Shown in pieces: positions 1 to 64,000 of a DNA stretch of 64,000 nt. The notes beneath the pieces were generated by a model. That model did no database searches and was not told where the DNA came from. It was given only the letters and a program-made list of their open reading frames with translations. Where the stretch lies: positions 1 to 64,000 of IMG/VR virus record IMGVR_UViG_3300005518_000003. The stretch is one strand, 5' to 3'. The stretch's first letter is position 1. Each line of letters begins with the position of its first letter. The DNA comes from a virus. The position numbers were made by a program, and so were the translations under genes.

Positions 1-642
1 CGCGTGGCGCGCGATGTGACGATCGCGCGAGACATTGCGGCGCACGTGCGCACGCTCGGTGCTGTCGTGATCACCGCGGACGGTATGTCCGACACGGAAG
101 ATCGAGCCGATGGCCGCCTAAAGCAGGGAATTAGTGACCTTTTTGCCGAGCACGAGCGTCACCAGATCGCCGATCGCACGCGCCAGGGGCTCGCAGTGAT
201 GCGCGCGAGGGGTCTCCGCACGGGAAAGGTGCCGTACGGCTTCCAGATCGCCTCCCAAGGGCCGCTGTCGAAGAAATCCGGACGTCCCCTTCCCTTGGAG
301 CTGCACGAGGCAGAGCAAACGGTGTGTGCGTACGTGGTGCGTCTACACGAGGGAGGAGCCAGCGTCTCACATATCGTCGACGAGCTTCAGGATCGCGGCT
401 TCAGATCGCGCGCCGACCGCGCTCTTGAGCCAAAGCAGGTACGACGCATCATTGACAACTGCGAAGGGCTTCGGAAGCTGTTTCCGGAACATGCCGGCGG
501 CAGGCTCGGAAAGATCCTTTCGTGTGGCCGCGGTCATGTGCACGAGGACGCGCGCGAAGGATCGTACTGTTGTCGAAACGAGTGTGCAGCCGACCGTGGG
601 ACGTACGAACCGATGAGACGAATCGAATGGAGAAAAAAATGA
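1..642 (+). CDS. Serine recombinase (resolvase/integrase family), 5' end outside the window
   Basis: The reading frame is open from base 1, so the N-terminus with the catalytic serine lies upstream. What remains ends a resolvase catalytic domain (the AEHERHQIADRTRQGL stretch is the typical long E-helix) and then shows the GKVPYGF junction and a short recombinase-type DNA-binding region with a helix-turn-helix-like GGASVSHIVDEL segment. Such enzymes integrate phages or invert segments through a phosphoserine intermediate. The visible C-terminal part is short for a large integrase, so a resolvase/invertase role is equally possible. The stop overlaps the start of the next gene (ATGA). Confidence 0.8.
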   Translation, partial: RVARDVTIARDIAAHVRTLGAVVITADGMSDTEDRADGRLKQGISDLFAEHERHQIADRTRQGLAVMRARGLRTGKVPYGFQIASQGPLSKKSGRPLPLELHEAEQTVCAYVVRLHEGGASVSHIVDELQDRGFRSRADRALEPKQVRRIIDNCEGLRKLFPEHAGGRLGKILSCGRGHVHEDAREGSYCCRNECAADRGTYEPMRRIEWRKK

Positions 643-962
643 GTGATGGTCAGTTCAAGGAATTCAGTCCCGAAGAAATGCGTGCGGTTGCGTTTCGCAT
701 TGGAGATCTTCTGCTCAGGTTGCCTGCGCTCTCTCGACACCTGCGACACGAACATCCGTTCGATACTTACCGAGACTACGTGCAACTGGACCAGAGCACC
801 TCCGACAAAATTGAACGTGCAGCGGTGGAATATCTACACGATCTTTTGCGCGCCAGGACGTTGAAGACGCCGGACATCATGAAGAAGTGGTTCAGCGAAG
901 ATCCGTGGGAGTACAACCCGACAGAAAACCTAGGCGATCCGCCTGCTTGGTTGTTTGGCTGA
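639..962 (+). CDS. Small hypothetical protein coupled to the recombinase
   Basis: A 107-residue protein beginning MSDGQFKEFSPEEM. The ATG overlaps the recombinase stop (ATGA) and is preceded by a purine-rich GGAGAAAAAA, so it is probably translationally coupled. It is predicted helical and soluble, with acidic and hydrophobic heptads and no cysteines or membrane segment. I recognise no family. Its position suggests an accessory or directionality role with the recombinase, but only the coupling supports that. Confidence 0.6.
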   Translation: MSDGQFKEFSPEEMRAVAFRIGDLLLRLPALSRHLRHEHPFDTYRDYVQLDQSTSDKIERAAVEYLHDLLRARTLKTPDIMKKWFSEDPWEYNPTENLGDPPAWLFG

Positions 963-979
963 AGCCAGAGCGGCGCGAG

Positions 980-1501
980 TTACTTCTTGCCCCTAGGAAT
1001 GCGGTGCGGCAGGTCTTTCTTCGCGACCTTGGCTGGTGCCGCGGCGGAAGCGAGAGCTGCCAGCTCGGCCGGCGGTGCGAACGGCTTACTGGCCTCCGTG
1101 AGCTCTTCGATCAACGCGATGATCCATTCGCCCGTGTCGACGTTCTCGAGCACCGCGTACGGCTGATCGAACGCGTTGAGCACGTAGGTGAAAATGCGGC
1201 CGATCCATTTCGCAGGCTGATACTTGTTGGGACCCGAGTATTCGATCCCGCCGAAGGCCCAATTCACTTGCACGATCGTGCCGGGCTCGAAGCCTCCCGT
1301 GGGTAGGCTCGTCGCGTAGTTGAGATGGACGGCTTCGTTCGAGGCATCGTCGTCGCTCATGAAGAACGGCGACGCACTGTTTCCAGCGCCGCCGCCGATC
1401 GAGCATACGAGCCAGCCGTCGACTTCGTTTTCGACGCGAGGGAGCGTCAGTTGCCAAATGCGACGGAAGTCGAGCGTGATCGTATCGAATTGGTTGGCCA
1501 T
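980..1501 (-). CDS. Hypothetical beta-rich protein
   Basis: A 173-residue protein beginning MANQFDTITLDFRRIW. The first 130 residues are rich in aromatic and beta-prone stretches (GGIEYSGPN, WIGRIFTYVL). An alanine- and proline-rich linker follows, then a basic tail ending RIPRGKK. It is the last gene of a long leftward run that includes fibre-like proteins, so a virion role is likely. No family recognised. Confidence 0.6.
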   Translation of the reverse strand: MANQFDTITLDFRRIWQLTLPRVENEVDGWLVCSIGGGAGNSASPFFMSDDDASNEAVHLNYATSLPTGGFEPGTIVQVNWAFGGIEYSGPNKYQPAKWIGRIFTYVLNAFDQPYAVLENVDTGEWIIALIEELTEASKPFAPPAELAALASAAAPAKVAKKDLPHRIPRGKK

Positions 1502-1511
1502 GAAAATAATG

Positions 1512-2627
1512 TTAGCGGCGTTTGCGCATTTCTGCTCGGATTTCGCTAACGAGGACCGTCGCTTTACCGCCGGCTCGTTTGGCTAGGGATTCGAGTCGTT
1601 CCACACGAGCGCGTAACTGAGTCTTCGATGGCGACGTCTGGAGACGTGCAAGCACTTCCGTTGCCTCAGATCGAACACGAGCAAGAAGAGGATTCGGGTC
1701 GCCACCGCTTCCTCCGTCACTTTCCGTAGCGAACGCAGCGATTGCGTTCATCATCAAATTGTCTTCGAGCTCGACGTTGCTCTGCGTAACAAAGGACGCA
1801 AGAGCCGCGAATGATTGCGCCAGCTCTTTGATCGACTCACTCGAGCCGATCAGTGCGCCCGTCGCAACGAGTTGCAGCACTACTTCTTCGACGAGCGCCG
1901 CCGCCGTCGTGAAGCTCGCCGCCGAGCTAAGCGTGAGCGCAGCATCTGCGGTTACCGCGGCCTGCGCGTTGAGACTCGAAGCTGTTGTAAGGGCCAGCTC
2001 CGGAGAGATCACGGCCTCGGAGAGAGAAGGCAACGCTGCGCCAGCTTGGAGCGATTGTGCTGTTTCGAGGGTAGCGTCAGAGCTTGAGGAGAGCGCGCTC
2101 GCGGCGCTGAGCGTCTCGGTAGCCTCTTGGATCTCGACCGCTTCGGTTTGAAAATCCGTCGCGACGGATAGCGCCAAGGCACCCTCACGAGATAGGGATG
2201 CATCCAATGCAATCGCCGCGGAGGCCGATAGAGACTGGGCGTCTTCTACGACCTTTCCGCCTTCCGTGGAGAAGGCCGATGCGGTCGTGAGTGTTTCGGA
2301 AGCCTCCAGAATGGCGATGTCGTCGGTCACTAGGGCGCTCGCTGCCGTCAAACTTTGCGCGGTCTCTTCCACCAGAGCAGCGTCTTCGGTGAGTGCCGCG
2401 GCGACATCGAACGCCACACTGTCTTCGTAGATTTGTGGAGCGACAGGTTGCTCGCCCTCAATAATGCTGGGGGCCGTTGGCGTATCGAACTCGTTGAAAA
2501 AGTTCGGAAGCAGCGCGCCGAAGTACGACCCGTTGACGAATCCAGCCGTGTTGATGTTGGCGCCCGTTCCGCCGTAGCCAATTTGCTGAATTGCAAAGGC
2601 GCTCGCTCCCGTTCGATAAACGGGCAC
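1512..2627 (-). CDS. Repetitive alpha-helical fibre-like protein
   Basis: A 371-residue protein starting at GTG behind a strong GGAGGAG site 13 bases upstream. Residues about 70-270 are a tandem array of degenerate 22-26 residue repeats of the form [DE]AALxEEaxxLtaASAL, nearly all Ala, Ser, Thr, Glu and Leu. This is the composition of a long trimeric coiled coil or solenoid shaft. The N-terminal 60 residues are Gly/Phe/Asn-rich and could be an attachment domain. The C-terminal 60 residues are basic and helical. It is best read as a virion fibre or spike shaft; the repeat is plain in the sequence, the role is inferred. Confidence 0.65.
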   Translation of the reverse strand: MPVYRTGASAFAIQQIGYGGTGANINTAGFVNGSYFGALLPNFFNEFDTPTAPSIIEGEQPVAPQIYEDSVAFDVAAALTEDAALVEETAQSLTAASALVTDDIAILEASETLTTASAFSTEGGKVVEDAQSLSASAAIALDASLSREGALALSVATDFQTEAVEIQEATETLSAASALSSSSDATLETAQSLQAGAALPSLSEAVISPELALTTASSLNAQAAVTADAALTLSSAASFTTAAALVEEVVLQLVATGALIGSSESIKELAQSFAALASFVTQSNVELEDNLMMNAIAAFATESDGGSGGDPNPLLARVRSEATEVLARLQTSPSKTQLRARVERLESLAKRAGGKATVLVSEIRAEMRKRR

Positions 2628-2630
2628 GGC

Positions 2631-3098
2631 TCACTCCTCCGTGAGGAACGAAACCTCGGAGGTCGGAAATATGATCGCGGCGCGGTTCACGAGTGCGAGC
2701 CCTCGACCTGGGCCGATCGCAATGCCTTCGGGGTACGGCTTCACGATGCCGGATGCCGCCACGGCCGCGAAGACCCACGCGTCGAGATCGCCCGCAACGA
2801 TCGTTGGCTGCGCGGTGTATGCGGCGAGATCGAGAAGGTAACCGGAAAGGGGGTTTGTTCCCGGATCCTCATCGGTCTCGTTGACGGCCGCGGGCGTCAC
2901 CGTCGATCCTGGCGTCCCGCGCGCGCTGAGACGACGAACGAGGAAGCCGGCGCCAGCTCCGGGAGCCGCGAAGGCCACGACGGAGATCTCACGACAGATG
3001 ATCGTCTTCGTCGCATGCGGATTCCAAAGCGCGCAAATCGCGTGTTGATCCGTCGCGGCGGTCGCTGCTGTCGTCCCTGAAACGCGATAGCGAGCCAT
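2631..3098 (-). CDS. Hypothetical virion-associated protein
   Basis: A 155-residue protein beginning MARYRVSGTTAATAATDQH. It has an alternating hydrophobic pattern and many Gly, Ala and Pro residues, as in small jelly-roll decoration proteins. Its C-terminus (AAIIFPTSEVSFLTEE) closes a predicted strand pair. It sits 3 bases from the next downstream gene and between two fibre-like proteins. I do not recognise a specific family. Confidence 0.6.
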   Translation of the reverse strand: MARYRVSGTTAATAATDQHAICALWNPHATKTIICREISVVAFAAPGAGAGFLVRRLSARGTPGSTVTPAAVNETDEDPGTNPLSGYLLDLAAYTAQPTIVAGDLDAWVFAAVAASGIVKPYPEGIAIGPGRGLALVNRAAIIFPTSEVSFLTEE

Positions 3099-3101
3099 GA
3101 T

Positions 3102-3674
3102 TTAGGTCAAAGAAGCGGTGACGGTGACGTTGATCGTGTCACCATTCACGGCCGGACGATCTCCGCCCGTGAAATTGCCCTCGCCGAGGAGCGTCCCCGT
3201 TGTTCCGCCTTTCGTCGAATTGTCGGCCATAAAACTTCCTGCGATTGTCACCGTCGCGTTGATCGAAAAGCTCGCCTTTGCGGCCGAATTGTCCACGGAA
3301 CCCGACGCGATCGTTCCTGGCATGAACGCGGGTCTCGTCGCGTTGGAGTATCCGGTGTCCTCTGCCCAGCCGGCGTGAGAGCCCATCGTGTCGGCGGCGG
3401 CGTACGTGTTGCCTGCGCCAGGCCCCGTAATGAGCCCCACGAACCACGAAGGCGCCGCGAGTCCCGTTTTTAGTGTCGCATCGAGATATTTGTTTCGTCC
3501 GGCCGTGACAACGAGGTTCTTGAAGTCATCGGCCCACTTGAGGTTGCCGTCCTTGTCGAAACACTCGACGTGGTAGTGGTGCTCGATGGTGACGGTAAGA
3601 TGTTGTTCTCCGCTTTTGGCCAGCTCGGCACCCATGCCCAAAAAGGCCTTCATCTTCTCGATGAAGCGGCTCAT
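3102..3674 (-). CDS. Phage fibre/decoration-like protein
   Basis: A 190-residue protein. From about residue 50 it shows the pattern of a small phage surface protein family: FKNLVVTAGRNKYLDATL, then a WFVGLI strand, a MGSHAGWAEDT turn, ASFSIN, and a C-terminal NSTKGGTTGTLLGEG segment with the NGDTINVTVT strand. These proteins occur in tailed-phage virions as fibre or tail accessory proteins. The N-terminal 35 residues are amphipathic and helical. The ATG overlaps the stop of the upstream gene (ATGA). Assignment rests on pattern memory of the family. Confidence 0.65.
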   Translation of the reverse strand: MSRFIEKMKAFLGMGAELAKSGEQHLTVTIEHHYHVECFDKDGNLKWADDFKNLVVTAGRNKYLDATLKTGLAAPSWFVGLITGPGAGNTYAAADTMGSHAGWAEDTGYSNATRPAFMPGTIASGSVDNSAAKASFSINATVTIAGSFMADNSTKGGTTGTLLGEGNFTGGDRPAVNGDTINVTVTASLT

Positions 3675-3886
3675 AGCTTCAGCTCGCCGACGTCTGACGG
3701 GGTGATCGACACCGTCTCGAATCCTGGAAGCTTCAGCTCCTCGACCGTGATTTCGATTGTGTCACCCGTCGCTTCGAAGATCGTAACACGGCAGATGTGG
3801 CCGTCTTCGGTTTTGCCCGTCCAAGTGCGACCGCGCTTCCCGTTGACGTCCACGATGTGGGGATCCTTCAGCGCGACTAGCCGCAT
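3671..3886 (-). CDS. Small hypothetical protein
   Basis: A 71-residue beta-rich protein (MRLVALKDPHIVDVNGKRG) with a WTGKTEDGHICRVTI hairpin. Its stop overlaps the start of the fibre-like gene downstream, so the two are probably made together. No family recognised. Confidence 0.55.
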   Translation of the reverse strand: MRLVALKDPHIVDVNGKRGRTWTGKTEDGHICRVTIFEATGDTIEITVEELKLPGFETVSITPSDVGELKL

Positions 3887-3918
3887 GCGGATAGCCTACA
3901 TGTAAGGCTTCGCAGAGT

Positions 3919-4785
3919 CTATTGCGGAAGCATCGCTGCCATACCCAGCACCCCGACCTGCGCGGTGAGCTGCGAATCGGCAACGCCGTCAGAGATATCG
4001 CCAAACGGGTTCTTGAAGACGCGTGTGAAACGCTCCAGAGATGGATTGTTCGGTGCCCATCCCAAGCATGTCGCTTCGTTGCGAAGCCAGTGCTCGCGAT
4101 GCATGAGAATGAGCATCGCGGCGAGCACTTCTTCCTCCGGCGGCACGCTTTGATCGTGGAAGTGCAGCGTTCCGCGGTCGGTTGCGTCCCAGCAAATCCG
4201 CCCATTTCGTTCGGCGATCATGCTCGAGCGGTGCGCAAGGATGTAGACGTGGCCCGTGAGACCGCCGCGAACGACGATGTAACGATCGCGCGCCCAAGTC
4301 CCGTGCTGCTCGACGGTGAGAAACGCGAGGAGCGATTCGGTCGCGGGTGCGCACGCATCGACGAAGCAATTCGGGCAGCACGGTGTGGGGCGATTCACGG
4401 TCGCCGCCGCTTCGGCTTCTTCTTTCTCGGCGACCTTCTCCAGCTCCTTCGACGTCACGCCAGAGTCGCGATGCTCGACGATCTCGATGTGGCCATCCTT
4501 GAATTTCACCGCCGAAAGCACGGCGGGACCGGGCCGGAGAACATTGACGATCTCGGGACCAACCTTTTCGAGCGGTGCGTTGATGAGCACCTCGGTTGCG
4601 TCTTCGGCGATCTCTTCTTTGATCCATCCGCGATCGAGCAGGATCGTTCCGATCTTCACGAGCGCTTTCTTCTCCAGCGGCGTCGGATCGACGATCGAGA
4701 GCTTCGTCTTCTTGTTTCGGTACGGCGATGCCGCTGGTTCGAGTCGAAGATCGCCGTTGAAGGTCGGCACGTACCAAGCTTTCAT
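3919..4785 (-). CDS. Hypothetical protein with CCPNC metal-binding-like motif
   Basis: A 288-residue protein. I chose the ATG at 4785 (MKAWYVPTFNGDL) because GGAGACA lies directly upstream; an in-frame start 23 codons earlier has no such site. Residues 1-110 look like a small beta domain carrying a conserved-looking KIGTILLDRGWIKEE stretch. After an acidic linker comes PTPCCPNCFVDAC, a cysteine cluster. A His/Trp-rich C-terminal half contains HFHDQS and HREHW. It may bind metal. No family recognised. Confidence 0.6.
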   Translation of the reverse strand: MKAWYVPTFNGDLRLEPAASPYRNKKTKLSIVDPTPLEKKALVKIGTILLDRGWIKEEIAEDATEVLINAPLEKVGPEIVNVLRPGPAVLSAVKFKDGHIEIVEHRDSGVTSKELEKVAEKEEAEAAATVNRPTPCCPNCFVDACAPATESLLAFLTVEQHGTWARDRYIVVRGGLTGHVYILAHRSSMIAERNGRICWDATDRGTLHFHDQSVPPEEEVLAAMLILMHREHWLRNEATCLGWAPNNPSLERFTRVFKNPFGDISDGVADSQLTAQVGVLGMAAMLPQ

Positions 4786-4910
4786 GATGTCTCCTTCGAC
4801 TTGAATTTGATGAACCTGGAAGACGGACGATTCACGCGGCCGTTGGGCCACCAACCTACGAAGTCAACCGCAAACGGAGTCCTTGCTTGGTCGATTTCCG
4901 CAGAGGCTCT

Positions 4911-5489
4911 TCATCCCCCGAATCCTACCGCAGGTGGCGGCGGTTCAGTTGCCAGCGGCTTGACCGCGACCTGGTCGAGATAATCCTGCACCGTGGGCGC
5001 CTTGTCGACGGGCTTCTCTCCGTCGAGTTTCCTTCCGAGAAGTTTTTGTTCGAGCTCGGCGGCGATGTCGGTCATCCCTTCGCGGCGTGCAGTCGCGAGC
5101 GCTTCCACGAGGTTGTCGGGCGATTCCTTGCTCGTCTTCTGGTACTCCTGCCACGCCGCAATGATTTGCCGCATCATCTGCGCGCCGTAGGTCTCGGCGT
5201 TGTTTGGCATCACCCCGATCGGACCGGGGTTCAGCACTTTGTGTTCACCGAACATCACCGCTTCGGGTGCGCGCAAGCACATAAGGAGGTCATCGGACTG
5301 ATTCGCGATTCGCCCCAACTCACTGAGTCGATGCTCGAGTTTCGGATCATCGACGATCTTTTTCAGCTCCGTGCGAATTGCTTCGACGAGGTGCGCTGGA
5401 GCCGGCGCGTACTCACGCTGCGGAAGCTGCACGGAGCTTCCGTTCTGGATGGCGGCGAGCAGCGGAGGAATCGGTTGCGGTTGCATCAT
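4911..5489 (-). CDS. Hypothetical protein, probably from a leaderless message
   Basis: A 192-residue largely helical protein beginning MMQPQPIPPLLAAIQ. The start codon lies directly after GGTACAGTAAGCTCCC, a -10-like box with TTGGCA 16 bases farther upstream, so the transcript may begin at or near the ATG. The C-terminus is proline-rich. It opens the transcription unit running to 3671. No family recognised. Confidence 0.6.
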   Translation of the reverse strand: MMQPQPIPPLLAAIQNGSSVQLPQREYAPAPAHLVEAIRTELKKIVDDPKLEHRLSELGRIANQSDDLLMCLRAPEAVMFGEHKVLNPGPIGVMPNNAETYGAQMMRQIIAAWQEYQKTSKESPDNLVEALATARREGMTDIAAELEQKLLGRKLDGEKPVDKAPTVQDYLDQVAVKPLATEPPPPAVGFGG

Positions 5490-5505
5490 GGGAGCTTACT
5501 GTACC
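5490..5505 (-). promoter_or_regulatory. Promoter -10 region, GGTACAGTAAGCTC type
   Basis: Read leftward this is GGTACAGTAAGCTCCC, directly abutting the ATG of the 4911-5489 gene. TTGGCA sits 16 bases before TACAGT, a good sigma70-like pair. The same core recurs before other starts on both strands. Confidence 0.55.
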
Positions 5506-5528
5506 ACGACCGCGATTCGTGCCAAGGG

Positions 5529-5648
5529 TCACTCTTCGTCTTCATCGCGTATGTCTTCACCGCGGAAGAAGGCCACCCAGGCAAGCCATAGGTATTTCCC
5601 CAGCTCGGCGAGAACGATTGCAAACACGAGGATGATGACGATTTGCAT
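5529..5648 (-). CDS. 39-residue single-pass membrane protein
   Basis: A very short reading frame: MQIVIILVFAIVLAELGKY, continuing with LWLAWVAFF, then a charged tail ending DEDEE. The first 29 residues form one membrane helix and the C-terminus is acidic. It fits tightly between two same-strand genes. Several other proteins here have the same plan of one helix plus a charged tail. A virion-membrane or lysis role is possible but unproven. Confidence 0.55.
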   Translation of the reverse strand: MQIVIILVFAIVLAELGKYLWLAWVAFFRGEDIRDEDEE

Positions 5649-5654
5649 TAGTTC

Positions 5655-6407
5655 TCAGCCGTGGGCCGCTTGATCTCGTGCGAATTGGTTGATGTCGAGG
5701 TTTCTTGCGTCGATGCCCCGTGCGCTGTGGTGCACGGGGAGTGCTTCGCGTGCCGCCCAGACCATGAACCCGGCTTGTTGCAAAGTTAGACACGCACCGT
5801 AGTCCTCACCGAACGAGCGCGGGATGTTGGGCTGATGCGCTCGATAGTGAATCCGCGATCGAAAGAGGAGAGGGTGCCTTTCGTCGAGCTTGCCCGTAAC
5901 GGACATCCTTCCAATGGGACAATAGGATTCGACGAGCTTTGATGCTTCTTCGATCGCGTGACGCGTCATCGCGAAGAATCCCGCGCCCGCTACCGCGATC
6001 CTGAAGTAGCCGTGACCGTTGATCTCGAGTGTTGGACCGACATAACCGGTTTCTTTGTCGACGTCGTGCGACAAAAATTCGAACGTCGGTGTGATCGGTT
6101 CGTTTTTGGTCATGTAAAGCCCAGCCACAACGTGCGCCTTGCCGGCGGCGATCGGTTCGAGGACGGCTTCGATGTCCTTGGTTTGCCACGACATGTCGCC
6201 GTCGATACAAAGCATCACTTCGTAGTCGCTGAGGAGAAAGCGACCGACGAGCGTTGCGCGAGCGAACTCGACGTGGCTGATACCCACAAGCTCATCGTAT
6301 TTGATACGCCGCGAAATCTGGAGCGTGCGACCGAGAGATCGCTTGAACTCCGGATGCACGAAGTCGTGGATCGGCGTCGAGATCAGCGTTCGAGGTGTCT
6401 CGATCAT
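5655..6407 (-). CDS. Glycosyltransferase, GT-A fold (Anp1/GT2-like)
   Basis: A 250-residue protein. A nucleotide-sugar-binding start (PRTLISTPIHDFVHPE) is followed by LLSDYEVMLCIDGDMSW with a DGD metal-binding motif near residue 69, then HVVAGLYMTKN and a GAGFFAMTRHA segment typical of GT-A enzymes. A FGEDYGACLTLQQAG stretch late in the protein resembles the acceptor-side E/D-D element. It should transfer a sugar to a protein or glycan. In a virus this often decorates virion proteins or the host surface. The start overlaps the stop of the gene upstream (ATGA). Confidence 0.75.
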   Translation of the reverse strand: MIETPRTLISTPIHDFVHPEFKRSLGRTLQISRRIKYDELVGISHVEFARATLVGRFLLSDYEVMLCIDGDMSWQTKDIEAVLEPIAAGKAHVVAGLYMTKNEPITPTFEFLSHDVDKETGYVGPTLEINGHGYFRIAVAGAGFFAMTRHAIEEASKLVESYCPIGRMSVTGKLDERHPLLFRSRIHYRAHQPNIPRSFGEDYGACLTLQQAGFMVWAAREALPVHHSARGIDARNLDINQFARDQAAHG

Positions 6408-6574
6408 GCGTCGAACGTTGCATGGATGCGGATTAGGTACGAAGGGAAGTCCGTAGCCATCTTTGCGACGAACTGCTTGCCGGTACGCAGATCGCGTACG
6501 AGCACCAACCCTCTTGCTTCACGCTTTCGAGCGTTTCGACGATGGCGGCGGAGTCTTCGCGTTCGGGGATTCAT
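6404..6574 (-). CDS. Small basic protein
   Basis: A 56-residue protein beginning MNPRTRRLRRHRRNARKR: 18 residues with ten Arg or Lys, followed by a beta-like segment (GLVLVRDLRTGKQFVAKM). It overlaps the end of the next upstream gene by 56 bases in another frame and its stop overlaps the glycosyltransferase start. The MNP-plus-arginine N-terminus resembles the Arg/Asn-Pro patches of other proteins here. Function unknown; nucleic-acid or membrane-surface binding is plausible. Confidence 0.5.
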   Translation of the reverse strand: MNPRTRRLRRHRRNARKREARGLVLVRDLRTGKQFVAKMATDFPSYLIRIHATFDA

Positions 6575-6764
6575 GGTCTTGCTTCTGTTTGAGGTCGTGG
6601 GTTGCTTGCTCCATCGCACTGACGATCGAATGGCTCCCGCGAGTGTAAAAACGCACGCGTTCGCTCCACCATTCGACGTCTTCGTCGGAGATCTCTCGCT
6701 TCGCAAGCCTTCGGACTTGAGGAAGATCGCCGAGTTTCGGGTTCCAAAGAAGGGGTGCTGCCAT
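6519..6764 (-). CDS. Small hypothetical protein
   Basis: An 81-residue soluble protein (MAAPLLWNPKLGDLPQVRRLAKR) preceded by AAAGGAACGAA, a good ribosome binding site. The middle is helical and acidic (REISDEDVEWWSERV); the C-terminus is Pro/Ser/Lys-rich. The 3' end overlaps the next gene. No family recognised. Confidence 0.5.
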   Translation of the reverse strand: MAAPLLWNPKLGDLPQVRRLAKREISDEDVEWWSERVRFYTRGSHSIVSAMEQATHDLKQKQDHESPNAKTPPPSSKRSKA

Positions 6765-6857
6765 TTCGTTCCTTTCTTTGTTGCGGATCGCCGATTTGCA
6801 CGGCGCTTTTTCGGAGTATGAAACCGACGCGACTCTCAGCCGCCCATCCGCATTACT

Positions 6858-7112
6858 TCATCTAGTCGAAGGTGGAAGCTTGAGCAAATTCTGGTGATTG
6901 CAGTTTCGCCATCCGCCGATCGCTCCGATGTGGCCCTGGGACACGAACTGCATCACTTCCGCGAACATCATTGGCGGTGTGAGCGGAAGCTTCTCTAGCT
7001 CTTTCAAGAGCGACTCTTGAAACGCTACGGCTTGCGTTGGCGATAGCCAGAACTGAAGCTCGTGCTTCAGCGGGTTGTACCGCCACGACGGAGCGAAGGT
7101 GGATTCAGCCAC
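6858..7112 (-). CDS. Small hypothetical protein
   Basis: An 84-residue protein with a GTG start that overlaps the preceding stop (GTGGCTGAA context). It contains an amphipathic helix (AVAFQESLLKELEKL) and a Gly/Trp/Asn/His-rich end. No known motif. Confidence 0.5.
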   Translation of the reverse strand: MAESTFAPSWRYNPLKHELQFWLSPTQAVAFQESLLKELEKLPLTPPMMFAEVMQFVSQGHIGAIGGWRNCNHQNLLKLPPSTR

Positions 7113-7308
7113 CGGATCGCGCCTTGTATTCGGCGTCGAGCTGGGCTTCGGTTTTGAGTCCGAGCTCGGTAGCTAGGCATCGAGCAAGATCGACCGAATG
7201 CTTGGCGATTTGTTGAGGATTGCCGCCCGTTGTATGCGCAGCGATCGAACCGGCGATTAGGGCCGATGACAGCAACGTGTACTCCTCGTGTGACGGACCT
7301 CGACTCAT
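7105..7308 (-). CDS. Small hypothetical protein
   Basis: A 67-residue helical protein (MSRGPSHEEYTLLSSALIAG) with a GGTGGAGG site directly before the ATG. It overlaps both neighbours by a few bases, typical of a coupled viral operon. No family recognised. Confidence 0.5.
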   Translation of the reverse strand: MSRGPSHEEYTLLSSALIAGSIAAHTTGGNPQQIAKHSVDLARCLATELGLKTEAQLDAEYKARSGG

Positions 7309-7688
7309 CCTCCACCTTGCCCTTGTTCTTTGAAGAGCATCGCGCGTACGGCTGCGTCCTTCGATTCGAGAAGCTTGCGGAGCGCGACGGTGCGCTCGGG
7401 ATTACGTGGAAGCTTCTCGACGAGATGATACGCCATGGCGTGGAACGGCCGCGAAACCTCCTGAAGGTGCGACGGAAGATGTTCGTAGGCGAAAAATTGG
7501 AGAATCGGCTCGTTTTCCATCACCACTCCTAGGTAGGCTTCTGCGTCTTCTTTCTCAGCAAACCGTGCGACGACTCGAGATGTGACACCGTGCTCGCCTT
7601 CGGGCGTCGGAACGAGAACGTTGACCGCCCACGGACAATCGCGCGTCGTGATGATGCGCGATACAAACACTTCGGGAAATTTGTTCAT
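7305..7688 (-). CDS. Hypothetical protein
   Basis: A 127-residue protein. The ATG at 7688 is used because it forms TGATG with the upstream stop. It shows a beta-alpha layout: SRIITTRDCPWAVNVLV, then a helix with ARFAEKEDAEAYLG, then a helical C-terminal half. The C-terminus ends in Gly/Gln. No family recognised. Confidence 0.5.
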   Translation of the reverse strand: MNKFPEVFVSRIITTRDCPWAVNVLVPTPEGEHGVTSRVVARFAEKEDAEAYLGVVMENEPILQFFAYEHLPSHLQEVSRPFHAMAYHLVEKLPRNPERTVALRKLLESKDAAVRAMLFKEQGQGGG

Positions 7689-8149
7689 CACGCGACCTCT
7701 TTCCAGATCTGTCCGTCACGGATTCGACGGAGGGTCACACGTGAAACTCCGAACTCTTTGGACAACCTCAAGAGAGATTCTGAAGCCATGCGTTTACGCA
7801 GCGTCCGAACTTGTTTGGGCTTGAGCTTGCGCGTGTTGTCTCCAGCTCTGCGAGGAATGAAGCTACGAAGTGCGCGATCAATCTGTCCTTGTCGACGTTC
7901 GCCCATCAGAGGGCGCAAACGCTTCATGAGTACGGCGGCACGAAGACCTCGCAGAATGAGCTGGTAGCAGCGTTTGTAATACGAGGGACCGTTGCGTTTG
8001 ATCGAGAGATACTGCAATTCCCACAACGCTGCGACGCGCGAGACAACATCTCGATCTGTCATCGACAAAGAAATGCGAATTGCATTCGGAGCGCTCGGCG
8101 GACCACGCATGAAACTGCCTTCACCTTCCATAAGATCATCGCGGGTCAT
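7688..8149 (-). CDS. LAGLIDADG-type homing endonuclease with C-terminal helix-turn-helix
   Basis: A 153-residue protein. The start contains LMEGEGSF, the core of the GLLEGEGSF form of the LAGLIDADG motif, followed by IRISLSMTDRDVVSRVAALW, a characteristic core of phage-borne LAGLIDADG enzymes. The C-terminal 45 residues (KLKPKQVRTLRKRMAS ending LRRIRDGQIWKEV) form a helix-turn-helix tail shared with three other nucleases in this window. The first motif is short at its N-terminus, so the enzyme may be slightly truncated. It lies next to the tRNA-like element at 8168-8241, a common setting for homing genes. Confidence 0.65.
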   Translation of the reverse strand: MTRDDLMEGEGSFMRGPPSAPNAIRISLSMTDRDVVSRVAALWELQYLSIKRNGPSYYKRCYQLILRGLRAAVLMKRLRPLMGERRQGQIDRALRSFIPRRAGDNTRKLKPKQVRTLRKRMASESLLRLSKEFGVSRVTLRRIRDGQIWKEVA

Positions 8150-8167
8150 GAAAAATTCGGCCCGAGT

Positions 8168-8241
8168 GGCAGGTGCGCAAAAAGGTGGTTCCGTAGACCA
8201 CTGGAGTACAAGTCCAGCTTGCGTGTAGGCACCGACCTGCC
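8168..8241 (-). ncRNA. tRNA-like cloverleaf element (atypical or degenerate tRNA)
   Basis: Read on the - strand this 74-base segment closes with a perfect 7-bp stem (GGCAGGT/ACCTGCC). It holds two 5-bp hairpins with 7-base loops: CTGGA-CTTGTAC-TCCAG (tRNA-like, TGT in anticodon position after U33) and GTGGT-CTACGGA-ACCAC (loop identical to the anticodon loop of the tRNA-Arg at 11279). A GGTAGAGTA promoter-like box ends 10 bases upstream. The canonical T-arm TTCGA is missing and ten extra bases precede the acceptor strand, so it is not a normal tRNA. It may be a decayed tRNA or a tRNA mimic. Confidence 0.35.
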
Positions 8242-8250
8242 GGGCCGTGT

Positions 8251-8267
8251 GAAGAGACTACTCTACC
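8251..8267 (-). promoter_or_regulatory. Promoter -10 region, GGTAGAGTA type
   Basis: Leftward sequence GGTAGAGTAGTCTCTTC, with TTGGTC 13 bases before TAGAGT. It lies between the 8285-8758 gene and the tRNA-like element, in position to transcribe the latter and the nuclease gene. Confidence 0.45.
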
Positions 8268-8284
8268 ACGGAGGTCCTGACCAA

Positions 8285-8758
8285 CTATTTGTGAAGCGTG
8301 AAGATGTGCGCTCCGCGGAACTCAGGAAGCTGCACGCCAGAGCCATCGGGCGGTTTCGTCGCCCATTGCCCTTGGTAGTCGTCTCCGCCGATCCCGAGAA
8401 TCTTCACGTTGAAGACCTTCGGGATCCCTTTGTCTCCGTACGTGAACACGAGCGAAGCGGTCATGCCGATATGAGCGTCCCTGTCCGGATCGAGATTGGC
8501 GGGACGAATTCCGCGAACATCGCGAAGAACCCACCCTCCACCGAAATCCGATTCGTCGAAATTCGGTGTCGTGCCCGCGTAGTACGACCCCGGCGGAAGG
8601 GAGAGCGGAAAGCCGGGTTGCCATCCATACGGTGGTTTGAGGTCTTGCGGCGGCGGAAGCTCTTTCTTTGAGCTTCGCCATCGCAGGAAGAATCCACCTA
8701 CGCTTGCGAGGACGAGTCCGCCTCCAGCAGCAAGGGCAATTCGTTGGCCGCGCTCCAT
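8285..8758 (-). CDS. Membrane-anchored virion-type protein
   Basis: A 157-residue protein. Residues 7-27 (IALAAGGGLVLASVGGFFLRW) form one N-terminal membrane helix followed by a basic stop-transfer patch. A proline-rich linker leads to a soluble beta domain of about 110 residues rich in Gly, Asp and aromatic residues. There is no signal-peptidase site. The plan recurs in many proteins of this region and fits proteins anchored in a virion membrane. No family recognised. Confidence 0.55.
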   Translation of the reverse strand: MERGQRIALAAGGGLVLASVGGFFLRWRSSKKELPPPQDLKPPYGWQPGFPLSLPPGSYYAGTTPNFDESDFGGGWVLRDVRGIRPANLDPDRDAHIGMTASLVFTYGDKGIPKVFNVKILGIGGDDYQGQWATKPPDGSGVQLPEFRGAHIFTLHK

Positions 8759-8907
8759 CGGCCAAGAATAGCCGGACTATTTGATGAGCGCGACCGTTTT
8801 ACCGGCCGAATCTGGCCGACTCCAGCCCAGTCCTTCACTTTCTGCCAACGCATCAGAATGAGTCCGATGATCATGAACCAAACCGGAAGCGTTGTAATGA
8901 AAATCAT
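8698..8907 (-). CDS. Small membrane protein
   Basis: A 69-residue frame beginning MIFITTLPVWFMIIGLILM, one strong membrane helix, followed by a basic and serine-rich tail. The start ATG overlaps the upstream stop (ATGA) with AAAGGAC upstream. The last 60 bases overlap the start of the 8285-8758 gene. The N-terminal half is convincing; the tail may be shorter in reality. Confidence 0.45.
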   Translation of the reverse strand: MIFITTLPVWFMIIGLILMRWQKVKDWAGVGQIRPVKRSRSSNSPAILGRWSAANELPLLLEADSSSQA

Positions 8908-9086
8908 CGGGCTTTGTCCTTTGGCGGTTCGGGAACGGCAGGGATGGGTGGAAGTTCCTGACCCATGTCAGCGAGCGCGAGGCACGTGTTGCACATGCCG
9001 TTTCGTGCAACCGGTTGTCCCGGATGCCTGGGGCAGCTCGGCGACGCCGGCCGAGGAGTAACGCGTCGTGTGTGTGAACCTTTCAT
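8904..9086 (-). CDS. Small zinc-ribbon protein
   Basis: A 60-residue protein (MKGSHTRRVTPRPASPSC) with AAAGG upstream of the ATG. The cysteine/histidine set CPRHPGQPVARNGMCNTC forms a C-x2-H-x9-C-x2-C zinc-knuckle pattern. The C-terminus is proline-rich. It is one of about a dozen small zinc-binding-like proteins in the window. Confidence 0.5.
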   Translation of the reverse strand: MKGSHTRRVTPRPASPSCPRHPGQPVARNGMCNTCLALADMGQELPPIPAVPEPPKDKAR

Positions 9087-9340
9087 ATTGACCTTTCCTT
9101 GGTGCATTCTTCGCAGTGTTCCGTCCGGTGTTCCCGTGCGATGTAGCACTTGGCACAAGTGCACCTGCACCGAGCGCGATCGATCACGCGCTGCGCACGC
9201 TGACCGATCTCGGAAGCGAAGTCGCGGATGTCTTCGGCGACACTTGCGGTCGCATGGTCTACGGCCTTCGTTGCAACGCGTCCGAGTCCTCGGAGGATGA
9301 ACTGCGCGGCCGGATGCATTGGTTCTTTCCGCGGCATCAC
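9083..9340 (-). CDS. Small cysteine-rich protein
   Basis: An 85-residue protein. The N-terminal 55 residues form a helix (HPAAQFILRGLGRVATKAVDHA). The end carries CRCTCAKCYIAREHRTEHC followed by EEC, six or seven metal-ligand candidates in 25 residues. Start and stop overlap both neighbours (ATGA type). Probably zinc-binding; role unknown. Confidence 0.5.
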   Translation of the reverse strand: MMPRKEPMHPAAQFILRGLGRVATKAVDHATASVAEDIRDFASEIGQRAQRVIDRARCRCTCAKCYIAREHRTEHCEECTKERSI

Positions 9341-9945
9341 TTTGGTCCCTGATCGTTGGGCTCAAACTCGGCGTCGATCTCACCTGTCTGCGGAGCTTGC
9401 TTCTCCATGGTCGATCCGAAAACGATCATGCGAAGAAAGTCCTGAAGGACTTCGCCGATAGGCTGCTTCTCAGAGAGAATGCGCTCGATTTTTTCCTTCG
9501 TCTCGAAGCTGAAGACGTGAAAGTTCGATCCGCCTTGCCTCTTTTTGAAGGAAATCTCGACCTCGATCCTGTCGATGTTGTCGGCGAAAACGGCCACACC
9601 TTGGTCGACGACGAAGTTCACCATTTTGGCTGGACCAGCATCGGCCGCGGACTTGATCGCTTCGATGTCGATGAGATCTTTCCAGTTGATCCCGGCGAGT
9701 TTGCCCATTTTTTGGATAAGCGTCGTGTAACCGTACACCGCAAGGAGCACCGGCCATCCAAACGAAACGGTGAGAGCCACCAGCTTTAGGAACTTCGCAG
9801 GTTCCTTCACGCCGTGAAAGGCTGGAATCGCTCCGAGAAACGGCAGCATCGGTGTGATCTTCCAGATGAGGTACGCGTACGCGCCGCACGCGATCGTCAT
9901 GTAGATGAGCGACGAGACGATGATGAAAAGCTGCCAGTGAGCCAT
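9337..9945 (-). CDS. Two-helix membrane protein
   Basis: A 202-residue protein. The ATG at 9945 (MAHWQLFIIVSSLIYM) forms TGATG with the stop of the GroES-like gene. Residues 4-30 and about 55-75 are membrane helices. The cytoplasm-like C-terminal 120 residues are soluble and charged. No family recognised. Coupling to the co-chaperonin gene suggests a structural or assembly role. Confidence 0.55.
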   Translation of the reverse strand: MAHWQLFIIVSSLIYMTIACGAYAYLIWKITPMLPFLGAIPAFHGVKEPAKFLKLVALTVSFGWPVLLAVYGYTTLIQKMGKLAGINWKDLIDIEAIKSAADAGPAKMVNFVVDQGVAVFADNIDRIEVEISFKKRQGGSNFHVFSFETKEKIERILSEKQPIGEVLQDFLRMIVFGSTMEKQAPQTGEIDAEFEPNDQGPK

Positions 9946-10535
9946 CAGTCCTCTTCGATCGCGGCGCGAAGCTGATCGTCTGCGACGACGACATGAGCTT
10001 CGCCGCCGATGGTGATCTCTGGCGAGTAGTTGTGGAAGTAGAGGACACGTTGCCCGATAACGACGTCTGGCATCGGCCACCGTTTTCCGCCCTTCTGTCG
10101 CATGCCAGGACCCATAGCCACGATCGTGCCAGAGACAAGGGCCTCTTTTTGCTGGCGCTCCTTTTGGTAGCTCTTCGGGATCACGATGCTGCCCACCTTT
10201 TCCTCGGGGGGATCGGGAAGAAGCAGCACTTTGTTGCCGATCGGTCGAAGCGTACCGTTCTCGAGCACGCCGTGGATGTCGAATTCTTCGAGGAGCAAGA
10301 ACTCGCCCTCCTCGAGCTTCACCACTTTGCCGGCAGAGCGAACGAACATGACGCGATCGTCCGTCTTCACGTCGAGAACGAACTCGGTCCCCACCGAGAC
10401 AACTTCACCTTCGGACGTCGGGATTTGCGCGGAGTCGGGGATGTGGATGAGTCCGATCTTTTTCTGGATCTCGTCGCGCTTGACGAGCACGCAGTCGTGG
10501 AGCGTCCGAAAATTCACCTTTCGTTCTTCGGTCAC
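9945..10535 (-). CDS. Tandem GroES-like co-chaperonin (two Cpn10 domains)
   Basis: A 196-residue protein. The GTG at 10535 overlaps the upstream stop (GTGA) and has GGAGAAGAAAG upstream. Residues about 8-90 match a Cpn10 barrel: TLHDCVLVKRDEIQKKIG, IPDSAQIPTSEGEVVSVG, and a closing LLLEEFDIHGVL. Residues about 92-190 repeat the plan: LRPIGNKVLLLPDPPEEKVG, IVIPKSY, GTIVAMGPGM, and VIGQRVLYFHNYSPEITIGG. GroES is normally one domain of 95-100 residues. A fused pair would cap host GroEL with altered symmetry and could, like T4 gp31, help fold a viral capsid protein. The domain calls are strong; the viral role is inferred. Confidence 0.8.
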   Translation of the reverse strand: MTEERKVNFRTLHDCVLVKRDEIQKKIGLIHIPDSAQIPTSEGEVVSVGTEFVLDVKTDDRVMFVRSAGKVVKLEEGEFLLLEEFDIHGVLENGTLRPIGNKVLLLPDPPEEKVGSIVIPKSYQKERQQKEALVSGTIVAMGPGMRQKGGKRWPMPDVVIGQRVLYFHNYSPEITIGGEAHVVVADDQLRAAIEED

Positions 10536-10801
10536 TTTTCTTTCTTCTCCACGAGAACCCATTCCTGTTTCGCTTTGTCCCAGATCCATTCGTACCCGCG
10601 CTTTCTCTTCGTTGGCTTCCGTCCGCGAGGATTTCGCGAACCGGGGTTCTTTTTGTGACCGATCCGCGCCGCTCGCGCAGCCTCTTCGGGTGTGAAACGG
10701 TGAGGTCTCTTCTTCGAGCGAGCCGCAGCCAGACCACCCTGCCGAGCTGTCTCGCGGAGTGTTTCAGCGTCCATTCTGGCAAAACCGGTGCGTTTTCCCA
10801 C
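10532..10801 (-). CDS. Small basic protein
   Basis: An 89-residue, Lys/Arg-rich protein (GTG start at 10801; an internal ATG at 10774 is the alternative). A helical segment ETARQGGLAAARSKKRPHRF precedes KKNPGSRNPRGRKPTKRKRG and an aromatic tail (YEWIWDKAKQEWVLV). The GGTAGAGTAAG box lies 9 bases before the GTG. It could bind DNA; the NP-plus-arginine patch resembles those in membrane proteins here. Confidence 0.5.
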   Translation of the reverse strand: MGKRTGFARMDAETLRETARQGGLAAARSKKRPHRFTPEEAARAARIGHKKNPGSRNPRGRKPTKRKRGYEWIWDKAKQEWVLVEKKEK

Positions 10802-10809
10802 GCGCGAAA

Positions 10810-10820
10810 CTTACTCTACC
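10810..10820 (-). promoter_or_regulatory. Promoter -10 region, leftward member of a divergent pair
   Basis: Leftward GGTAGAGTAAG, with TTGATC 13 bases before TAGAGT, reading into the 10801 gene and the GroES-like gene. The same 11-mer occurs on the opposite strand 23 bases away. Confidence 0.5.
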
Positions 10821-10843
10821 AGGCCCGAAACGATCAAGGTATA

Positions 10844-10855
10844 GGTAGAGTAAGC
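10844..10855 (+). promoter_or_regulatory. Promoter -10 region, rightward member of a divergent pair
   Basis: Rightward GGTAGAGTAAGC, 16 bases before the ATG at 10872. An AAAGGGA ribosome site lies in between. It mirrors the leftward copy at 10810-10820. Confidence 0.5.
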
Positions 10856-10871
10856 AAAAGGGATCAAAAAT

Positions 10872-11273
10872 ATGGCTCGTCGACATCGCTTCCATCGCAT
10901 TCGTCGCATCGACGTGGAAAAGAAGCGCTTTATGGAGCGCAAAAAAGCTGCCCAACAGCTTCTTCCGTGGAACGTCAACGCCTACTACGGCGGTTTCAAT
11001 CAGGCGTACGATCGCGCTCTTTTCAAAATTGTCGGCCGTTCAAGCGACGGCAGCGGCATGATGTTTGGCGACGGAGAACGAGATCACGGCTGGAGTTTCA
11101 AAACATATAAAGAAGCTCGTGAAGCGGCCAATACGCTCGTCGATTTTCCCGGCATCACACGTGTAGAAATCGTGGGGAACCTCACTGAAGAACGTGAGGT
11201 CGTTCTTATGAGCGGACCGTTCGAACCACGTTACGAACGCCGTCGTCGTCGTCGTCGTCGATCGAAGAAATAG
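10872..11273 (+). CDS. Basic hypothetical protein with arginine-rich tail
   Basis: A 133-residue protein starting MARRHRFHRIRRIDVEKKRF and ending with a run of Arg and a SKK tail, so both ends are strongly basic. The middle 80 residues are a mixed alpha/beta segment (AYDRALFKIVGRSSDG, FKTYKEAREAANTLVDF). It is the only rightward gene in this part and has its own promoter. The terminal runs suggest nucleic-acid binding; no family recognised. Confidence 0.6.
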   Translation: MARRHRFHRIRRIDVEKKRFMERKKAAQQLLPWNVNAYYGGFNQAYDRALFKIVGRSSDGSGMMFGDGERDHGWSFKTYKEAREAANTLVDFPGITRVEIVGNLTEEREVVLMSGPFEPRYERRRRRRRRSKK

Positions 11274-11278
11274 CTCTC

Positions 11279-11352
11279 GGGCTCGTAGCTCAATTGGATA
11301 GAGCGCCGCTCTACGGAAGCGGAGGTTGAAGGATCATTCCCTTCCGGGCTCA
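11279..11352 (+). tRNA. tRNA-Arg (anticodon ACG)
   Basis: Cloverleaf: acceptor GGGCTCG/CGGGCTC with two G-U pairs, D-arm GCTCAATTGGATAGAGC, anticodon arm CCGCT-CTACGGA-AGCGG with anticodon ACG after U33, T-arm GAAGG-ATCATTC-CCTTC. The T-loop lacks the usual TTCGA order, but all four stems close. CCA is not encoded. It lies directly after the 10872-11273 gene. Confidence 0.85.
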
Positions 11353-11359
11353 CTCTTTT

Positions 11360-11617
11360 TTACGGAATCGGTCCGCCACCCGGCGGAACCGGCGGCGGCA
11401 CGGGAATCGGAACCGTTTTGCCCGTCCACGGCTGCGCGAACGATGCAGGCGGCTGCGGTGTGGGCGGAAGGTTCGTGTTCGGGTTGAGCGCGACGTTCGT
11501 CGGCAGCGAGTCGTTCGGCTCGTGTGGGAACGTCAGCTCCCAAAGCTTCTGCGTCTGCGCGATCGGGTACGGAAACGGTTCACGTTTCGAGAGTGCGATT
11601 GCTCTTTTCCAGCCCAT
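11360..11617 (-). CDS. Small proline-rich protein
   Basis: An 85-residue protein (MGWKRAIALSKREPFPYPIAQ). The first half is mixed; the second half is almost all Pro, Gly, Asn and Val and ends GGGPIP. Low complexity makes function unreadable. It is convergent with the tRNA-Arg gene and lies just downstream of the tRNA pair on its own strand. Confidence 0.45.
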   Translation of the reverse strand: MGWKRAIALSKREPFPYPIAQTQKLWELTFPHEPNDSLPTNVALNPNTNLPPTPQPPASFAQPWTGKTVPIPVPPPVPPGGGPIP

Positions 11618-11723
11618 GGGAAGAGAATAGCACGCGACCCCGTGGTACGTTCTATGTGCTTCGCGTGTGCGTTCCTGGGAGTTTCCGGATCGACTTGTCG
11701 GCGCGCACGCGAAGCTTCTCTAG

Positions 11724-11796
11724 AGCTCGGGGCCGGATTCGAACCGACATGGTTCCGCTTACGAAACGGGGGCTCTGCCAATTGAGTTACCCGAGC
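11724..11796 (-). tRNA. tRNA-Thr (anticodon CGT)
   Basis: Acceptor GCTCGGG/CCCGAGC is perfect. The D-arm holds CTCAATTGGCAGAG. The anticodon loop TTCGTAA reads CGT after U33 (one mismatch at the stem base). The T-arm GTCGG-TTCGAAT-CCGGC is canonical. No CCA is encoded. Only 4-5 bases separate it from the tRNA-Gly upstream. Confidence 0.88.
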
Positions 11797-11800
11797 GCGG

Positions 11801-11872
11801 AGAGGGCGGTGAGATTCGAACTCACACTGCACGGTTTGGAAGACCGGCCTACGACCGTCGTATTGCGCCCTC
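11801..11872 (-). tRNA. tRNA-Gly (anticodon TCC)
   Basis: Acceptor GAGGGCG/CGCCCTC is perfect. The anticodon loop CTTCCAA reads TCC. The T-arm GTGAG-TTCGAAT-CTCAC is canonical. The D-arm is unusual, with a TACGA/TCGTA-type stem and a very small loop. It begins 4 bases after the stop of the 11877-12218 gene, so it is probably cut from the same transcript. Confidence 0.85.
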
Positions 11873-11876
11873 GCGC

Positions 11877-12218
11877 TTAGCTGACGGGCGTCACCCGTGT
11901 GCCACCTGTCGTCCCGGTGGTCAGCCGCTCGGTGTATTTGATTTCGCCTGGTCCCGCGGGTTCTTCGCGAAACCAATCGTTTCCTTCGCGCGCGAAACAG
12001 ATCGGTTCGCTCATTTCCACCTGATCACGGTGGAGAAGACCAATCGGCACGCCTTCTTCGATCAAGTAGGGGACCTCGAGCGTTCGAAACTCGGAGTTGC
12101 CGCGGAGCATGTGACGGAGGTCCATGCCGCCGTACAGCGCAGGCTTCGGACGCAGGAAGGGGAAGATCGCGTACACGATCGCCAAGAGTCCGGCGACGAT
12201 GAAGTTGCGACGTTCCAT
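11877..12218 (-). CDS. Membrane protein carrying a capsid-protein-derived segment
   Basis: A 113-residue protein. Residues 5-22 (NFIVAGLLAIVYAIFPFL) are one membrane helix. Directly after it comes YGGMDLRHMLRGNSEFR, identical over 17 residues to the large capsid candidate at 16008-17390, then a diverged continuation (VPYLIEEGVPIGLL against LPYIIGAGIPIGLV). At DNA level 39 bases are identical (12096-12134 and 16437-16475). The remaining 50 residues are unrelated. It looks like a membrane anchor fused to a piece of the major virion protein. Confidence 0.65.
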   Translation of the reverse strand: MERRNFIVAGLLAIVYAIFPFLRPKPALYGGMDLRHMLRGNSEFRTLEVPYLIEEGVPIGLLHRDQVEMSEPICFAREGNDWFREEPAGPGEIKYTERLTTGTTGGTRVTPVS

Positions 12219-12223
12219 GCAGG

Positions 12224-12234
12224 AGAGACTACAC
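12224..12234 (-). promoter_or_regulatory. Promoter -10-like box, GTGTAGTCTC
   Basis: Leftward GTGTAGTCTC ends 5 bases before the ATG of the 11877-12218 gene. It resembles the TAGTCTC form seen at 8251 and 26927. The short distance would give an almost leaderless message carrying this gene and the two tRNAs. Confidence 0.35.
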
Positions 12235-12249
12235 GATCGCGGCCCAATG

Positions 12250-12696
12250 TCACGCCGCGACGAGCGTGACAAGAGCTTGCCAGATGACCTGGTCTTTCGT
12301 GCCGACGCTGAGAGTGAGAGCACCGCGGGATCCCGGATCCGTTCCTGGAGGGATCATTAGATAGAGCTGCCCGAGCTCTCTTTTTTCCCAAAGCATTGCA
12401 AAGTCACCCGTAAACATTTCGTTATCGCCGATATCATTCCGAGCAACGATCTCGGGAGGGATTTTGATCCACAAAAAGTCCGCTGTCGGTCGAAGGAGAA
12501 ACGCCCCGTTGTCTCCGTCATGAAGAAGAAGCGGTGCATTGAGGTTGACTGACTTCGGCTGCGCTTTGGATGGAAGAAACGCGATTGGAACGCCTTGGGC
12601 CGCTGCTTTTTTCGGCCAGAAGACGATCGCTCCTGCGGCAACTCCCGCCACTCCCGCAGCAGCGAGCCACGCCCACTTTTTTGTTTCGGGTGTCAT
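12250..12696 (-). CDS. Membrane-anchored virion-type protein
   Basis: A 148-residue protein. The ATG at 12696 (MTPETKKWAWLAAAG) is chosen because the membrane helix (about residues 8-27, ending FWPKK) starts right after it. A soluble beta-rich domain of about 115 residues follows (NLNAPLLLHDGDNGAFLLRP, LTLSVGTKDQVIWQALV). No lipobox or cleavage site is seen. Same plan as its neighbours; family unknown. Confidence 0.6.
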   Translation of the reverse strand: MTPETKKWAWLAAAGVAGVAAGAIVFWPKKAAAQGVPIAFLPSKAQPKSVNLNAPLLLHDGDNGAFLLRPTADFLWIKIPPEIVARNDIGDNEMFTGDFAMLWEKRELGQLYLMIPPGTDPGSRGALTLSVGTKDQVIWQALVTLVAA

Positions 12697-12700
12697 GACG

Positions 12701-13291
12701 TCACGCGTGCCGGCGTCGACGGTGGCGAGCTCCGCCCTTTTTTGGTTTCGCAAGGACGGCCCACCCGATGATGCCAAGTCCGAGCACCGCCGCGCCGCCG
12801 AGAATCCACGGCGTGTAATCAGACTCCGTGGTCGTCCCGGTCGGTGGAACGGACACGGGAGTGATTCCGCCGCCACCGCCTTGAACAGGACCCGTTCCGT
12901 TGTGTGACTTCGTGTAGCCGACGCCACCGAGGTAGTCGGTCGCGACGTAGCCTTCTTTGCCGGAAAGCTCACCGCTCAAGACTTTGACGTGTGCCCAGTT
13001 GTGGCCACCGGCGTTGTAAACCATTTGCGCGTCCGTATCGACCGTATCGACCGGTTCGACGACGACGTTGTTGTTCGCGCCGTATCTGTTGTTGAAGCGA
13101 CCGATCTCGGCTCCGTTCGCTGTTTGACGAAGCGCCACCTGCGTCCCCGTGATCTCGTACGTGCCGGCAGGAACTTTTTCGCGAAGATTTGGATCCCCGA
13201 GAATGCCGAGACCCTCGTAGACGGACCCGAACCACGCCCCGAGACCAGCGGCGAGTTGAACTTCTTCGTGTTTGACGAGTTGCGTGTCCAT
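12701..13291 (-). CDS. SH3-like domain protein with C-terminal membrane anchor
   Basis: A 196-residue protein preceded by AAAGGACAGAAC. Residues about 45-125 form a bacterial SH3-like module (ITGTQVALRQTANGAEIGRF ... WAHVKVLSGELSGKEGYVATDY). A Gly/Pro/Thr linker leads to a C-terminal membrane helix (ILGGAAVLGLGIIGWAVLA) and a basic tail (RHRRRRHA). SH3 modules bind peptidoglycan or proteins. Anchored this way the domain could project from a virion membrane. Confidence 0.65.
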   Translation of the reverse strand: MDTQLVKHEEVQLAAGLGAWFGSVYEGLGILGDPNLREKVPAGTYEITGTQVALRQTANGAEIGRFNNRYGANNNVVVEPVDTVDTDAQMVYNAGGHNWAHVKVLSGELSGKEGYVATDYLGGVGYTKSHNGTGPVQGGGGGITPVSVPPTGTTTESDYTPWILGGAAVLGLGIIGWAVLAKPKKGGARHRRRRHA

Positions 13292-13301
13292 GTTCTGTCC
13301 T

Positions 13302-14384
13302 TTATGCAGGCGCGAGATGGCGCGGTCGAGATTCCTTGAGGGCCTTCCAAACGAGAAAGCCTCCTCCTCCGATCGTAGCTGCGATGGCAGTGCCGAGCAG
13401 CACCTTGCTTGTGGTGCTCATTCCCTGCGGAGGAGTCATCGGGGTCGGAGACGGAGATGGTTGCGGCTGCGGCTGTTTGATCTGCGTTCCAGCACCCGGT
13501 TCAACATACAACTGCGCGACCCAGCCAGCTCCGTGTGTCTGCGTTCCGACGCGCACGTAATCGATTCCGGCAAAATTCGGATCATTGTTCGGAGCTACGG
13601 TTTCGTCTTGCTTGACCATCCACTTGGGATCGGTCTCGACATCACCGAAGACGTACACATTTTCGCCGTTCTGAAGCGTTGCGATCGCGGTGGACTCGTA
13701 CTCCGGCTTCGCACGAAGAATCACCCCGGTACCTTTGATGTGGTAGTTCCCCGGCGTCGGATGTTCGTCGTATTCCATCCCGAGTCCGCGCTTTGACGGG
13801 CGGTAGTACGGATAGATGCCGACCCGCGCGCCTGGCGACGAAACCGGATTGACGGGACCCATCTGCGAGGCACCGTGTTCCGGCGAGCCAACTGGCCACA
13901 CCGGTCCCATTCGTTCGCTGCTTGGCATGTAGTAGGGATAGATCCCACCAGGGGCTCCAGCCGATGACGGACGAAACGATTCGATGTCTCCGAGCCCAGC
14001 GACACCGTAAAGACCCGTGATGAAACTGGCCGCGACGACGCAAACGAAGTACGCATGCGGCGAAGCTCGCTCACCCCACCATCCACCGCCTACGAATGCT
14101 GCACGCCATCCAGCTTGGAAAGGAAGCTTCGAGAGCGTGGCAACGACGTCGGAAGGAACCGGACCCGCGGGAGGCATCCACGAACACGATGCCGGCTCGA
14201 CGTAAACGTTAGGACCCCAAAACCAGGGCCAATCGAACCACGGCCCGCCACCGCGGAAGCGACGAAATCTACCCCCGTGGGAAACTGTATGATGAAATCC
14301 ACCATGCGGGTGTCCCCCACCGCCCATAGGTGGAGCGCCGAGTCCGATGATCGCACTTACGAGCTCGAGGTCTTGCGCGTTCAT
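13302..14384 (-). CDS. Large SH3-like protein with Gly/His-rich head and C-terminal membrane anchor
   Basis: A 360-residue protein. Residues 15-50 are Gly/His/Trp/Pro-rich. A possible membrane segment lies near residues 110-128 (AYFVCVVAASFITGLYGVAG). Two IYPYYxPS motifs appear at about 145 and 200. An SH3-like domain (NYHIKGTGVILRAKPEYEST ... VRVGTQTHGAGWVAQLYVEP) spans about 215-300, followed by a Pro/Gln linker and a final membrane helix (VLLGTAIAATIGGGGFLVW). It probably reaches from the membrane outward. Start overlaps the previous stop (ATGA). Confidence 0.65.
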   Translation of the reverse strand: MNAQDLELVSAIIGLGAPPMGGGGHPHGGFHHTVSHGGRFRRFRGGGPWFDWPWFWGPNVYVEPASCSWMPPAGPVPSDVVATLSKLPFQAGWRAAFVGGGWWGERASPHAYFVCVVAASFITGLYGVAGLGDIESFRPSSAGAPGGIYPYYMPSSERMGPVWPVGSPEHGASQMGPVNPVSSPGARVGIYPYYRPSKRGLGMEYDEHPTPGNYHIKGTGVILRAKPEYESTAIATLQNGENVYVFGDVETDPKWMVKQDETVAPNNDPNFAGIDYVRVGTQTHGAGWVAQLYVEPGAGTQIKQPQPQPSPSPTPMTPPQGMSTTSKVLLGTAIAATIGGGGFLVWKALKESRPRHLAPA

Positions 14385-15250
14385 TCTTCGGGGTCGTCGA
14401 TCTCGAAGACCAACGCTCCTGCCACACGCCAGATGATGGCGGTTGGGAAATTGAGAAGAAATTGTTCTTCGGGCGAGAGGCCGCCTTCAAAAAACGGATT
14501 CGGTGCGGGAATTCGAACACGGCCTTCTTGCGAATCAGGATTCGTTTGCTGCACGCTCGCGTAGAACGCGATTCGGCACGGTCCCTGAAGACGAATGTCG
14601 AGTGCGTTCCAGTCGTGCGCATCGTCCCAGCGCGTTTTGAGATCGTAGAACGTATCGAGCTCACCCGTTACGCCCTCACCTGGTGGTTTTCCTCCGAGCG
14701 GAGGCGTGTACGCCGTGAGCTGCACGTAAAACGGCGTTGGTGTCGCAACGGTATTGAAGAGCAATCCAGGTCCAGCGGAATCGCGGAACGCGAGGTTCTG
14801 CTGATTTCCGCCGGTAAGCGGATCCATCCTTTGCTCTTGAAGTGGCGGACGACCATACGGTTCGTTCTTCCCCATTAGGCGCATGTGCCACGAGATATTT
14901 CCGTCCGGCAGCTTGAAATTCGGCGTTGTTACCCACTGCTCGACGACGCGCGGTCCCGCAGGAGGTCCTGTCACGTCGAGCCTGGTACCGAGCGACCAGC
15001 CCATGCGAAATCCGCGAAGCCAAACGTTGCACGCTTCCGGAAAATTCGCCGTGCAGAGCAAAAAGAGGAAACGGTTCGTCGGACCGTGGGTGACGAGCGC
15101 AGGCACACGAAGGCCAATCGATGACGTTCCGCCGTACGGATCGCCAGCGAGACCCTGCAATGCTTCGTCGATGCCGGTCGAGACGAGCTCGACTCGGCGT
15201 CTTGGAATCACCAGGCTTGGATATCGTCGGAGGTGAGCGACTGCGCCCAT
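14381..15250 (-). CDS. Probable virion structural protein
   Basis: A 289-residue, beta-rich, soluble protein (MGAVAHLRRYPSLVIPRRR) preceded by GAGGCTGA. Long strands, abundant Pro/Gly turns and an acidic end (VFEIDDPEE) suit a capsid or vertex protein. It lies between the SH3 protein and the capsid candidate in one coupled operon. I do not recognise a family. Confidence 0.6.
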   Translation of the reverse strand: MGAVAHLRRYPSLVIPRRRVELVSTGIDEALQGLAGDPYGGTSSIGLRVPALVTHGPTNRFLFLLCTANFPEACNVWLRGFRMGWSLGTRLDVTGPPAGPRVVEQWVTTPNFKLPDGNISWHMRLMGKNEPYGRPPLQEQRMDPLTGGNQQNLAFRDSAGPGLLFNTVATPTPFYVQLTAYTPPLGGKPPGEGVTGELDTFYDLKTRWDDAHDWNALDIRLQGPCRIAFYASVQQTNPDSQEGRVRIPAPNPFFEGGLSPEEQFLLNFPTAIIWRVAGALVFEIDDPEE

Positions 15251-15258
15251 TCAGCCTC

Positions 15259-15927
15259 CTACGACTTGCACGCCGTGATGTAGCAGTCCGGAATCTGGAT
15301 TCCGCACATATCACGAAGTCGAAGCAGCGCTTCGCGATCCGTGATGTTGACGCCGTCGAACTTGTCCGTGTCGGGCGTAAGCGTTTTGAACGTCATCACG
15401 ACCGTGATTGGGAAGTCCGGGAGCTGGACACGCGCGAGAAAATCGACCTGGAGCTGCTGTTGGTACGTCATCACCCAGATGCCGTTTGGAAATCCGGGTC
15501 CTGGCGTTCCGGCGGCTTTCGCGAGCGTCGAGAGTGGCGTGAACTTCGATGCGATCGACGGCCGCGGCATGCCGACGACGTTGATCTTCGCTTCGATGCC
15601 GCTTTGGAGCGAAAAGAAGAAGTCGCTCTGCGGTTGAAGCACGTTCTGCGGCGTGCGGTCGCGTGTGATCGTGTACTCGATCTCCTCGATGATCGTGTCC
15701 GCGACGATCTTCACGTCGCTTCCGACTTCCGGATTCAGATTGCGATCCGGGTTGTCGAACGTCGTACGGACGTTGATGTAGTAGGGCACGAACGGAATGC
15801 CCTGCGCGCGCGCGAGTGCGAGTCGCGGATACCCGAGTGAGAGAAATCGGTAGATGTCCCTCAGCCAGTGATCGATCCCGCATGCCCCGGCGCAGTCGCC
15901 GAATCCCTTCTTGAGCTCGTCATTCAT
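15259..15927 (-). CDS. Probable virion structural protein
   Basis: A 222-residue soluble protein. It opens with a cysteine-containing helix (GFGDCAGACGIDHWLRDIYR) and continues as a strand-rich domain (YYINVRTTFDNPDRN, FPITVVMTFKTL), ending with a cysteine-bearing segment (MCGIQIPDCYITACKS). It lies directly downstream of the capsid candidate, separated by a structured 80-base gap. Possibly a minor capsid protein; no family match by eye. Confidence 0.6.
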   Translation of the reverse strand: MNDELKKGFGDCAGACGIDHWLRDIYRFLSLGYPRLALARAQGIPFVPYYINVRTTFDNPDRNLNPEVGSDVKIVADTIIEEIEYTITRDRTPQNVLQPQSDFFFSLQSGIEAKINVVGMPRPSIASKFTPLSTLAKAAGTPGPGFPNGIWVMTYQQQLQVDFLARVQLPDFPITVVMTFKTLTPDTDKFDGVNITDREALLRLRDMCGIQIPDCYITACKS

Positions 15928-15945
15928 GGGGTCTCTCGACGCCTC

Positions 15946-16000
15946 AGCCCCTCGGCCTTTCGGCGTCGGGGCTTGGCGTAGCTAGCGCGGCTTTCGCCGC
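15946..16000 (-). promoter_or_regulatory. Two RNA hairpins with GNRA-type loops after the capsid gene
   Basis: In the leftward transcript GCGGC-GAAA-GCCGC is followed by AGCCCC(GAC)GCC-GAAA-GGC(CGA)GGGGCT and then GAGGC. No U-run follows, so these are not classic terminators. The second hairpin is built like the one at 17461-17488. Confidence 0.5.
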
Positions 16001-16007
16001 GTCAGCG

Positions 16008-17390
16008 TTAGATGTTGACGAAGCCGCACTCGCACTCCGAGCAGAGTGCATCGCGCGCGTCCGCGTTGTTGCGGAGGAACGTCATGAGGTCGCCGTCGAG
16101 CTCGCGGCCCTTGACGAGCATCGAGAGCTTGAGGTCGCCCATCTTGTAGAAGGCGCGCTCCGCGAAGACCGCCTGCGAGTAGTTGACGATCGCCGCGGGC
16201 GGCACGTCGAGCGATTGCTCGAGCATGACCGGCGAGCCGCTGACCGTTCCGCCGAAGTTGATGTTCGTCGCGTCGACGATGAACGGAGGAATCACGCCGT
16301 TGCCCTGACGGCCCTGCGTGACCGAGAGGTAGTCGCGCATGATGTCGCCCTGGGTGTCGTCGACCTGCTGGAGGACGAGACCGATCGGGATGCCTGCGCC
16401 GATGATGTACGGCAAATCGAGCTTTCGGAACTCGCTGTTGCCGCGGAGCATGTGACGGAGGTCCATGCCGCCGTAGGTGACGGGCGCGAGCTCGAACGCG
16501 CGCGACGGACGGAATTCACCGACCGGTACGCCGCCGACCGTGAGCACGCCCTCGCGGATGAAGTCGATCTTGAGGAAGTCGAACGCCGTTCCGAGCGAGT
16601 CGTAGTAGTCGTTCGTGCGACGAATCTCGGCGAGAACTGCGTCCTCGCTGAGACCCGACGAGCCGTCCTGAGCGTTCGGCGGCATGTACGCCGTGTGACG
16701 GAGGATTTCGTCGAGGATGTTCCACTTCGTGCCGATCGCCCAGCGGAGATCGTACGCGCGCACGAGGTGCCACGCGACGTAGTTGGCCCACGCACCCCAC
16801 TGAAGGATGGCAGGACGCATGAACTGCGTCGGCGTCTGACCGTCGAAATTGTCACCGAGGGCTCCGTTCACGATGTCGGCGACGGTGAAGACATCGGGGC
16901 TCGGCGGCTTCGCTTGGCCGACGACCGGGTGCGTCCACGCGTTGCCGAGAATCGACCACGACTTCGGCTCGGGTTCGAGGTGAAATCCGATCGCGCACGC
17001 GAGCATGTGGGTGTTGAGCTCGCCGTTCTGCGGCATCGTCGATTCGACGAATGCCACACCTTCGACGCTCTTCGAATTTCCGAAGAGATCGATCTCGCTC
17101 GAGAAGTTCTTCTCGATCGCCTGGTCGGTGATCGGGCCGACGAGCGTCCAGCGCGTTTGATGGATCGTGTCCATCGCGTAGGACGCGCAGTCCATCGAGC
17201 TCTTGAGGAGGTTCGTGACGCCAACCGCGCCAAGACCCTTCTTCACGCCGCCTTCGTAAGAGCGGACCTTCTCGATGCTGATCGGCTCGCCAAGGCCGAC
17301 TTTCTTGATCTCGATCTCCCGCTTGATTTGGCGGAACTTCGGGCGGAACGGGTGTTTCGGAGTCGACGGTTTGGCAAGTGCGGTGTCCAT
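16008..17390 (-). CDS. Candidate major capsid protein
   Basis: A 460-residue protein behind a strong GAGGAGAACAGC site. The N-terminal 45 residues are basic. The rest is strand-rich with Pro/Gly turns and no membrane helix, as expected for a shell protein; the C-terminus is cysteine-rich (CSECECGFVNI). Its size, likely high expression, flanking structured RNA and central place among virion-type genes make it the best major capsid candidate. I cannot tell a double jelly-roll from another fold by eye and I see no HK97 signature. Residues about 307-350 hold the YGGMDLRHMLRGNSEFR segment copied in the 11877-12218 membrane protein. Confidence 0.55.
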   Translation of the reverse strand: MDTALAKPSTPKHPFRPKFRQIKREIEIKKVGLGEPISIEKVRSYEGGVKKGLGAVGVTNLLKSSMDCASYAMDTIHQTRWTLVGPITDQAIEKNFSSEIDLFGNSKSVEGVAFVESTMPQNGELNTHMLACAIGFHLEPEPKSWSILGNAWTHPVVGQAKPPSPDVFTVADIVNGALGDNFDGQTPTQFMRPAILQWGAWANYVAWHLVRAYDLRWAIGTKWNILDEILRHTAYMPPNAQDGSSGLSEDAVLAEIRRTNDYYDSLGTAFDFLKIDFIREGVLTVGGVPVGEFRPSRAFELAPVTYGGMDLRHMLRGNSEFRKLDLPYIIGAGIPIGLVLQQVDDTQGDIMRDYLSVTQGRQGNGVIPPFIVDATNINFGGTVSGSPVMLEQSLDVPPAAIVNYSQAVFAERAFYKMGDLKLSMLVKGRELDGDLMTFLRNNADARDALCSECECGFVNI

Positions 17391-17460
17391 GCTGTTCTCC
17401 TCTGCTCTCGTGGTTGCCGCAGCCGGGTCACGAGGTGCAGTTTGGTTTTTTCAATGCCTC

Positions 17461-17488
17461 AGCCCCTCGGGCTTGCGCCGTTGGGGCT
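17461..17488 (-). promoter_or_regulatory. RNA hairpin with GNRA-type loop before the capsid gene
   Basis: Leftward AGCCCC(AAC)GGC-GCAA-GCC(CGA)GGGGCT followed by GAGGC, in the 120-base gap between the arginine-rich protein gene and the capsid candidate. It shares stem, loop class and the CGAGGGGCTGAGGC flank with the hairpin downstream of the capsid gene. Confidence 0.5.
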
Positions 17489-17510
17489 CTGGCACGCTAT
17501 GTCGAAGCGG

Positions 17511-19133
17511 TTACTCGGCCGCTTCGTCGTTGCGACGGTGTCTCGACGTTCCGGGGAACCGGAGCGAGGAGTTGTCCTCTTCCACCACGAGTCCGAGACC
17601 GCGCGCCGCGCTGTCGAGAACCTGCGGATGGAATTGTCCGAGCGTCGCGAAGCTGCCGCGATGCTTGGCGATGAGCTGATCGGCGTACTTGCGCTGATCC
17701 GGTGTCGCATGTCCTGCCGCATGCGCAGCGAGCACTTCGCGATTCTTTCGAAGCGCGACGTAGGCTTCTCCGTGCGAGCGTAGGACGTCCGTTGCTCCCG
17801 AAACGTCGCCGAGTCCACGGACTCCCACCGGAGCGTACGCGGAAACCGGAGGGCTTTGTGGCGTCGTCGGAACCATGATGCCCGGAGGCATTTGTTCCGG
17901 CGGAACTTGTGGCTGACGCGAAATCGCCGGAGGCGGCACGAATCCGCCTGGCGGGGTGTACGGGCCTTGATTCACGACGGGCGGATATCCTCCGCCCGGT
18001 GGAATCGTCGGATGCGGACCGCCTTGTGGAAGTTGCATTTGCGGCATCACGCTCGGCCCGGTTGAAGGACCGGACGGAATCATGCTGCGACATCCGCAAG
18101 AACCGCCGAGGCCAGGGTACTGACCGCAGGTCGAGCACGGGGCTCCGGCGAGACCGACCGCCGTGCGCTGTCCGATTTCTCCCGAGAAAAGCTTCTTCCC
18201 GGTCGAGTCGGATGCGCTGTCCTTGAAGAGGTACGCCGCGAGATCGTCGACGGCTTTTCCGACGAGACGAACGGCTGCGCCGAATCCGAAGAACTGAAGC
18301 GCGCTGCGCCCCATCGGCGATCGAATGAACTGCGCGACGACGAGCGGTGTTCCGGCCACGGCGACGCCCGCACCAACGCGCGGAAGGAAGTCGTCCATGA
18401 GCGGAGCTTCGATGAAGCGCATCGCGAGCGCTTGACCTTTGTCGTCCTTGCGTTCTCGCATCGTCACGAGACGATCGATCACGTCGGCAGCGGTGTAACC
18501 GATGGCGCCCGTGACGAGGCCGACGACGAGCTCCCAGCCAGTGACCGGGTTCTCCATCGCTCCGCGACGGGAGTGACGACGGCGACGGAGACGCTCACCC
18601 GTGATGTGTCCGACGAGGCGCGTGCGGTAGCGCTTGCCGTGCGACTTGCCTCCGCGGCGACGTGTGAAACGTCCGCGACGGGTGCGACGCACCTGGCGCG
18701 GGAACTCGCGCGCACGCGCGCGACGACGACGACCACCTCGACGGCGACGGCGGCGGCGCGGAGCTTCGGCTGCACGCGCGTAGCGGCGGCGACGGCGGCG
18801 GCGCGGAGCTTCTCGAGAACGACGTGCGCGACCTCGACGACGGCGACGGCGGCGCGGAGCTTCCTCACGCGATTGACGACGACGACGACGACCACCCTTG
18901 CGACGTTTGCGGGCCATGTGCACGGTCTCCTTGGAATGAGAACGGCGTCTCGCCCGCACGCGAGATCGTTTTCTTCGCTTGAGTGAACCGCGACGGCGGC
19001 GCTTCGTCAAGCCCTCTTCTTTCGCATGACGACGGCGACGGCGTTTGCCGGCACGACGCTTTGCAGCTTTCCCGCCGAAACCAGCCTTGATCTGCGCAGG
19101 AGTCAGCCTGCGTCGTTTTCCTCTTCGCGCCAT
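17511..19133 (-). CDS. Arginine-rich core-like protein fused to a membrane/proline-rich domain
   Basis: A 540-residue protein from the ATG at 19133 (MARRGKRRRLTPAQI), which has GAGG upstream; an in-frame ATG with AAGGAG at 19031 and one at 19247 are alternatives. Residues 1-165 are about half Arg/Lys, with repeated EAPRRRRRRR blocks like viral core proteins or protamines. A GAMENPV junction follows, then a hydrophobic region (WELVVGLVTGAIGYTAADV and a second at VAVAGTPLVVAQFI), a CSTCGQYPGLGGSCGC cysteine patch, a 90-residue Pro/Gly linker and a helical C-terminal domain (RKYADQLIAKHRGSFATLG). It could tie packaged DNA to a membrane; this is inference. Confidence 0.6.
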   Translation of the reverse strand: MARRGKRRRLTPAQIKAGFGGKAAKRRAGKRRRRRHAKEEGLTKRRRRGSLKRRKRSRVRARRRSHSKETVHMARKRRKGGRRRRRQSREEAPRRRRRRRGRARRSREAPRRRRRRRYARAAEAPRRRRRRRGGRRRRARAREFPRQVRRTRRGRFTRRRGGKSHGKRYRTRLVGHITGERLRRRRHSRRGAMENPVTGWELVVGLVTGAIGYTAADVIDRLVTMRERKDDKGQALAMRFIEAPLMDDFLPRVGAGVAVAGTPLVVAQFIRSPMGRSALQFFGFGAAVRLVGKAVDDLAAYLFKDSASDSTGKKLFSGEIGQRTAVGLAGAPCSTCGQYPGLGGSCGCRSMIPSGPSTGPSVMPQMQLPQGGPHPTIPPGGGYPPVVNQGPYTPPGGFVPPPAISRQPQVPPEQMPPGIMVPTTPQSPPVSAYAPVGVRGLGDVSGATDVLRSHGEAYVALRKNREVLAAHAAGHATPDQRKYADQLIAKHRGSFATLGQFHPQVLDSAARGLGLVVEEDNSSLRFPGTSRHRRNDEAAE

Positions 19134-19322
19134 CTTTCTGCCTCGTTTTCGTGGGGTGTCTGCATGAAGGACCACCGCCCGCCTCGAAGCAGCCTGCTCT
19201 GGCTCGGAACGCGCTCGCGAGAGAATCTCTCGATAGTCGACGGGCATGACGGTGTTCCCACGTCACCCGCACGTAACGCTTGGGAGAAGTCTACGCGCAG
19301 ATCGAGAGATTACGCAACAAGG

Positions 19323-19838
19323 TCACGGAACCACGATTCCGCGGTCATCGACGATGCATCCGTCCGGCAGCTCGATCCGATAGAACTGCTCCGAGGTCTT
19401 TCGACGCCAAAAGGAATAGAGCACCGCGGGTTTCTTGAACGCTCGGCTCTTGAATGGATAGAGAAGAAGCTGCGTGAGATTCTTCGCCTTGTTGAATTTA
19501 TGGTGAAAGAACCCCGGATGCTTTGTGCCTGCTCGGTCGTAGTAGATCTCGTTGATCTCTCCGAGCTTGTGCCACGTGGAAATATTTTCTGGCGGAAGAT
19601 CGATTCCGCCTTCGAACACGGTTGCGCTGCGACCAAAATAATCTGAACCTTCGTCGCTCTCTGTCTTTCCACGATCGAACTCACCGATCAGCAAGCTGCA
19701 CGTGGGCCAGTCTTCACCACTCTCGTCGTAGAGCATCGCCGCGTCGCGAGCCGGCTTGACCCTCTTACTCCCGCTACCGAGACCGATTCCCGGAGCGCGT
19801 AGGTTGATCTCGATCTTGCGTCCCATGCAGATCAGCAT
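19323..19838 (-). CDS. Hypothetical virion-region protein
   Basis: A 171-residue soluble protein with AGTGAGG before the ATG; MGRKIEINLRAPG four codons later is another start. It is mixed alpha/beta with an acidic middle (FDRGKTESDEGSDYFGRS) and a beta C-terminus (RIELPDGCIVDDRGIVV). No family recognised. Confidence 0.55.
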   Translation of the reverse strand: MLICMGRKIEINLRAPGIGLGSGSKRVKPARDAAMLYDESGEDWPTCSLLIGEFDRGKTESDEGSDYFGRSATVFEGGIDLPPENISTWHKLGEINEIYYDRAGTKHPGFFHHKFNKAKNLTQLLLYPFKSRAFKKPAVLYSFWRRKTSEQFYRIELPDGCIVDDRGIVVP

Positions 19839-19844
19839 GGAGCC

Positions 19845-20681
19845 TCACTTCGCTCGACGACTCGCCCACCAAGCTTTGATGTCGTCTTTGTACACAAAGC
19901 CGAGAACACCCGCGGTGACGACTGTTCCGCCAAGCATCCACCAACCCCACGGGAACTCCGGCCCGGCCTTTGGCGTAGTGCATCCGCCAGCCACGAACTT
20001 CTGCGCTTCGAGAAGATCGTCGCGCGCCTTCAAATCTTCCTTCGACCAGGGCGCGTTCGGATTCTGGATGTGATAGTCGACGATTTTGTTGTAGTCCGCA
20101 TGCAATCGAATGAGCTCGCGATCACATTCGATCTTCGAAAGAATGTCGTCGATGACGAGCGACGCGAAGTAGATCAAAGCGATGGCGATCGCTGTAACCG
20201 CAAGCATCTGCGCGATGACGGCAACGATCATCACGGGGATGAGCACCTCGATGTTTCCCGTCGAGTTGTTTTTCATCTGCGTGGCGTCAGCCGGCGTTGG
20301 CGTTTTGATTCCGCGTCGCTTCGCAATAATCTGAAGCGTACGAGCCAGCGTATCTGTCGGATTGTCCGAGCCGCCAGCGCTGATATTTTTGTCGTTCGCG
20401 AGCTTCGCGTTGATCGCACTCGAGACCATGAGCGTGATGAAGTCTTGCTTCGAAGGGTTGTCGTTCGCGATCCACTTTTTGGCGGTGGCTCTTGCATTCG
20501 CGGAGGCGAACGCCTGATCCCACGAGCGGCCCTGTACTTGTGCCCAAAACTGTTTGATGAGTACGTACGGATTGAGCGAAAACGCAGGAAGTTTGAGCGC
20601 TGCGGTGACGTCGTCGATGGGTGCGCCAAGGCCCACGATGCGAAGTGCTTTCTGAAAATCTTCGTAGCGTACGAGGGTCAT
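19845..20681 (-). CDS. Multi-helix membrane protein
   Basis: A 278-residue protein. Residues 1-140 are soluble and helical. A long hydrophobic stretch (VLIPVMIVAVIAQMLAVTAI and IALIYFASLVI) makes one or two membrane helices at about 146-180. A soluble charged loop follows, then a last helix (WWMLGGTVVTAGVLGFVY) and a basic tail. It is coupled to the transglutaminase-like gene upstream by ATGA. Probable virion membrane protein. Confidence 0.6.
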   Translation of the reverse strand: MTLVRYEDFQKALRIVGLGAPIDDVTAALKLPAFSLNPYVLIKQFWAQVQGRSWDQAFASANARATAKKWIANDNPSKQDFITLMVSSAINAKLANDKNISAGGSDNPTDTLARTLQIIAKRRGIKTPTPADATQMKNNSTGNIEVLIPVMIVAVIAQMLAVTAIAIALIYFASLVIDDILSKIECDRELIRLHADYNKIVDYHIQNPNAPWSKEDLKARDDLLEAQKFVAGGCTTPKAGPEFPWGWWMLGGTVVTAGVLGFVYKDDIKAWWASRRAK

Positions 20682-21565
20682 CGGCTTCTCACCTTTCGAA
20701 TGACGACGGCAGCGAGAGCCGACGCAGCGACGATACCACCGCCGACCACGGCCGCCTGCTTGTTCGTGAGCTTCGGAAGTGAGGGCAGATCGGGAAAGAA
20801 ATCGCCAAGCTCACCGAGACCACGAACGAGACCGCGAATCGGCTTCGCGAGCTGCGGTGCTGCGGCTTGGACGCCCTGACCGACGTTATACCAAACCTGT
20901 TCTTGCGGATCCGGACCGAGCACCATCTCGCTCGGAAGTTGATGGTACTGGCCGTCACTTCCAAGACCAAGCACCGGTAGTGCTCCGATTCCGACGAACT
21001 CGGCTTGAAGACCCGCGTACGCCGGATCCTTCCACGGGTTCATGCGTGTCTCACGCGACGCCTTCGCCTTTTCACCCGCCGTGAAGCGCGGCGTGGTCGC
21101 ATCGAGTGGAAACCATTTCCCATCTTCGAGTTTCACTTCGCAAATCACGTGCTGTTGATGCTCCGACCCGAAGAACTGGCGAACAATCTCAACTTCGAGT
21201 CCCGACGCCGCGCAAAGCGACGCGAGTGCCGTCACGAAGCCATCGCAATCCTCGATCGGAATGCACGCCAAGGCCCCTTCAACGCAGAGCGTGATCGGCG
21301 CGGCTTGGATCAACTCCGTGCCCGGTGGATCGTGCGTGTACCCAATGCTTCGTTTGCAATGGTTGAAGTGCGCGGTCGCTTTCTCTTTGTTCGTTCGCGG
21401 AAACATCGCTTGGCGAAGGATGTTGCCCGCGAAGCTGCGAAAAATTGGCATGGGAGCAGCCTCCCGAACCTTTTCGCAGATTTTGTGCAGCGACTTTTGG
21501 ATCCCTTCCTCGCCGTCCGGATACGACTCACGAAGGTACGGAACGCCAGCGGAGGAGGTGTTCAT
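20678..21565 (-). CDS. Transglutaminase-like cysteine enzyme with C-terminal membrane anchor
   Basis: A 295-residue protein. A transglutaminase/cysteine protease-like core shows IEDCDGFVTALASLCAASGL with Cys107 followed by D-G-F, QQHVICEVKL with His139 and WFPLDATTP with Asp155: the Cys-His-Asp order of the superfamily. A C-terminal membrane helix (AAVVGGGIVAASALAAVVI) and a basic tail anchor it. It could cut or cross-link virion proteins, or cut peptidoglycan peptides at entry. The fold call is good; the substrate is unknown. Confidence 0.7.
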   Translation of the reverse strand: MNTSSAGVPYLRESYPDGEEGIQKSLHKICEKVREAAPMPIFRSFAGNILRQAMFPRTNKEKATAHFNHCKRSIGYTHDPPGTELIQAAPITLCVEGALACIPIEDCDGFVTALASLCAASGLEVEIVRQFFGSEHQQHVICEVKLEDGKWFPLDATTPRFTAGEKAKASRETRMNPWKDPAYAGLQAEFVGIGALPVLGLGSDGQYHQLPSEMVLGPDPQEQVWYNVGQGVQAAAPQLAKPIRGLVRGLGELGDFFPDLPSLPKLTNKQAAVVGGGIVAASALAAVVIRKVRSR

Positions 21566-21568
21566 CGA

Positions 21569-21955
21569 TCAGTCCTGAATGCACATATACGGGAAGTTCG
21601 GCATTCCCGTAGGAACGGAGTGATATCCCGGAGGACACGGATTCGCTTTCGGGTTGGAAAGATTCTGCGCGAGCTGACTCGCAACATTTGCAAGATTGAC
21701 GGGTTGCAATTGCGGCGGCGGCTGCGGTGGTGGCGTCGTATCGACCGGCTTGACGTTTCCAGGCGGACCGGTTGTCGTCGGCGTCGATCCAGGAGGAAGC
21801 GGTTGCTTTCCGCTCGCGATGTCCTCGGTCGTCGATTTCTTCGTAAGGTAGTTCGTGAGGAGAACGGCGACGGTCGTTGTTATCGCGGCTGTTGCCCCGG
21901 CAATAAGGAGCTGCATCCCCGTGCTCTCGACCGGATTTCTTCGCGCTCTTCGCAT
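21569..21955 (-). CDS. Single-pass membrane protein with RRNPV junction
   Basis: A 128-residue protein. The ATG at 21955 forms TGATG with the upstream stop. It begins MRRARRNPVESTG, then a membrane helix (MQLLIAGATAAITTTVAVLL), a Pro/Thr-rich linker and a C-terminal domain ending in cysteines (CPPGYHSVPTG, YMCIQD). The arginine patch plus NPV before the helix is shared with other proteins here. Confidence 0.6.
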   Translation of the reverse strand: MRRARRNPVESTGMQLLIAGATAAITTTVAVLLTNYLTKKSTTEDIASGKQPLPPGSTPTTTGPPGNVKPVDTTPPPQPPPQLQPVNLANVASQLAQNLSNPKANPCPPGYHSVPTGMPNFPYMCIQD

Positions 21956-22524
21956 CACCACACCGGAAGCGGGTTGGCTGGGAGCAGAAACCCAATCTGC
22001 GAAGCGATGGCTTGAACGCTCTTATAGAGCGCGTTGATCAACTCCGAAGAGAGCTGGAGCCCTTTCATCGCGTTCACCCATGCGGCAACGTCGTTCAAGA
22101 GCTGTTGGTTATTCTGCTGGTTCGGCTGACCGTACGCTTGCGGATTCGGCGCGGGCGGTGGTGTTCCGCCTCCTCCGCCTCCGCCTGGTGGAAGAGTTTT
22201 TCCACCGCCACCCATTTGCGCTGAACTTGGACGCAGCGCGAAGTAGAGGCCCGTCCCTAGGATGGCTGCACCGCCGAGACCACCGAGGATGTAGAGCGTC
22301 GATTTTTTCATGACCGGATTGCTGCGTGCACTTCTTCGGCGTGCGCGTCGACGTTTTACGTAGCGACGAGAATAATCGCGTCGATCAAGGCTTGCAGATC
22401 CACGCGAACCGTGAGGAAGCCATCGCAGAGCTTCTCGTTTGTTCCTCGCTTGGACGTAAAAGTACGACGACCTGCTTTCCCCAGGATAGCGGTAGGTCAC
22501 CTTGTACGATTTGAAATCCCACAT
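21955..22524 (-). CDS. Two-domain membrane protein with basic SARSNPV linker
   Basis: A 189-residue protein. The ATG at 22524 (MWDFKSYKVTYRYPG) has AGAGGG at good spacing. Residues 1-60 form a small beta-alpha domain. Next come a basic run (KRRRARRRSARSNPV) and MKKSTLYILGGLGGAAILGT, which looks like a separate protein start followed by a membrane helix. A Gly/Pro/Gln linker and a helical C-terminus follow. The layout suggests two modules joined at NPV, possibly cut there. Confidence 0.6.
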   Translation of the reverse strand: MWDFKSYKVTYRYPGESRSSYFYVQARNKREALRWLPHGSRGSASLDRRDYSRRYVKRRRARRRSARSNPVMKKSTLYILGGLGGAAILGTGLYFALRPSSAQMGGGGKTLPPGGGGGGGTPPPAPNPQAYGQPNQQNNQQLLNDVAAWVNAMKGLQLSSELINALYKSVQAIASQIGFLLPANPLPVW

Positions 22525-22597
22525 CGCGGGCATCCCTCTTTCACGCACGACGCGCCCGCACGAGCGCCTGCATGTCGTCAGCATACGACGAGGTGGG

Positions 22598-23698
22598 TCA
22601 CTTCGACAATTCGGCCAATTTGTTGATGGTGGTGGCGATCTTTATAACGACGCTCAGCGCAGAGAGTGCGGGGCCGAAAGCCAAGGAAAACACTGTTCCG
22701 ATCGTGGCCATGAACATCTCGAAGACCATCCCAGCATCGACCACTTTGATGCATGGATTTACCTTCTCGTCGTGCGACTCGAACATGTCGATCAGTCCCG
22801 CGATCATCATTCCGCCAACAGACGCGTGGAGCATCGTGAGCGATTTTTGCGGAAGAGGTTTCCCTTCGCTGTCGGTCGTCGGAAGCGTTTTGTCGTTTTT
22901 CTTTGCGAGGTCGCGTGCAAATTGTGCGAGCCGATCGCGCGTCCACGCGGGCATTGCGAACATAAAGAGCGAAGAAACATCACCTGGAAGAGAAAACGGC
23001 AACGTGATCCCGTATTTCTTCAACGCGGTGAGCACACCTCCGAAGTCTCCGCTGTCCAGTCCTTTTTTGATGCTGGCCTCCATCGAAGCGACGACCGCTG
23101 CGTTGAATGCTCCTGGATCTGCGTGAGGATCGATCGCGTTCCCAGCGTAGCGAATCTGTTTTCCTTTGTCTCGCGGGTCGCATTGGAGATCGACTCCACA
23201 CGTCTTGATGATGTCAGGACCGCGATAGACCGTGTTGAAGAACGGGTAGGCCCAATCGTTTCCGAGCTGAACAACCGCTGCGGCCAACGTCTGGCAATGC
23301 GAATGACTCGCAAGTTCGTCGGTCGTGAATTTATTTTCTTTGTTGTAGAAGGCCGCCAGAATGAGATCGATCACTTTTACGCCGCCGTGCGTGAAGATTT
23401 TTCGAAACGCATCGGCTTGAAGAAAAATCGGCGTGCCATTCCCGAGTAGATCCGCCATGGCCGTCAGCCGTTTCGTAAGCGCTGCGATCTCGATTCCTCG
23501 AAGCACGGACACTTGTGCGTACGTCGAGCTCACGGCGAGCATGCTCTCGATCGCGGATTTTTTCTTTGGCCTTGTCGCCGCGTAGACGATTCCGCCGAAG
23601 AGAGCAACGCCAGCACCGATGCCACCGTAAACCGTGAGCTTCGGGTGCTTGTGATAGAAGCGCTTCGCACTCCTCTTGACGTCGCTGACGAGTTTCAT
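22598..23698 (-). CDS. Large membrane-anchored protein
   Basis: A 366-residue protein. A basic N-terminus (VKRSAKRFYHKHPK) is followed by a membrane helix (LTVYGGIGAGVALFGGIVYA) and a mainly helical soluble domain of about 220 residues with four cysteines. The C-terminal 70 residues are hydrophobic (MFMATIGTVFSLAFGPALSA) and may enter a membrane. The ATG overlaps the upstream stop. No family recognised. Confidence 0.6.
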   Translation of the reverse strand: MKLVSDVKRSAKRFYHKHPKLTVYGGIGAGVALFGGIVYAATRPKKKSAIESMLAVSSTYAQVSVLRGIEIAALTKRLTAMADLLGNGTPIFLQADAFRKIFTHGGVKVIDLILAAFYNKENKFTTDELASHSHCQTLAAAVVQLGNDWAYPFFNTVYRGPDIIKTCGVDLQCDPRDKGKQIRYAGNAIDPHADPGAFNAAVVASMEASIKKGLDSGDFGGVLTALKKYGITLPFSLPGDVSSLFMFAMPAWTRDRLAQFARDLAKKNDKTLPTTDSEGKPLPQKSLTMLHASVGGMMIAGLIDMFESHDEKVNPCIKVVDAGMVFEMFMATIGTVFSLAFGPALSALSVVIKIATTINKLAELSK

Positions 23699-24006
23699 GA
23701 CCGAGTCGCTGAAATCACACCACCGCCGCCACCGTTACTTCCGCCGCCACCGATCTGATTTCCGTGTTCATCGACCCACGACACGTTTGGAGAGTATGGA
23801 GCGAACGCTGCGTAGACTCCCGGAACAGCAGTGGGAGAGATCGTCGTTACGTTTGGCTTGGCTCCATCACCGCTTGTCGGTGGTCTCGTTCCTTGGGGAG
23901 AGACGATCTGCTTCGGCCTAGTGGCGTAGTAGACCGCCCCGCCGATGCCAGCCGCACCTGCGAGGAGTCCAACGATCCACGCTGCCTTCTTTGCACCCTT
24001 CGTCAT
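23695..24006 (-). CDS. Small membrane-anchored protein
   Basis: A 103-residue protein. Residues 8-28 (AAWIVGLLAGAAGIGGAVYY) form the membrane helix, followed by ATRPK, a motif also seen after the helix of the upstream gene product. The rest is Pro/Gly/Ser-rich and probably flexible. Coupled by ATGA to the next gene. Confidence 0.55.
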   Translation of the reverse strand: MTKGAKKAAWIVGLLAGAAGIGGAVYYATRPKQIVSPQGTRPPTSGDGAKPNVTTISPTAVPGVYAAFAPYSPNVSWVDEHGNQIGGGGSNGGGGGVISATRS

Positions 24007-24018
24007 CCGGCAACGATA

Positions 24019-24207
24019 TCACTGGTCGGACACCGCCACCAAGATCGCGATCAGAGTGAGCGGCCAAAACGCGGAAACGAACATCGCTCCGATCGTTACT
24101 TCGACCAATTCTTCCGTCGTCGCGCGGTGTTTCCAGGGACGGATCACGGCCGCGCAGAGGCCCATTGATCCAGTAAACCCGAGAAGCCAGATGTGAAAGA
24201 TTGTCAC
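24019..24207 (-). CDS. Small two-helix membrane protein
   Basis: A 62-residue protein with GTG start 2 bases after the previous stop. Two hydrophobic helices (IFHIWLLGFTGSMGLCAAVI and AMFVSAFWPLTLIAILVAV) flank a short charged loop (RPWKHRATTEELVE). The size and topology would also suit a holin, but no lysis gene is adjacent. Function unknown. Confidence 0.5.
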   Translation of the reverse strand: MTIFHIWLLGFTGSMGLCAAVIRPWKHRATTEELVEVTIGAMFVSAFWPLTLIAILVAVSDQ

Positions 24208-24209
24208 GA

Positions 24210-25721
24210 TCAGAAGCCTCCCCAACCTCCTTCGCCTGAACCCGTCCCTGGATTTTGCGGAGGCTGCGGTGGTTGCTGCGGTTGAAGTTGTTGCATCGGC
24301 GGCGGCTGTTGAAATTGCGGTGTCTGCTCTTCTTCTTCGGGCGATCCGGCGAGACCACGACGCTTGGTGGCTTGAGCTTCGAGCCATGCAGCTCCCGCAT
24401 CCATAAGCCTCTGCGACGGACGCGGATTCATGAGAAGCATCCCGAGCGGATCGACCTTGCCCGTTTCCTTGTCGCGAACGAGCTTCGCCTTGGTTCCGTC
24501 GTCCCACACCGAGGGCAGCTCGGTGATCTGGTACGGGAGATCGTCCTCTTCCTTCACCTCGGGCGGTGCAGGAAGCATTGGAACGGTCGTCGTCTCTTCC
24601 GGCTCTTCGGCCGCAAATCGTTCGCGCATCTTTTCACCGAACGCGACGTAGCGATCGAAAATCTTGAAACCCTGATCCATCGCCGTAAGCGGATCCATCT
24701 GCGTTGACGACGTTGGTGGAGCGCCGAGACCGGCTGCTTTGACGGCAGCGATCATCGCGGTCGCAAGACCTTCGACGGTCATCTGCGTGATCGGGGTTTG
24801 ACCCGGAGGAGCTCCGACACCCGGTCGATGTTGTGGTTGTGGTGATTGCGGTTGCTGCCTCAGCCGCCGATTCTCTTCTTCGAGCGCAGCGAGACGCTTC
24901 TCGAGATCGGATTGCTGCGGCGGCGGAAACCCGTATTGAGGTGGGTAGCCGTAGGGCTGGTAGCCGTACGGAGCCGGAGGTTGCGGAGGTTGCTGCGGCT
25001 GCTGTTGCTGCGGCTGCTGCGGTGGTTGTCCAGGAGCAGCGGGGAGCCGGGGAATTTGGCCGAAGCCCGGTTGCGGGCCGTACTGGCTCGCCATTCGCTG
25101 TTGCCACTGGGCTTGACGAAGCGCGTTGATCTCGCCTTGCGACTGAAGCGAGATGTAGCCGTTGACGATGTACTGTCCGTTCGCTTTCCAGACGAACTGG
25201 AGCTCGTAGCGAGCCGGACCGCGCGCGATGTTGTGGTAGTAGTCCTCGACGTACTGTTTGATCGCCGTTGTCGGCGACATCTCTTGGTTGCCAACGACCG
25301 CGCTCGCCTCGAACGCATACCCAATGCTCTGACGCGGCGGCGGATCGATTCGAATCACGTTGACGACGACGTCATACGCAGATCGTCCGTGCGCCTCGAG
25401 CCATTCGAGAACTTCGGGCCAAAGAACTTCTACTTCTCGGCTCGTCCACTTCGGAGCTCCGTCTGCACTCGCATCGAATCGATCAGGGATGGCTCCTGCT
25501 TTTCCGCTCGGTCTTCCAGGAGTTTTCGGAGCGCCAACACCCGTTTGAGTTGGACCGCGACGCCTGCCCGCGGGATGTGTTTTTTCTTTCTCTTGAGGTG
25601 GAGGCGTTGGAGGAGGAACGACCGGTGCTGTTTCAACTGGTACACCATTCGCTCCTTCCGGCGGCGGTTCCCAATCTGGTCCCTGACCCGGCGTTGCCGG
25701 ATCTTGCGTTTCATTGTCCAT
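24210..25721 (-). CDS. Large Pro/Gln-rich virion-type protein
   Basis: A 503-residue protein starting MDNETQDPATPGQ behind AAAAGGGACCAAC, the same leader as the gene at 27398. The first 90 residues are Pro-rich. A folded domain of about 125 residues (REVEVLWPEVLEWLEAHGRS ... GQYIVNGYISLQSQGEINAL) follows. A Pro/Gln/Tyr stretch leads to a short coiled coil (LEKRLAALEEENRRLRQQ), a helical region and a Gln/Pro tail ending GGWGGF. It is not recognisable as a portal. It may be a scaffold-like or linker virion protein. Confidence 0.55.
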   Translation of the reverse strand: MDNETQDPATPGQGPDWEPPPEGANGVPVETAPVVPPPTPPPQEKEKTHPAGRRRGPTQTGVGAPKTPGRPSGKAGAIPDRFDASADGAPKWTSREVEVLWPEVLEWLEAHGRSAYDVVVNVIRIDPPPRQSIGYAFEASAVVGNQEMSPTTAIKQYVEDYYHNIARGPARYELQFVWKANGQYIVNGYISLQSQGEINALRQAQWQQRMASQYGPQPGFGQIPRLPAAPGQPPQQPQQQQPQQPPQPPAPYGYQPYGYPPQYGFPPPQQSDLEKRLAALEEENRRLRQQPQSPQPQHRPGVGAPPGQTPITQMTVEGLATAMIAAVKAAGLGAPPTSSTQMDPLTAMDQGFKIFDRYVAFGEKMRERFAAEEPEETTTVPMLPAPPEVKEEDDLPYQITELPSVWDDGTKAKLVRDKETGKVDPLGMLLMNPRPSQRLMDAGAAWLEAQATKRRGLAGSPEEEEQTPQFQQPPPMQQLQPQQPPQPPQNPGTGSGEGGWGGF

Positions 25722-25745
25722 GTTGGTCCCTTTTCTGAAATTCGT

Positions 25746-26921
25746 TTACGCGACGAGAGGTGTCGCACTCGTGACCGGCGTGATCGCGATCTGCTGAATC
25801 GTTCCCTGAAGGAACTGAAAAAACGCTTCTGCTTGCGCTTGCGTATTTCCAGTAACGGGCGGAAAGAATTCCTCGAACTGAGGTGTGATCGTGAACGTCG
25901 TTCCCGGAAAGTAGCCTTCGCCTTCGGCGATCGTGTCGATGCGACCGAGACCCATCCGTGCATGCGCTGTTGCACCGGTTCCTGGAGCGACGCCCGTGTC
26001 GCGAATGAGAATCGATGGAACGGTGACGTAGTTGTCACCAGGATCGGTGACCGTAATGGCCGTGATGGGAAATCCAGGGCCAGCCCCAACCGTGACGACA
26101 CCTTGCGCAGGAAGACCTTCGGCCATGACGGCGAAGAGTTTCGCAGGACGGCGAGGAGCGATTCCGGTCGTCGTCGTAATGAAGACATCCGGCACCGATT
26201 CGTAGACGCGACCCATATCGACGATCGTGATCGACTGAACGCGACCTCGGGCGTCGAGCTGAAGAATTCCCTGCGCAGGAATCGGTGGCGAATTTCCTTC
26301 CGGACCGCCACCCTGAATGTTGAGGATCGCTGTTGCCGGGTCATATCCCTCGCCTGGATCCGCGATGTTGATGTAGCGAACCGCTCCGCCACGTCCACCC
26401 TTACGCGTGTCGAAGTTGAAGCCCGCAGGCGGAAGGCCTCCAAGCCACGTGATCCTCGTCGTCGAGGCCGTGTATCCGGCCCCTCCGGTGTCGAGCGCAG
26501 TTTCGTACGCAGCCATGTACGCCCTGAAGAGCGCATCACGTTGGGTCGGTCTCCTCGGAACGACGTTTCCGTTCACGATGGGAGCGAGCGGTTCGCGCTG
26601 GTTGTTGTTCGCCCGAATGATCGGCGGAAGAATGAAATCACGACCGCGATTCGCAACGTCCACGGTTACCTGCTGGATGCGACTTGTGTTCGTGATCGTC
26701 GGCGGGTTCAAGAGCGCGGCGACTGAAGGCTCAAAGCCGAGCACGATCGTACGCACGATTGGATTCACGGCAGGGATCGTGATGGAGTCCGAAATGATCC
26801 GCAGGCCGAGCGCCTGAAGAATGTCTGGCGGGATGGGGGCGCTCGCAATGAACGGCTGAATCTTGGTCGAGCTGATCCCGAGCGCCTGGACCGTGTAAAC
26901 GAGCGTGACCTGGGTACCCAT
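25746..26921 (-). CDS. Beta-repeat fibre/decoration protein
   Basis: A 391-residue protein. From about residue 175 it repeats a GxGY-P-hydrophobic pattern at intervals of 40-50 residues: ADPGEGYDPATAILNI, DMGRVYESVPDVFI, DPGDNYVTVPSILI and AEGEGYFPGTTFTI. This GxGYxxxPxVxI motif is typical of beta-structured phage fibre proteins. The first 170 residues are less repetitive and may attach it to the particle. The -10-like box CATAGTAGTCTC lies just before the start. The C-terminus is helical. Confidence 0.65.
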   Translation of the reverse strand: MGTQVTLVYTVQALGISSTKIQPFIASAPIPPDILQALGLRIISDSITIPAVNPIVRTIVLGFEPSVAALLNPPTITNTSRIQQVTVDVANRGRDFILPPIIRANNNQREPLAPIVNGNVVPRRPTQRDALFRAYMAAYETALDTGGAGYTASTTRITWLGGLPPAGFNFDTRKGGRGGAVRYINIADPGEGYDPATAILNIQGGGPEGNSPPIPAQGILQLDARGRVQSITIVDMGRVYESVPDVFITTTTGIAPRRPAKLFAVMAEGLPAQGVVTVGAGPGFPITAITVTDPGDNYVTVPSILIRDTGVAPGTGATAHARMGLGRIDTIAEGEGYFPGTTFTITPQFEEFFPPVTGNTQAQAEAFFQFLQGTIQQIAITPVTSATPLVA

Positions 26922-26926
26922 GCCGC

Positions 26927-26938
26927 GAGACTACTATG
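26927..26938 (-). promoter_or_regulatory. Promoter -10-like box, CATAGTAGTCTC
   Basis: Leftward CATAGTAGTCTC, 5 bases before the ATG of the beta-repeat protein. It has the same TAGTCTC core as the boxes at 8251 and 12224. Confidence 0.35.
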
Positions 26939-27398
26939 TGCTAGGAGGCGAGACCACCGCCGTGGTCGGTTGACCGTTTTCTACTTCTTCGTCTTCGTCG
27001 AGAACCTCGTCGAATTCGGCTGCGTATCCACCCAAATCGGCCGCAAGCGAATCGAAAAGGGTATCCGTGTCGAGGTACCGCGTGAGGCTATGTGTCGGTG
27101 CCGTTTTCTGGACGGTCCACCTCACCGGGAAACGTTCCGGTGCCGGCTTCTCGGGAACTCCGTAGATTCGCGCGCAAACTTCGTCTTCGAAGATCGCCAC
27201 GATCTTGTGCTCCGCGCTGAGCGGTGAAGTCTCTCCGACCTGGAACTTCTGAAGCTCTCGCTTGAAGTTGAACCAGTCGAACGAAAACGTCTGCGGCACG
27301 TTGGACGGATACCCCTCTTCGCCTTCTGGACGCTCGACGTTCGCACGCACGCAGATCCGTCCCCAAATGTCAGCTTTCTTCGATTGTTCTTCCGGCAT
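26934..27398 (-). CDS. Hypothetical protein
   Basis: A 154-residue soluble protein. The ATG at 27398 (MPEEQSKKADIWGRI) is chosen for its AAAGGGACCAAC leader; an earlier in-frame start is weaker. It is mixed alpha/beta with a very acidic C-terminal stretch (AAEFDEVLDEDEEVENG). No family recognised. It may be an early or assembly factor. Confidence 0.55.
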   Translation of the reverse strand: MPEEQSKKADIWGRICVRANVERPEGEEGYPSNVPQTFSFDWFNFKRELQKFQVGETSPLSAEHKIVAIFEDEVCARIYGVPEKPAPERFPVRWTVQKTAPTHSLTRYLDTDTLFDSLAADLGGYAAEFDEVLDEDEEVENGQPTTAVVSPPST

Positions 27399-27416
27399 GT
27401 TGGTCCCTTTCAAAAA

Positions 27417-27432
27417 GGGAGCTTACTCTACC
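27417..27432 (-). promoter_or_regulatory. Promoter -10 region, GGTAGAGTAAGCTC type
   Basis: Leftward GGTAGAGTAAGCTCCC, 18 bases before the ATG at 27398. It matches the boxes at 5490, 10810 and 10844. Confidence 0.55.
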
Positions 27433-29377
27433 GGGAACGCACCTTGTGAAGCTTTTTGTCGGCGAACGAATAGAACTCGCCTTCGCCCATCACCACGTGG
27501 TCGATGAACGCGATTCCAGAGGCTTTGCAAGCATTTTTCATTGCTTTGGTCAGGTCGGCATCGGCATCCGAAAAATCCGCTCCGCCGCTCGGATGGTTGT
27601 GCAGGATCGCAAGCCCTTTCGCGCCGCGATCGATGGCCGGCTTGAGGACGTCAGCAGGATCGACGGCAACGCGATCGCGCTGACCTACGTGAACGATGGC
27701 GACCCCGCGGAGGTCGGAATGGATATCGAGCAGGATCGCGCAGAGGTGCTCCTTGTCCTGCTTCGAAGCCCACGGATGCATCATGTTGTAGATGTCGCGT
27801 GAATTCTTGATCGGACCGATTTGTTGCGCGACCTCGCGAATCTCTCGAAAGTCATCCGCGTTGCGCTCGACCTTCACGAACGGAATTCCATCCGTCACCT
27901 CAACGGGATTCTCACCCACGTGTTTTGCATGTGGCCAGTGCTGTCGCGCGCTTGCTCGTACTTGATCTTCAGATTCACCACGAATGATGTTGATCGAGTA
28001 CCCGTGACGATCACGCGCAACCGCTTCCCACTCTTGGCGGACTTCGTCGTACGCGATCTCTACGGTCACGACCTTTCGCTCGCGTCCCTCGGCCGCCCCG
28101 CCACATCCGTGCTCGCAGCCGCATTCGTTCGCTTCACGCGAGATGCCACCAGGAACACCTCGTTGCGGATCCAACTTAGACAAAGCCTCGGCATTGCTCG
28201 GGAGCTTCCTCACCCGCTTACCAGTGTTTGGCCAGTGATAGAGCCCCTTCTTGTAAAAGAGCTCGCGCTCGGTGTAGCTGCCGTCATCCCGCGGCGTGTA
28301 CGTCCGAACGACCCATTTCTTTTTGTCGTCCCAATACTTCACGAAGTGCGTCGCTGAGAACATTCCACGATGAGCTTCATGGCGAAGCGCATCGTCGATG
28401 TTGTTGAAGTCGCGCGCTTCACGTGGCCCGCTCTCTGGAGGAAGTAGTGGAGGAGTCTCCGGTCCCGAGTGGAGAATGAGATGCTCCGATTTCATCTTGC
28501 CTTTAGAGCCGTCGCGCCAGAGAACGGTGATCTTTTCGCCTTCGACGGAGATCACGACGCCGGGATTGAGTTTCTTTGCAAGCCTTGGAAGAACGCCAGG
28601 CGCAAGCTGCACGTCGTCACCGCGTTGGAAATCGCGCGCCTGGACTGGGTTCTCGCGGAGCAACCGATCGACGCCCGACTTCGCCTGTCGCAACGCCTCA
28701 CCACGTGTGGTCGCACCCCAATGACCTCCACGAACGATGGCCGACCACCACGTGGTTCCGTCGTCCATGAGATATTTTTCGAGTCGAATGTTCTCGCCGT
28801 GGTAGTCGACCGTCTCGCGTTGTTGGATTCGATCGCGCGCCTCGACGGGGTTCTCGCGAACAAACGAGACGCTCGGACGCACCGCAGGCTGCGAATTCGC
28901 AAAAGCTTCTGCTTCGCCTTTCGTCTTGAACGGGCCGTGATACTCGCTGCTCCGATCACTTGGTCTGCGGCCGTATGCGTACCAGACCGTGCTCCCGTCT
29001 TTCGGACGCTCTGATGGATGCATCTGATCACTCGAAACGATTCGCCAAGGAATCGGTTGCCTCCATGCCGGCTGAGGACCGCGACGAGGATTCTCTCGCG
29101 CACCCGGACGTCGGATCAGTCCAATGTGCACCGCGTAGTCGTACGCGCTCTCGTGCATCTTTCGTGGATTGAGGAAGCCGTCTTGAATCGCTTCGCCGAC
29201 TTGATCATCCCACCACTCAATGATGGTCGCGTCGTTCTTCGCGTTGATCAGCTCGACGTGTGCTCGGTCACGCTCCTCCCAGGTCGAGAGCCGCGTGTCA
29301 CTGAGAGACAATTCGGGCACGGAATGACGTCCACGGCGACGGGCTTCTTCGGCGGCGGCGGGATTCATTCGAGGCAT
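27428..29377 (-). CDS. Multidomain protein with C-terminal RadC/JAB (MPN) domain and repeated RENPV linkers
   Basis: A 649-residue protein. Residues about 505-649 are a RadC-type JAB domain with the JAMM-like HNHPSGGADFSDAD at 593-606. Upstream are at least four small modules separated by near-identical linkers: ARENPRRG at 93-100, VRENPVEARD at 173-182, LRENPVQARDF at 240-250 and GENPVEVTDG at 489-497; SGPREARDF at 316-324 resembles them. Modules at 110-165, 190-235 and 437-485 share short beta/alpha patterns. A CGCEHGC cluster sits near 419-425. RadC-like phage proteins may be metal peptidases or DNA-linked. The linkers look like processing sites. Confidence 0.65.
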   Translation of the reverse strand: MPRMNPAAAEEARRRGRHSVPELSLSDTRLSTWEERDRAHVELINAKNDATIIEWWDDQVGEAIQDGFLNPRKMHESAYDYAVHIGLIRRPGARENPRRGPQPAWRQPIPWRIVSSDQMHPSERPKDGSTVWYAYGRRPSDRSSEYHGPFKTKGEAEAFANSQPAVRPSVSFVRENPVEARDRIQQRETVDYHGENIRLEKYLMDDGTTWWSAIVRGGHWGATTRGEALRQAKSGVDRLLRENPVQARDFQRGDDVQLAPGVLPRLAKKLNPGVVISVEGEKITVLWRDGSKGKMKSEHLILHSGPETPPLLPPESGPREARDFNNIDDALRHEAHRGMFSATHFVKYWDDKKKWVVRTYTPRDDGSYTERELFYKKGLYHWPNTGKRVRKLPSNAEALSKLDPQRGVPGGISREANECGCEHGCGGAAEGRERKVVTVEIAYDEVRQEWEAVARDRHGYSINIIRGESEDQVRASARQHWPHAKHVGENPVEVTDGIPFVKVERNADDFREIREVAQQIGPIKNSRDIYNMMHPWASKQDKEHLCAILLDIHSDLRGVAIVHVGQRDRVAVDPADVLKPAIDRGAKGLAILHNHPSGGADFSDADADLTKAMKNACKASGIAFIDHVVMGEGEFYSFADKKLHKVRSR

Positions 29378-29392
29378 CTTACACCGAGTGTA

Positions 29393-29575
29393 CTACCCCT
29401 GCTTCTGCGGCGTCGGATCGACCTTGTGGGCGATGAGAGTGATCCCTTGACCCCTGAAATAAAGCTTGGCGCTCGGTGATTTGAGCGTGTCGTCGAGCTT
29501 TTTCGTGAGCATCGCAGCTTGAGCGTCATCCTTCGCATCGAAGACCGCTTCCAGTTTCATCACATACCTCGGCAT
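29393..29575 (-). CDS. Small hypothetical protein
   Basis: A 60-residue protein (MPRYVMKLEAVFDAKDDAQ) with AGGAGGAAG before the ATG and TGATG coupling to the upstream stop. One beta-alpha-beta unit is predicted. No family recognised. Confidence 0.55.
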   Translation of the reverse strand: MPRYVMKLEAVFDAKDDAQAAMLTKKLDDTLKSPSAKLYFRGQGITLIAHKVDPTPQKQG

Positions 29576-30072
29576 CACTTCCTCCTCTTTCTCCTCAGTT
29601 TTTTCACACCTTGTGGAGAACCGTGTCGCGGTGGTCCGCCAGCACATTCGCGCACCAATCGATGCGCTTCGTCGATCACGAATGGGTGTTTCCTCCAACC
29701 GAATTTCGTGTGGTAGAGGAATTTCATCATCGCGTTGTAGGCAATGGCCACGAGGTGACGCCGCGGGTCGCCCTCAAAGTGATCGTACGGCACGCCGGTC
29801 ACGTACTCGACGTAGTGCTTGAGCACGTGGTTGAGCGGATCCGCATCCTCAGTGAGCTCGCTCAACGAATACTGGAAGCAGTCTTCGTACTTCTCGTCAG
29901 CGTACGCGCCGATCTCCGCCATCATCAACAAAAACTCGGGATTGATGGCGTCGTAGCGGTAGCGAACCTTGTTACGTGTTGCTTTGACTAGCTTTCCCCC
30001 CATCCGAACGGGATCGAGCATGTCGCGAACGGTTTCTTCCACCTGCGGACTGAATTTTTTCTTTCGTTTCAT
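29575..30072 (-). CDS. dATP/dGTP diphosphohydrolase-like protein (DUF5664-like)
   Basis: A 165-residue protein. RYRYDAINPEFLLMMAEIGAY, then ADEKYED, LNHVLKHYVEYV and HLVAIAYNAMMKFLY form the all-helical pattern of the DUF5664 / MazG-like family, in which E and D/H residues bind Mg and hydrolyse dNTPs. Phages use such enzymes to reshape nucleotide pools. Here it lies near a ThyX-like enzyme. Both termini are very basic (MKRKKKF and KKLRRKRRK). Confidence 0.6.
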   Translation of the reverse strand: MKRKKKFSPQVEETVRDMLDPVRMGGKLVKATRNKVRYRYDAINPEFLLMMAEIGAYADEKYEDCFQYSLSELTEDADPLNHVLKHYVEYVTGVPYDHFEGDPRRHLVAIAYNAMMKFLYHTKFGWRKHPFVIDEAHRLVRECAGGPPRHGSPQGVKKLRRKRRK

Positions 30073-30500
30073 TGCGTGGTCTTCTGAAGAGCTTGATTCC
30101 AGGTTTCCAAAAGCTGGAACACGTGCTCTTCGTCCCGGATATTGACGAACTCGATCATCTCCTTCGGTGTTACCGGTCGGATGATCTTCTCCGTCGTGCG
30201 AATCTTTCGCACCTCACCGTCGACCGTGACCTCTTGAACTTTCTCGACGGTGAATTCGATTCCAGCCTTCATCCACGCGAGATACGCGATGCGCGCCTGA
30301 AGAAATTCGTTCCGGTTGATCGGTTCGGGCGGTTTCGAGATTCGCGGCGTGGTACTCGCCGGTCGAGCAGCTACGAGCGCATCGCGCTGCGCCGTCAGTC
30401 GCGCAACTTTTTTGGTGAGGAATTTGTCGTACGCCCACCCGATAAAGTACACGACGACAAATCCCAGAAGGACGTAGCTCACCCAAGCCGGCGCGTTCAT
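30069..30500 (-). CDS. Membrane-anchored coiled-coil protein
   Basis: A 143-residue protein. Residues 4-24 (AWVSYVLLGFVVVYFIGWAY) are a membrane helix, followed by a basic helix (KKVARLTAQRDALVAAR), a Pro-rich linker and a helical domain. Start and stop overlap both neighbours. No family recognised. Confidence 0.55.
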   Translation of the reverse strand: MNAPAWVSYVLLGFVVVYFIGWAYDKFLTKKVARLTAQRDALVAARPASTTPRISKPPEPINRNEFLQARIAYLAWMKAGIEFTVEKVQEVTVDGEVRKIRTTEKIIRPVTPKEMIEFVNIRDEEHVFQLLETWNQALQKTTQ

Positions 30501-30772
30501 GGACCGAGAAGCTCCGAAAATGCTTCGAGTGCCTTCTCGACTTTCTCGCCTTTGCCGAGCTTACGCGCCCACTCCTTGAGCGCCGTCGCGCATTCGTTCG
30601 CTTCACGAATCTGCGGATCGTCTCCTCGTTGACCCATCGCCGTACGCATCTGGATCCAGAAAAGAACCACGAACGGCGCGGTAGGATCGCGACCGAGCAA
30701 CGTGAAGTGCGGCTCATCGGGGTCTGCTTTCGTGTGGCAGTCGAACTTACCGGGGTTGTTTTTGGTCGCCAT
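30497..30772 (-). CDS. Small hypothetical protein
   Basis: A 91-residue soluble, mainly helical protein (MATKNNPGKFDCHTKADPDE) with a WIQMRTAMGQRGDDPQIREA segment. No motif recognised. Coupled to both neighbours. Confidence 0.5.
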   Translation of the reverse strand: MATKNNPGKFDCHTKADPDEPHFTLLGRDPTAPFVVLFWIQMRTAMGQRGDDPQIREANECATALKEWARKLGKGEKVEKALEAFSELLGP

Positions 30773-31196
30773 CGCTTTTCCTTTCTCGAAGTATCTGAAC
30801 GAGCCTCGTGCACCATCGCGTCTGACCTTCTTTGGTCATCCTCCCGAAGAATTCGTTCGCTTCTTCGTCGGTGAGATCTTCGACTTCTAGATCGACGATC
30901 GATTCGCCGCGTTTGATTCGAACGAAGATGCCGGAGCCAGTCTCCGGCGAGCGCTCGCGGACGCCAGGTCTGTCGTTGTGGAGATCCCCTTCCTTGGTGG
31001 GCCCAGCAAGTGCCCATATTCCGCACTTGTCACATTGAAGCCTACGAACCCAGGGTGACCACGCCTGGTATCGATAGGTACCGCCACATTGTTCGGCTTC
31101 GTGCGTCGGGTACTTCTCACGAAGCGGGCAGCCGCGGAAGTGCCGCGTCGGATCGCGATTCATGATCTCGGCGCAGTGACACTCTTGCTCAACCAT
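30747..31196 (-). CDS. Zinc-ribbon-containing protein
   Basis: A 149-residue protein with CHCAEIMNRDPTRHFRGC at the N-terminus and CGGTYRYQAWSPWVRRLQC followed by DKC, which together look like two half zinc fingers. The C-terminal half is helical and charged (EDLTDEEANEFFGRMTKEGQ). It overlaps the gene downstream by 26 bases. Role unknown. Confidence 0.5.
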   Translation of the reverse strand: MVEQECHCAEIMNRDPTRHFRGCPLREKYPTHEAEQCGGTYRYQAWSPWVRRLQCDKCGIWALAGPTKEGDLHNDRPGVRERSPETGSGIFVRIKRGESIVDLEVEDLTDEEANEFFGRMTKEGQTRWCTRLVQILRERKSDGDQKQPR

Positions 31197-31941
31197 AATC
31201 CGCTCCCGCGTTCATGCGCACGAGCGCGCGTTCCGCCATCGCTTCGATCTCTTTCGGGATCGCCTTACGAGGTTCGGCGCTCACCCACTTCTCTCCGTGC
31301 GGGAAGCATACGTACGCGTGTTCGGTGTCTTCACGAAACTCGCGCTCGATGATCGTGACCGTTCCTGACTCGGGCTTCGATTCGTGGAACGCATCCGCGG
31401 TGAGGCTGTACGAATCGCCTTCAACGAAGGTGACTTCCTGAAGCTTCTCGACGAGTACGGATTCGGATTCTCCAACCGCGCATCCGCCAGGACCGCATAC
31501 GATCTTTTGCCTGGAGTGCGTAGGCGTCTTGAATCCGAAGTTGCTCACCTCGTAGAGCACGTCGGTCATCCGCCCCGAGATGACCGTCGAACGGAAGTGC
31601 CACGGATGCGAATGAATCGTCGAGACACTCTCTGTACGGAAGCGATCGTCCCAAACGTGAAGACGCATCGATTTCGACAAGTAGAGTCGGAACATTCCGA
31701 ATCCCTGGAGCGTCCACGTGTCGAACGCGAGCGGTGCCATGAGAATTCGGCGAACCGTCTCGCGAAGCATTCGCTGCTTTGGTTGGTCTATCGTATTCCA
31801 AAGCTCCCACGCTTTCGGGCGCTCCATTCGTCCTTTTCCATCCGAGAACGCACCGCAGTTGGGACACCACGCGGGAATCAGTCGAGTGTCTCGCGCTTCG
31901 ACGATCGTCACCGGGTTCCGACAAAAATTACAGACCGCCAT
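31189..31941 (-). CDS. Zinc-ribbon plus cupin-fold protein
   Basis: A 250-residue protein. Residues 1-30 hold CNFC and CPNC, a four-cysteine zinc ribbon. From about residue 110 a cupin-like domain reads TIHSHPWHFRSTVISGRM, continuing to VLYEVSNFG and a second strand set with DAFHESKPESGTVTIIE; the His residues would bind a metal. Phage cupins can be dioxygenases, isomerases or hydroxylases, so the reaction is open. It lies beside ThyX. Confidence 0.55.
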   Translation of the reverse strand: MAVCNFCRNPVTIVEARDTRLIPAWCPNCGAFSDGKGRMERPKAWELWNTIDQPKQRMLRETVRRILMAPLAFDTWTLQGFGMFRLYLSKSMRLHVWDDRFRTESVSTIHSHPWHFRSTVISGRMTDVLYEVSNFGFKTPTHSRQKIVCGPGGCAVGESESVLVEKLQEVTFVEGDSYSLTADAFHESKPESGTVTIIEREFREDTEHAYVCFPHGEKWVSAEPRKAIPKEIEAMAERALVRMNAGADYG

Positions 31942-31942
31942 C

Positions 31943-32842
31943 TCAACCCTCCGCCTTCATCCAAGGAACGGGAAATAGATTCGGCCACCGCTCGACGCAA
32001 ATGCGCCGGAGCTTCTTCGCAAAGCGCTGCATCTCGAGATCAGCGGCTTCGCCCGCGCGCTCTTTGACGAGCTTCGCGATGGCGGCGGGGTTGGTTGTCC
32101 AGATGAAGCTCGTCTCCGCCTGATGCGGTAGGAAGCTCGACGCCGCTTCGTAGATGCGTTTCTTGTCCATGCTCGTCGGCGGCTTTCCGTACCGCGCCGC
32201 AAAAGAGTCGACTTCCTCTTGAACCGCGCTGAGATAAAAGTCGTACGAAGTCTGCATCGCATGAACGAAGCGTTCCCGCATCGGGTGGCCAAAGTCGTCC
32301 ATCGGCAGGGTTTCACGCGCCTGCAAATAGCGTGGCGGCATGATGAAAAACCCGTAGTGGTGCGTGAACCGCGTGCTCTCTTGTGACGGCGCCCCCTCTT
32401 CGCTGCGATCGGCGCCGACGTAGTTTCGGATCAACTCGTGGCTCACACGTCGCGAGATGCCAGCGAAGAAGAAGCTCATCTTCGCGTGGTACAAAATCGA
32501 CGCATGTGGGGGATCCATCTCCTGCGTGTGCGCGATGTACTCGGCGTTCGACTTGCGACCGGCCTTGAGTCCGAACGAGTCGTAGCACTTTCGACCGGCC
32601 AGCTCGACGAGCAGCTCGTTGTCAGAAACTTTGTCGGCATGTGGAAAGAGCGAGAGCGTCCGTCGAGGATCCTTCGACACACCGCGCACCGACCAATCGA
32701 TGCTGTCACCGTCCGGTAAACACTCCGGTCGATGATCGCGAACCCAATCGACCATGTTGTTGATGCCCTCATGCGACAAGCACATCTCGGCGATGACCTC
32801 GATCGTCGGATCACCTGTCAGAATCGTGACTTCCTTTTTCAT
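31943..32842 (-). CDS. thyX: Flavin-dependent thymidylate synthase-like protein (ThyX)
   Basis: A 299-residue protein. I chose MKKEVTIL at 32842, after GGTGACCAG, over an upstream ATG inside the previous gene. The ThyX fold is indicated by ARISRRVSHELIRN-like and SQESTRF segments: family members normally read HELVRHR followed by S-x-N/Q-E-x-S-x-R-Y. Here the RHR triad is RNY and an extra acidic stretch (GADRSEEGAP) precedes SQESTR. FIMPPRY and a C-terminal AETSFIWTTNP segment also fit. ThyX makes dTMP from dUMP with FAD and methylene-folate. The altered motif leaves activity uncertain. Confidence 0.7.
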   Translation of the reverse strand: MKKEVTILTGDPTIEVIAEMCLSHEGINNMVDWVRDHRPECLPDGDSIDWSVRGVSKDPRRTLSLFPHADKVSDNELLVELAGRKCYDSFGLKAGRKSNAEYIAHTQEMDPPHASILYHAKMSFFFAGISRRVSHELIRNYVGADRSEEGAPSQESTRFTHHYGFFIMPPRYLQARETLPMDDFGHPMRERFVHAMQTSYDFYLSAVQEEVDSFAARYGKPPTSMDKKRIYEAASSFLPHQAETSFIWTTNPAAIAKLVKERAGEAADLEMQRFAKKLRRICVERWPNLFPVPWMKAEG

Positions 32843-32850
32843 CTGGTCAC

Positions 32851-33060
32851 CTAGTTTTTCGGCTTTCGCTTTTGATCCCAACACGCGAGCGCTTCTTCGA
32901 TTGCTTCGACGAGTGTTCCGCCTTCACCTGGAAACACGCCAAGCTCGGGGTCGTCGGCTGCGTATAGCCACACGACGATGCATGCGTTTTGCGTACTGAA
33001 GATCTGTAAGCTCAGATCGCGCTCGCGCAGAGCTGCTTCGAGCTCTTCGATCGTCTTCAT
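32851..33060 (-). CDS. Small hypothetical protein
   Basis: A 69-residue protein (MKTIEELEAALRERDLSLQI) with a helix-strand-strand-helix pattern and the segment FPGEGGTLVEAIEEALACW, a common small phage protein shape. The ATG overlaps the stop of the ATPase gene. Function unknown. Confidence 0.5.
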   Translation of the reverse strand: MKTIEELEAALRERDLSLQIFSTQNACIVVWLYAADDPELGVFPGEGGTLVEAIEEALACWDQKRKPKN

Positions 33061-34838
33061 GCGTCCTCCGCAAGCATCTCTGCCATCTTCACGCGCTCGC
33101 GAGACGTCTCTTCGGCGAGCTCGCGTCGTGTGAGCCTCTGGATGTACGCATTGCGCGAAGACGTTGCCCAGCGCTCTTCCTCCAGCGCTTCCCCAATCTC
33201 TTCGCGCGTCATGTCCTTTGGATACGCGTCAGCGAGAACGCGAAGACACTTTGCTTCGGGTCCTGGAAGCTTGCGAAGCCAGTGTTCGAGCAGCGCTACG
33301 CCGGTCGGAAGCTCTTCGTAGTCATCGCCAAGCCATTCGACGCCCTCCAGAGTGATGCGGTGGCGATCTCCGACCTCCTCAAAGATGCCGGCATTCCGAC
33401 CGCGCTGGAAATACGCGTTGCGTGTGCTTCCCTTCGCCCCGGTGATTTGTGTGATCTGCGAGCGCGTCACTCCGCTTTCTCCGAACTGCGCGACCGCAGC
33501 CACGAACGACCGCGGAACTTTCACTTCTCCTTCAACCTTCGACGCATCCCCATTCGACTGAGGTCTCGACGCAACCCTCTTCTTTTCTTTTGGTACGACG
33601 ACGATCGCCGGAACAACGATCTTTCCGACAGCGAGATGTTGCATCTGCTGGCGAAGTCGCTTGAGCTCATCGAGCGCTGACTGCGCCATACCCTCGGCTC
33701 GGAGCGTTTTCTCTTTCGCATCTTCGGTTGCTTTGCGCGACGAACCCAAAGCTTCAACCAACGCGTCGACCTGCTTCTCGAGTTTCTTTTCTTGTCGCTT
33801 CGTAAGAACCGGTACCTCGATACGCTTTGGGATACGCGCGGGAGATGGATCGGGTTGAAGCTTCTTGAATTTTCCCGCTGCCTCGAGCTCCTTTTTGAGT
33901 CGCATGACTTCTGCCTTCAATGCTTTCGGATCGTTCGCTTTCGCTTGTTCTACGGTCGCCGCCATCTGCGCAGAGAGCGCACCAAGATCGACGTCAGCAA
34001 GTGTCTTGGGAGGCTTGACCTTCTTCCCATCCGGCGTCCGACTGGAGTCGAACGTCTTTCGTTCACGGAATGAAACGCATTCGAGCATCCCGTTCATGAG
34101 ACCTGGCGCCCAAAACCAACCCGTGCCGCGTTCGAGCGACGAAAGCGTTCCTAGCACTTGCTTTTGCTCTTCTTTGGTCCCGTTGTGTTCGATCCAGTCC
34201 CCGAATGCGTTGATGTCCTGCGGTCCCGTGAGGCGAAACGCGATCAAGATCTCGATTTGTGTGAGCACGTCTTTCGCGATGCGTGCAGGACGCTGCGAAA
34301 TGAGCGTCACACCGATGCCGCGCGTACGACCACGCAGAACGAAATCGTTGATCGCCCCAACGAGCGGAAGCATGTCCGCAGAATCGACGCGCTGCGGGAC
34401 GAAGAGATCGCACTCATCGATGACGATGTGAAGAGGCTCTCGTTGCTTGTTCTTGAGGAGGTAGAGCTTATCGGCGAAGTCGCGAACGAACCGGCGCATC
34501 GCGCTCTTCGAGAAGTCGGAGAGATCGAGCACACACGAGAGACGATTTTCGACGACGTACTCGGCGAGGACGGTACCTCCACGCTCCTCGAGTGGCATAT
34601 CCGCATGGAGACCCCCGAAGATCGGAATCGGATAGCCGCCTTCCTTTTTTCCATTGCTCCCCGCACGAAGCCCCCAGGCTCCGCCTGTCGGATCGATGAC
34701 AATGGTCTGCACCTTTGCGTCGAGTAGCTCCTCGACGAGGAGCATCCCGGTGTGGGTCTTACCCGAACCGCGCTTACCGATGATTCCGATGGTCTCGGTT
34801 GCGATGTTCGGGATCTTGAGCTTGGGGGCGAGACGCAC
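33057..34838 (-). CDS. HerA/FtsK-superfamily ATPase, candidate DNA-packaging motor
   Basis: A 593-residue protein with GTG start behind GAGGAG. The Walker A is GKRGSGKT at 21-28, the Walker B HIVIDE at 137-142, and ISQRPARIAKDVLTQ at 180-194 is a HerA-type sensor/arginine region. Residues about 280-400 are a charged coiled coil. Two winged-helix-like segments follow (SFVAAVAQFGESGVTRSQIT and LRVLADAYPKDMTREEIGEA). HerA relatives pump or resect DNA, and packaging ATPases of tailless membrane viruses belong to the same superfamily. With no terminase in view, this is the best packaging candidate; a recombination role is the alternative. Confidence 0.75.
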   Translation of the reverse strand: MRLAPKLKIPNIATETIGIIGKRGSGKTHTGMLLVEELLDAKVQTIVIDPTGGAWGLRAGSNGKKEGGYPIPIFGGLHADMPLEERGGTVLAEYVVENRLSCVLDLSDFSKSAMRRFVRDFADKLYLLKNKQREPLHIVIDECDLFVPQRVDSADMLPLVGAINDFVLRGRTRGIGVTLISQRPARIAKDVLTQIEILIAFRLTGPQDINAFGDWIEHNGTKEEQKQVLGTLSSLERGTGWFWAPGLMNGMLECVSFRERKTFDSSRTPDGKKVKPPKTLADVDLGALSAQMAATVEQAKANDPKALKAEVMRLKKELEAAGKFKKLQPDPSPARIPKRIEVPVLTKRQEKKLEKQVDALVEALGSSRKATEDAKEKTLRAEGMAQSALDELKRLRQQMQHLAVGKIVVPAIVVVPKEKKRVASRPQSNGDASKVEGEVKVPRSFVAAVAQFGESGVTRSQITQITGAKGSTRNAYFQRGRNAGIFEEVGDRHRITLEGVEWLGDDYEELPTGVALLEHWLRKLPGPEAKCLRVLADAYPKDMTREEIGEALEEERWATSSRNAYIQRLTRRELAEETSRERVKMAEMLAEDA

Positions 34839-34840
34839 GA

Positions 34841-35203
34841 TTACTCCTCTTCGTCGCCAGCTTCTCGATCGGGCCTACGCACTTCGTCGTCCGAGGGCGG
34901 CTTGGGAGCTTCGAGACTGCGAATCGTGTTGCGAAGCTTGAGGAGCTTGTCCTGTACCTTGTCGAATTTTCTCTGCGACGGAAGCTTGCTATCGAAGATG
35001 TTGTCGCGTTTGTTTTCGAGCTTCGAGATCCAATCGTCGAGCTTGTCGATCTCGCGCTGATTCGTCCTTCGTTCGCGATCGAGGCTCTTGTCGATCTTCT
35101 TCGATTCGCGTGTGAGTTTTACCTCTGCTTTCTTCAGCTTCGCGAGACGCTTCTCTCGTGCGATTTCTTTCTTCGACTTCTTTCCCGGTCTCTTCGTGCC
35201 CAT
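34841..35203 (-). CDS. Highly charged coiled-coil protein
   Basis: A 120-residue protein (MGTKRPGKKSKKEIAREKRL). Residues 10-95 are one long Lys/Arg/Glu/Leu heptad helix. The C-terminus is Pro/Asp/Glu-rich and ends DEEE. It lies just upstream of the ATPase and may be its partner or a scaffold-like assembly factor. No family recognised. Confidence 0.55.
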   Translation of the reverse strand: MGTKRPGKKSKKEIAREKRLAKLKKAEVKLTRESKKIDKSLDRERRTNQREIDKLDDWISKLENKRDNIFDSKLPSQRKFDKVQDKLLKLRNTIRSLEAPKPPSDDEVRRPDREAGDEEE

Positions 35204-35211
35204 GGTTTCTC

Positions 35212-35640
35212 CTATTTGTTCACTACGGTTCCGTTGAACATTTTCGCGAGCGCGATTGCATCGCGAACCTGAAACGACGTCGCATCGCCCGGCACTCGTC
35301 CCTCGACCTCCGCGATCGCTTCGTAATATTTGTGCTCCGGGTTTGCTTCGTAGTCTTTGAGCGTGAACCCTTTCGGTAGAGGATTCGGTGGAGGCAAGAC
35401 CTTCGGACCAAACTCCCGGATGTAGTACGTCGAGCCGTACCTCCGAAGCCTCACGAGGCACGGGTAGCGGAGATGTTGAATGCCCGAGGCACGCGCTATG
35501 CGACGCTTCGTGCATTCGGTTGGATTCCAACAGTAGCCGGCGGGAGTGAGCCGTTGCCCGGTCACCCCGCATGTTCGGCACTTGTCGTTCGACGTCTTTC
35601 CCTCTGCCGTTCCGGCGGTGAGCTCTCCAACGATGGTCAT
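35212..35640 (-). CDS. Zinc-ribbon-containing protein
   Basis: A 142-residue protein with CRTCGVTGQRLTPAGYC and a later cysteine (NPTEC) forming a four-cysteine ribbon in the first 45 residues. A beta segment and a helical C-terminus follow (YEANPEHKYYEAIAEVEGRV). Start overlaps the upstream stop. Function unknown. Confidence 0.5.
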   Translation of the reverse strand: MTIVGELTAGTAEGKTSNDKCRTCGVTGQRLTPAGYCWNPTECTKRRIARASGIQHLRYPCLVRLRRYGSTYYIREFGPKVLPPPNPLPKGFTLKDYEANPEHKYYEAIAEVEGRVPGDATSFQVRDAIALAKMFNGTVVNK

Positions 35641-35957
35641 CGTTTCCTCCTCTTTCGTTTCTTTTTCGGTTCGATAAGCGAACTTGAAAATCTCATCCGA
35701 ATGAACGACGAGCCGTCCGGTTCGATTGGGACAACGCCGACTTCAACGGTTCGCACTTCTCGACCGAGCTGGTTCTTCCCCCATTCCGAACCGGCAGGGA
35801 GCACCATCCATCCGAGCGCGCGATACTGTCTTCCCTCGAAGTGAGGAAGCACATCGTCATGGCAAATCGTTTCGGAGCGTTCCACGCTCACGCGTGCCAC
35901 GTACTGCTTGAAGTCGTCACCGACGTCGATGATGCGAATCGATTCCACGGTGGGCAT
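35637..35957 (-). CDS. Hypothetical protein with basic tail
   Basis: A 106-residue beta-rich protein (MPTVESIRIIDVGDDFKQY) ending KKKRKRRKR. The ATG follows the upstream TAG after two bases. No family recognised; the tail may bind nucleic acid. Confidence 0.5.
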   Translation of the reverse strand: MPTVESIRIIDVGDDFKQYVARVSVERSETICHDDVLPHFEGRQYRALGWMVLPAGSEWGKNQLGREVRTVEVGVVPIEPDGSSFIRMRFSSSLIEPKKKRKRRKR

Positions 35958-35959
35958 TC

Positions 35960-36208
35960 CTAGTTCTCGGTAAAGGGTTGAGCAGAGCGCTTGCGTACTC
36001 GAAGAATCATTGGTCGACGAACGGCGCGCATGCGACGAACTTTTTTCTTCCACCAATAGAGTGGGTACGAGATCGCGTAGATGCAGATCGCCCAGAACAC
36101 AAACACGGGCCAGAACACCTCGGGATGTGCATGCCAGCACCAGCAGCACAAAACGACACCTGCCCATTCGTCTATGCAGATGAAGATGCGCTGCTGGAGC
36201 TTGGTCAT
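35960..36208 (-). CDS. Small membrane protein
   Basis: An 82-residue protein with one or two hydrophobic segments (AGVVLCCWCW and PVFVFWAICIYAISYPLYWW) and a basic tail (KKKVRRMRAVRRPM). It lies in the DNA-handling block, unlike most membrane proteins here. Function unknown. Confidence 0.5.
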   Translation of the reverse strand: MTKLQQRIFICIDEWAGVVLCCWCWHAHPEVFWPVFVFWAICIYAISYPLYWWKKKVRRMRAVRRPMILRVRKRSAQPFTEN

Positions 36209-36214
36209 GGCCCG

Positions 36215-36871
36215 TCAGTATTTGGCTGCGGGGCTCGGTTGCTGCGCTTCCGGCGGAGGAGGAGCCGGCGGCGCTGCGGGAAGCGGCGCAGCTTGTTGCG
36301 GCGCGGGCTGTCCGGTCGGGGGTGCGTTCGCTCCAAAGTCGAAGCTCTCTGCCTGCGCGCGCGTCGGAGTCGGTTGATTGCGGCGCTGACGCGCTGCGAG
36401 GATTGAGCCGGCGAAGCGAGAGGCGAACTGCTTCGCTTCCTGAACCTCCATCGGCTTGTGAACGCTTGCGCTGCGCGCGGGATCATTTACCCACTGCACG
36501 CGATTCGAACGACGGGTTTCCTGGACGATGATCGTCGCACCGGTCGTCTCGTCGGTCTTCTCGACGTCTTGCTTGTATTCCTCTTCGTCGACGACGATGA
36601 GCACCTCGTTCTTGTTGATGCCGACCGGGTTCGAGAGATCGTCTCCCTCGAGACCGCAGAGGAGAAGCGCTTCGATCGTGCGCGCTTCCGTACTCTCCGT
36701 AAGCCAGCCATCCCAAGGAACACGCTTGCCTTTGGACTCACCCGCCTCGGTGATCTCGAAGAGGATGAAGAACTCCGGAGTCCCTGCTTTCTTCGATGTG
36801 CGAAGACCGCTGATCGGCTTGCCTTCGTGATCGACGCCGATGACTGCTTTTGCTCTGAATGTACCTTTCAT
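36215..36871 (-). CDS. Probable single-stranded DNA-binding protein (phage type)
   Basis: A 218-residue protein. The ATG at 36871 (MKGTFRAKAVIGVDHEGK) has GGAGAAACG upstream. The N-terminal 145 residues are a beta domain reminiscent of phage SSB-like families (KKAGTPEFFILFEITEAGES, RVPWDGWLTE). The last 60 residues are Ala/Pro/Gln-rich and disordered, as in many SSB tails, but do not end in acidic residues. It lies directly next to a RecA-like ATPase and upstream nucleases, which is the usual recombination neighbourhood. Function is inferred from context more than motif. Confidence 0.5.
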   Translation of the reverse strand: MKGTFRAKAVIGVDHEGKPISGLRTSKKAGTPEFFILFEITEAGESKGKRVPWDGWLTESTEARTIEALLLCGLEGDDLSNPVGINKNEVLIVVDEEEYKQDVEKTDETTGATIIVQETRRSNRVQWVNDPARSASVHKPMEVQEAKQFASRFAGSILAARQRRNQPTPTRAQAESFDFGANAPPTGQPAPQQAAPLPAAPPAPPPPEAQQPSPAAKY

Positions 36872-36925
36872 GATCGTTTCTCCTTGTTCACAAACACAAA
36901 ACACAAACAAACATCCGTCGCTGCC

Positions 36926-37885
36926 TCACTTCGGCAGCTTTTCCTTCGCGTCCGTGAGCTGCGCTTCGAGCGCGCGGAGCTTGCCGATGTCATCTCCGAA
37001 CGTCGCGAGGTTCGCTGGAGTCGCCCACAAAAGGAGGTTCTTCGTAACGACGTCATCCGTTGCGGGAAAAGACTTCGCCAGCGCAATGACGCGCGTGCGC
37101 ACGTTCTCCGCGGTCTCGTTGAGCTCGCGCGTGAACGAGACGTGATCAAGCCGAACGATAGGCGGTAGGCGAAATCCGCCGCGTACGCCAGCCTCGAAAC
37201 CGCTGTTCTCGGCGGTTTGGCACGAGTAGAGCCAGCGGTTCTCCTTCACGATCGCTCGTGTGTGGATGTTCTCGCCGGGATCGTGGATGGCTCGCTCCTT
37301 CGCCGCGTAGAGGACGATGTCCGCCCAGTTGCTCGTGGCGTTCCAGAGAGCACGATGCATGTCGCCCTGCCAGATGTAGTATTTGTCGCCGAGCTGCGAA
37401 TCGTTCACGCCAGCTTGCACCGCGTGCGCGAGAAGAACGATCGTCATGCCGCGCTTGTTACGGCAGTGTTCGAGAAGCGACATCCAAACGCGCCACTCGC
37501 GAACGAGGTCTTCTTCCTTGCCCCAGCCCATTTTTTCCCACGAGCCCTTCTTTGACTCGTTGACGACGTGATCGAGACAGACCGCGGAAAGCGGCCCAAG
37601 GGTGTCTCCAACGAGCGTTTTGAAGTCGTGGTTTCCGTACGCGAGCGCGCGCGTGTAGTTGAGCAGCTCGGTCCACGTCGTAACGTGACCTTCGTTCGGG
37701 AACCGAAAGTCGGCGATCCCATGCGCTCCATCTTCACCGCAAATGAATGCGGGCTTTGGAAACGCGGCGGCGAAGGTGGTCTTGCCGATCTTCTTCTCGC
37801 CGTAGGTGAGGAGAATGGGCGGTCTCTTGGCTTTTTGTTTCGATCCTGTCGCGAGGATCGCGGTGTAGTCGACGGTTTGGGTCAT
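36926..37885 (-). CDS. RecA-like phage ATPase (AAA_24 / Sak4-like)
   Basis: A 319-residue protein with CCAGGAGAAAG before the ATG. The Walker A is GEKKIGKTT at 29-37. FKTLVGDTLGPLSAVC supplies a Walker B-like strand with D, and RGMTIVLLAHAVQ is the sensor strand; AGVNDSQLGDKYYIWQGDMH follows. This is the pattern of single-domain phage RecA-like recombinases of the Sak4 group, which load with SSB for annealing or strand invasion. The SSB-like gene next to it supports this. Confidence 0.75.
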   Translation of the reverse strand: MTQTVDYTAILATGSKQKAKRPPILLTYGEKKIGKTTFAAAFPKPAFICGEDGAHGIADFRFPNEGHVTTWTELLNYTRALAYGNHDFKTLVGDTLGPLSAVCLDHVVNESKKGSWEKMGWGKEEDLVREWRVWMSLLEHCRNKRGMTIVLLAHAVQAGVNDSQLGDKYYIWQGDMHRALWNATSNWADIVLYAAKERAIHDPGENIHTRAIVKENRWLYSCQTAENSGFEAGVRGGFRLPPIVRLDHVSFTRELNETAENVRTRVIALAKSFPATDDVVTKNLLLWATPANLATFGDDIGKLRALEAQLTDAKEKLPK

Positions 37886-37929
37886 TTTCTTTCTCCTGGT
37901 TCACTCACTCACAATTCAAAAAAAAATCT

Positions 37930-38238
37930 TTAGTGACGCTCGCCCTCAGGCGGCGGTGTTTCGTCGTCGTCGTCGTCGTCCGACGCATCGATCATCATGC
38001 AGAGCTCGTCGTGAGCGAACTCGATAAGCGCCGTTCGCGCTTGATCGAAAGGAATCGGAACCTTCAGCGGATCGATCATCGTCGCAAGGTTGTAATCGAC
38101 CTTTTTGCCTTCTTTTCCCGTAAAGACCACGAACGCCAACATGGCCTCTGGCTCGAAGCCCTTCTCCTGAAGCTCGGTCATCATCCGTCCCATGTGTCGG
38201 TTGACGATCTCGTTCTCTTTTTCGGCGTCGCGCGGCAT
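37930..38238 (-). CDS. Small acidic-tailed protein
   Basis: A 102-residue protein (MPRDAEKENEIVNRHMGRMM) with GGAAGAAG upstream; an ATG at 38274 in the same frame is an alternative. Helical N-terminal half, FVVFTGKEGKKVDYN beta segment, and a C-terminus with a run of Asp (ASDDDDDDETPPPEG). No family recognised. Confidence 0.5.
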   Translation of the reverse strand: MPRDAEKENEIVNRHMGRMMTELQEKGFEPEAMLAFVVFTGKEGKKVDYNLATMIDPLKVPIPFDQARTALIEFAHDELCMMIDASDDDDDDETPPPEGERH

Positions 38239-38255
38239 CACTTTGTCTTCTTCCG

Positions 38256-38984
38256 TCACGTTCCATCTCTCCATTCTGGATTTGCGTATTCGTTCTCCCA
38301 GTCGAGTGGTTCGCTCAAACACGCAACTTGCTCGAACTCCTTCAGATACGAAGCAGCGACACCTTCGTCTCGAATGAAGACAGCATTTTCGAGCGACCGC
38401 CGACCATTGTTTGTCCAGTTGAAGGACCCCGTCCATACGGCCTTTGCGACGTAACGCGGCATTTCTGCGCTAAGCGAAAAAACTGCATCGCAGAACACGA
38501 CGAACTTGTGGTGCATCCTCGGAACCGACCTTGAACCAGGATCGACCATGCCAACACATCGAACGCCGTCCATTTCTGGATCGCCGGAGGACGACATGCG
38601 CGACAGCGATGAAAAGAACATGCGATTAGAACCGCGAACTGCCTCGTACAGCGCCCTGAGCTTCGACTTGCTTGGCCCGCCCACATCGGGGCGAAGAAAA
38701 TCTTCTTTTTGAACGATGATGGTCGCTTGTTTTAGTCGACTGAGAGCGTCGAGAATCGGTTCGTGTGTGAGCCATGCAACACAACCGAAGGCAAATTCAA
38801 ATTGACAGAGATAAGAGATCAAGGCGTCAGGCAACCGCTTGAAGTGCACTGTCACTTGGCCAAAAGGTGCACTGAAATCGCGTTGAGGATCCCGGTCATT
38901 CCCATCTGTTCTGATGCGCATCTCGTTGAGGTCTTCGCGAGCTCGCTCAGCTTCGTCTCTGTCAATTTTTTCCCACCATTCCAT
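38256..38984 (-). CDS. Phospholipase D-family nuclease-like protein
   Basis: A 242-residue protein. The C-terminal half reads MHHKFVVFCD followed about 20 residues later by AVWTGSFNWTNNGRRSLENA. The HxK and G-S-F-N-W-T elements with EN are typical of the PLDc_2 group, which includes endonucleases of the Nuc type. Asp is one residue off the standard HxKxxxxD spacing. Only one motif copy is present, so it would act as a dimer. It sits among other nucleases. Confidence 0.7.
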   Translation of the reverse strand: MEWWEKIDRDEAERAREDLNEMRIRTDGNDRDPQRDFSAPFGQVTVHFKRLPDALISYLCQFEFAFGCVAWLTHEPILDALSRLKQATIIVQKEDFLRPDVGGPSKSKLRALYEAVRGSNRMFFSSLSRMSSSGDPEMDGVRCVGMVDPGSRSVPRMHHKFVVFCDAVFSLSAEMPRYVAKAVWTGSFNWTNNGRRSLENAVFIRDEGVAASYLKEFEQVACLSEPLDWENEYANPEWRDGT

Positions 38985-38988
38985 CGAC

Positions 38989-40044
38989 CTAAATCTCCTT
39001 CAGCTCCTCGTGTTTGTCCTCGACGATCGGAAACTCTTCGATGCGCGCCGTTCCCGAGCACACACTGAAGTACGGGCACATCCCGCCGTAGCGTTTGCAC
39101 GAGCCGCGATGTCGCGGTGCGCGCTTGGCAAGCTCGTTGTCGCGAATGATCTGAGCGGTCTGCCAGAGATCGTCAGCGTGCTCGCGCTCGTCTTGTTCGA
39201 GACGGACAATATCACCACGTGCGAAATACTTCATCGACGCATCGCGAGCTTTTTCTTCGTCGATCACGAGCGGAACCGTCCCGAGCGGTTGGCCAAGGAT
39301 GTCTTCCGAGACCCGTTGCTCGTACTCGTCCGGCGTTTCGTCGGTCTTGCGCATGTTCGAGTAGAGCTCGCCGTCCTTCTGACGAAACTTCTGCGACTCC
39401 GGCGGCGTTGCCTTGAGCGGGAGGAGCTTTGGTTTGTGAACCACATCGTAGACACACCGGACGGCTTCTTCTTTCAAACCAACGTCAGATAGAATTTTCC
39501 GCGCACCCTTGAAGTAGGTCGAGACCTGGGGATCGAGTGCCGTGATGGTTCGCCAGTACGACGACTCGCGTTCAATCTTGTCCGACGTCGTCTTCGTCTC
39601 GACGATCAAAATCTCGCGCGTACGAACGTCGCGAACGAGTACGTCGAGCTTACCGCCAAGCTCATACACCTTCGAAGGACGACCGGTCCGCGGGTTGACG
39701 ATCGCGGTCCGAAACATCGGTTGGACGCGAATCACTTCGTACGGCTCGTTCACCCAACGTGCGTCATACCCGAGGAGGAGAGCTCGAGCTTTCGCAACGT
39801 CGAACCGATCAGTCCTCTGCTCCTTCGCGAATTCTTCGAGTCGCGCGAGCATGGAATCGCATCCGTGGAGTGGTCCTGCCGTCCACCACGCCTGGAGCGC
39901 TTCGTCGAACATCTTCCCGAAACGAAGCGCGTACGACTCCGAACGCGGACGACGGCGAAGCTTGTATCGATAAAAATGCTCTCGCGGGCACCTTTGAAAA
40001 GTCTGGACTTCGCTATGGGTAAGGAGTGGAAGCGGTTCGCTCAT
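38989..40044 (-). CDS. PD-(D/E)XK nuclease of the RecB/Cas4 type with Fe-S cluster cysteines
   Basis: A 351-residue protein. The ATG at 40044 overlaps the upstream stop (ATGA) behind GGAGGCACGT. THSEVQTFQRCPREHFYRYK is the Cas4/RecB-type N-terminal motif with the first cysteine. GGKLDVLVRD then EILIVETKTT supplies the D...ExK catalytic pair. CKRYGGMCPYFSVC at the end gives three more cysteines for a 4Fe-4S cluster. Such enzymes resect DNA ends. Neighbouring RecA-like and SSB-like genes complete a recombination set. Confidence 0.8.
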   Translation of the reverse strand: MSEPLPLLTHSEVQTFQRCPREHFYRYKLRRRPRSESYALRFGKMFDEALQAWWTAGPLHGCDSMLARLEEFAKEQRTDRFDVAKARALLLGYDARWVNEPYEVIRVQPMFRTAIVNPRTGRPSKVYELGGKLDVLVRDVRTREILIVETKTTSDKIERESSYWRTITALDPQVSTYFKGARKILSDVGLKEEAVRCVYDVVHKPKLLPLKATPPESQKFRQKDGELYSNMRKTDETPDEYEQRVSEDILGQPLGTVPLVIDEEKARDASMKYFARGDIVRLEQDEREHADDLWQTAQIIRDNELAKRAPRHRGSCKRYGGMCPYFSVCSGTARIEEFPIVEDKHEELKEI

Positions 40045-40499
40045 ACGTGCCTCCAATTCTTCCCACGAACGATTCTCGACACCGTCATTCGGTGAACCAA
40101 AAATCCGCGAGCGATCTCTTTGTTCGTTCGACCTTTCTTCGATTCTCTTCGAATGGTGCGAACGTCTTCTTCCGTCAATTTATGACGCGCGTTCCTAGTT
40201 CCTACGATCGATCGTCCCTTGGCAATCATGTCGCGTGAATTCTGAGCCTTAGTTCCGACGAACAGATGCCTCGGGTTGCAACAAGCCGGGTTATCGCAAC
40301 GATGAAGTGCGCACGATTTGCCAAGATTTTTTCCAGAAAGAAGAAGCGCAACGCGAGAAGCCTTGATCGGTCTTCCCTTCACATTGATCTGTCCGTAGCC
40401 GTGTTGATCTTTTGATCCCACCCACGGCCAGCACACCTTTTTGGTGCCGACAGCGACCTTCGACCAGAAGCGTGCGATGGTTTCCCACGAAAGCCTCAC
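40041..40499 (-). CDS. HNH homing endonuclease (HNH_3) with helix-turn-helix tail
   Basis: A 152-residue protein with a GTG start. CWPWVGSKDQHGYGQIN, then CALHRCDNPACCNPRHLFVG, is the HNH_3 signature with paired cysteines for zinc. The C-terminal KLTEEDVRTIRRESKKGRTN ... TVSRIVRGKNWRHV tail is the helix-turn-helix also found on the nucleases at 7688, 43961 and 47820. It is a probable mobile gene inside the operon, although its ends overlap both neighbours smoothly. Confidence 0.8.
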   Translation of the reverse strand: MRLSWETIARFWSKVAVGTKKVCWPWVGSKDQHGYGQINVKGRPIKASRVALLLSGKNLGKSCALHRCDNPACCNPRHLFVGTKAQNSRDMIAKGRSIVGTRNARHKLTEEDVRTIRRESKKGRTNKEIARGFLVHRMTVSRIVRGKNWRHV

Positions 40500-40684
40500 T
40501 TCGTGTTCTCCAGACGTTCGAGCGCTTTCCTAATTTCATCTCGATGCGATCGCTCGACCGAGTGCGTACCTGGAACGGCAATGATGCGATCGAGCTTCTT
40601 GAGCGCACGTTTGAGCTGCGTCTCTGCGTATTCGACGTTGAGCTGCCAGTCCGTGAGGTACTCGTTACACGAGATGCGGAGCAT
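40496..40684 (-). CDS. Small helical protein
   Basis: A 62-residue protein. The ATG at 40684 forms TAATG with the upstream stop. Mostly one amphipathic helix pair (YAETQLKRALKKLDRI, EIRKALERLE). No family recognised. Confidence 0.5.
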   Translation of the reverse strand: MLRISCNEYLTDWQLNVEYAETQLKRALKKLDRIIAVPGTHSVERSHRDEIRKALERLENTK

Positions 40685-40974
40685 TAGTAGCCCTCCCATT
40701 CGATATCGCGAATCAGGTACGTGTCCGCGAGCTCACCTGCGCGAATTTTTTCGATCTCGTCGGCTGCAACTTCGAGAGCCTTCGCGACCGCACGAAGACC
40801 AGCCGGCGTTCCTGGCATCATCATCCGCACGTGACGCGGAGGATCGCGTGGGTCGCTGCCTTCTTGAGGAACGGGCTTATAGCCTTCTCGAATGACGTAT
40901 TCCAGTCGAACACCTTCGACACCGTACGCGTCCGGACCACGACTGATGAAGAATCTTGCGGCGTGGTCGCTCAT
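40684..40974 (-). CDS. Small hypothetical protein
   Basis: A 96-residue protein (MSDHAARFFISRGPDAYGVE) coupled by ATGA. A beta N-terminal part is followed by a helix (LRAVAKALEVAADEIEKIRA). No known motif. Confidence 0.5.
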   Translation of the reverse strand: MSDHAARFFISRGPDAYGVEGVRLEYVIREGYKPVPQEGSDPRDPPRHVRMMMPGTPAGLRAVAKALEVAADEIEKIRAGELADTYLIRDIEWEGY

Positions 40975-41390
40975 GTGAGCACCGCTCCGATCGTCTCTTG
41001 ATTCGCGAGGTCGTACGCCTGCTGAAGAGCACACGCGATCTTCCACGCATGTGTCCCCTCACTGAGAGTCGTAAGCGTTTCTTTGAATTTCTCGTTGATG
41101 CCACGCGATTGGTACAGTTCTTTACCAAGCTCGACAGCAATATCCCCGAAGCGTTTCTCAAACGGCATCATCGCGCTTCCGTCCTTTTTCTTTGCGATCT
41201 CTGCCGCGAGCGCCGTCAGTTCGCCTTGCGTCTTGTCAATCAGCTCCGCCGCCGCGAATAGCCGCATGAAATCGGCAGCGCCCTTCAATTCAGTCTGCGC
41301 GCCTCTGATCGCCATTGCCGCAACGACGAGATCGCAGCGAGCGCGACCGATCGCGCTCTGAAGCTGTCCGATGAATTCTTCGACGTTCAC
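40971..41390 (-). CDS. Hypothetical helical protein
   Basis: A 139-residue all-helical protein. The GTG at 41390 overlaps the upstream stop (GTGA). Alanine-rich helices (RARCDLVVAAMAIRGAQTEL, LTALAAEIAKKKDG). No family recognised. Confidence 0.5.
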   Translation of the reverse strand: MNVEEFIGQLQSAIGRARCDLVVAAMAIRGAQTELKGAADFMRLFAAAELIDKTQGELTALAAEIAKKKDGSAMMPFEKRFGDIAVELGKELYQSRGINEKFKETLTTLSEGTHAWKIACALQQAYDLANQETIGAVLT

Positions 41391-41677
41391 GGCTTCCACC
41401 CCTGCTTCTTGAGCTCGCCCTCGATATGCTCGCGATTCTCGAACGCCACGTACACGTGGTAGCGACCCACCGTGCCGCTCGGCGACGGACGATGCACCCA
41501 CGCGCAAGGCCAACGAAGCTGGATTCGTTTGATCTGATTTATGAAATACGAAAAGTCTTCGGGCCGATCGATGTCAATGAAGAGCTCGTTCGGCTTCGGC
41601 TCGACGATGATGCAGCCCTTCTCCTTCGCCTGCTCTTCGGCGGCTTCGCGACGGAGCTTTCCGGTGTCGGCGCTCAC
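41387..41677 (-). CDS. Small primase-polymerase-like (AEP) protein
   Basis: A 96-residue protein with a GTG start. NELFIDIDRPEDFSYF gives a DxD after a strand, and RPSPSGTVGRYHVYVAF gives an S-G...H-V strand. This is the arrangement of the archaeo-eukaryotic primase catalytic core reduced to its minimum. Short phage proteins of this shape are common but poorly understood. The protein is too short for a full enzyme. Confidence 0.45.
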   Translation of the reverse strand: MSADTGKLRREAAEEQAKEKGCIIVEPKPNELFIDIDRPEDFSYFINQIKRIQLRWPCAWVHRPSPSGTVGRYHVYVAFENREHIEGELKKQGWKP

Positions 41678-41907
41678 GAATCGTCCTCCGAAAGTTTTTC
41701 GATCTCTTCACGCTCTCGCTTCTGAAGCGCTTCGAGATTTTTGACCGCGAATTGAATTGCGCAGCGGGTCGAGCACACGTGATACCCCCTGGCCTCGCCG
41801 AACAAACAAATGAGGTCCCACGGTTTCGGAGGAGCTACGTCAAACGACTCTTTCGTTTGCTCTTCTTTGCCGCAGTTGTCGCAGGTACAGATCTTTCGAG
41901 CGCTCAT
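41674..41907 (-). CDS. Small zinc-finger protein
   Basis: A 77-residue protein with CTCDNCGKEEQTK and YHVCSTRCAIQFA, two C-x2/3-C pairs about 30 residues apart, and a charged C-terminal helix. Probable zinc ribbon. Coupled to both neighbours by ATGA/GTGA overlaps. Confidence 0.55.
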   Translation of the reverse strand: MSARKICTCDNCGKEEQTKESFDVAPPKPWDLICLFGEARGYHVCSTRCAIQFAVKNLEALQKREREEIEKLSEDDS

Positions 41908-42554
41908 GGCTTCATCTCTGCGAGCATTTTCCGTGCAACGCCCTGATCGATTTCACCAAGCCCCGGAATCATTCGCTCGATGAAGACTTCGAGCTTCTTG
42001 ATGTAGAGCGACGCCTCCGAAGGCGTCCCGTCCGGCTTCACGCCGAACAAATTCTCGCGCGAGGCAAACGCGAGGTGGACGCGATGCTCCTTCAAATCCT
42101 TATCGAGCTTGGCGTTGCGAACGAGAAGCCAGTTGATGAGCGCGACGATCGCGCCCTTACTGTAGCGGTTGGTCACCATCTTCATCGCGGTCGCGTACTG
42201 CTCGTGTGACTCCGAACGCGTTGGATGCGCTTCGTGAATCGCTTCGCTCCATTCGTCCTTCGCATCGATCCACGCGTCGCTATCGGTGGTCGCAGTCGAA
42301 GCCAAAAGCGATTCTTCTAGCGCCTTCAAACGCTTTACCGCTTCGGGACCATAGAGAACCTGAAGTGCCTCGTCGTAGGTTCCCAATGCTCTGCGACCGC
42401 AGTTTTCGATGCAATGTTCGAGCTTGTAGATGAACGCTTTGTTGTCGAGCGCGGGGACCAGCAATCGCCATTCCTCGGAGTTGCAGCGAAGCTCTTGAAG
42501 CTCGGCGAGCGTCACGTTCCCACGCGCGATGAGCGCTTCGACTTCGGGTTTCAT
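41904..42554 (-). CDS. Hypothetical helical protein
   Basis: A 216-residue all-helical soluble protein (MKPEVEALIARGNVTLAELQ) with three cysteines in the first 60 residues. No membrane segment or recognised domain. Coupled to both neighbours. Confidence 0.5.
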   Translation of the reverse strand: MKPEVEALIARGNVTLAELQELRCNSEEWRLLVPALDNKAFIYKLEHCIENCGRRALGTYDEALQVLYGPEAVKRLKALEESLLASTATTDSDAWIDAKDEWSEAIHEAHPTRSESHEQYATAMKMVTNRYSKGAIVALINWLLVRNAKLDKDLKEHRVHLAFASRENLFGVKPDGTPSEASLYIKKLEVFIERMIPGLGEIDQGVARKMLAEMKP

Positions 42555-43006
42555 ATCGTCCCCGCTTCAATACGATCGGCGAATCCGAGAAGCGTTCCTT
42601 TCGCGACCGCCATAACACCTTCGACAATCGCGCCGGCAAACCCCGGAGTTTTTTTCGCCGTGACATCTTTCGCGACTTCGTCTCGCAGCATCTTTACGAT
42701 GCGAGCGCGTTCATTTTCCGCACCCTGCGCGTACGCTTGCGTGATTTCCGATCGAAGTGCCGGGATCGTGTGCTGATCCATCTCGTAGACCTGGTCGTAG
42801 AGCTTCGGACATGTGAGGCAGTCCGTGTGCCATGTGATGCTCGCCTCGTATGCATCGATCCGATCGAGCAAGAGAGCGACATCCGATATTCGGATCCCTT
42901 CAGCGCCAGCGGTGGGGCTTCGCTGCGCTCCCACGAAATCGCGAACGCGCTGCTCAGCCGCTTTCATCTTTGCGATGCGCGCCTTGTGCTCTTCGAGGGT
43001 AGTCAT
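42551..43006 (-). CDS. Hypothetical helical protein
   Basis: A 151-residue protein. The ATG at 43006 (MTTLEEHKARIAKMK) has GAGAGGAGAC upstream and overlaps the previous stop. A CLTC pair lies near residue 65. The C-terminus has a Gly/Ala-rich segment (PGFAGAIVEGVMAVAKGTLL) that could lie on a membrane. No family recognised. Confidence 0.5.
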   Translation of the reverse strand: MTTLEEHKARIAKMKAAEQRVRDFVGAQRSPTAGAEGIRISDVALLLDRIDAYEASITWHTDCLTCPKLYDQVYEMDQHTIPALRSEITQAYAQGAENERARIVKMLRDEVAKDVTAKKTPGFAGAIVEGVMAVAKGTLLGFADRIEAGTI

Positions 43007-43416
43007 GTCTCCTCTCCCAAGTACCGAAAGAACTTTCGAATGCACTCCGGACACACCTCGACGTGTTTCGTTCCGTTTCCAGAAGCATGCTGGATTTGAA
43101 AGTGTTCCCAGCCCTTCGGTGGCACCGCGCTTCGGATAACGAACACGTTGGAGTCCACTTTCCCCGTCTCGTACTCCATGCTGTCGTAGCCGACCGGAAT
43201 GCTCTTCGCTTCGGCGCCACACTTCGCGCAAATGTGATCGAGTGTGATCCCCTTCGTGCGATCGACGCGAATGGTCACTTCAACGATGTTCGTGTTTTCG
43301 TTTTCTTCGTGCATGAGACGCGTTGCCTCTTCGATCATGTCCTGGCGTACGAAAGGATCGACGTCGGGCCGCTTGATCTTTTCTTCAAGCTTTGAGATCC
43401 GCTGTTTGCGGTTCAC
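43003..43416 (-). CDS. Zinc-ribbon-containing protein
   Basis: A 137-residue protein. The GTG at 43416 overlaps the upstream stop (GTGA). An N-terminal helix is followed by a beta domain with CAKCGAEAKS and, 60 residues later, CPECIRKFF, making a split four-cysteine zinc site. Function unknown. Confidence 0.5.
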   Translation of the reverse strand: MNRKQRISKLEEKIKRPDVDPFVRQDMIEEATRLMHEENENTNIVEVTIRVDRTKGITLDHICAKCGAEAKSIPVGYDSMEYETGKVDSNVFVIRSAVPPKGWEHFQIQHASGNGTKHVEVCPECIRKFFRYLGEET

Positions 43417-43964
43417 TTCTTTTCCACGCGCGGAATTGCTTTCTTGAAGAGCGAGTACGCGTACATGGCGACGCCACCGATGAGGAGATAGCCAAGCCAC
43501 GGCGATCCCCAGAGCGAAGACGAGCTGCGATCGTGTTTGACCTGGGCGTAAAGCGCTTCGAATTCGTGCATGCGAGCCGCGCCGACCATGCGAATGTGAT
43601 GAAGCTGTTGCGCCAGATTGAGCGCTCGTTCCCGTTCGTTGCCCGTCGAACCCACGGGAGGAGCGGTGAGATCAATCTGCGCAAGCTCGAAGAGATGAAC
43701 TGTTTCGAGGTACGTCTTCTCCAGCGAGACGAGCTCGACCTGAAGTTGCGCGAGCTTTTCGTCCTGCGCTTTTTCTTTCGCTAGACGCTCTTCGCGTTCT
43801 TTCCGAACCAGCTCGTCGGTCTCGCGGCGTTCGCGCTCGGCTCGTTCCGCCGCTTCGCGATCGGCTATATGTCTCGCCTCGAATTCGTCGCGCTCCTGCT
43901 GCTCTGCTGCTTCACGAGCTTCGCGTCGAATGCGCTGCGCCTTCGTCTCTCGCTTCTTCTTCAC
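43413..43964 (-). CDS. Coiled-coil protein with C-terminal membrane anchor
   Basis: A 183-residue protein, GTG start overlapping the upstream stop. Residues 1-95 are an Arg/Glu-rich coiled coil (REAREAAEQQERDEFEAR). Residues about 155-173 (WLGYLLIGGVAMYAYSLF) form a membrane helix with a basic tail. It may tether a DNA or protein complex to a membrane. No family recognised. Confidence 0.55.
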   Translation of the reverse strand: MKKKRETKAQRIRREAREAAEQQERDEFEARHIADREAAERAERERRETDELVRKEREERLAKEKAQDEKLAQLQVELVSLEKTYLETVHLFELAQIDLTAPPVGSTGNERERALNLAQQLHHIRMVGAARMHEFEALYAQVKHDRSSSSLWGSPWLGYLLIGGVAMYAYSLFKKAIPRVEKK

Positions 43965-44512
43965 GCCGCACCCCAATCCTTGGTCCAATGTTGACCATGT
44001 ACGATTCGAAAAATCTGCGTGATACCGACTCCGAAACGGTGGGCTAACTCTCGGTAGACCGCTCCCGACTTTCGGAGCTGACGAATTTGCTCAACCTGGG
44101 TTGATGAAAGTTTCGCTGCGCCATTTCTCTCCCCACGCGGTTCCACTTTCAGCGGCGGAGCAGCAATTTTCTTCGATGCCAATTTTTCTCTCCATTTCGC
44201 GACGTAAGCGAAGACTGGAACAGAATTTGGATGAGTGATCAGTCCTTCAATCGTGTTGCATCGCACACAAAGCAAGCCGCGAGGTTCACCAGTCAAGTGA
44301 CAATGATCGATGACGGGTTCTTTCTTCTTTTCGAGAAACTTCGAACCGCAACATTCGCATCGACCATCGGCTCGTTTTTCAGCGGCCACAAACCACTCGT
44401 AGAATTCGTTGGCCGACATGTTGATGCCGGCGTGACCAGCGATTCGAGCTTCCATGTTCGCTCTTACGCGTCGATACCCAATGTTCTTTCGCTTCGAGTC
44501 AGCCCAGCCCAC
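43961..44512 (-). CDS. Endonuclease VII-type HNH nuclease with helix-turn-helix tail
   Basis: A 183-residue protein. CECCGSKFLEKKKE, VIDHCHLTGEPRGLLC and VRCNT are the zinc ribbon and DH-x-H catalytic element of recombination endonuclease VII (T4 gp49 family). The C-terminal KLSSTQVEQIRQLRKSGAVY ... IFRIVHGQHW tail matches the helix-turn-helix of three other nucleases in this window. It could resolve branched DNA, or be a mobile homing nuclease; the tail favours mobility. Confidence 0.75.
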   Translation of the reverse strand: MGWADSKRKNIGYRRVRANMEARIAGHAGINMSANEFYEWFVAAEKRADGRCECCGSKFLEKKKEPVIDHCHLTGEPRGLLCVRCNTIEGLITHPNSVPVFAYVAKWREKLASKKIAAPPLKVEPRGERNGAAKLSSTQVEQIRQLRKSGAVYRELAHRFGVGITQIFRIVHGQHWTKDWGAA

Positions 44513-44687
44513 GTCGAACCTTCGCTTTCACTGTTGCGACGCACTTTTTGTGAAGCCCAGTCTGAGACTCCAAGCTGCCCCCGCCCACGACGATCGCCAA
44601 ATCGCAGTTGAATCGCCCGCACGCGATGCAAACGAGATGGCTCTCGTCGGTGGGCGAGAGCTCCACCCGGAGGAAAGTGTTCCGCAC
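44499..44687 (-). CDS. Small cysteine-containing protein
   Basis: A 62-residue protein. The GTG at 44687 has AAAGGGATCC upstream, the same ribosome site type as other genes here. CIACGRFNC and a later HKKC make a possible zinc site. No family recognised. Confidence 0.45.
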   Translation of the reverse strand: MRNTFLRVELSPTDESHLVCIACGRFNCDLAIVVGGGSLESQTGLHKKCVATVKAKVRRGLG

Positions 44688-44743
44688 GTTGTTTGGATCC
44701 CTTTCACGACCTGGTCTACAGGTCGCGTCTGACAAAGTCAACT

Positions 44744-44917
44744 CTAAGCAGCCTGCGCTTTTACTTTCGAACGTTCGAGCGCTTCATCAACAACTCGTCG
44801 AAGCCAGGCGGAAGGATTCTCGAACCCGTTCTGACGTGCAGCATCTTCGATGCGCTTCTTGTTACGCCGTGTCGTGCGAAAGAAGATCTGCACGTCCTTC
44901 GTCTGTTTCGTGGCCAT
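44744..44917 (-). CDS. Ribbon-helix-helix DNA-binding protein
   Basis: A 57-residue protein (MATKQTKDVQIFFRTTRRNK). A single strand (VQIFFRTT) followed by two helices (KKRIEDAARQNGF; SAWLRRVVDEALERS) is the Arc/CopG plan. It is the first gene of the leftward block and faces the rightward replication operon across a 166-base gap, the usual place for a repressor controlling both. Regulatory role inferred. Confidence 0.65.
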   Translation of the reverse strand: MATKQTKDVQIFFRTTRRNKKRIEDAARQNGFENPSAWLRRVVDEALERSKVKAQAA

Positions 44918-44989
44918 GATTTTGTCTAGCATTGTCTTGACCACTTTCGCAAGCGCGAGTTAGGTTGGATCCTCCTGGCTCGTTCAGCG

Positions 44990-45063
44990 GGAATCAAATT
45001 CCAATCCCCGGCTCCGGTGCCCGATCGCCTTCGGGCGCTCTCGACAAGGCACCGACCGGGCAC
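44990..45063. promoter_or_regulatory. Divergent control region: operator-like palindrome and alternative hairpins
   Basis: GGAAT-CAA-ATTCC (44990-45002) is a perfect 5-bp inverted repeat suited to a ribbon-helix-helix dimer. Just after it GGTGCCCGA (45016-45024) can pair with three partners: TCGGG (45031-45035), GGCACC (45048-45053) or CGGGCAC (45057-45063). The choices exclude each other, as in leader attenuators. The rightward gene starts at 45084. Confidence 0.4.
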
Positions 45064-45083
45064 GGAATTGAAAAGGGATAAAA

Positions 45084-45521
45084 GTGGACGCTTCGGTGTT
45101 GGGCGCAGAGACGCAGCTCATGTACGTGAAGTTTGCCGCCAAGGAGGGCAACTGGCGTTCGCTAAATCGTCGTGGCTTCGAGCCGACCGAAACAATGCGA
45201 CGTCTCTTCATCTCGATGCGTGCAAAGTACCTCGAATGGAAGAAACGTCGTGACCTCGAAGATGCGATCGAAGAAGCACAACCAAAGTTCTGGTTCGAGC
45301 TTGAGCCCGGTCATTGGGTTCGCGCGTCGAGTGAAGAAAAAGCTCGCGCGTTCGCCGAGTCCGTGAAGCCGATCGAAGTCATCGAAGCCGAGGAACGCGA
45401 ACGAAAATATCCAGAAATCGATACGAGTCACACCTGCGATCACTGCGGGTGTAGGACGCTTGGGCCAGGAATTGAAAAGTGTTCGGCGTGCTGGGCGATC
45501 AACAGAAAGTGGACGCAGTAA
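45084..45521 (+). CDS. Zinc-ribbon protein opening the replication operon
   Basis: A 145-residue protein with a GTG start behind AAAGGGATAAAA. The first 80 residues are helical and basic (MRRLFISMRAKYLEWKKRRD). FELEPGHWVRASSEEKARAF is a small beta-alpha unit. CDHCGCRTLGPGIEKCSAC forms a C-terminal zinc ribbon. Its stop directly precedes the helicase ATG. Function unknown; a regulator or helicase partner is possible. Confidence 0.55.
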   Translation: MDASVLGAETQLMYVKFAAKEGNWRSLNRRGFEPTETMRRLFISMRAKYLEWKKRRDLEDAIEEAQPKFWFELEPGHWVRASSEEKARAFAESVKPIEVIEAEERERKYPEIDTSHTCDHCGCRTLGPGIEKCSACWAINRKWTQ

Positions 45522-47147
45522 ATGGCAGCACCTCTCCTGAGACCTTACCAGGACTTCGCCCTCGTCAACGGTCGCGTCCACATTCTCGCCGGACGAAAGC
45601 GCATCATTCTTTGCGCGTGCACGGGCGGCGGAAAGACCGTTATCGCCTCCGCGATCATCCACTCCGCGCGTAAGAACTTCAACGCGAAGATTCTCTTTGT
45701 CGCGCATCGCCTGGAGCTGATCGATCAAGCGGTCGCGCAGCTCGAACGTTGGGGTATCACCGAGGTCGGCGTCATCCGCGCCGACGATAAACGAACCGCT
45801 CCGCTCATGCCCGTGCAAGTAGCGTCGATCCAGACGCTTGCGCGCCGCGAGCTTCCTTGGATCCCCGACATCATCTTCATCGATGAATGCCATCGCTCGG
45901 CAGCGGAGAGCTACCAGAAGCACATCTTTGAGAAGTTCCCGGACTCAATCATTTTCGGCCTCACGGCGACGCCATGTCGTGCAGATGGAAAACCGCTTGG
46001 CAAAATCGTCGGAGGTCCATTCGACGCGCTCGAGATCGCAGCATCGTACTCGCACTGCATCACGGACGGTTTTATCTCGGAGCCGCGTTGCTTCTCGTGT
46101 CCTCCAATGCAAGCGCCTGATCTTTCGAAGGTGCATACCGTGGGTGGCGATTTCGACATCGGCGAGCTCGAAGAGATTATGGTCGGTGAAGCGCTCGTCG
46201 CCGGCATCTACGATCGGTGGGCCGAGCTTCACGACGGACGAAAGACCGTCATCTTCGCGACCGGCGTCCAGCACTCGCAGTCGATCGTAAAGAAGTTCCA
46301 CGAGAAAGGCGTAAAGGCCGCGCATCTAGACGGCAACACGCCCGAAGGACTTCGTCGAGAAATTCTGGCGATGCTCGAAGACGGTAGGCTCGACGTCGTC
46401 TCGAACTGCCAGATTCTCACGGAGGGTTGGGACCAACCGAGCGTGAAATGCATCATCCTCGCGCGCCCGACGAAGTCACTCGTCCTCTACATGCAGATGT
46501 GCGGTCGTCCGCTTCGTCCGTGCTGCGAATGCGGACACCCACCCGAAACACATCCGGAAAAAGGGCCGTGCACGATTTGTACGAGTTTGCTCTGTCATCC
46601 AGGTTTTCGTCCGATCACGCCCCTCATTCTCGATCACGCCGGTAACTACGATCGCCATCGCGCTCCCCACATCGATCGTGAATGGTCGCTCGACACGCCC
46701 CCGAAGCATCCGAAGGAGAGCAAGTTCAAAACGTGCCCAGAGTGCTTCGCATACATCCCATCGAACGCGCGCGAGTGTCCACACTGCAAGCATTCGTTCG
46801 TCGTCGTGCAGCCGTTCACCCCACCGAGAGAGCACAATGTTCCGCTCGTCGAGCGAAAGCCGGTGAGTGAGAAGCGAGAATTTTTCGAGAAGAAGCTCCG
46901 CGAGGCACGCGCGAACGGATACAAGCCCGGCTACGTGTCGGCGAAGTACAAGGACGAGTACGGCGCGTGGCCTCCGTGGTCGTGGAGCGAAGAAGTATCG
47001 CTGATCTTCGATCAAGACCCCACCTGGCAATCTCGCCTCGCCCGCAAAGAAGAGTGGCGCGCGAAAAGGCGCGCCGAAGAGGGTCAGACGACCGACGACC
47101 GACTCGTTCAAATGGCTGAGGCCGCGATGAAGGAATGGGACACGTGA
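45522..47147 (+). CDS. Superfamily 2 DEAD/DEAH-like helicase with zinc-binding insertion
   Basis: A 541-residue protein. Walker A TGGGKTV lies at 34-40, DECH (IFIDECHRSA) near 120, the GLTATPCR motif III near 148, and motif VI MCGRPLRP near 327. Directly after motif VI an insertion (CCECGHPPETHPEKGPCTIC, then SLLC) carries six cysteines before LILDHAGNYDRH resumes the family sequence. A second zinc ribbon (CPECFAYIPSNARECPHC) lies near 410, followed by a basic C-terminus. Phage relatives unwind DNA at replication or recombination sites. Confidence 0.85.
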   Translation: MAAPLLRPYQDFALVNGRVHILAGRKRIILCACTGGGKTVIASAIIHSARKNFNAKILFVAHRLELIDQAVAQLERWGITEVGVIRADDKRTAPLMPVQVASIQTLARRELPWIPDIIFIDECHRSAAESYQKHIFEKFPDSIIFGLTATPCRADGKPLGKIVGGPFDALEIAASYSHCITDGFISEPRCFSCPPMQAPDLSKVHTVGGDFDIGELEEIMVGEALVAGIYDRWAELHDGRKTVIFATGVQHSQSIVKKFHEKGVKAAHLDGNTPEGLRREILAMLEDGRLDVVSNCQILTEGWDQPSVKCIILARPTKSLVLYMQMCGRPLRPCCECGHPPETHPEKGPCTICTSLLCHPGFRPITPLILDHAGNYDRHRAPHIDREWSLDTPPKHPKESKFKTCPECFAYIPSNARECPHCKHSFVVVQPFTPPREHNVPLVERKPVSEKREFFEKKLREARANGYKPGYVSAKYKDEYGAWPPWSWSEEVSLIFDQDPTWQSRLARKEEWRAKRRAEEGQTTDDRLVQMAEAAMKEWDT

Positions 47148-47422
47148 CGCCTGTTCAAATCAAAAACCTGCGGAAGTCTTTTGATCTCGAACGAGCTTCG
47201 TTCGCAGCTCTCCTCGGCTGTAACGAACGCACGCTCACTCGTTGGGAAGATGGTTCCAACTCTCCCCAAGGACTTCACCGAACCCTTTTGAGTTGGCTCA
47301 TTCGAGTCGAACGCGAAACTCCAGCCATCGACATGAAGCTCTGGGGAAAGAAATGCTGGGACCTCATGTTCGACAAAGGCCATTTGATCGCCCTTCGAGA
47401 ACTTCTCCGAGGTCCCCAGTGA
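47144..47422 (+). CDS. XRE-type helix-turn-helix protein
   Basis: A 92-residue protein; GTG overlaps the helicase stop (GTGA). TPVQIKNLRKSFDLERASFA followed by ALLGCNERTLTRWEDG is the XRE/antitoxin-like helix-turn-helix with the W-E-x-G turn. A probable transcription regulator of the operon. Confidence 0.65.
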   Translation: MTPVQIKNLRKSFDLERASFAALLGCNERTLTRWEDGSNSPQGLHRTLLSWLIRVERETPAIDMKLWGKKCWDLMFDKGHLIALRELLRGPQ

Positions 47423-47823
47423 CCTGGCGCGATCACCTCTACGAGCTGAAGAAAGCCACGGAGACGGAGCTGCGTCCGTACTTCGTCGCGTGGTGTACCG
47501 AAACGATCACCGACGCGCGCTTCCTCATTCGGAACGTCGGCAATGTCGAGACCGAGGGGAGGCACTTCAAGGCCGGCGTCCGTGGACAAAGTGATGTTTA
47601 CGGCTGGCTCTTTCGCGATCCGTATCCAATGGAATTCGAGATCGAGCTCAAGAACGTCAAAACCAAACAAAGCGATGAGCAGAAGGCGTGGGCGGCGTTC
47701 TGCACGAAGTTCAAAATCCCGTACATCCTGCTTCGCGCGAACGAAGGTGAAACGCCGTACCGCATCGTTGAACAGTGGGCGAGGGAAACATGGGAATGGA
47801 TGAAGGAGCTGCGAAAACGATGA
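47419..47823 (+). CDS. VRR-NUC domain nuclease
   Basis: A 134-residue protein; GTG overlaps the preceding stop. GVRGQSDVYGWLFRDPYPME gives the G-x-SD element, FEIELKNVKTKQSDEQKAWA gives E-x-K and the conserved Q, and FKIPYILLRANE the last strand. This is the stand-alone phage VRR-NUC nuclease of the PD-(D/E)XK superfamily, which cuts branched DNA and often travels with SF2 helicases, as here. Confidence 0.75.
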   Translation: MTWRDHLYELKKATETELRPYFVAWCTETITDARFLIRNVGNVETEGRHFKAGVRGQSDVYGWLFRDPYPMEFEIELKNVKTKQSDEQKAWAAFCTKFKIPYILLRANEGETPYRIVEQWARETWEWMKELRKR

Positions 47824-48299
47824 AAGAAGTCTGGAAACAAATAGCTAAGCACCCTCGATACATGGTGAGCAACCTTGGGAGAATTCGGTCTCGCACTAAG
47901 ATTCGGAAGTTGGTCCCGAATAATCGTCGAGGCGGGTACCTAGGATGCAGCGTCGTCAAGAATGGGAAACATTTCCTTCTTCTCGTTCATGTTCTTGTTG
48001 CTGAAAATTTTGTTGGTCCACGCCCGTTCGCCAGAGCCGAAGTGAGGCACCTGGATGGAGATGTAACAAACAATCGGTTCGACAATCTAAGGTGGGGAGA
48101 TCGCGATGATCAATTCGCTGATCAAGTTCGTCATGGCACTGACACTCGCGGACCACGAAACGGAAACGCCAGACTGACGCAGCGTGAAGCCGACACGATT
48201 CGATCCAGCTTTCGGTCTGGAAAAATTCTCTCTGAGACCTACGGCGTGTCGCAATCAACGATCAGTAGGATTCGGGGAGGGCAGAGGTACGCGTCATGA
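47820..48299 (+). CDS. NUMOD4/HNH homing endonuclease with helix-turn-helix tail
   Basis: A 159-residue protein; ATG overlaps the previous stop (ATGA). WKQIAKHPRYMVSNLGRIRS is a NUMOD4 motif, VRHLDGDVTNNRFDNLRWGD the HNH_3 core (H-L-D-G...N-N...N-L-R-W-G). The RLTQREADTIRSSFRSGKIL ... TISRIRGGQRY tail is the helix-turn-helix shared by four nucleases in this window. Confidence 0.8.
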   Translation: MKEVWKQIAKHPRYMVSNLGRIRSRTKIRKLVPNNRRGGYLGCSVVKNGKHFLLLVHVLVAENFVGPRPFARAEVRHLDGDVTNNRFDNLRWGDRDDQFADQVRHGTDTRGPRNGNARLTQREADTIRSSFRSGKILSETYGVSQSTISRIRGGQRYAS

Positions 48300-49129
48300 G
48301 TGCACGACCGTTTGTTAAGTGGGCTGGGGGGAAAACGAAACTTCTTCCGGAGCTGCTCAAACATGTGCCCGAGAAGATCGATACGTATGTCGAACCGTTC
48401 GTGGGTGGGGGAGCATTGTTCTTCGAGCTGGCGAACCAACGTCGGTTCAGGAAGGCGATCATCTGCGACATGAACGCGGAGCTGATCAACGCGTTCGTCG
48501 TCGTCTGGCGATCGTTTCCCGCGCTCGTCATCCAGCTCGAACGGCACAAAGAGAAACACTCCGAAGAATATTTCTATGAGGTGCGAGCCCTCGATACGAG
48601 CGCTCTCTCGGACGTCGCGCGCGCCGCTCGATTCATCTACTTGAACAAGACGTGCTTCAACGGCCTCTACCGTGTGAACAAGGCCGGGAAGTTCAACGTG
48701 CCGTTCGGTAAGTACAAAAACCCAACCGTCTGCGATCTCGAAAATCTTCGCGAGGTCTCGAAGCTTCTTCGCGAGGTCGAAATCGAATTCGTCGTCGCCG
48801 ATTACGGCAGGCTTCTTGAAAACCTCGATGTTTTCGGGAAGGGCGGATTCCACTTCGTTTACTGCGATCCGCCATACGACACCATCTCCAAAAACGCCGA
48901 CTTCACGAGCTACACCGAGGGCGGTTTCGGCTGGAAAGAACAAGAACGGCTCGAAGCAATCGCTCGTGCGATTCCTGCCGGACGAACAAAAATCGTTCTC
49001 AGCAATGCCGACACGCCCCGCGTCCGAAAACTCTACGAGAAGTGGACGCTTCACGAGGTGAGGGCGGAGCGATCCATCAATTCGAACCCTGACAAGCGCG
49101 GCAAGGTCGGGGAGCTCGTCATCACGTGA
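48296..49129 (+). CDS. dam: Dam-family adenine-N6 DNA methyltransferase
   Basis: A 277-residue protein. FVKWAGGKTKL at 6-16 is the N-terminal AdoMet motif, YVEPFVGGGALFFEL the F-x-G motif I region, NKTCFNGLYRVNKAGKFNVP the D12-class signature, and YCDPPYDT the DPPY catalytic motif near 190. It should methylate adenine, probably in GATC. Phage Dam enzymes protect viral DNA from host restriction. Length is close to that of Dam. Symbol by family. Confidence 0.88.
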   Translation: MSARPFVKWAGGKTKLLPELLKHVPEKIDTYVEPFVGGGALFFELANQRRFRKAIICDMNAELINAFVVVWRSFPALVIQLERHKEKHSEEYFYEVRALDTSALSDVARAARFIYLNKTCFNGLYRVNKAGKFNVPFGKYKNPTVCDLENLREVSKLLREVEIEFVVADYGRLLENLDVFGKGGFHFVYCDPPYDTISKNADFTSYTEGGFGWKEQERLEAIARAIPAGRTKIVLSNADTPRVRKLYEKWTLHEVRAERSINSNPDKRGKVGELVIT

Positions 49130-49782
49130 ACGAGCACGAAGAGAAGGTACGTCGCTTGATCGCGCTCGCTCTCAACGCGGGCGCCACGGACGGCGAATCG
49201 AGGAATGCTGCCATTCAAGCGCTGCGTCTCATCGAGAAGCACGGACTCATCGGAAATAGTTCTGGTCCGCAGGCTCCCACGGGTCGAGATGACACCGCAT
49301 ACAACCACATCGTCATCGCGAACCTTCAGGAGCGCATCCGCCTCCTCGAGTCGATGGTGCGCGGCGCGCGCATGAACGACGCACTTTTGCAAGGTCAGAT
49401 CCGACGCCTCAACGAGGATCTTGCGAGGGCGCACAACGAAATCGCTGGCCTCAAACACGAGGTCATGGAGGAGAAAGACAAAAAGCGCGATGCCGAGGAT
49501 CGTGCTCGACGCTTCCGTGATCATCGCTTTCCAACAACGGTGACTGAGCCTGTATGGAGACCCGGTCCGCATCCCATGAGCCAACCTGGTCGAGGGACGG
49601 TGCGGGACCCCGAACCATCAAACGGATCAAAGCCACGTCGCAAAATCATCCGTTCCCAGTATTCAGGGACGTGCAGCCGGTGTAAGGAACCGTTCGAAGT
49701 GGGCGATCGGATCGCCTGGCGAAAGGGCGCCGGGGCTCTGCATCTGCTCTGTTACGAGCGCGAGCTCCAGGAGCCTGCATGA
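49126..49782 (+). CDS. DUF2786-like protein with coiled coil and zinc ribbon
   Basis: A 218-residue protein with GTG start. VRRLIALALNAGATDGESRN, then AAIQALRLIEKHGL, matches the DUF2786 helical motif. A coiled coil (LQGQIRRLNEDLARAHNEIA) and a basic Pro-rich linker follow. GTCSRCKEPFEVGDRIAWRK with LLC completes a zinc site. The 54956 gene shares this two-part plan. Role unknown; it is next to the primase. Confidence 0.6.
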   Translation: MNEHEEKVRRLIALALNAGATDGESRNAAIQALRLIEKHGLIGNSSGPQAPTGRDDTAYNHIVIANLQERIRLLESMVRGARMNDALLQGQIRRLNEDLARAHNEIAGLKHEVMEEKDKKRDAEDRARRFRDHRFPTTVTEPVWRPGPHPMSQPGRGTVRDPEPSNGSKPRRKIIRSQYSGTCSRCKEPFEVGDRIAWRKGAGALHLLCYERELQEPA

Positions 49783-52094
49783 TGCACGCCCCCGCATCGA
49801 CCATCCGATTCGACTTCAGCACTGATCCGGACATTCGCGTGCTCGACGCCGCGATCGAATACTTCCGCGCGGGCGCTGTTCCGGTCTTCTTGCATGGCAT
49901 CGAGGGCGGCAAGTGTACGTGCGGTAAGTCGCACGACCAGAAGACGAACGGAAAACACCCAATCCTTCGCAATTGGCAAAGCTCGATCCCAAAGGACGAG
50001 AACGCCATCCACGATCAATTTCAGTCGATCAAGGTCGCCGCTCCGAACGTCGGTCTCGTACTCGGTGCGCAGCAAACCGGCGACTACCTCATCGCGATCG
50101 ACAAGGACAGCGAAGAGCGGTTCGACGAGCTTACGGGCGAATTCGGAGCGCTTCCGAAAACACCACGCTGCGATTCAGGCCGCGGACACCGTCTCTTCTA
50201 TCGCCTGCCCGCGGGCATCCCTACGGATCGCCTAAAGAACGTCACCGGTATCGGGGGTCAACCCGGCGTCGATGCGAAGGTAAAAGGCGGACAAGTCGTC
50301 GTCGCACCGTCGAAGCATTTTCTTGGCGGCGTTTACTCATGGGTCGCCGACACCATGGGCGCGCTCGCCGAGCTACCCATGACGTGGGTCGATGCGCTCA
50401 TCGCCGAACCACTGCCGCCGCCATTCGCGCGCGAGTACACGCCGGAGACAATTCGCGCCGACGATCGTGCAAAACGAAAGCTCGAACGGTACCTCGAACG
50501 TGCTGTCATCGAAGAGTGCTCGCGTCTTTCGCGCATGCCCGAAGGACTTCGGAACACGTATCTCCATCGCAAAGCGATCTCGCTCCTCTCGCTCGTCAAC
50601 GGATGCTTCATTCCTGCACGTTGGGGCTACGTTCTCTCCGAGCTCGATAGAGCTGCGCGTGCGGCTGGTCTCTCTGGATCGGAAGTTCGAAAGACGCTGA
50701 CCTCTGCCGAAAACTTCGTCACGCGCGAAGGTGCGACGCGCGGTCCGCGTCCTGTTGTCGATCCGCCAACGTCGTCGCCTCCGTCCGGAGGTGAACCACC
50801 AACGAATGGCGCTGCGCCCTCTGCGCAGCCTGCGCCCGAGGGAGAACCGTCGCCGCAGCGCTATCCGCTCATCGTTCTTGTTCAAGATCGAGGACAGAAC
50901 GCAGCGATCGCAGAGAACGTCGCGCGCGTCCTGTCCCATCATCCGGAATGGAATGGAGGTCCGCGTCGAGACATGCTCGGGCAAACCGTACGCTGGTCAA
51001 ATCCTCTTCCTTCCCCGATCGCAGACATCCCGCGATCACGTTCAGCGATTGCGGACGAAGATCGAGCAGTGGTCCAAGCGTGGGCGTTAGGGAACTTTCA
51101 GGTTCGAGCCGGCCTCGATGTCGTTCGAGAAGGAATTGATCTCGCTGCGCGCCGTCACTCGTACGACAGTCTTATGGAGTACGTCGAAAGGCTCCCTCAG
51201 CACGACGGTGCACCTCGCCTCGACTTTTGGCTTACGACTTACTTTGGAGCTGCCGATGCGAGGGTTATTCGTCGCATCGGCCGCGCTTGGCTCACGAGTG
51301 CGATGGCTCGTGCGCTCTACCCTGGGTGCGTGGCCGATGGAATGCTCATTCTCGAAGGCCAAGAGGGAACGGGAAAAAACTGGGGCATCGAAGAGCTTTT
51401 TGGAAATGAGTGGGTAAGCCAACTCGGAAGATACAAAATTGGTGAGGATTCTGAAGCGGATCGTCTTGCCGGAATGTGGTGGGTTCTTCACGACGACGAG
51501 CTTCGCTTTCGGAAAATGCAGAAGGACGCGATGTTCTCGTGGATCACACGAAAGACCGACACCTTTCGTCTCCAGCACAAGAAGGAAATTCTAACGGTGC
51601 CGCGTCGAGCGGTGGTCGTCGGATCGAAGAATCCTCCGTACCAATACCTCGACGACGGAGAAAATCGTCGCTTCTGGCCCGTGCGTACCGGAAGGATCGA
51701 CATCGCAGCGATCAAACGAGATCGCGAACAACTTCTGGCCGAAGCACTGCTTCTCGCTCGAAGACAGGATCCAAGCGAATGGATCATTGAAAAGGACGAT
51801 CCCATTTGGGAAGACCTCGCCGAAGAGCGCGCCGAACGCATCATCAACGACCCGTTGGTGATGGACGTCATGCAGGTCCTTCCTCACGACGCAGAGATCG
51901 TCACCACGCGATGGATCCTGAACGAGCTCGGCGTTCCGCCCGAGCGGCGAAAGCAGATGGACCAAGCGGTTGCGACCGCGCTCGAGCGACTTGGCTACAC
52001 GAGTCAACGTGCACCTCGGACCGTTCCGGGTCGTCCCCGGATCCATGTCCGGTCCGGGGTGGTCCTAGGTGGAAAAATGAAAGTTTATTCGTGA
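49779..52094 (+). CDS. Primase-polymerase / VapE-type helicase fusion (replication initiator)
   Basis: A 771-residue protein. Residues about 15-210 are a bifunctional primase/polymerase domain: DYLIAIDKDSEERFDELTGE with DxD at 108-110 and SGRGHRLFYRLP at 133-144; the insert CTCGKSH may bind zinc. The middle is a linker rich in Pro (about 325-365). The C-terminal virulence-E helicase has GQEGTGKN near 527-534, WWVLHDDELRFRK and PRRAVVVGSKNPPYQYLDDG then NRRFWPV. Such proteins prime and unwind at phage and plasmid origins. Iteron-like repeats follow within 250 bases. Confidence 0.85.
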   Translation: MMHAPASTIRFDFSTDPDIRVLDAAIEYFRAGAVPVFLHGIEGGKCTCGKSHDQKTNGKHPILRNWQSSIPKDENAIHDQFQSIKVAAPNVGLVLGAQQTGDYLIAIDKDSEERFDELTGEFGALPKTPRCDSGRGHRLFYRLPAGIPTDRLKNVTGIGGQPGVDAKVKGGQVVVAPSKHFLGGVYSWVADTMGALAELPMTWVDALIAEPLPPPFAREYTPETIRADDRAKRKLERYLERAVIEECSRLSRMPEGLRNTYLHRKAISLLSLVNGCFIPARWGYVLSELDRAARAAGLSGSEVRKTLTSAENFVTREGATRGPRPVVDPPTSSPPSGGEPPTNGAAPSAQPAPEGEPSPQRYPLIVLVQDRGQNAAIAENVARVLSHHPEWNGGPRRDMLGQTVRWSNPLPSPIADIPRSRSAIADEDRAVVQAWALGNFQVRAGLDVVREGIDLAARRHSYDSLMEYVERLPQHDGAPRLDFWLTTYFGAADARVIRRIGRAWLTSAMARALYPGCVADGMLILEGQEGTGKNWGIEELFGNEWVSQLGRYKIGEDSEADRLAGMWWVLHDDELRFRKMQKDAMFSWITRKTDTFRLQHKKEILTVPRRAVVVGSKNPPYQYLDDGENRRFWPVRTGRIDIAAIKRDREQLLAEALLLARRQDPSEWIIEKDDPIWEDLAEERAERIINDPLVMDVMQVLPHDAEIVTTRWILNELGVPPERRKQMDQAVATALERLGYTSQRAPRTVPGRPRIHVRSGVVLGGKMKVYS

Positions 52095-52322
52095 TTTCAC
52101 ATATTTATCTTGCCGGTCCGGGGTACCTTGGATCCAAGCGGTCCAACTTTTCCCTACGCGCGCACACGCGCTCGCGCGCGCCCGCGGGCACGGGTGGGCT
52201 ACAGTTTTCTTATTCTTCTTCTATTCTTCAAAAAACCTTGGACCACCTTGGACCATGGCCACATCATTGAAAAAAAACCTTGGCCCACCCCTTGGACCAT
52301 CTTGGACCACCACGGTACCAAA
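52095..52322. repeat. Iteron-like repeats and palindrome, candidate replication origin
   Basis: Non-coding 228 bases between the primase and the next gene. CCTTGGACCA or a one-base variant occurs at 52236, 52246, 52278, 52290 and 52300, with 10-12 base spacing within clusters. A perfect palindrome CTTGGATCCAAG lies at 52127-52138. Two A-tracts (52229-52235, 52270-52277), an alternating CG stretch (52158-52184) and a pyrimidine-rich run separate them. This resembles an initiator-bound origin beside its initiator gene. Confidence 0.5.
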
Positions 52323-52832
52323 GTGAAAATTCGAGCGAAATTCATTCCCTGGCTGCTTCATCAGGTCGAGCGACGGGATCCCGTGGGCGACCTCGCAAAA
52401 GACGTCATGCAAGACATGGCGGATTACGATGCCGGCACTGAGCTCGATGGCGACAGACCCGACTTGGGCTGGTCGTGGAAGAATTTGTACAGACATATCC
52501 ACGCCTTCGCAGCATTCGACGTGAAGCTCGCGATCATCGAGGCAGCGAAACTCTGGCGGTCCAATCCTTTTCTCGAATTCCGAGATCCACCGACATGCGC
52601 GGGCGTGTACTGCGTGAGCTACGGAAGTTTGCCTCAGCTCGTGAAGATCGGACGAGCGAACAACATCGCGAAACGATTGAGGGGTTTGGGAACTGGAGCA
52701 CCGGGTGGAGTCGTACTTCGCGCCGTTCTTAGTCTCGATCCCGACGACGAGAAGGTCTTTCATGAAAAATTTGCACGTCATCACTTCGACGGTGAGTGGT
52801 TTCGCGCCGATCTCCTCAAAGAAGTCGAATGA
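52323..52832 (+). CDS. YozE/SAM-like domain plus GIY-YIG (T5orf172-type) nuclease
   Basis: A 169-residue protein. I chose GTG at 52323 because the family match begins there; the frame upstream runs through the repeats. FIPWLLHQVERRDPVGDLAK fits the YozE SAM-like domain. From about residue 90, GVYCVSYGSLPQLVKIGRAN, then IAKRLRGL, HEKFARHHFDGEWFRADL, is the T5orf172 branch of GIY-YIG nucleases. Its place right after the repeats is notable: it could process origin DNA or simply be a mobile nuclease. Confidence 0.7.
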   Translation: MKIRAKFIPWLLHQVERRDPVGDLAKDVMQDMADYDAGTELDGDRPDLGWSWKNLYRHIHAFAAFDVKLAIIEAAKLWRSNPFLEFRDPPTCAGVYCVSYGSLPQLVKIGRANNIAKRLRGLGTGAPGGVVLRAVLSLDPDDEKVFHEKFARHHFDGEWFRADLLKEVE

Positions 52833-53053
52833 TGAACGGCACTTACGTCCCTGGTCGGATCAAACCTTCGGAGCGCAGCATTCCGGTCCGAGGAAAACTG
52901 CTCGACCGTCTTCGACGTGCGATCGAGCTCCACGGGCGCGCGCGGGTCGCCAAGATACTCGGGATCGATCGCGCAAAGCTCGACCGGATCTGGAAGCTTC
53001 GCGTCGTTTACCGGTCGACACACGAGCTTCTCTTGCGAAAGTTGCCGCCCTGA
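52829..53053 (+). CDS. Small helix-turn-helix protein
   Basis: A 74-residue basic protein (MMNGTYVPGRIKPSERSIPV). LDRLRRAIELHGRARVAKIL followed by GIDRAKLDRIWKLR is a helix-turn-helix. ATGATGA overlap with the preceding stop. Probable DNA-binding regulator. Confidence 0.55.
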   Translation: MMNGTYVPGRIKPSERSIPVRGKLLDRLRRAIELHGRARVAKILGIDRAKLDRIWKLRVVYRSTHELLLRKLPP

Positions 53054-53198
53054 ACGTAAAGTGTGGGCAGAGCCAAACTCGCAAGGGTCCCTTTCGCCGC
53101 TTCGACGGCGTCCAATGCCCCGCGGGGCAGTGCTCTGAAACGGTTGGTTTCGCGCCCGCACGCGCCAAGCCCACCGTTTCTCTTTCCCTAGCTCACGT

Positions 53199-53213
53199 GG
53201 CAGAGTAAGCTCC
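53199..53213 (+). promoter_or_regulatory. Promoter -10 region, GGCAGAGTAAGCTC type
   Basis: Rightward GGCAGAGTAAGCTCC, one base from the leftward-strand consensus, 16 bases before the ATG at 53229, with AAAGGGATCCC as ribosome site in between. The 145 bases before it contain no other gene I can support, only a CCCCGCGGGG palindrome (53117-53126). Confidence 0.5.
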
Positions 53214-53228
53214 GCTCAAAGGGATCCC

Positions 53229-53444
53229 ATGGGAAAGAAAGACGAGACGCAAGAGAAGCCGCAGCGAACGCACACCAAGTTCATCCAGCTCTTGGGCGAT
53301 GCAGAAGCGATTTACGCCCTCGATGCTGAGGGTCGCGTGTTCATCTACGTCGACGACGACTCCACCGACGAACACGGTTGGTATCAGCTCGAATACGACG
53401 ACGTTCGAGTGATCGCACAAACGCCGGACGCCGACGAAGATTGA
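53229..53444 (+). CDS. Small acidic protein
   Basis: A 71-residue protein (MGKKDETQEKPQRTHTKFIQ) with its own promoter and a strong ribosome site. LGDAEAIYALDAEGRVFIYV and EYDDVRVIAQ form a small beta sheet; the end is acidic (DADED). No family recognised. First gene of the small-protein block. Confidence 0.55.
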   Translation: MGKKDETQEKPQRTHTKFIQLLGDAEAIYALDAEGRVFIYVDDDSTDEHGWYQLEYDDVRVIAQTPDADED

Positions 53445-53447
53445 GTC

Positions 53448-53786
53448 ATGGTGGTCCTCGTGTGCGGAGGTCGCGACTACAAGGATCGCAACCTCGTCTT
53501 CCGGGTGCTCGACTCGTTTTTGTTCGACGAGCTTGTCCACGGCGCATGTCCAACCGGCGCTGACTTCTTTGCGGATATGTGGGCTCGCAACCGCGGACAC
53601 AAGAAGGTGAAGACGTACCCCGCGGATTGGGACGCTCACGGACGCGCCGCTGGACCGATTCGCAATGCGTTCATGCTCGACGACGCGAAACCGAACTTCG
53701 TGATCGCGTTCCCTGGCGGACCGGGAACAGCCAACATGGTCGCGCTCGCAACTGGGAAGGTTCCCGTTCTCAAAGTGGACTGGTGA
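53448..53786 (+). CDS. SLOG-family protein (DUF2493, YspA-like)
   Basis: A 112-residue protein. MVVLVCGGRDYKDRNLVFRV opens the Rossmann-like SLOG fold. ELVHGACPTGADFFADMWAR and FPGGPGTANMVALATGK supply the G-x-x-x-G-A-D and G-G-x-G-T nucleotide-binding loops typical of DUF2493. SLOG proteins bind NAD- or nucleotide-derived ligands and occur in phages and defence systems. Specific ligand unknown. Confidence 0.75.
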   Translation: MVVLVCGGRDYKDRNLVFRVLDSFLFDELVHGACPTGADFFADMWARNRGHKKVKTYPADWDAHGRAAGPIRNAFMLDDAKPNFVIAFPGGPGTANMVALATGKVPVLKVDW

Positions 53787-53797
53787 AGGAGAAAAAA

Positions 53798-54085
53798 ATG
53801 GCATCCGAAAGCAATTGGATCTGCGATTGGTGCGGTGTGCGTGTAGAGAATTCGGATCAATTTCCGAAGAACTGGGCGGTGCTCGATACACATCGCGCTA
53901 CAGCACGTCGCGGTTACGGACAACACAACGAAATTCAGCTCTTTCCGAAAGAGATGTCCGTCGAAAAGACCGATGAGCATCCTCGCAACTACGAAGCCGA
54001 GTTTTGCGGTGAGTGCTTTCAAGCCATACTCGACGCTCTCAAGAACACGCGAGAAATCCGCATCTCGAAGCGCTCGAGAAAATAA
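53798..54085 (+). CDS. Small zinc-ribbon protein
   Basis: A 95-residue protein behind GAAGGAGAAAAAA. WICDWCGVRVENS and, about 55 residues later, FCGECFQAILDAL form two CxxC pairs. It resembles small phage zinc-ribbon proteins of unknown function. Basic C-terminus (RISKRSRK). Confidence 0.55.
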   Translation: MASESNWICDWCGVRVENSDQFPKNWAVLDTHRATARRGYGQHNEIQLFPKEMSVEKTDEHPRNYEAEFCGECFQAILDALKNTREIRISKRSRK

Positions 54086-54099
54086 GGTAGGCTCGATGC

Positions 54100-54246
54100 A
54101 TGAAGCGCAACCCCACCACCTGGACGCGTTCACCGTTCGGTCTCGGTCTCGTCGGTCTCGCAATGGTCGGGACGGGTCTCTTCGCCGCTTGGGCGTGGAA
54201 GAACATGAGCGAGCGCGAGCGCGAGAAATTCGTCAAGAACCTCTGA
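54100..54246 (+). CDS. 48-residue membrane protein with KRNPT start
   Basis: A short frame: MKRNPTTWTRSPFGLGLVG, then LAMVGTGLFAAWAW and a charged end (KNMSERERE...KNL). One membrane helix spans about residues 13-33. The KRNP-plus-helix start matches the junction pattern of the virion-region membrane proteins although this gene lies in the opposite operon. Confidence 0.5.
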   Translation: MKRNPTTWTRSPFGLGLVGLAMVGTGLFAAWAWKNMSEREREKFVKNL

Positions 54247-54256
54247 GGCCCGCGTG

Positions 54257-54490
54257 ATGGGCCGGTTGCGCACCAAACTGCGCCAACCGATGACGAACAG
54301 GCAGTTCATCGTAACGATGGTCGTGTTCGTGGTCTTCTTCGTCGGGATGGAGATCAAAATAGCGCTCATTCAGCGCGATACCATGCGGCACCTCGACAAC
54401 ATCAACGCGTCGCTCGACGAGATGGACAAATCTTTCGTCGCCATCAACGCTTCGCTCGATCACATGCTTGACGGAGGAGGTGATCCGTGA
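54257..54490 (+). CDS. Small membrane-anchored coiled-coil protein
   Basis: A 77-residue protein (MGRLRTKLRQPMTNRQF) with membrane helix FIVTMVVFVVFFVGMEIKIA and a short heptad region (LDNINASLDEMDKSFVAINA). A GTG three bases earlier is possible. Could be a spanin- or holin-like accessory, but nothing decisive. Confidence 0.5.
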   Translation: MGRLRTKLRQPMTNRQFIVTMVVFVVFFVGMEIKIALIQRDTMRHLDNINASLDEMDKSFVAINASLDHMLDGGGDP

Positions 54491-54693
54491 CCGGTCTCCG
54501 AACTTCGCTCAGCGTAGACGGCAAGACGATCGTATTTCTCTGTCACAAATGTGGTCGCGAGCAGGCGTACGCGTCGGAGGAGAATCCCGGCGGCGTCACG
54601 CATCAGGAAGCTAAAAACTTCGGCTGGAAGGTCACAACGAGACACTGGCCGAGAACGGTCGAAACGCAACTCTGTCCCTTCTGCGAGCCATGA
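54487..54693 (+). CDS. Small zinc-ribbon protein
   Basis: A 68-residue protein with GTG start overlapping the previous stop (GTGA). LCHKCGREQAYASEEN and LCPFCEP at the end give two CxxC pairs. Function unknown. Confidence 0.5.
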   Translation: MTGLRTSLSVDGKTIVFLCHKCGREQAYASEENPGGVTHQEAKNFGWKVTTRHWPRTVETQLCPFCEP

Positions 54694-54956
54694 GCATGGG
54701 TTTTTCGCGCGAGGACCAACGGCGCGTGTTTGTCCTTTGCAAGGACCGCAGCATCACGGTTGTATGGAATTATTCACCGAAGAGCTTCATCTATCACGCA
54801 ACTGCGAACGGTTTGAAAGCCGTGTGTGGAGCGCAAACCGTACTTCAGGAAGAGGAGCCCGGCATCGGTGCGTTTGATCGATCCAAAAACGTCATGACGT
54901 GCCAAAAATGCGCAGGTCTGGTCGCGCGAACGATGCGTGTGAGAGAGCCGGCCTGA
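54690..54956 (+). CDS. Small zinc-binding-like protein
   Basis: An 88-residue protein (MSMGFSREDQRRVFVLCKDR). HATANGLKAVCGAQTVLQ and MTCQKCAGLVARTM supply a histidine and three or four cysteines. Coupled by ATGA and TGATG to its neighbours. Confidence 0.5.
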   Translation: MSMGFSREDQRRVFVLCKDRSITVVWNYSPKSFIYHATANGLKAVCGAQTVLQEEEPGIGAFDRSKNVMTCQKCAGLVARTMRVREPA

Positions 54957-55447
54957 TGAAGGAGCGCGAGACCGTCGATCGACTGATCGCGCTCGCGCTC
55001 GATCGGGGAGCATCCGAAAACGAATCCCGGAATGCCGCGCTTCTCGCGGTCAAGCTCATCGACGAGCACGACATGCTTGGCGCTCATCTCTTCGAGGAGA
55101 AAACGAAAAGGAAGCGTCCATCGATCTCGATCATGATCGAATTCAAGTCGGTGTTGGAAAAGATTCAGTCCGCCGACTTCGAGGGTGCGATTCGCGAGAT
55201 CGAAGTGATCAAGCGTCGCGCCGAACGGCTATCGCACGAGCGCATTCGAAACATGCGCGACGACATGGAGGCGAAACCGACGTGGACCGAGCAGACTACC
55301 CACCATGCCCGGCATGCGTCGCAAATCCACGAGTGTGCGCACTGCCACGAGACCATCATGCTCTGGTCGTGGATGGTGAATCCGCACCGCGGATCGATCG
55401 CGATGCACCTCCGGTGCTTTAGAGAAGGTGGCCATGGAAAACGTTGA
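54956..55447 (+). CDS. DUF2786-like protein with zinc site
   Basis: A 163-residue protein; ATG in a TGATG overlap. VDRLIALALDRGASENESRN and AALLAVKLIDEHDML match the DUF2786 motif and closely resemble the start of the 49126 gene product. A helical middle is followed by CAHCHETIMLWSWMVN and a later C, forming a zinc site. A paralogue pair. Confidence 0.6.
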   Translation: MKERETVDRLIALALDRGASENESRNAALLAVKLIDEHDMLGAHLFEEKTKRKRPSISIMIEFKSVLEKIQSADFEGAIREIEVIKRRAERLSHERIRNMRDDMEAKPTWTEQTTHHARHASQIHECAHCHETIMLWSWMVNPHRGSIAMHLRCFREGGHGKR

Positions 55448-55856
55448 TCCGAATTTGCTCGAGATCGCCGAGTACCTCCGCGAATCGGCCAAGATGTGGA
55501 AGTACGTCGGGCCTCGCCCATACGAGGGATGGGAGATCCTGGTGTACGCACCGAACTTCCCGAGGCCTCAAGGAGTTCCAGAGGAATGGCGACTCTCGGC
55601 ACGCCGAAGTAATCGCAGGACACCTACAGACAATGATCTCCGATGGCTGACGAAGCTCGCGAAGGCCGTGAGCGAAGACAAGGCGGAAGGACCGTTCGAG
55701 GCGACCGGAAAAGTCGAACACAACTTGAACGGATTTCGCGACAACATCACGTTCACGCACTATTTCACGTGGTCGGTGAAGAGAGAAGACAATGATTGGG
55801 ATGGATTCGAAAATGACGACGGAGATTCGGAGGACGAAGATGCAACTCGAGGATGA
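55434..55856 (+). CDS. Hypothetical protein with acidic tail
   Basis: A 140-residue protein (MENVDPNLLEIAEYLRESAK) overlapping the end of the previous gene. Compact alpha/beta domain followed by DNDWDGFENDDGDSEDED. No family recognised. The acidic end may mimic DNA or bind basic partners. Confidence 0.5.
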   Translation: MENVDPNLLEIAEYLRESAKMWKYVGPRPYEGWEILVYAPNFPRPQGVPEEWRLSARRSNRRTPTDNDLRWLTKLAKAVSEDKAEGPFEATGKVEHNLNGFRDNITFTHYFTWSVKREDNDWDGFENDDGDSEDEDATRG

Positions 55857-56163
55857 GACGAAGGCGTTGATCAATCGATCGAACCAGCTCCATGCGGCGC
55901 TCATGGAACAGAAGAAAATTCAGGCCGCGTTCTGGGATCGCTTCCACGGCGCTTCGAAGAAGCTCCATGAGGTAAGCGATGCATTCGCAGCATCACTTAT
56001 CTCCAAGGAGGAGTGGGCGGCCTTCTACGTCGAGTGGCAAAAGATTCGCGAAGAGGATCCGCCGAAACCGCCGGACGCGACGGATTGGACGATCGCAAAA
56101 GAGGAAGCGATGATGGCTGTCGCTCAAGACGCCGGTCTTCGTCTACGCATCGACGGACTATGA
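55840..56163 (+). CDS. Small helical protein
   Basis: A 107-residue protein. The ATG at 55840 (MQLEDETKALINRSNQL) has GGAGGACGAAG upstream; earlier in-frame starts lack one. Mainly coiled-coil-like helix with KEEWAAFYVEWQKIREEDPP. No family recognised. Confidence 0.5.
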   Translation: MQLEDETKALINRSNQLHAALMEQKKIQAAFWDRFHGASKKLHEVSDAFAASLISKEEWAAFYVEWQKIREEDPPKPPDATDWTIAKEEAMMAVAQDAGLRLRIDGL

Positions 56164-56492
56164 AGAACCAACGCATATTCCTCAAGCTCTGCGAGCCGTG
56201 CAGAAAAAAGTCTTGCACTCCAGGCGCGAAATCTCCGCACACCGTACTGCGTATCCAAACGTCTTCCGAGAATGCCGGTCCCCTTCTTCCATGGCCGATG
56301 GAAGAGGATTGGGTCGATCTCTGCAACGAATGCAAAGCGAAGATCATGCAGGCCGTGCGGCTCTTGATCTCGGACAACCTTCAGCCTGCGGCCGTCGTCG
56401 TCGAGATGACGGAGATACCGATCCGAAAGGAACTTGATCGAACGTGCCGTACCGACCTGCTCCTTCTTATCGAGGAGCTACGAGGGTCGTGA
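56160..56492 (+). CDS. Small zinc-ribbon protein
   Basis: A 110-residue protein (MKNQRIFLKLCEPCRKKSC). CEPC and, about 40 residues on, DLCNECKAKIM form the zinc pairs. Helical C-terminus. One of the zinc-ribbon series of this operon. Confidence 0.5.
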   Translation: MKNQRIFLKLCEPCRKKSCTPGAKSPHTVLRIQTSSENAGPLLPWPMEEDWVDLCNECKAKIMQAVRLLISDNLQPAAVVVEMTEIPIRKELDRTCRTDLLLLIEELRGS

Positions 56493-56728
56493 TCCACATC
56501 ATCCTACGCATCTATCTCCTTCTTTTTCCGCGGTGCGAGATGATGGTGAGCTTTCTTACCGACTTTTCGCACTGCAACGACTCGTCGGCGTGGGCGACGC
56601 ATTGCTACGCGAAGAGTGATTGGGACTACGGCGGGGCAATGCCAGCGGAGCCACTGACACGTCGCTACGATCCCGAGGCGTTCATCATCCAACTGCCGTT
56701 CGTTCGCAGCGTGAGCTGCTGGCGTTAG
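56489..56728 (+). CDS. Small cysteine-containing hydrophobic protein
   Basis: A 79-residue protein with GTG start overlapping the previous stop. Hydrophobic N-terminus (IHIILRIYLLLFPRC) then a soluble part with three cysteines. It ends 4 bases from the convergent gene; I see no clear terminator in the gap. Function unknown. Confidence 0.4.
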   Translation: MIHIILRIYLLLFPRCEMMVSFLTDFSHCNDSSAWATHCYAKSDWDYGGAMPAEPLTRRYDPEAFIIQLPFVRSVSCWR

Positions 56729-56732
56729 GCGA

Positions 56733-57065
56733 TCACCGAAGTCTCTTCGCGAGTTGCCAGCCGAGCAAACCGCCGCCAATAATTCCGGCGCCGGCAGCGA
56801 TGAGGCTGTACTTCACAACGGCGGAACGCGCAGCCTGCGCGCCCGTTTCTCCGGCCATGGCAGCTTGTTGATGGACGTAGTCTTTCGAGCTGTTGATGAC
56901 GCTCTGAGCGAGGCTATCGAGCTGCGGTTTCACCTGGGCGATGATCTGGGCTCGGATGTTCGCTTCGAGTCTAGCAATCTCGCTATCGACGGTCTTGCGA
57001 ACGTCGAGCAGATCTCCGGGTGAGAGCCCGAGACCGATGCGCGCGGCGAGCTCGGCGTCGTTCAT
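56733..57065 (-). CDS. Helical protein with C-terminal membrane anchor
   Basis: A 110-residue protein. The ATG at 57065 (MNDAELAARIGLGLSPG) overlaps the upstream stop behind AGGGATTC. A long helix (LDVRKTVDSEIARLEANIRA) leads to a C-terminal membrane segment (VKYSLIAAGAGIIGGGLLGW) and basic tail. Same plan as virion-region proteins. Confidence 0.55.
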   Translation of the reverse strand: MNDAELAARIGLGLSPGDLLDVRKTVDSEIARLEANIRAQIIAQVKPQLDSLAQSVINSSKDYVHQQAAMAGETGAQAARSAVVKYSLIAAGAGIIGGGLLGWQLAKRLR

Positions 57066-57280
57066 CGAATCCCTGCTGCTCGCTGAAGCTCTGGAATTTG
57101 ATCCGTAGGGATAAGGAATCCGCCCTGGGCTGCCGTAGCCCAACCAGCCTTCCAGAGGGATTCATAGATGCTCCAACCTTCGTCGCTCGGGACGAGAATG
57201 CGACCACGAGCGAGAAGAAGCTTCACGAGTGCGCGAAGTTGCGGAGGTCGGAGCTGTTCGAGAGATTTTTTCTTTTTCAT
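57062..57280 (-). CDS. Small basic hypothetical protein
   Basis: A 72-residue protein (MKKKKSLEQLRPPQLRALVK), helical N-terminus, then a beta/Gly-rich part. Coupled at both ends. No family recognised. Confidence 0.5.
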   Translation of the reverse strand: MKKKKSLEQLRPPQLRALVKLLLARGRILVPSDEGWSIYESLWKAGWATAAQGGFLIPTDQIPELQRAAGIR

Positions 57281-58077
57281 CCGAACCTCACGACGGCTTT
57301 GATCGGCGTACCCTGAAATTGAATCGTGCGCATGCGCCCGCCGGGCGGAAGCTGGCGCAAACGGATGTACTGGTCAGTGACGTCGACCTTTCCGCTTTTG
57401 AAACCGTGCTTCTTCGCCCATGTTTGCGCAGTCTCCGGTGTGAAACTCGAACGCGGAAAGAGGAGCGTCTGCACGCGACCGCCGCCGGCTCCAGGAGCTT
57501 TCGATGCTGGACGTTTTCCAGGAAGACGCTTGACCGGATTTTCTTCAGCGGCTGCAAGACGTCCAACGACAGGGATTTGCCGAAAGAGATCAGGGCGGAA
57601 GTAGTAGACCGCCCCGCCCGTGGCGGCAGCGATGAGTGCGACCGTGACGACTGGATGCTCTTTCACCCAAGCAGCAGCTCCTCCCGAACCGATCGCACCC
57701 TCGTACTCATTTTGGTATTGGAGAACTTTTTGGACGTAGTTTTGCGTTTCCGCGTACGGAGGAATGCCTCCAGCTTGAGCGACCGCACCTGGACCTGCGT
57801 TGTACGCAGCCACCGCCAAAGGTGTGGAGCCAAACCTCTGCAAGTTCTGTTTCATGAGGCGCGCAGCGCCGTCGATCGCTTGCGCCGGATCCATGGGGTT
57901 CACCCCGAGGTTTGCTGCCACTTCAGGCATGATTTGCATGAGACCCCGTGCGCCCGCTGGGCTCATCGCGTTCGGATTGAATCCGGATTCCGCCCTCGCC
58001 ATCGCAGCGAGCAAGGCAGGGTCGACGTGGTATTTCTTACCGGCGGCGACGAAGAGCGAAGCGTACGGAATGCTCAT
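57277..58077 (-). CDS. Membrane-anchored lytic transglycosylase (SLT) with NPV junction and extra C-terminal domain
   Basis: A 266-residue protein. Residues 1-125 are a soluble-lytic-transglycosylase domain: AMARAESGFNP with catalytic Glu30, GARGLMQIMP at 43-51 and AVAAYNAGPGAV at 88-99. It cleaves peptidoglycan between MurNAc and GlcNAc. There is no signal peptide. A membrane helix (VVTVALIAAATGGAVYYF) spans about 143-160, EENPVKRLPGKRP lies at 178-190, and a C-terminal domain of about 70 residues follows. Anchored this way it suits an entry enzyme in a virion membrane. The ATG overlaps the upstream stop. Confidence 0.8.
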   Translation of the reverse strand: MSIPYASLFVAAGKKYHVDPALLAAMARAESGFNPNAMSPAGARGLMQIMPEVAANLGVNPMDPAQAIDGAARLMKQNLQRFGSTPLAVAAYNAGPGAVAQAGGIPPYAETQNYVQKVLQYQNEYEGAIGSGGAAAWVKEHPVVTVALIAAATGGAVYYFRPDLFRQIPVVGRLAAAEENPVKRLPGKRPASKAPGAGGGRVQTLLFPRSSFTPETAQTWAKKHGFKSGKVDVTDQYIRLRQLPPGGRMRTIQFQGTPIKAVVRFG

Positions 58078-58718
58078 CGGCGGAAGTATCCTTTGCGCCA
58101 GAGGACCGCAGCGGTCGCGATCGCTCCGACAGCGCCAACTGCAACGAATATCTTCGTCGTGCTGCTCCATTGGCTGCTAATGGCTTTCGCAACAGCGCTT
58201 GCCCACGTTTGAGCTCCAGCACCGTAGAGATGTACGCCATCGCCTTGGCCGGCGTTCACCGCTGCTTGCGTCGCCGGCCTGGAATCGAAGACGGCAGAAC
58301 CGGCTGCCTTGTAGAACGCCGCGACGGCAGCATTCGTGTAGTACGGCACGTTCCCACGCGTCGCGGGCGGACCAATCCAGAACGTTTGCTTCGCGTTGTA
58401 GCTCGCGATCGCCTTTTTGATGTCGGCGACGGCTTGCGTGACGGAGCGACCGCCCGCGGCGGCATTCGCTGCATCGTTCGTCCCGAGCGAGACGATAAGC
58501 AGATCAGGTGAGTGCGGGAGCTTCGACTGGTCGACGCACCACGAGTTGTCAGGTCGACAAACGGTCTGTCTCGTGGCCCACATCAGGCCGTTCGAGGATC
58601 CAACGCCCGCGACGGTGACGATGTAACCCTGCGCCTGGAGAAGCTTCGCGAGATCCGGCCCGAATGCACCCACCGGCTCGACATGGCTGTCGCCAATAAT
58701 GAGCGCGGTTTTCGCCAT
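58074..58718 (-). CDS. SGNH-family hydrolase with C-terminal membrane anchor
   Basis: A 214-residue protein. LIIGDSHVEP near residue 7 is block I with Ser11; VAGVGSSNGL is block II; VSLGTNDAANA is block III; GDGVHLYGAG near 174 supplies Asp and His. This is an SGNH/GDSL esterase-like hydrolase, which could deacetylate or de-esterify cell-wall glycans. A C-terminal membrane helix (KIFVAVGAVGAIATAAVLW) and basic tail anchor it. It is co-transcribed with the transglycosylase. Confidence 0.75.
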   Translation of the reverse strand: MAKTALIIGDSHVEPVGAFGPDLAKLLQAQGYIVTVAGVGSSNGLMWATRQTVCRPDNSWCVDQSKLPHSPDLLIVSLGTNDAANAAAGGRSVTQAVADIKKAIASYNAKQTFWIGPPATRGNVPYYTNAAVAAFYKAAGSAVFDSRPATQAAVNAGQGDGVHLYGAGAQTWASAVAKAISSQWSSTTKIFVAVGAVGAIATAAVLWRKGYFRR

Positions 58719-58732
58719 GGGGAGAGCTTACC
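58719..58732 (-). promoter_or_regulatory. Promoter-like GGTAAGCTC box
   Basis: Leftward GGTAAGCTCTCCCC ends at the ATG of the SGNH gene. It keeps the TAAGCTC half of the consensus but lacks the TAGAGT part, so it is the weakest member of the set. Confidence 0.3.
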
Positions 58733-58743
58733 TTTCCCGACCG

Positions 58744-59337
58744 TCAGGCCGCAACCATAGGTACAGTCCGCCCCTGATAGTCCGCGTAAACGAAGTCGAT
58801 GTCGACCTCGACGCCCGCACGTTCGACCTCGCACACGCATTGGTACATGCACCATCCGCACTTCGGTGCGGCTTCGGCACCGTTTCGATCGAGAACGCGC
58901 GAGCACGAGTGCCAGTATCGAACGACCGCAAGCTTGTAGAGCTCGAGACTCGTAAGAAGCGCGCCTGCGCCAACATAGAGACCTGGGATGTAGCCCGCGG
59001 CTTTGAGCGCGTTCGCCCACGTGTTGATCCGATTTTGTAGCGTGACGACGTCGTCGGTAACGCCTTCGACGTCGAGCCACACCACGGTGCCTTTTGGAAT
59101 ACCGAGACGCTGGAGCGCAGCGATCTCGTCAGACGGATCGAAGCTGTTCGCGTAGGAGATGAGCGTGACCGCGAGTCCTGCGCGAAGGATGTCCGAAAGT
59201 TCGGCTGCCGATAGAGATACGACGTATCGACCGACGAATCGAAAACCCGCGTCGAAGAGCTTGAGGCTGTCCATGTATGTGAGTTTGACAACGGTATCCG
59301 CACCTTTGGATCCGGCTTCAAGCGTGACGACGTTCAT
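58744..59337 (-). CDS. DUF1906-like glycoside-hydrolase-fold protein
   Basis: A 197-residue protein. The ATG at 59337 (MNVVTLEAGSKGADTVVKLT) has AGGAG upstream. FDAGFRFVGRYVVSLSAAEL, VTLISYANSFDP, KGTVVWLDVEG and GYIPGLYVGAGALL follow the TIM-barrel strands of the Rv2525c/DUF1906 group, with the D-x-E at the strand end. A cysteine cluster (CGWCMYQCVC) is unusual. These proteins are thought to act on peptidoglycan. It lies beside the transglycosylase and hydrolase. Confidence 0.65.
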   Translation of the reverse strand: MNVVTLEAGSKGADTVVKLTYMDSLKLFDAGFRFVGRYVVSLSAAELSDILRAGLAVTLISYANSFDPSDEIAALQRLGIPKGTVVWLDVEGVTDDVVTLQNRINTWANALKAAGYIPGLYVGAGALLTSLELYKLAVVRYWHSCSRVLDRNGAEAAPKCGWCMYQCVCEVERAGVEVDIDFVYADYQGRTVPMVAA

Positions 59338-60232
59338 CGGCTTGCTCCTGTTCGTTCTCCGTTTCCCACGGGTAGCTGCACGAAACATAAAGCGACTCGC
59401 AGGGAAATTCTTCGGTGAGGGGGACAATGATCTCCTGGTCGCGCATCAGTCGAGCGAGTTGGGCGCTGGAGACTTTCATCTCTCCGAGCGACTCTTTGAG
59501 CTGCTCTTTCGTAATGCGAAGCTTGCGCTCTTTTTCTCCACGAGTCGTAGGTGTCCAGCTCGTGAAGGCTGCATCGGAAAGATTGACGCGAACGACCGCC
59601 TCTTCAAGCCCAAGCCACGCGAGAAGCGCGCTGAAAGATTCGCCGTCCCAGTCTTCGAACGCGCGCGGGAAGACCGTGCCGTAACCACCACCATCTTGCT
59701 CAGGACCGCTTCCTTCGGTCGAGATTTGCTCCCAATACGCATTCGCAAAGATCCGTTCGGGCATCTTCTCGAAGAGCGCTTCCACTGTTTCGCGAAGCTC
59801 TGGGTCGGCGCGGCCGGCAAGTTCGTCTCGCGTATCACGAAGGCCGTAGTCGTTCCAATTCTCGTCCTGGATTTCTTGGGTGAGATCACTCTCGTCGCTT
59901 TCACTTAGAATTGGATACTCTTCGAGTGCGTCGATCGCTTCTTTCTGATCGGTCGGCGCAATGTCGATGCGAACGAAGATGCCGCTGCTTCCGAGATCCC
60001 ACCACGTTTTTCCTTCGGTCTCCGCGAAGTCGTCTTTCCACACGCGATAGTTCGATTCATTCGTCGGCCCACCCGAGTCATACGAGCGCGAGTGGTACGT
60101 GTACGGCACCATCGTGAAGGCCTTCGGCCATCGCTTGATCATGTACTCTGCGTCGCTGTAGTCCGGTTCGTGATCGCGAAGGTACGCGAGCGGTTTGTTT
60201 CGAAACTCGCCGTACTCGAGGTCATAGCTCAT
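59318..60232 (-). CDS. Hypothetical soluble protein
   Basis: A 304-residue acidic protein (MSYDLEYGEFRNKPLAYLRD) of mixed alpha/beta type. SGIFVRIDIAPTDQKEAIDA and VVRVNLSDAAFTSW are the clearest strands. There are no membrane segments and few cysteines. No family recognised. Its 3' end overlaps the start of the DUF1906-like gene. Confidence 0.55.
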   Translation of the reverse strand: MSYDLEYGEFRNKPLAYLRDHEPDYSDAEYMIKRWPKAFTMVPYTYHSRSYDSGGPTNESNYRVWKDDFAETEGKTWWDLGSSGIFVRIDIAPTDQKEAIDALEEYPILSESDESDLTQEIQDENWNDYGLRDTRDELAGRADPELRETVEALFEKMPERIFANAYWEQISTEGSGPEQDGGGYGTVFPRAFEDWDGESFSALLAWLGLEEAVVRVNLSDAAFTSWTPTTRGEKERKLRITKEQLKESLGEMKVSSAQLARLMRDQEIIVPLTEEFPCESLYVSCSYPWETENEQEQADERRHA

Positions 60233-60438
60233 AGCCGGATCCCCAAGATGCGTAGTGCGATACTGGCGTCTGCGCGATGGCGAAGCTCCGAAGCAATTTT
60301 GGAAAGCCGCTGGTGTTCACGAATTTCTTCTTCGGCCGGAAGTGCCGGACGTCCGTTGACGATTCGATTCACGATCGCATCCTGCGCCTCGAGATCAAAG
60401 AGGCGAGAGAGCTCCTGAAGCATCGCCGGTTTCATCAT
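60229..60438 (-). CDS. Small helical protein
   Basis: A 69-residue protein (MMKPAMLQELSRLFDLEAQD), two or three amphipathic helices. Coupled at both ends. No family recognised. Confidence 0.5.
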   Translation of the reverse strand: MMKPAMLQELSRLFDLEAQDAIVNRIVNGRPALPAEEEIREHQRLSKIASELRHRADASIALRILGIRL

Positions 60439-60665
60439 CGCCGGACGACGACCATTCCGAGACCGATGAGATCGTAGATGCCGCCAACCACCTTAGTCAG
60501 AGCTTTGCCTTTGACAATCGCGTACGTTCCCGATCCGAGAAGAAGAGCGCCGCCAAGTTGCGGAGCTCCCAGCACGGCGGAAGCGATACCAACGAGACCA
60601 CCGATCGTGAGGACGGAATCGACGTTCTCGGGCGGATTCCGTTTTGCTTTTCTTCGACGTCGCAT
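60435..60665 (-). CDS. Small membrane protein with KRNPP start
   Basis: A 76-residue protein. MRRRRKAKRNPPENVDSV is followed by two hydrophobic segments (LTIGGLVGIASAVLGAPQLG and GGIYDLIGLGMVVV). The basic-NP-helix start matches the RRNPV proteins of the virion block. Confidence 0.55.
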   Translation of the reverse strand: MRRRRKAKRNPPENVDSVLTIGGLVGIASAVLGAPQLGGALLLGSGTYAIVKGKALTKVVGGIYDLIGLGMVVVRR

Positions 60666-61003
60666 CAGTCCTCCTCGCGTTTGATCGGTGGTCTAAACGG
60701 TGCGGGATCCGTATCTGGGGCAGGTTCGAGCGGTGGAGGTCTTTCGAGAGCTTGCCTCGATTCGGGTGAAGTTGGAACATCATCCTCATCGTCCTCGGGA
60801 AGCCCATGCTGCTTGCGCCATTCTTTGTAGCGATCGGGCTTGACGTACCGAAGATGGCGCTTTTCTTCGTTGTCCCAGCACCACGCACAAGGCCCTTCGA
60901 TCTCCGTCGATGGGCGCTTTTGCGAGTTACACTGCGGACAGTGAAGCCACCCGAAGGCTTGGAGCACACCGCTCGGTTTTGCCCACGGACGCTTCTCGCT
61001 CAT
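60665..61003 (-). CDS. Zinc-ribbon protein with Pro-rich tail
   Basis: A 112-residue protein. HCPQCNSQKRPSTEIEGPC and AWC form a four-cysteine ribbon near residues 21-42. YKEWRKQHGLPEDDEDD and a Pro/Glu-rich end follow. Function unknown. Confidence 0.5.
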   Translation of the reverse strand: MSEKRPWAKPSGVLQAFGWLHCPQCNSQKRPSTEIEGPCAWCWDNEEKRHLRYVKPDRYKEWRKQHGLPEDDEDDVPTSPESRQALERPPPLEPAPDTDPAPFRPPIKREED

Positions 61004-61023
61004 TGCTCCCGTATCATAGCCGG

Positions 61024-61212
61024 ATGAGCCCGCATCGTCGTCGCTGTCTCACGAAAGCGATCTTGGAACTGAAAGGTGCGCTCGCTGGAGTCACCGCGGA
61101 AAAACTCCTCAAGATGAGCGATAGGGAGCTCACCACGGTCTACGAAGAAATCGAGAAGTCGCTGGCGGCGGCAAACGCCACCGAACCGATGCCTCCGCCA
61201 AGAGAAGGCTAG
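61024..61212 (+). CDS. Small hypothetical protein
   Basis: A 62-residue helical protein (MSPHRRRCLTKAILELKGAL) read opposite to its neighbours: divergent from the gene at 61003 and overlapping the convergent end at 61209. No strong ribosome site is visible, so confidence is limited. Confidence 0.4.
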   Translation: MSPHRRRCLTKAILELKGALAGVTAEKLLKMSDRELTTVYEEIEKSLAAANATEPMPPPREG

Positions 61213-61652
61213 ATGGGTGCGATTCGGCGAATGGAAACCACCTGGAGGTCGATGGGGTTTCCTGCAATCGGGTTTGTGACGCTGAAATCGACGTTGGTCC
61301 CATTGATCGCGGGAGCATTGACGGTCGGAGGATTCGCAAGTCCAGGCTGAATGACTTGGAATTCATTCTGCGTCGCGATGAACGGGGTATTGAGATTCAC
61401 CTCCGAACGAAGCGTGGTGTACATGTTTCGTTCGAGAGTGTGATCGCGGAACATGAACGTCGTTTCGAGGAGGACCGGGTTCGTTGTCACCGGCACCGAC
61501 AACACGATGACGGGCGCGCCGCTGTCGGGCACCGTCAGTACCGCAGAGAAAGGCGTACCGAAAGAGAGAAGCTGCGTAAGCGCTGACGATGCGGATGTGA
61601 GGGCGCGCCTAATCAGCTTTTCAAGCCGTTCGACACGACCGAGGAGTTTCAT
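61209..61652 (-). CDS. Probable virion surface protein
   Basis: A 147-residue protein. A short N-terminal coiled coil (MKLLGRVERLEKLIRRALTS) resembles the starts of the fibre-like proteins at 62504 and the C-terminus of the one at 1512. The rest is beta-rich with Asn/Thr/Pro turns. Probably a particle decoration or fibre protein. Confidence 0.55.
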   Translation of the reverse strand: MKLLGRVERLEKLIRRALTSASSALTQLLSFGTPFSAVLTVPDSGAPVIVLSVPVTTNPVLLETTFMFRDHTLERNMYTTLRSEVNLNTPFIATQNEFQVIQPGLANPPTVNAPAINGTNVDFSVTNPIAGNPIDLQVVSIRRIAPI

Positions 61653-61942
61653 TGCGGCGGCTCGGAATCGAGCGTCCCGAGCGTTTCGGGAATCGTCTCG
61701 TGGAGAACCTCATCGACAGCTTCGGGATCGACGACGGCTGGAGGATCGGTATCTGCGGACAATCCGATCCCGATGGCGTCCGCCCAATCGTCCGCGTTGC
61801 GATGGTCTTCGTCGAAGTGACCTCGGTTCACGTTGTTCGGGTCGGTGACGTCTTCCACACCGCGACCGATGCGAAAGATTTTACCGTCGCGCGTGACCTC
61901 TCCACCGCGCTTGAGAATTTCGAGAGCTTCTTCGAACGTCAT
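61649..61942 (-). CDS. Small protein with DUF2829-like N-terminus
   Basis: A 97-residue protein; AGAGGATCAAC precedes the ATG. MTFEEALEILKRGGEVTRDG resembles the start of DUF2829 proteins (MxFxEALxxLKxGKxVxR), which include the anti-Thoeris protein Tad2, and DDWADA resembles the DW end. The middle differs and the C-terminus is acidic. A weak match. Confidence 0.45.
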   Translation of the reverse strand: MTFEEALEILKRGGEVTRDGKIFRIGRGVEDVTDPNNVNRGHFDEDHRNADDWADAIGIGLSADTDPPAVVDPEAVDEVLHETIPETLGTLDSEPPQ

Positions 61943-61955
61943 GTTGATCCTCTTT

Positions 61956-62486
61956 TCAGACTTGATATGCGCGGATGCCGTAGACGTTGACCCCGCTCGT
62001 CCCGTCTCCGGTATACGAGAGCCCGTCGTCGACGTCGGAGAGACCGAGGGATGCATCCGTGATCTCCGCGTCGTGGCCACGCACGATCAGGGTGAGATGA
62101 TACCAACCGGATTCCGAAGCCGAGATCTGAAGCTCCACCTTGCCATTCGGCGAGTATTGAGTCCCGCGCGTACCGTCCACGGGTTTGAAGAACGCGTACC
62201 AATCTTGCTCGTCTTCCCCTGCCTCCAAAAAGAGAAGCGACATCCAGAACCACCGGCTGCCCGAATTGTTCTTGACCCAACACTCGAGCCGGACCTCTTC
62301 TCCCGCTGGCGTGGTTGGGTAGACGTCGGATGTCACTTCGTGCGCCGACGCAGAGGAGTCTTCCTTCACGAAGACGGCCGTCGATCCACCATCGGGATCA
62401 GATTGCCCGCCTGTCGTCGTTGTATGGACGAGATACCAGAGATCTCCAGCAGCATTTTCGATCTTCGAGGGAACGATCGTCTTCAT
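61956..62486 (-). CDS. Jelly-roll carbohydrate-binding-like protein
   Basis: A 176-residue beta-rich protein. VRLECWVKNNSGSRWFWMSL, YAFFKPVDGTRGTQYSPNGK and ESGWYHLTLIVRG follow the strand pattern of CBM-like jelly rolls found in phage fibres. The C-terminus (YTGDGTSGVNVYGIRAYQV) completes the sheet. Probable receptor-binding or particle surface protein. Confidence 0.6.
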   Translation of the reverse strand: MKTIVPSKIENAAGDLWYLVHTTTTGGQSDPDGGSTAVFVKEDSSASAHEVTSDVYPTTPAGEEVRLECWVKNNSGSRWFWMSLLFLEAGEDEQDWYAFFKPVDGTRGTQYSPNGKVELQISASESGWYHLTLIVRGHDAEITDASLGLSDVDDGLSYTGDGTSGVNVYGIRAYQV

Positions 62487-62503
62487 GGCAATTCAGCTCC
62501 TCG

Positions 62504-63547
62504 TTATGTGGTCGCGACTTCCCAGTCGATGGTTGAGGTGTCCGCGCCGTTGACCGCTCCGCCGCCCGCCGCGACGAGCGCCGAGATCTGGAACGAGCCT
62601 GGATTTCCGTTGACGCGATCCGCAGCAAGCGCCGCGTACTTTATGGTGAGGGCATCACCAACAGGTGTCTTGAGAGACACGAGAATGCGGCTGTTTGCGT
62701 TGAGAAACGCGGGGATAGCCGCCGTCTTTCCCGTTCCAGCCACGATTGCGGTCGAGCCGCGAGCGACCATCCCGAGAGGAATGACCGCTGCGGCAGCAAC
62801 CTGCGTGTTGTACGGAAGGAGTCCGGGGAATGCCGTCGATGAGACGAAGACGTTTCCCGTGACGCCGACGCCAACGGAAAGCATGTTCGCGTCGAGAACG
62901 GCGGTGTCTTCGATGAAGATCTGAAGCACTCCGCCGACCGATGCGCGAACGGCGATCGAGCCGCCGTCGAGCGTGGAAATGAACGCTCCGTCCTGCATGT
63001 AGAGATTGAGTGATCCCGCCGTCATAGCGAGAAACGAAACGCCGGCACCCGAAAGAACGCTCTGGTAGATCGCCGAGAATCCGCCCATGTAGTAATCGAC
63101 CTGGTTTGCGGCGGTCACGGAGATGACATTCGATGTCGATCGGTTGTCGATCTGAACGTCGAATTGCCCGGAGAGCCCATGGATAGTCACGGCGGCATTC
63201 GCGATCGTGATGAACGGCGCCGAGTTGGTCTTGCTCGCGTTGACCAAGTAAACGGGGCCAGAAATGCCAGGCGGTCGAAGATCCCATGCACCAGCAGGGA
63301 TAACGGCGGCGGCGAGATCAGTGTCGACACCGATCGTAACGTCGCCGTTCACTTTTGCGACGGCAGCAACGACCTCAGCCCAAGTTGCGTAGACGTTGTC
63401 CGCGCTGACGCCACCTGGACGCCAGATGACGCTCGTCGATTGAGCAAAGGAGGTTGCAGAAGCGACGGCGGCAGCGAAAGCTCGATTTTTTTTGAGCAGG
63501 CTTTCGATCCGATCAATGCGCGGTCGACCTGCGGGAATAAACGTCAT
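62504..63547 (-). CDS. Beta-helix-like fibre/spike protein
   Basis: A 347-residue protein. A short coiled-coil start (PRIDRIESLLKKNRAFAAAV) is followed by a domain introduced by VYATWAEVVAAVAKVNGDVT, the usual entry of single-stranded beta-helix spikes. Rung-like repeats follow (GPVYLVNASKTNSAPFITIA, AVTIHGLSGQFDVQIDNRST, GSLNLYMQDGAFISTLDGGS, GVLQIFIEDTAVLDANMLSV). A compact C-terminal domain ends the protein. It is probably a trimeric spike for host binding. Confidence 0.65.
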   Translation of the reverse strand: MTFIPAGRPRIDRIESLLKKNRAFAAAVASATSFAQSTSVIWRPGGVSADNVYATWAEVVAAVAKVNGDVTIGVDTDLAAAVIPAGAWDLRPPGISGPVYLVNASKTNSAPFITIANAAVTIHGLSGQFDVQIDNRSTSNVISVTAANQVDYYMGGFSAIYQSVLSGAGVSFLAMTAGSLNLYMQDGAFISTLDGGSIAVRASVGGVLQIFIEDTAVLDANMLSVGVGVTGNVFVSSTAFPGLLPYNTQVAAAAVIPLGMVARGSTAIVAGTGKTAAIPAFLNANSRILVSLKTPVGDALTIKYAALAADRVNGNPGSFQISALVAAGGGAVNGADTSTIDWEVATT

Positions 63548-63591
63548 GGCGATCTCCCTAAAACGCTAGAAGTTGACGGACCTCGACGCGG

Positions 63592-64000
63592 TTAGATCAC
63601 TTCTTCGAGGAGAAGCGCTGCGCCATCGATGCCGGCGCCGGCCACACCGCCGAGCGTAACGGCATCGTCCCCTGCGGTCGTCTGCCAGTGCACCGAGATC
63701 ACCGTGCCGGCCGGAGCTCCTGAATCGAACTCGAACACGGTGCTCGCACCGTCGACGACTCCTGCGGTCGCAACCGGAGCCCACGAATACACCGTGGTGA
63801 AAGCACCCGCGCCGACCTTCACCTGAAGGAACGCGTTGACGCCGCCTGCACCGCCGCCTCCCACGCCGGAGTAGCTCGCATTGATGAGGATTTTTCCGGT
63901 CGGCCCTTTCGTCGTGATCGATGCGTCCGGGGTGATTGTGGTGCCCGCAGCGACGACCACACCGGAGAGCGCGACTTGCTGTACGCGGTTTCCGAGGATC
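63592..64000 (-). CDS. Probable virion surface protein, start outside the window
   Basis: The frame is open to the window edge (ILGNRVQQVALSGVVVAAGT), so the start is upstream; an internal GTG at 63960 is less likely. The visible 136 residues are beta-rich and Gly/Ala/Thr-rich (ILINASYSGVGGGGAGGVNA, VISVHWQTTAGDDAVTL), suggesting a decoration or fibre protein. It precedes the beta-helix gene on the same strand. Confidence 0.55.
   Translation of the reverse strand, partial: ILGNRVQQVALSGVVVAAGTTITPDASITTKGPTGKILINASYSGVGGGGAGGVNAFLQVKVGAGAFTTVYSWAPVATAGVVDGASTVFEFDSGAPAGTVISVHWQTTAGDDAVTLGGVAGAGIDGAALLLEEVI

Follow-up and report, generated by a model that had tools for sequence, protein, structure and literature searches.

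The largest tailless membrane phage in the literature cited here is SSIP-1, with a genome of 44 kb (PMC5894146, PMC8812541, PMC6260650) and a T=49 icosahedral virion of ~100 nm with an internal membrane (PMC6260650). Prokaryotic double jelly-roll viruses have genomes of ~7–20 kb (PMC5894146, PMC8812541). Packaging ATPases are missing from FLiP and the Odin group (PMC5894146) and from Sulfolobus polyhedral virus 1 (SPV1; PMC8812541). A preliminary description of the DNA studied here had confined known tailless membrane phages to 10–20 kb; that range is too narrow, as the SH1 type and SSIP-1 reach 30–44 kb.

The stretch analysed (the window, 64,000 nt) makes up 81% of IMGVR_UViG_3300005518_000003, a contig of 78,563 bp with an exact 90-bp repeat at both ends:

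1..90, no strand, terminal direct repeat, same letters as 78474–78563 of the record

The repeat implies a circle of 78,473 bp, and a serine-recombinase ORF of 303 codons is continuous across the join. The window is the major part of a complete circular bacterial-virus genome of 78 kb. Its most likely source is a bacterial virus with a membrane-containing, tailless particle, one of an undescribed lineage whose genomes measure 60–80 kb.

Seventeen relatives were found in IMG/VR, the first of them through a search with p289. Together with the window genome they form a previously unseen, undescribed lineage of 18 contigs. Exact end repeats in seven relatives bring the circular genomes to eight, of 60–79.5 kb (repeats of 90, 110, 97, 62, 123, 123, 127 and 91 bp). 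Otherwise very different, these genomes are uniform in size (60–80 kb) and carry one conserved, virion-like block, within which the gene order p460–p222–p289 is constant in all 18 contigs. In the window the block reads:

9945..10535, minus strand, GroES-like co-chaperonin, at the block edge opposite RadC/JAB
11877..12218, minus strand, N-terminally anchored 113-aa protein containing a copy of p460 residues ~302–341
12250..12696, minus strand, single-span membrane protein (predicted span)
12701..13291, minus strand, SH3-like domain (sub-threshold) and C-terminal membrane anchor
13302..14384, minus strand, SH3-like domain (sub-threshold) and C-terminal membrane anchor
14381..15250, minus strand, p289, candidate second small virion protein, always adjoining p222
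15259..15927, minus strand, p222, predicted jelly-roll-like capsid-type protein, in 18/18 contigs
16008..17390, minus strand, p460, capsid-protein candidate of 460 aa, family in 18/18 contigs
17511..19247, minus strand, p578, virion-block protein rich in Pro and Gly, N-terminal part hydrophobic
19323..19838, minus strand, p171, conserved virion-block protein
19845..20681, minus strand, membrane protein (predicted span)
20678..21565, minus strand, C-terminally anchored, transglutaminase-like membrane protein; its SSIP-1 homologue is the structural protein gp34
21569..21916, minus strand, single-span membrane protein (predicted span)
21955..22311, minus strand, single-span membrane protein (predicted span)
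22598..23698, minus strand, membrane protein with C-terminal hydrophobic segment
23695..24006, minus strand, single-span membrane protein (predicted span)
24019..24207, minus strand, small membrane protein (predicted span)
24210..25721, minus strand, ~500-aa Pro/Gln-rich protein with coiled-coil stretch, scaffold or core candidate, in at least 10 contigs
25746..26921, minus strand, p391, beta-repeat virion protein, weak PHROG matches to phage structural proteins
26934..27398, minus strand, p154, conserved virion-block protein
27428..29320, minus strand, RadC/JAB-domain protein, conserved block edge

Outside the block lie genes that include the following, and the genome has four tRNAs:

31943..32842, minus strand, ThyX thymidylate synthase
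33057..34838, minus strand, HerA-like ATPase, within the lineage only in the window genome and G010
48296–49129, Dam
49779..52094, plus strand, prim-pol and VapE-like primase/helicase (replication)
57277..58077, minus strand, SLT transglycosylase with membrane span, entry or lysis candidate
58074..58718, minus strand, SGNH hydrolase with C-terminal membrane anchor

The tRNAs, ThyX, Dam, prim-pol and co-chaperonin of the preliminary description were thus all recovered, as was its 460-residue ORF. It is very improbable that these contigs are large plasmids, plasmid-phages or satellites that acquired their virion block from elsewhere or depend on a helper. Circular genomes with recombinases, among which no packaging motor is conserved, would suit such elements, but a conserved block in dissimilar genomes of uniform size fits an autonomous virus better, as do the co-chaperonin, the wall enzymes and the homology to a virion protein already known. 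No plasmid conjugation or maintenance family appeared when the window genome was scanned, and scans of genome contigs did not find the block in cellular genomes, neither as a provirus nor in a host. The host is possibly, on weak indications, a member of the Myxococcota.

Pfam and PHROG scans of the whole 78.6-kb contig (in batch, the matches listed covering 25 of 37 and 25 of 32 families) showed no terminase, portal, tape measure or tube family, which extends to the complete contig what had been claimed from the window. Six-frame terminase searches of the genome were also negative, while the terminase of a tailed control, MW202482, was recovered each time. Profiles PF04860 (portal) and PF05065 (HK97 capsid) gave no matches, but they missed the tailed control's own genes too; the PHROG scans of the window genome showed neither a portal nor an HK97-fold capsid protein. 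A terminase match in G013 (1.8e-6) was rejected, the ORF being an SF2 helicase like that at 45522–47147 of the window. The preliminary description had allowed that tail genes might fall outside the window, and had named beforehand a flanking terminase or tail module as evidence against its reading. When retrieved and examined, the remaining 14.5 kb contained no tail module; the genome closes as a circle, as do those of seven relatives, which rules out too short a window as the explanation. The missing terminase is therefore a property of the whole genome and not a window artefact.

A tailed lineage in which terminase, portal and tail proteins are all too divergent to be recognised is an unlikely alternative. 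Since no homologues of the capsid candidates could be detected, other genes could be unrecognisable too; moreover, p391 has weak similarity to baseplate and head proteins of phages, and some matches in relative G002 are tail-fibre-like. However, the latter include collagen-like repeats, which are not tail-specific, and the large terminase subunit, the easiest tailed-phage gene to recognise and a marker of Caudoviricetes, was found neither in the eight circular genomes nor in the other ten contigs. The few canonical P-loop proteins left in the circular genomes are all of replication types.

The tailless reading is indirectly supported by the distribution of membrane proteins. Twenty called proteins of the genome have a predicted span, mostly a single one, in line with the dozen or more first reported. 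Spans occur in 11 of 24 genes in the block (9.9–29.3 kb) versus 9 of 117 elsewhere (Fisher p = 2e-5). The enrichment was seen in each of six circular genomes examined (pooled, 70/151 versus 77/633 genes, p = 6e-19); in the tailed control, 2 of 49 proteins have a predicted span. Three enzymes, the transglutaminase-like protein, the SLT transglycosylase and the SGNH hydrolase, each carry a span, as first described. Taken from gene content, this pattern would be consistent with a virion that has an internal membrane.

A more specific connection to a known virion comes from the transglutaminase-like family, which matches SSIP-1 gp34 (hmmsearch 5e-13; hhalign 96.7%). Both belong to the same Pfam family and share invariant Cys, His and Asp residues, and both have a C-terminal span, which in the lineage is usual but not universal. 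When other SSIP-1 structural proteins were compared with the lineage there were no matches, leaving gp34 as the only shared protein. The two also resemble each other in having circular genomes (dsDNA in SSIP-1) that are large for a tailless phage, no terminase, and several anchored late proteins beside the anchored structural transglutaminase-like protein. In contrast, the SSIP-1 genome is 43.8 kb versus 60–79.5 kb here, its virion-associated ATPase gp40 has no conserved counterpart in the lineage, and it has no homologue of p460, p222 or p289 by sequence.

The capsids of the lineage are probably of jelly-roll type. An AlphaFold2 model of p222 is jelly-roll-like (pLDDT 74.8, pTM 0.68). Fold matches to the model were weak, with TM-scores of at most 0.36–0.41 and no PDB match with E < 0.001; among them were the SPV1 and PRD1 (P3) capsid proteins. 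The SPV1 coat protein has the top query TM-score (0.36; E 0.018) among the PDB matches listed. The top TM-score listed overall (0.41) belongs to BFVD entry I1ZBI0, which at 256 aa shares the length of SSIP-1 gp47 and carries no evidential weight. Single-sequence scans with p460 and p222 and tblastn of a phage collection gave no matches, and p460 has no homologues in the PDB or PHROGs; its AlphaFold2 model (7-sequence input) was unusable (pLDDT 31). Taken together, the gp34 homology and the jelly-roll-like fold predicted for p222, next to p460, favour the large tailless membrane virion first proposed, with its morphology deduced from genes.

Within this reading, the shell might be built of a double jelly-roll p460, as in Bamfordvirae, leaving p222 and p289 to serve at vertices or as minor components, an arrangement we regard as possible though doubtful. 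p460 is the largest shell candidate, with the strongest coding bias, its size fits a double jelly-roll protein, and the fold matches of p222 include P3 of PRD1; the p460 profile, however, has no internal repeat, and known prokaryotic double jelly-roll viruses lie below ~20 kb (PMC5894146, PMC8812541). PRD1, PM2, FLiP and other double jelly-roll phages share a tailless membrane virion plan and anchored wall enzymes with the lineage, but their genomes measure 7–18 kb and homologous proteins were not detected. Singelaviria (Helvetiavirae) are marked by two adjacent vertical single jelly-roll capsid proteins. In one of them, the Thermus phage P23-77, adjacent capsid genes encode VP16 (173 aa) and VP17 (291 aa), recalling p222 and p289; p289 resembles the large MCP VP17 in size and order, but not in sequence. 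Like the virion predicted for the lineage, that of P23-77 is tailless and contains a membrane; P23-77 differs in its 17-kb genome, its packaging ATPase and its two jelly rolls, versus one predicted here (p222). SPV1 (Portogloboviridae) has a single jelly-roll coat protein that weakly matches p222 and likewise no packaging ATPase, but it is a virus of archaea, and the likeness is drawn from the coat fold.

The HerA-like ATPase noted in the preliminary description is present, but not as a shared packaging motor, because 16 of the 18 contigs have no HerA (DUF87 in 2/18) and a tailed phage that encodes a terminase carries a 42% identical homologue. FtsK_SpoIIIE was found in none of six lineage genomes searched, and circular relatives G002, G005, G007, G008 and G011 have no FtsK/HerA-type P-loop protein; the lineage thus shows no conserved packaging ATPase of the superfamily that marks Singelaviria and Helvetiavirae. 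Since neither an FtsK/HerA-type nor a terminase-type ATPase is conserved, packaging probably proceeds by co-assembly with DNA, by an unrecognised motor or by a host or accessory ATPase.

We propose that the block common to all contigs encodes the virion. Its icosahedral protein shell would consist of p460, jelly-roll-like p222 and p289, and at least 10 small anchored proteins and the transglutaminase-like protein would occupy a lipid layer beneath it, around a genome that is presumably dsDNA. Anchored wall-binding and wall-cleaving proteins may open the host envelope, with the DNA delivered by the membrane and not by a tail, and replication would be a separate, exchangeable module. It is plausible, at a more tentative level, that these phages exceed all known tailless icosahedral membrane phages in size and warrant their own order or class, within Singelaviria or next to it, with 60–80 kb of DNA enclosed and no dedicated packaging ATPase.

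Such a lineage escapes standard annotation, its shell proteins having no PHROGs or PDB matches. At their largest, its genomes have nearly double the length of the largest known genome of a tailless membrane phage, and they would widen the known cargo range of tail-less bacterial virions. Motor-less packaging has so far been noted in viruses with small genomes (FLiP, SPV1 and the Odin group); how a large genome enters such a virion is now a testable question.

The called proteins of the window genome were scanned against Pfam and PHROG, with the two batch scans listing the top 25 families by frequency out of 37 and 32. Matches included a replication and repair set (prim-pol/VapE, SF2 helicase, AAA_24 ATPase, PD-(D/E)XK nuclease, endonuclease VII, Dam and ThyX), as well as GroES, an SLT transglycosylase, an SGNH hydrolase, a transglutaminase-like protein and a RadC/JAB protein. 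None of the families listed is a terminase, portal, tape measure or tail tube. Because the listing is confined to the most frequent families, more weight falls on six-frame searches with terminase models, which were negative in the window genome and positive in the tailed control (the terminase-bearing phage MW202482). Pfam portal and HK97-capsid searches found no match in the window genome, but also missed the control's own genes and are therefore given no weight. The family scans thus bear out the preliminary description, which had recognised none of these four genes, and for terminase the controlled search does so as well.

It had also been suggested that tail genes might lie outside the window. 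The complete IMG/VR record is 78,563 bp (78.6 kb), with the window at its positions 1-64000, and the 14.5 kb outside the window was also retrieved and analysed. An exact 90-bp direct repeat is common to both record ends, and joining them gives a single 303-codon serine-recombinase reading frame spanning the junction; two called proteins, evidently the halves of the split gene, share their integrase and invertase family matches. Because of this repeat and the continuous frame, the window genome closes into a circle of 78,473 bp; with the six-frame terminase searches negative, the suggestion is not upheld. Exact terminal repeats of 62-127 bp occur in seven relatives, and the eight circular genomes measure 60-79.5 kb. 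A gene split by the contig ends of relative G002 is intact in relative G001, a sequence comparison that lends circularity independent support. IMG/VR does not mark the end repeats of the window record, yet they are present in its sequence. Among the listing shown, G000, G002, G005, G007, G008, G011, G014 and G015 carry no end-repeat mark despite exact 62-127 bp repeats, so the completeness of these eight records is probably understated.

Three adjacent genes encode candidate shell proteins, named by length in amino acids:
16008..17390, minus strand, p460
15259..15927, minus strand, p222
14381..15250, minus strand, p289

As a lone query p460 found no relative. A search with p289 yielded two contigs, and profile scans then extended the set to 17 relatives (18 contigs with the window), which places the window genome, by sequence similarity, in a lineage rather than as a singleton. 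A true terminase was found in none of the 18 contigs; a weak match in G013 is an SF2 helicase and hence not a terminase. The order p460, p222, p289 is kept in all 18. In the circular genomes with gene order laid out (window, G002, G005, G007), the virion-like block reads RadC/JAB, p154, p391, a 500-aa protein, membrane proteins, transglutaminase-like protein, p171, p578, p460, p222, p289, membrane proteins and GroES. Ten families are common to all of the first eight contigs, and all ten lie within this block; replication genes, unlike block families, vary among these contigs, and the PolA-type polymerase and RecD-like helicase of relatives are missing from the window genome. The RadC/JAB protein (27428-29320) contains several degenerate ENPVEARD-like motif copies separated by unrelated segments.

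Membrane spans were predicted in 70 of 151 block genes versus 77 of 633 other genes across six circular genomes (p = 6e-19); the window genome has 11/24 in the block versus 9/117 elsewhere, and the tailed control 2/49. Neighbours of p289 have sub-threshold SH3-like domains, and a G002 block protein has both a peptidoglycan-binding domain and a membrane span at its N terminus. Part of the p460 gene (16370-16475) is duplicated at 12029-12134 with 82% DNA identity, within the gene for a small membrane-anchored protein (11877-12218); among the genomes clustered, this copy was seen in the window genome only.

Profiles of p460, p222 and p289 had no match in PDB, and PHROGs gave nothing useful for p460. 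The AlphaFold2 model of p460 (7 sequences; pLDDT 31) was not usable for fold. That of p222 (16 sequences; pLDDT 74.8, pTM 0.68) has strands at 46-57, 67-71, 78-89, 111-118, 124-131, 151-153, 158-165 and 174-185, a predicted layout that is jelly-roll-like. Foldseek returned no PDB match to this model below E 0.001; its weak matches were rich in jelly-roll capsids, including SPV1 and PRD1 P3, with SPV1 having the top query TM-score (0.36) among the matches listed. The adjacent small genes p222 and p289 recall VP16/VP17 of P23-77, a likeness limited to size and order. The shell may consist of single jelly rolls or of a double jelly-roll p460.

A further connection comes from SSIP-1, an internal-membrane icosahedral phage grouped with the two-capsid-protein lineage (PMC5332951; PMC6356626; PMC6260650). 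The transglutaminase-like family matches its gp34, annotated as a structural protein (hmmsearch 5e-13; hhalign probability 96.7%). Both share the Transglut_core assignment and a C-terminal span, with the residues Cys, His and Asp invariant. Besides gp34, no tested protein of SSIP-1, P23-77, PM2, PRD1 or FLiP was detectably related to the lineage. The transglutaminase-like gene of G010 (locus L074:14851-16503) carries an intein-like insertion precisely at the active-site cysteine motif, with Hint and LAGLIDADG domains both under the Pfam cut-off.

A HerA-like ATPase (33057-34838) had been counted in the membrane-virion signature, implying a packaging role. This reading was not sustained: the gene occurs in one of 17 relatives, and a 42% identical homologue sits in a tailed phage having terminase, portal and tape measure. 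This ATPase also matches PHROG family 2666 (5e-17), whose label of terminase large subunit may mislead terminase-based phage calls. FtsK_SpoIIIE was found in none of six lineage genomes tested. In circular G002, G005, G007 and G008, most proteins with a canonical Walker A P-loop (variant motifs would escape this pattern) are replication proteins of the RecD-like, VapE-like and AAA_24-like kinds; in circular G011 the sole match is a chance one in p460. The searches thus revealed no conserved motor of the FtsK/HerA or terminase type in the lineage. Known precedents without a packaging motor are FLiP, SPV1 and the Odin group; genomes are small in FLiP and the Odin group (PMC5894146; PMC8812541).

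At ~20-35 kb, several G002 genes encode either Gly-x-y repeats resembling collagen or long, beta-rich sequences of fibre-like type, possibly receptor fibres of a tailless virion. The putative lipoproteins at L003:11430-11900 and G002 36291-36863 have spacers rich in Asp, Ala, Pro and Gly and resemble those of myxobacteria, a weak hint to the host.

The working plan is probably that of a tailless membrane phage. The lineage cannot be assigned to an existing class: tailed phages are excluded because terminase is missing, Singelaviria conflicts on the packaging ATPase and may or may not match on the capsid, and a double jelly-roll placement may or may not apply. The lineage is not described in the literature found, with subscription papers and preprints outside the search. 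In that literature, prokaryotic double jelly-roll viruses are <20 kb and SSIP-1 is 44 kb; within its bounds, the present lineage would comprise the largest tailless phages.

Follow-up and report, generated by a model that had tools for sequence, protein, structure and literature searches.

A segment of a capsid candidate recurs in a small membrane protein gene

How does a piece of a presumed viral shell protein come to lie in the gene of a small membrane protein, and could it serve a purpose there? The window analyzed here covers bases 1 to 64,000 of an IMG/VR virus record of 78,563 bases (78.5 kb), and the top internal DNA repeat in its self-comparison is a pair of stretches that align without gaps over 106 bases at 82% identity (BLASTN E value, 5e-23). 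One stretch lies in the gene of a 113-residue protein with a single predicted membrane helix at its N terminus, and the other lies in the gene of a 460-residue capsid candidate.

11877..12218, minus strand: 113-residue one-helix membrane protein with the copied segment (open reading frame; codon score)
12147..12203, minus strand: predicted membrane helix, residues 6-24 (mean hydropathy 2.0 over 19 residues)
12024..12140, minus strand: capsid-candidate-like segment, residues 27-65 of the membrane protein (family profile, whole record searched)
12029..12134, minus strand: 106-base copied DNA stretch with 82% identity to 16370-16475 (pairwise match, self-comparison)
12096..12134, minus strand: identical core of 39 bases, copy in the membrane protein gene (DNA comparison)
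16008..17390, minus strand: 460-residue capsid candidate (ten relatives; no known family, no fold match)
16365..16481, minus strand: source segment, residues 304-342 of the capsid candidate, among the most conserved of the family (three family alignments)
16437..16475, minus strand: identical core of 39 bases, copy in the capsid candidate gene (DNA comparison)

At the protein level, the resemblance spans approximately 39 residues of the small protein, with a BLASTP E value of 1e-17 and an E value of 1.3e-17 for a family profile searched against the 78.5-kb record; by BLASTP, profile and self-comparison alike, the similarity of the pair is far above chance expectation. The 39 identical bases and the 17 identical residues (YGGMDLRHMLRGNSEFR) had been noticed in the initial annotation, and their positions agree exactly with ours; of the codons for these 17 residues, the identical bases span only the first 13. 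The record holds two copies of the segment, and neither its profile search nor the self-comparison of the window revealed a third. Homology is confined to the repeated part of the two genes, with unrelated flanks.

The capsid candidate and its conserved segment

Homologues of the 460-residue protein were found in ten relatives, namely, nine IMG/VR contigs (seven of them 69 to 78 kb long) and one contig of a Chloroflexota metagenome-assembled genome (MAG), with 37 to 52% identity to the window protein. The relatives have a common gene order: arginine-rich protein, 460-residue protein, 222-residue protein, and 289-residue protein. In the alignments, the stretch that was copied, YGGxDLRxMLxGNSEFR and then PYxIxxGVPIG, ranks with the best-conserved portions of the protein across the family.

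Neither the protein nor its family has a match in Pfam, PHROGs, PDB sequences, or INPHARED phages. AlphaFold models were poor, both for the window protein (7-row alignment; pLDDT, 31) and for the homologue of relative L012 (10-row alignment; pLDDT, 46; pTM, 0.45), and a Foldseek search of the latter, low-confidence model against PDB and BFVD returned no match. Because the searches thus gave no known capsid family or fold, we infer the capsid role from the size and conservation of the protein and from the position and context of its gene.

The membrane protein gene belongs to a lineage-specific block

The small gene is an open coding frame with the codon bias of the genome; its own frame has the best codon score among the six frames in all three parts of the gene. 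Pfam and PHROG searches of its product gave no match, and no clear Shine-Dalgarno site precedes its ATG, as is also the case for several neighboring genes. Three tRNA genes (11279-11872) sit between it and a GroES gene.

11799..11872, minus strand: tRNA-Gly, 4 bases beyond the stop codon of the membrane protein gene (tRNA gene prediction)
11723..11796, minus strand: tRNA-Thr, adjoining cluster (tRNA gene prediction)
11279..11353, plus strand: tRNA-Arg, adjoining cluster (tRNA gene prediction)

Using the small protein or the family profile as the query, we searched all nine relative records and the MAG over their full length. The segment occurs once per record, inside the 460-residue homologue, and the 113-residue protein was found in none of the relatives, i.e., in a single genome only; the parent gene is present in all ten relatives and its child in none. 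An apparent extension of the match to approximately 100 residues in L013 and L014 was rejected as a product of gapped alignment that the profile does not support. The corresponding regions of the relatives yielded nothing similar to the remainder of the small protein and no positional counterpart of it, and the structural regions fetched from them contain no tRNA genes; the small gene thus lies in a block particular to the window virus. None of its one-helix neighbors (8285-8758, 11360-11617, and the frame ending at 12250) is of capsid origin.

Since the relatives have the segment once, in the 460-residue gene, the copy is best described as a partial duplication that is specific to this lineage and fused downstream of a membrane anchor; there is good support for its having arisen by partial duplication in frame. 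The absence of the segment from the membrane protein of relatives, which the initial annotation had named as a possible refutation, is inapplicable, as the relatives have no such membrane protein at all.

Relationship and divergence of the two copies

Over 105 bases, the copy differs from the window's own capsid candidate gene by 0.18, compared with 0.28 to 0.34 from the genes of the relatives; it groups with the former (support, 0.98; neighbor-joining bootstrap, 0.82), and the derived codons CGT-CAC are common to the two. The differences are distributed unevenly: all 19 fall in the remaining 66 bases (19/66) and none in the core (0/39). For the last 66 bases, the copy is 0.29 from the window gene, as far as the genes of the relatives are (15 to 24 differences), whereas for the first 39 bases, it shows 0 differences against 6 to 11 in the relatives. 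Synonymous codons follow the same division, with 0 of 11 differing in the core and 5 of 13 in the rest. If the average share for capsid pairs is assumed, 0/39 has a P value of about 0.001, but capsid pairs vary widely, the first 39 bases holding from 0 to 65% of the differences across capsid gene pairs. The initial annotation had called the copy recent, which fits the 39-base core but not the other 66 bases, which are as divergent as genes of different viruses. Judged from these alignments, the simplest reading would be that the duplication is older and that its core was homogenized with the parent at a later time, and strong selection on the core is the alternative to homogenization.

At six of the nine changed positions, the new residue is also seen in relatives, compared with a random expectation of 2.2 (P = 0.007); the tests of constraint and of mosaicism involve small numbers, 9 and 19 differences, respectively. 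Together with the open frame and the correct codon bias, this speaks against a frameshifted, decaying copy, which had been named beforehand as a refuting outcome, and subject to those small numbers the evidence argues against a decaying fragment. The earlier idea of a recombination product under selection holds up better, as the copy is partial, in frame, and lineage specific, with substitutions within the tolerance of the family.

Two other accounts of the copy's origin bear on the same data. Taken by itself, the 3′ part is not firmly placed with the window gene, and the source may therefore be a relative's gene: intervirus recombination would have brought in the segment from an unsampled relative's capsid gene, and the shared core would have been converted afterwards. 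Some 3′ residues do resemble those of other relatives (FRTLE in the G008 clade, VPYLIE in L015), and a protein tree of the 3′ part joins the copy to L015 (0.93); the grouping over 105 bases and the derived CGT-CAC codons point instead to the window gene and make a foreign source unlikely. The 39 identical bases could also suggest a DNA-level element (a recombination or packaging site) or an assembly artifact instead of a protein copy, an idea that we find hardly credible. Synonymous codons of the core vary among the relatives (5/10 differ from L009), which led us to reject both a DNA element and a family-wide codon constraint; moreover, there is no third copy, and the similarity extends beyond the core with in-frame substitutions. 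Both edges of the repeat enter unrelated sequence, so a simple misjoin at a shared k-mer would not produce it. A repeat pair of a diversity-generating retroelement was likewise rejected, as only 4 of the 19 differences involve A with either copy as the template.

A possible second capsid-like piece

The initial annotation had regarded the rest of the two proteins as unrelated. This is nearly right, except that residues 71-83 of the small protein weakly resemble a second conserved stretch of the capsid candidate, EP-x-CFTARGNAW (EPEPLCFTARGNAW in the family; residues 139-152).

11970..12008, minus strand: possible second piece, EPICFAREGNDWF, residues 71-83 of the membrane protein (shuffles, natural stretches)
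16932..16970, minus strand: counterpart in the capsid candidate, EPKSWSILGNAWT; in the family, EPLCFTARGNAWT (sequence comparison)

The score was equaled in 13 of 10,000 shuffles of the tail and in none of 341 equally long natural stretches from the genome. At the DNA level, 18 to 22 of 36 bases match, which is uninformative. The second piece precedes the main segment in the large protein and follows it in the small one. Since the resemblance was noticed after the fact, we treat it as a lead; if it is real, the small protein would consist of rearranged shell protein pieces on a membrane anchor.

Proposed function and alternative explanations

The single predicted N-terminal helix and the position of the gene in the structural module are compatible with an earlier suggestion, a membrane tether that mimics a capsid interface, and on the sequence such a tether is plausible. 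We propose that ectopic recombination in the window lineage copied approximately 39 internal codons of the presumed capsid gene, in frame, and placed them behind a short N-terminal membrane anchor, in what is now a lineage-specific block of the structural module, beside the tRNA cluster. The copy would have been retained as a protein, with substitutions drawn from the family repertoire, and its first 39 bases would later have been homogenized with the parent or held by unusually strong selection. The most probable function would be docking: if the segment lies on a surface where the shell protein makes contacts, the membrane-anchored copy could dock shell subunits to a membrane, either during assembly or in the virion. 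We put the probability of this whole proposal at roughly 40%. Within it, we infer that the small protein would be expressed, inserted into the membrane, located in the virion, and able to bind the shell, and docking is a tentative assignment. The most specific version, in which a membrane-anchored mimic of a shell protein of unknown family, built from one or two of its conserved pieces, docks the shell and is homogenized with its parent, appears rather unlikely.

The main rival to docking is a recombination by-product with no selected role, a fragment of the capsid gene that awaits loss in a variable, tRNA-adjacent block; its chances are substantial, though clearly short of even. The presence of the copy in a single genome, the lack of a clear ribosome-binding site, and the tRNA-flanked, lineage-specific neighborhood all suit a by-product, and because synonymous divergence is low, there would have been little time for decay. 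It accounts less well for an open frame whose codon bias is correct in each of its three parts, for changes limited to residues that the family tolerates (P = 0.007), for the plausible membrane helix in front of the copy, and for a 3′ part that is unbroken though as divergent as between viruses. A decoy or interference role is also conceivable, in which the membrane-displayed segment poisons the assembly of coinfecting relatives or occupies a host sensor of shell proteins. A stretch that is among the most conserved of the family is what a shared target would be expected to offer, and capsid proteins are known to trigger bacterial immunity, as reported for CapRel (PMC9712102) and for Lit and the Gol peptide (PMC3014915); these capsid-sensing systems show only that capsid segments can be recognized. 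The small protein has no defense or exclusion match, its gene lies in the structural module and not among early genes, and the copy might poison the virus's own assembly, all of which leaves such a role with a low probability. Should docking prove to be its function, a capsid-membrane adaptor would have been made by reusing part of the virus's own shell protein; YGGxDLRxMLxGNSEFR...GVPIGL would be marked as an interaction surface, and a shell protein without a known family would become open to experiment. If the copy is a by-product, it remains a record of how part of a core structural gene was duplicated in frame within a phage group that has hardly been described.

Comparison with known systems

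Like chimeric genes that arise by partial duplication, the small gene joins an in-frame copy of part of an older, conserved gene to new flanks, and its parent is family-wide while the child is lineage specific; unlike them, it places a mid-protein 39-residue stretch of a presumed shell protein on a membrane anchor. Membrane-containing tailless phages (Tectiviridae, Corticoviridae, and Vinavirales) have small virion membrane proteins, which the 113-residue protein resembles in having one helix and in the location of its gene in the structural module, where several similar proteins are encoded. We know of no small virion membrane protein in which sequence of the capsid protein itself is duplicated. 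In contrast to those phages, any virion membrane of the present group would be putative. With regard to the double or twin jelly-roll major capsid protein of the PRD1-like lineage, the capsid candidate gave no sequence family or PDB sequence match, and the low-confidence models had no Foldseek match. Capsid segments are also recognized by host factors, as in the Gol peptide of T4 gp23 with Lit and EF-Tu and in the activation of CapRel by capsid. These cases have in common with ours a short capsid stretch as a binding determinant, which would be its role here; they differ in that here the virus itself encodes the stretch a second time, in a membrane-anchored protein.

Other features of the window and its relatives

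The window record and its relatives (L009 to L015, L033 to L035) represent a small group of uncultured and poorly characterized viruses of about 70 to 78 kb with no recognizable capsid family and with a conserved module of the arginine-rich, 460-, 222-, and 289-residue proteins, GroES, and a transglutaminase-like protein. The MAG contig, L015 (JAGWOC010000116.1; 4.4 kb), carries the same structural module, and its binning with Chloroflexota is a weak hint to the host; a search of 400 genomes from the phylum added no further relative. At the variable locus that holds the membrane protein and tRNA genes in the window, relatives encode collagen-like GATGATG repeat proteins (L010, 14040-14768; L012, 15250-17349; L014, 14444-15037). 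The GroES-like protein of the window (9945-10589, minus strand) has 214 residues and two Cpn10 stretches, and the relatives, whose own proteins have approximately 100 to 140 residues, match only its second half, perhaps reflecting a tandem GroES duplication in the window lineage.

The window also encodes a HerA-like ATPase and a Prim-Pol/VapE primase-helicase; as to the HerA/FtsK-type packaging ATPase of the PRD1-like lineage, the gene at 33057-34838 matches HerA DUF87 (E value, 1.7e-6) but also a PHROG labeled terminase large subunit (E value, 5e-17). A similar N-terminal region of 38 residues (58% identity) is found in the products of 49126-49782 and 54899-55447. Two nearly identical, stable hairpins on the minus strand (15942-15973 and 17457-17488; z-scores, −4.7 and −3.8) lie just upstream of the 222-residue and the 460-residue gene, respectively; further copies were found neither in the window nor in the loci of the relatives. 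Their stem, AGCCCC..GGGGCT, has its inner GCC/GGC swapped with pairing kept, and the two are perhaps processing or regulatory elements around the capsid candidate gene.
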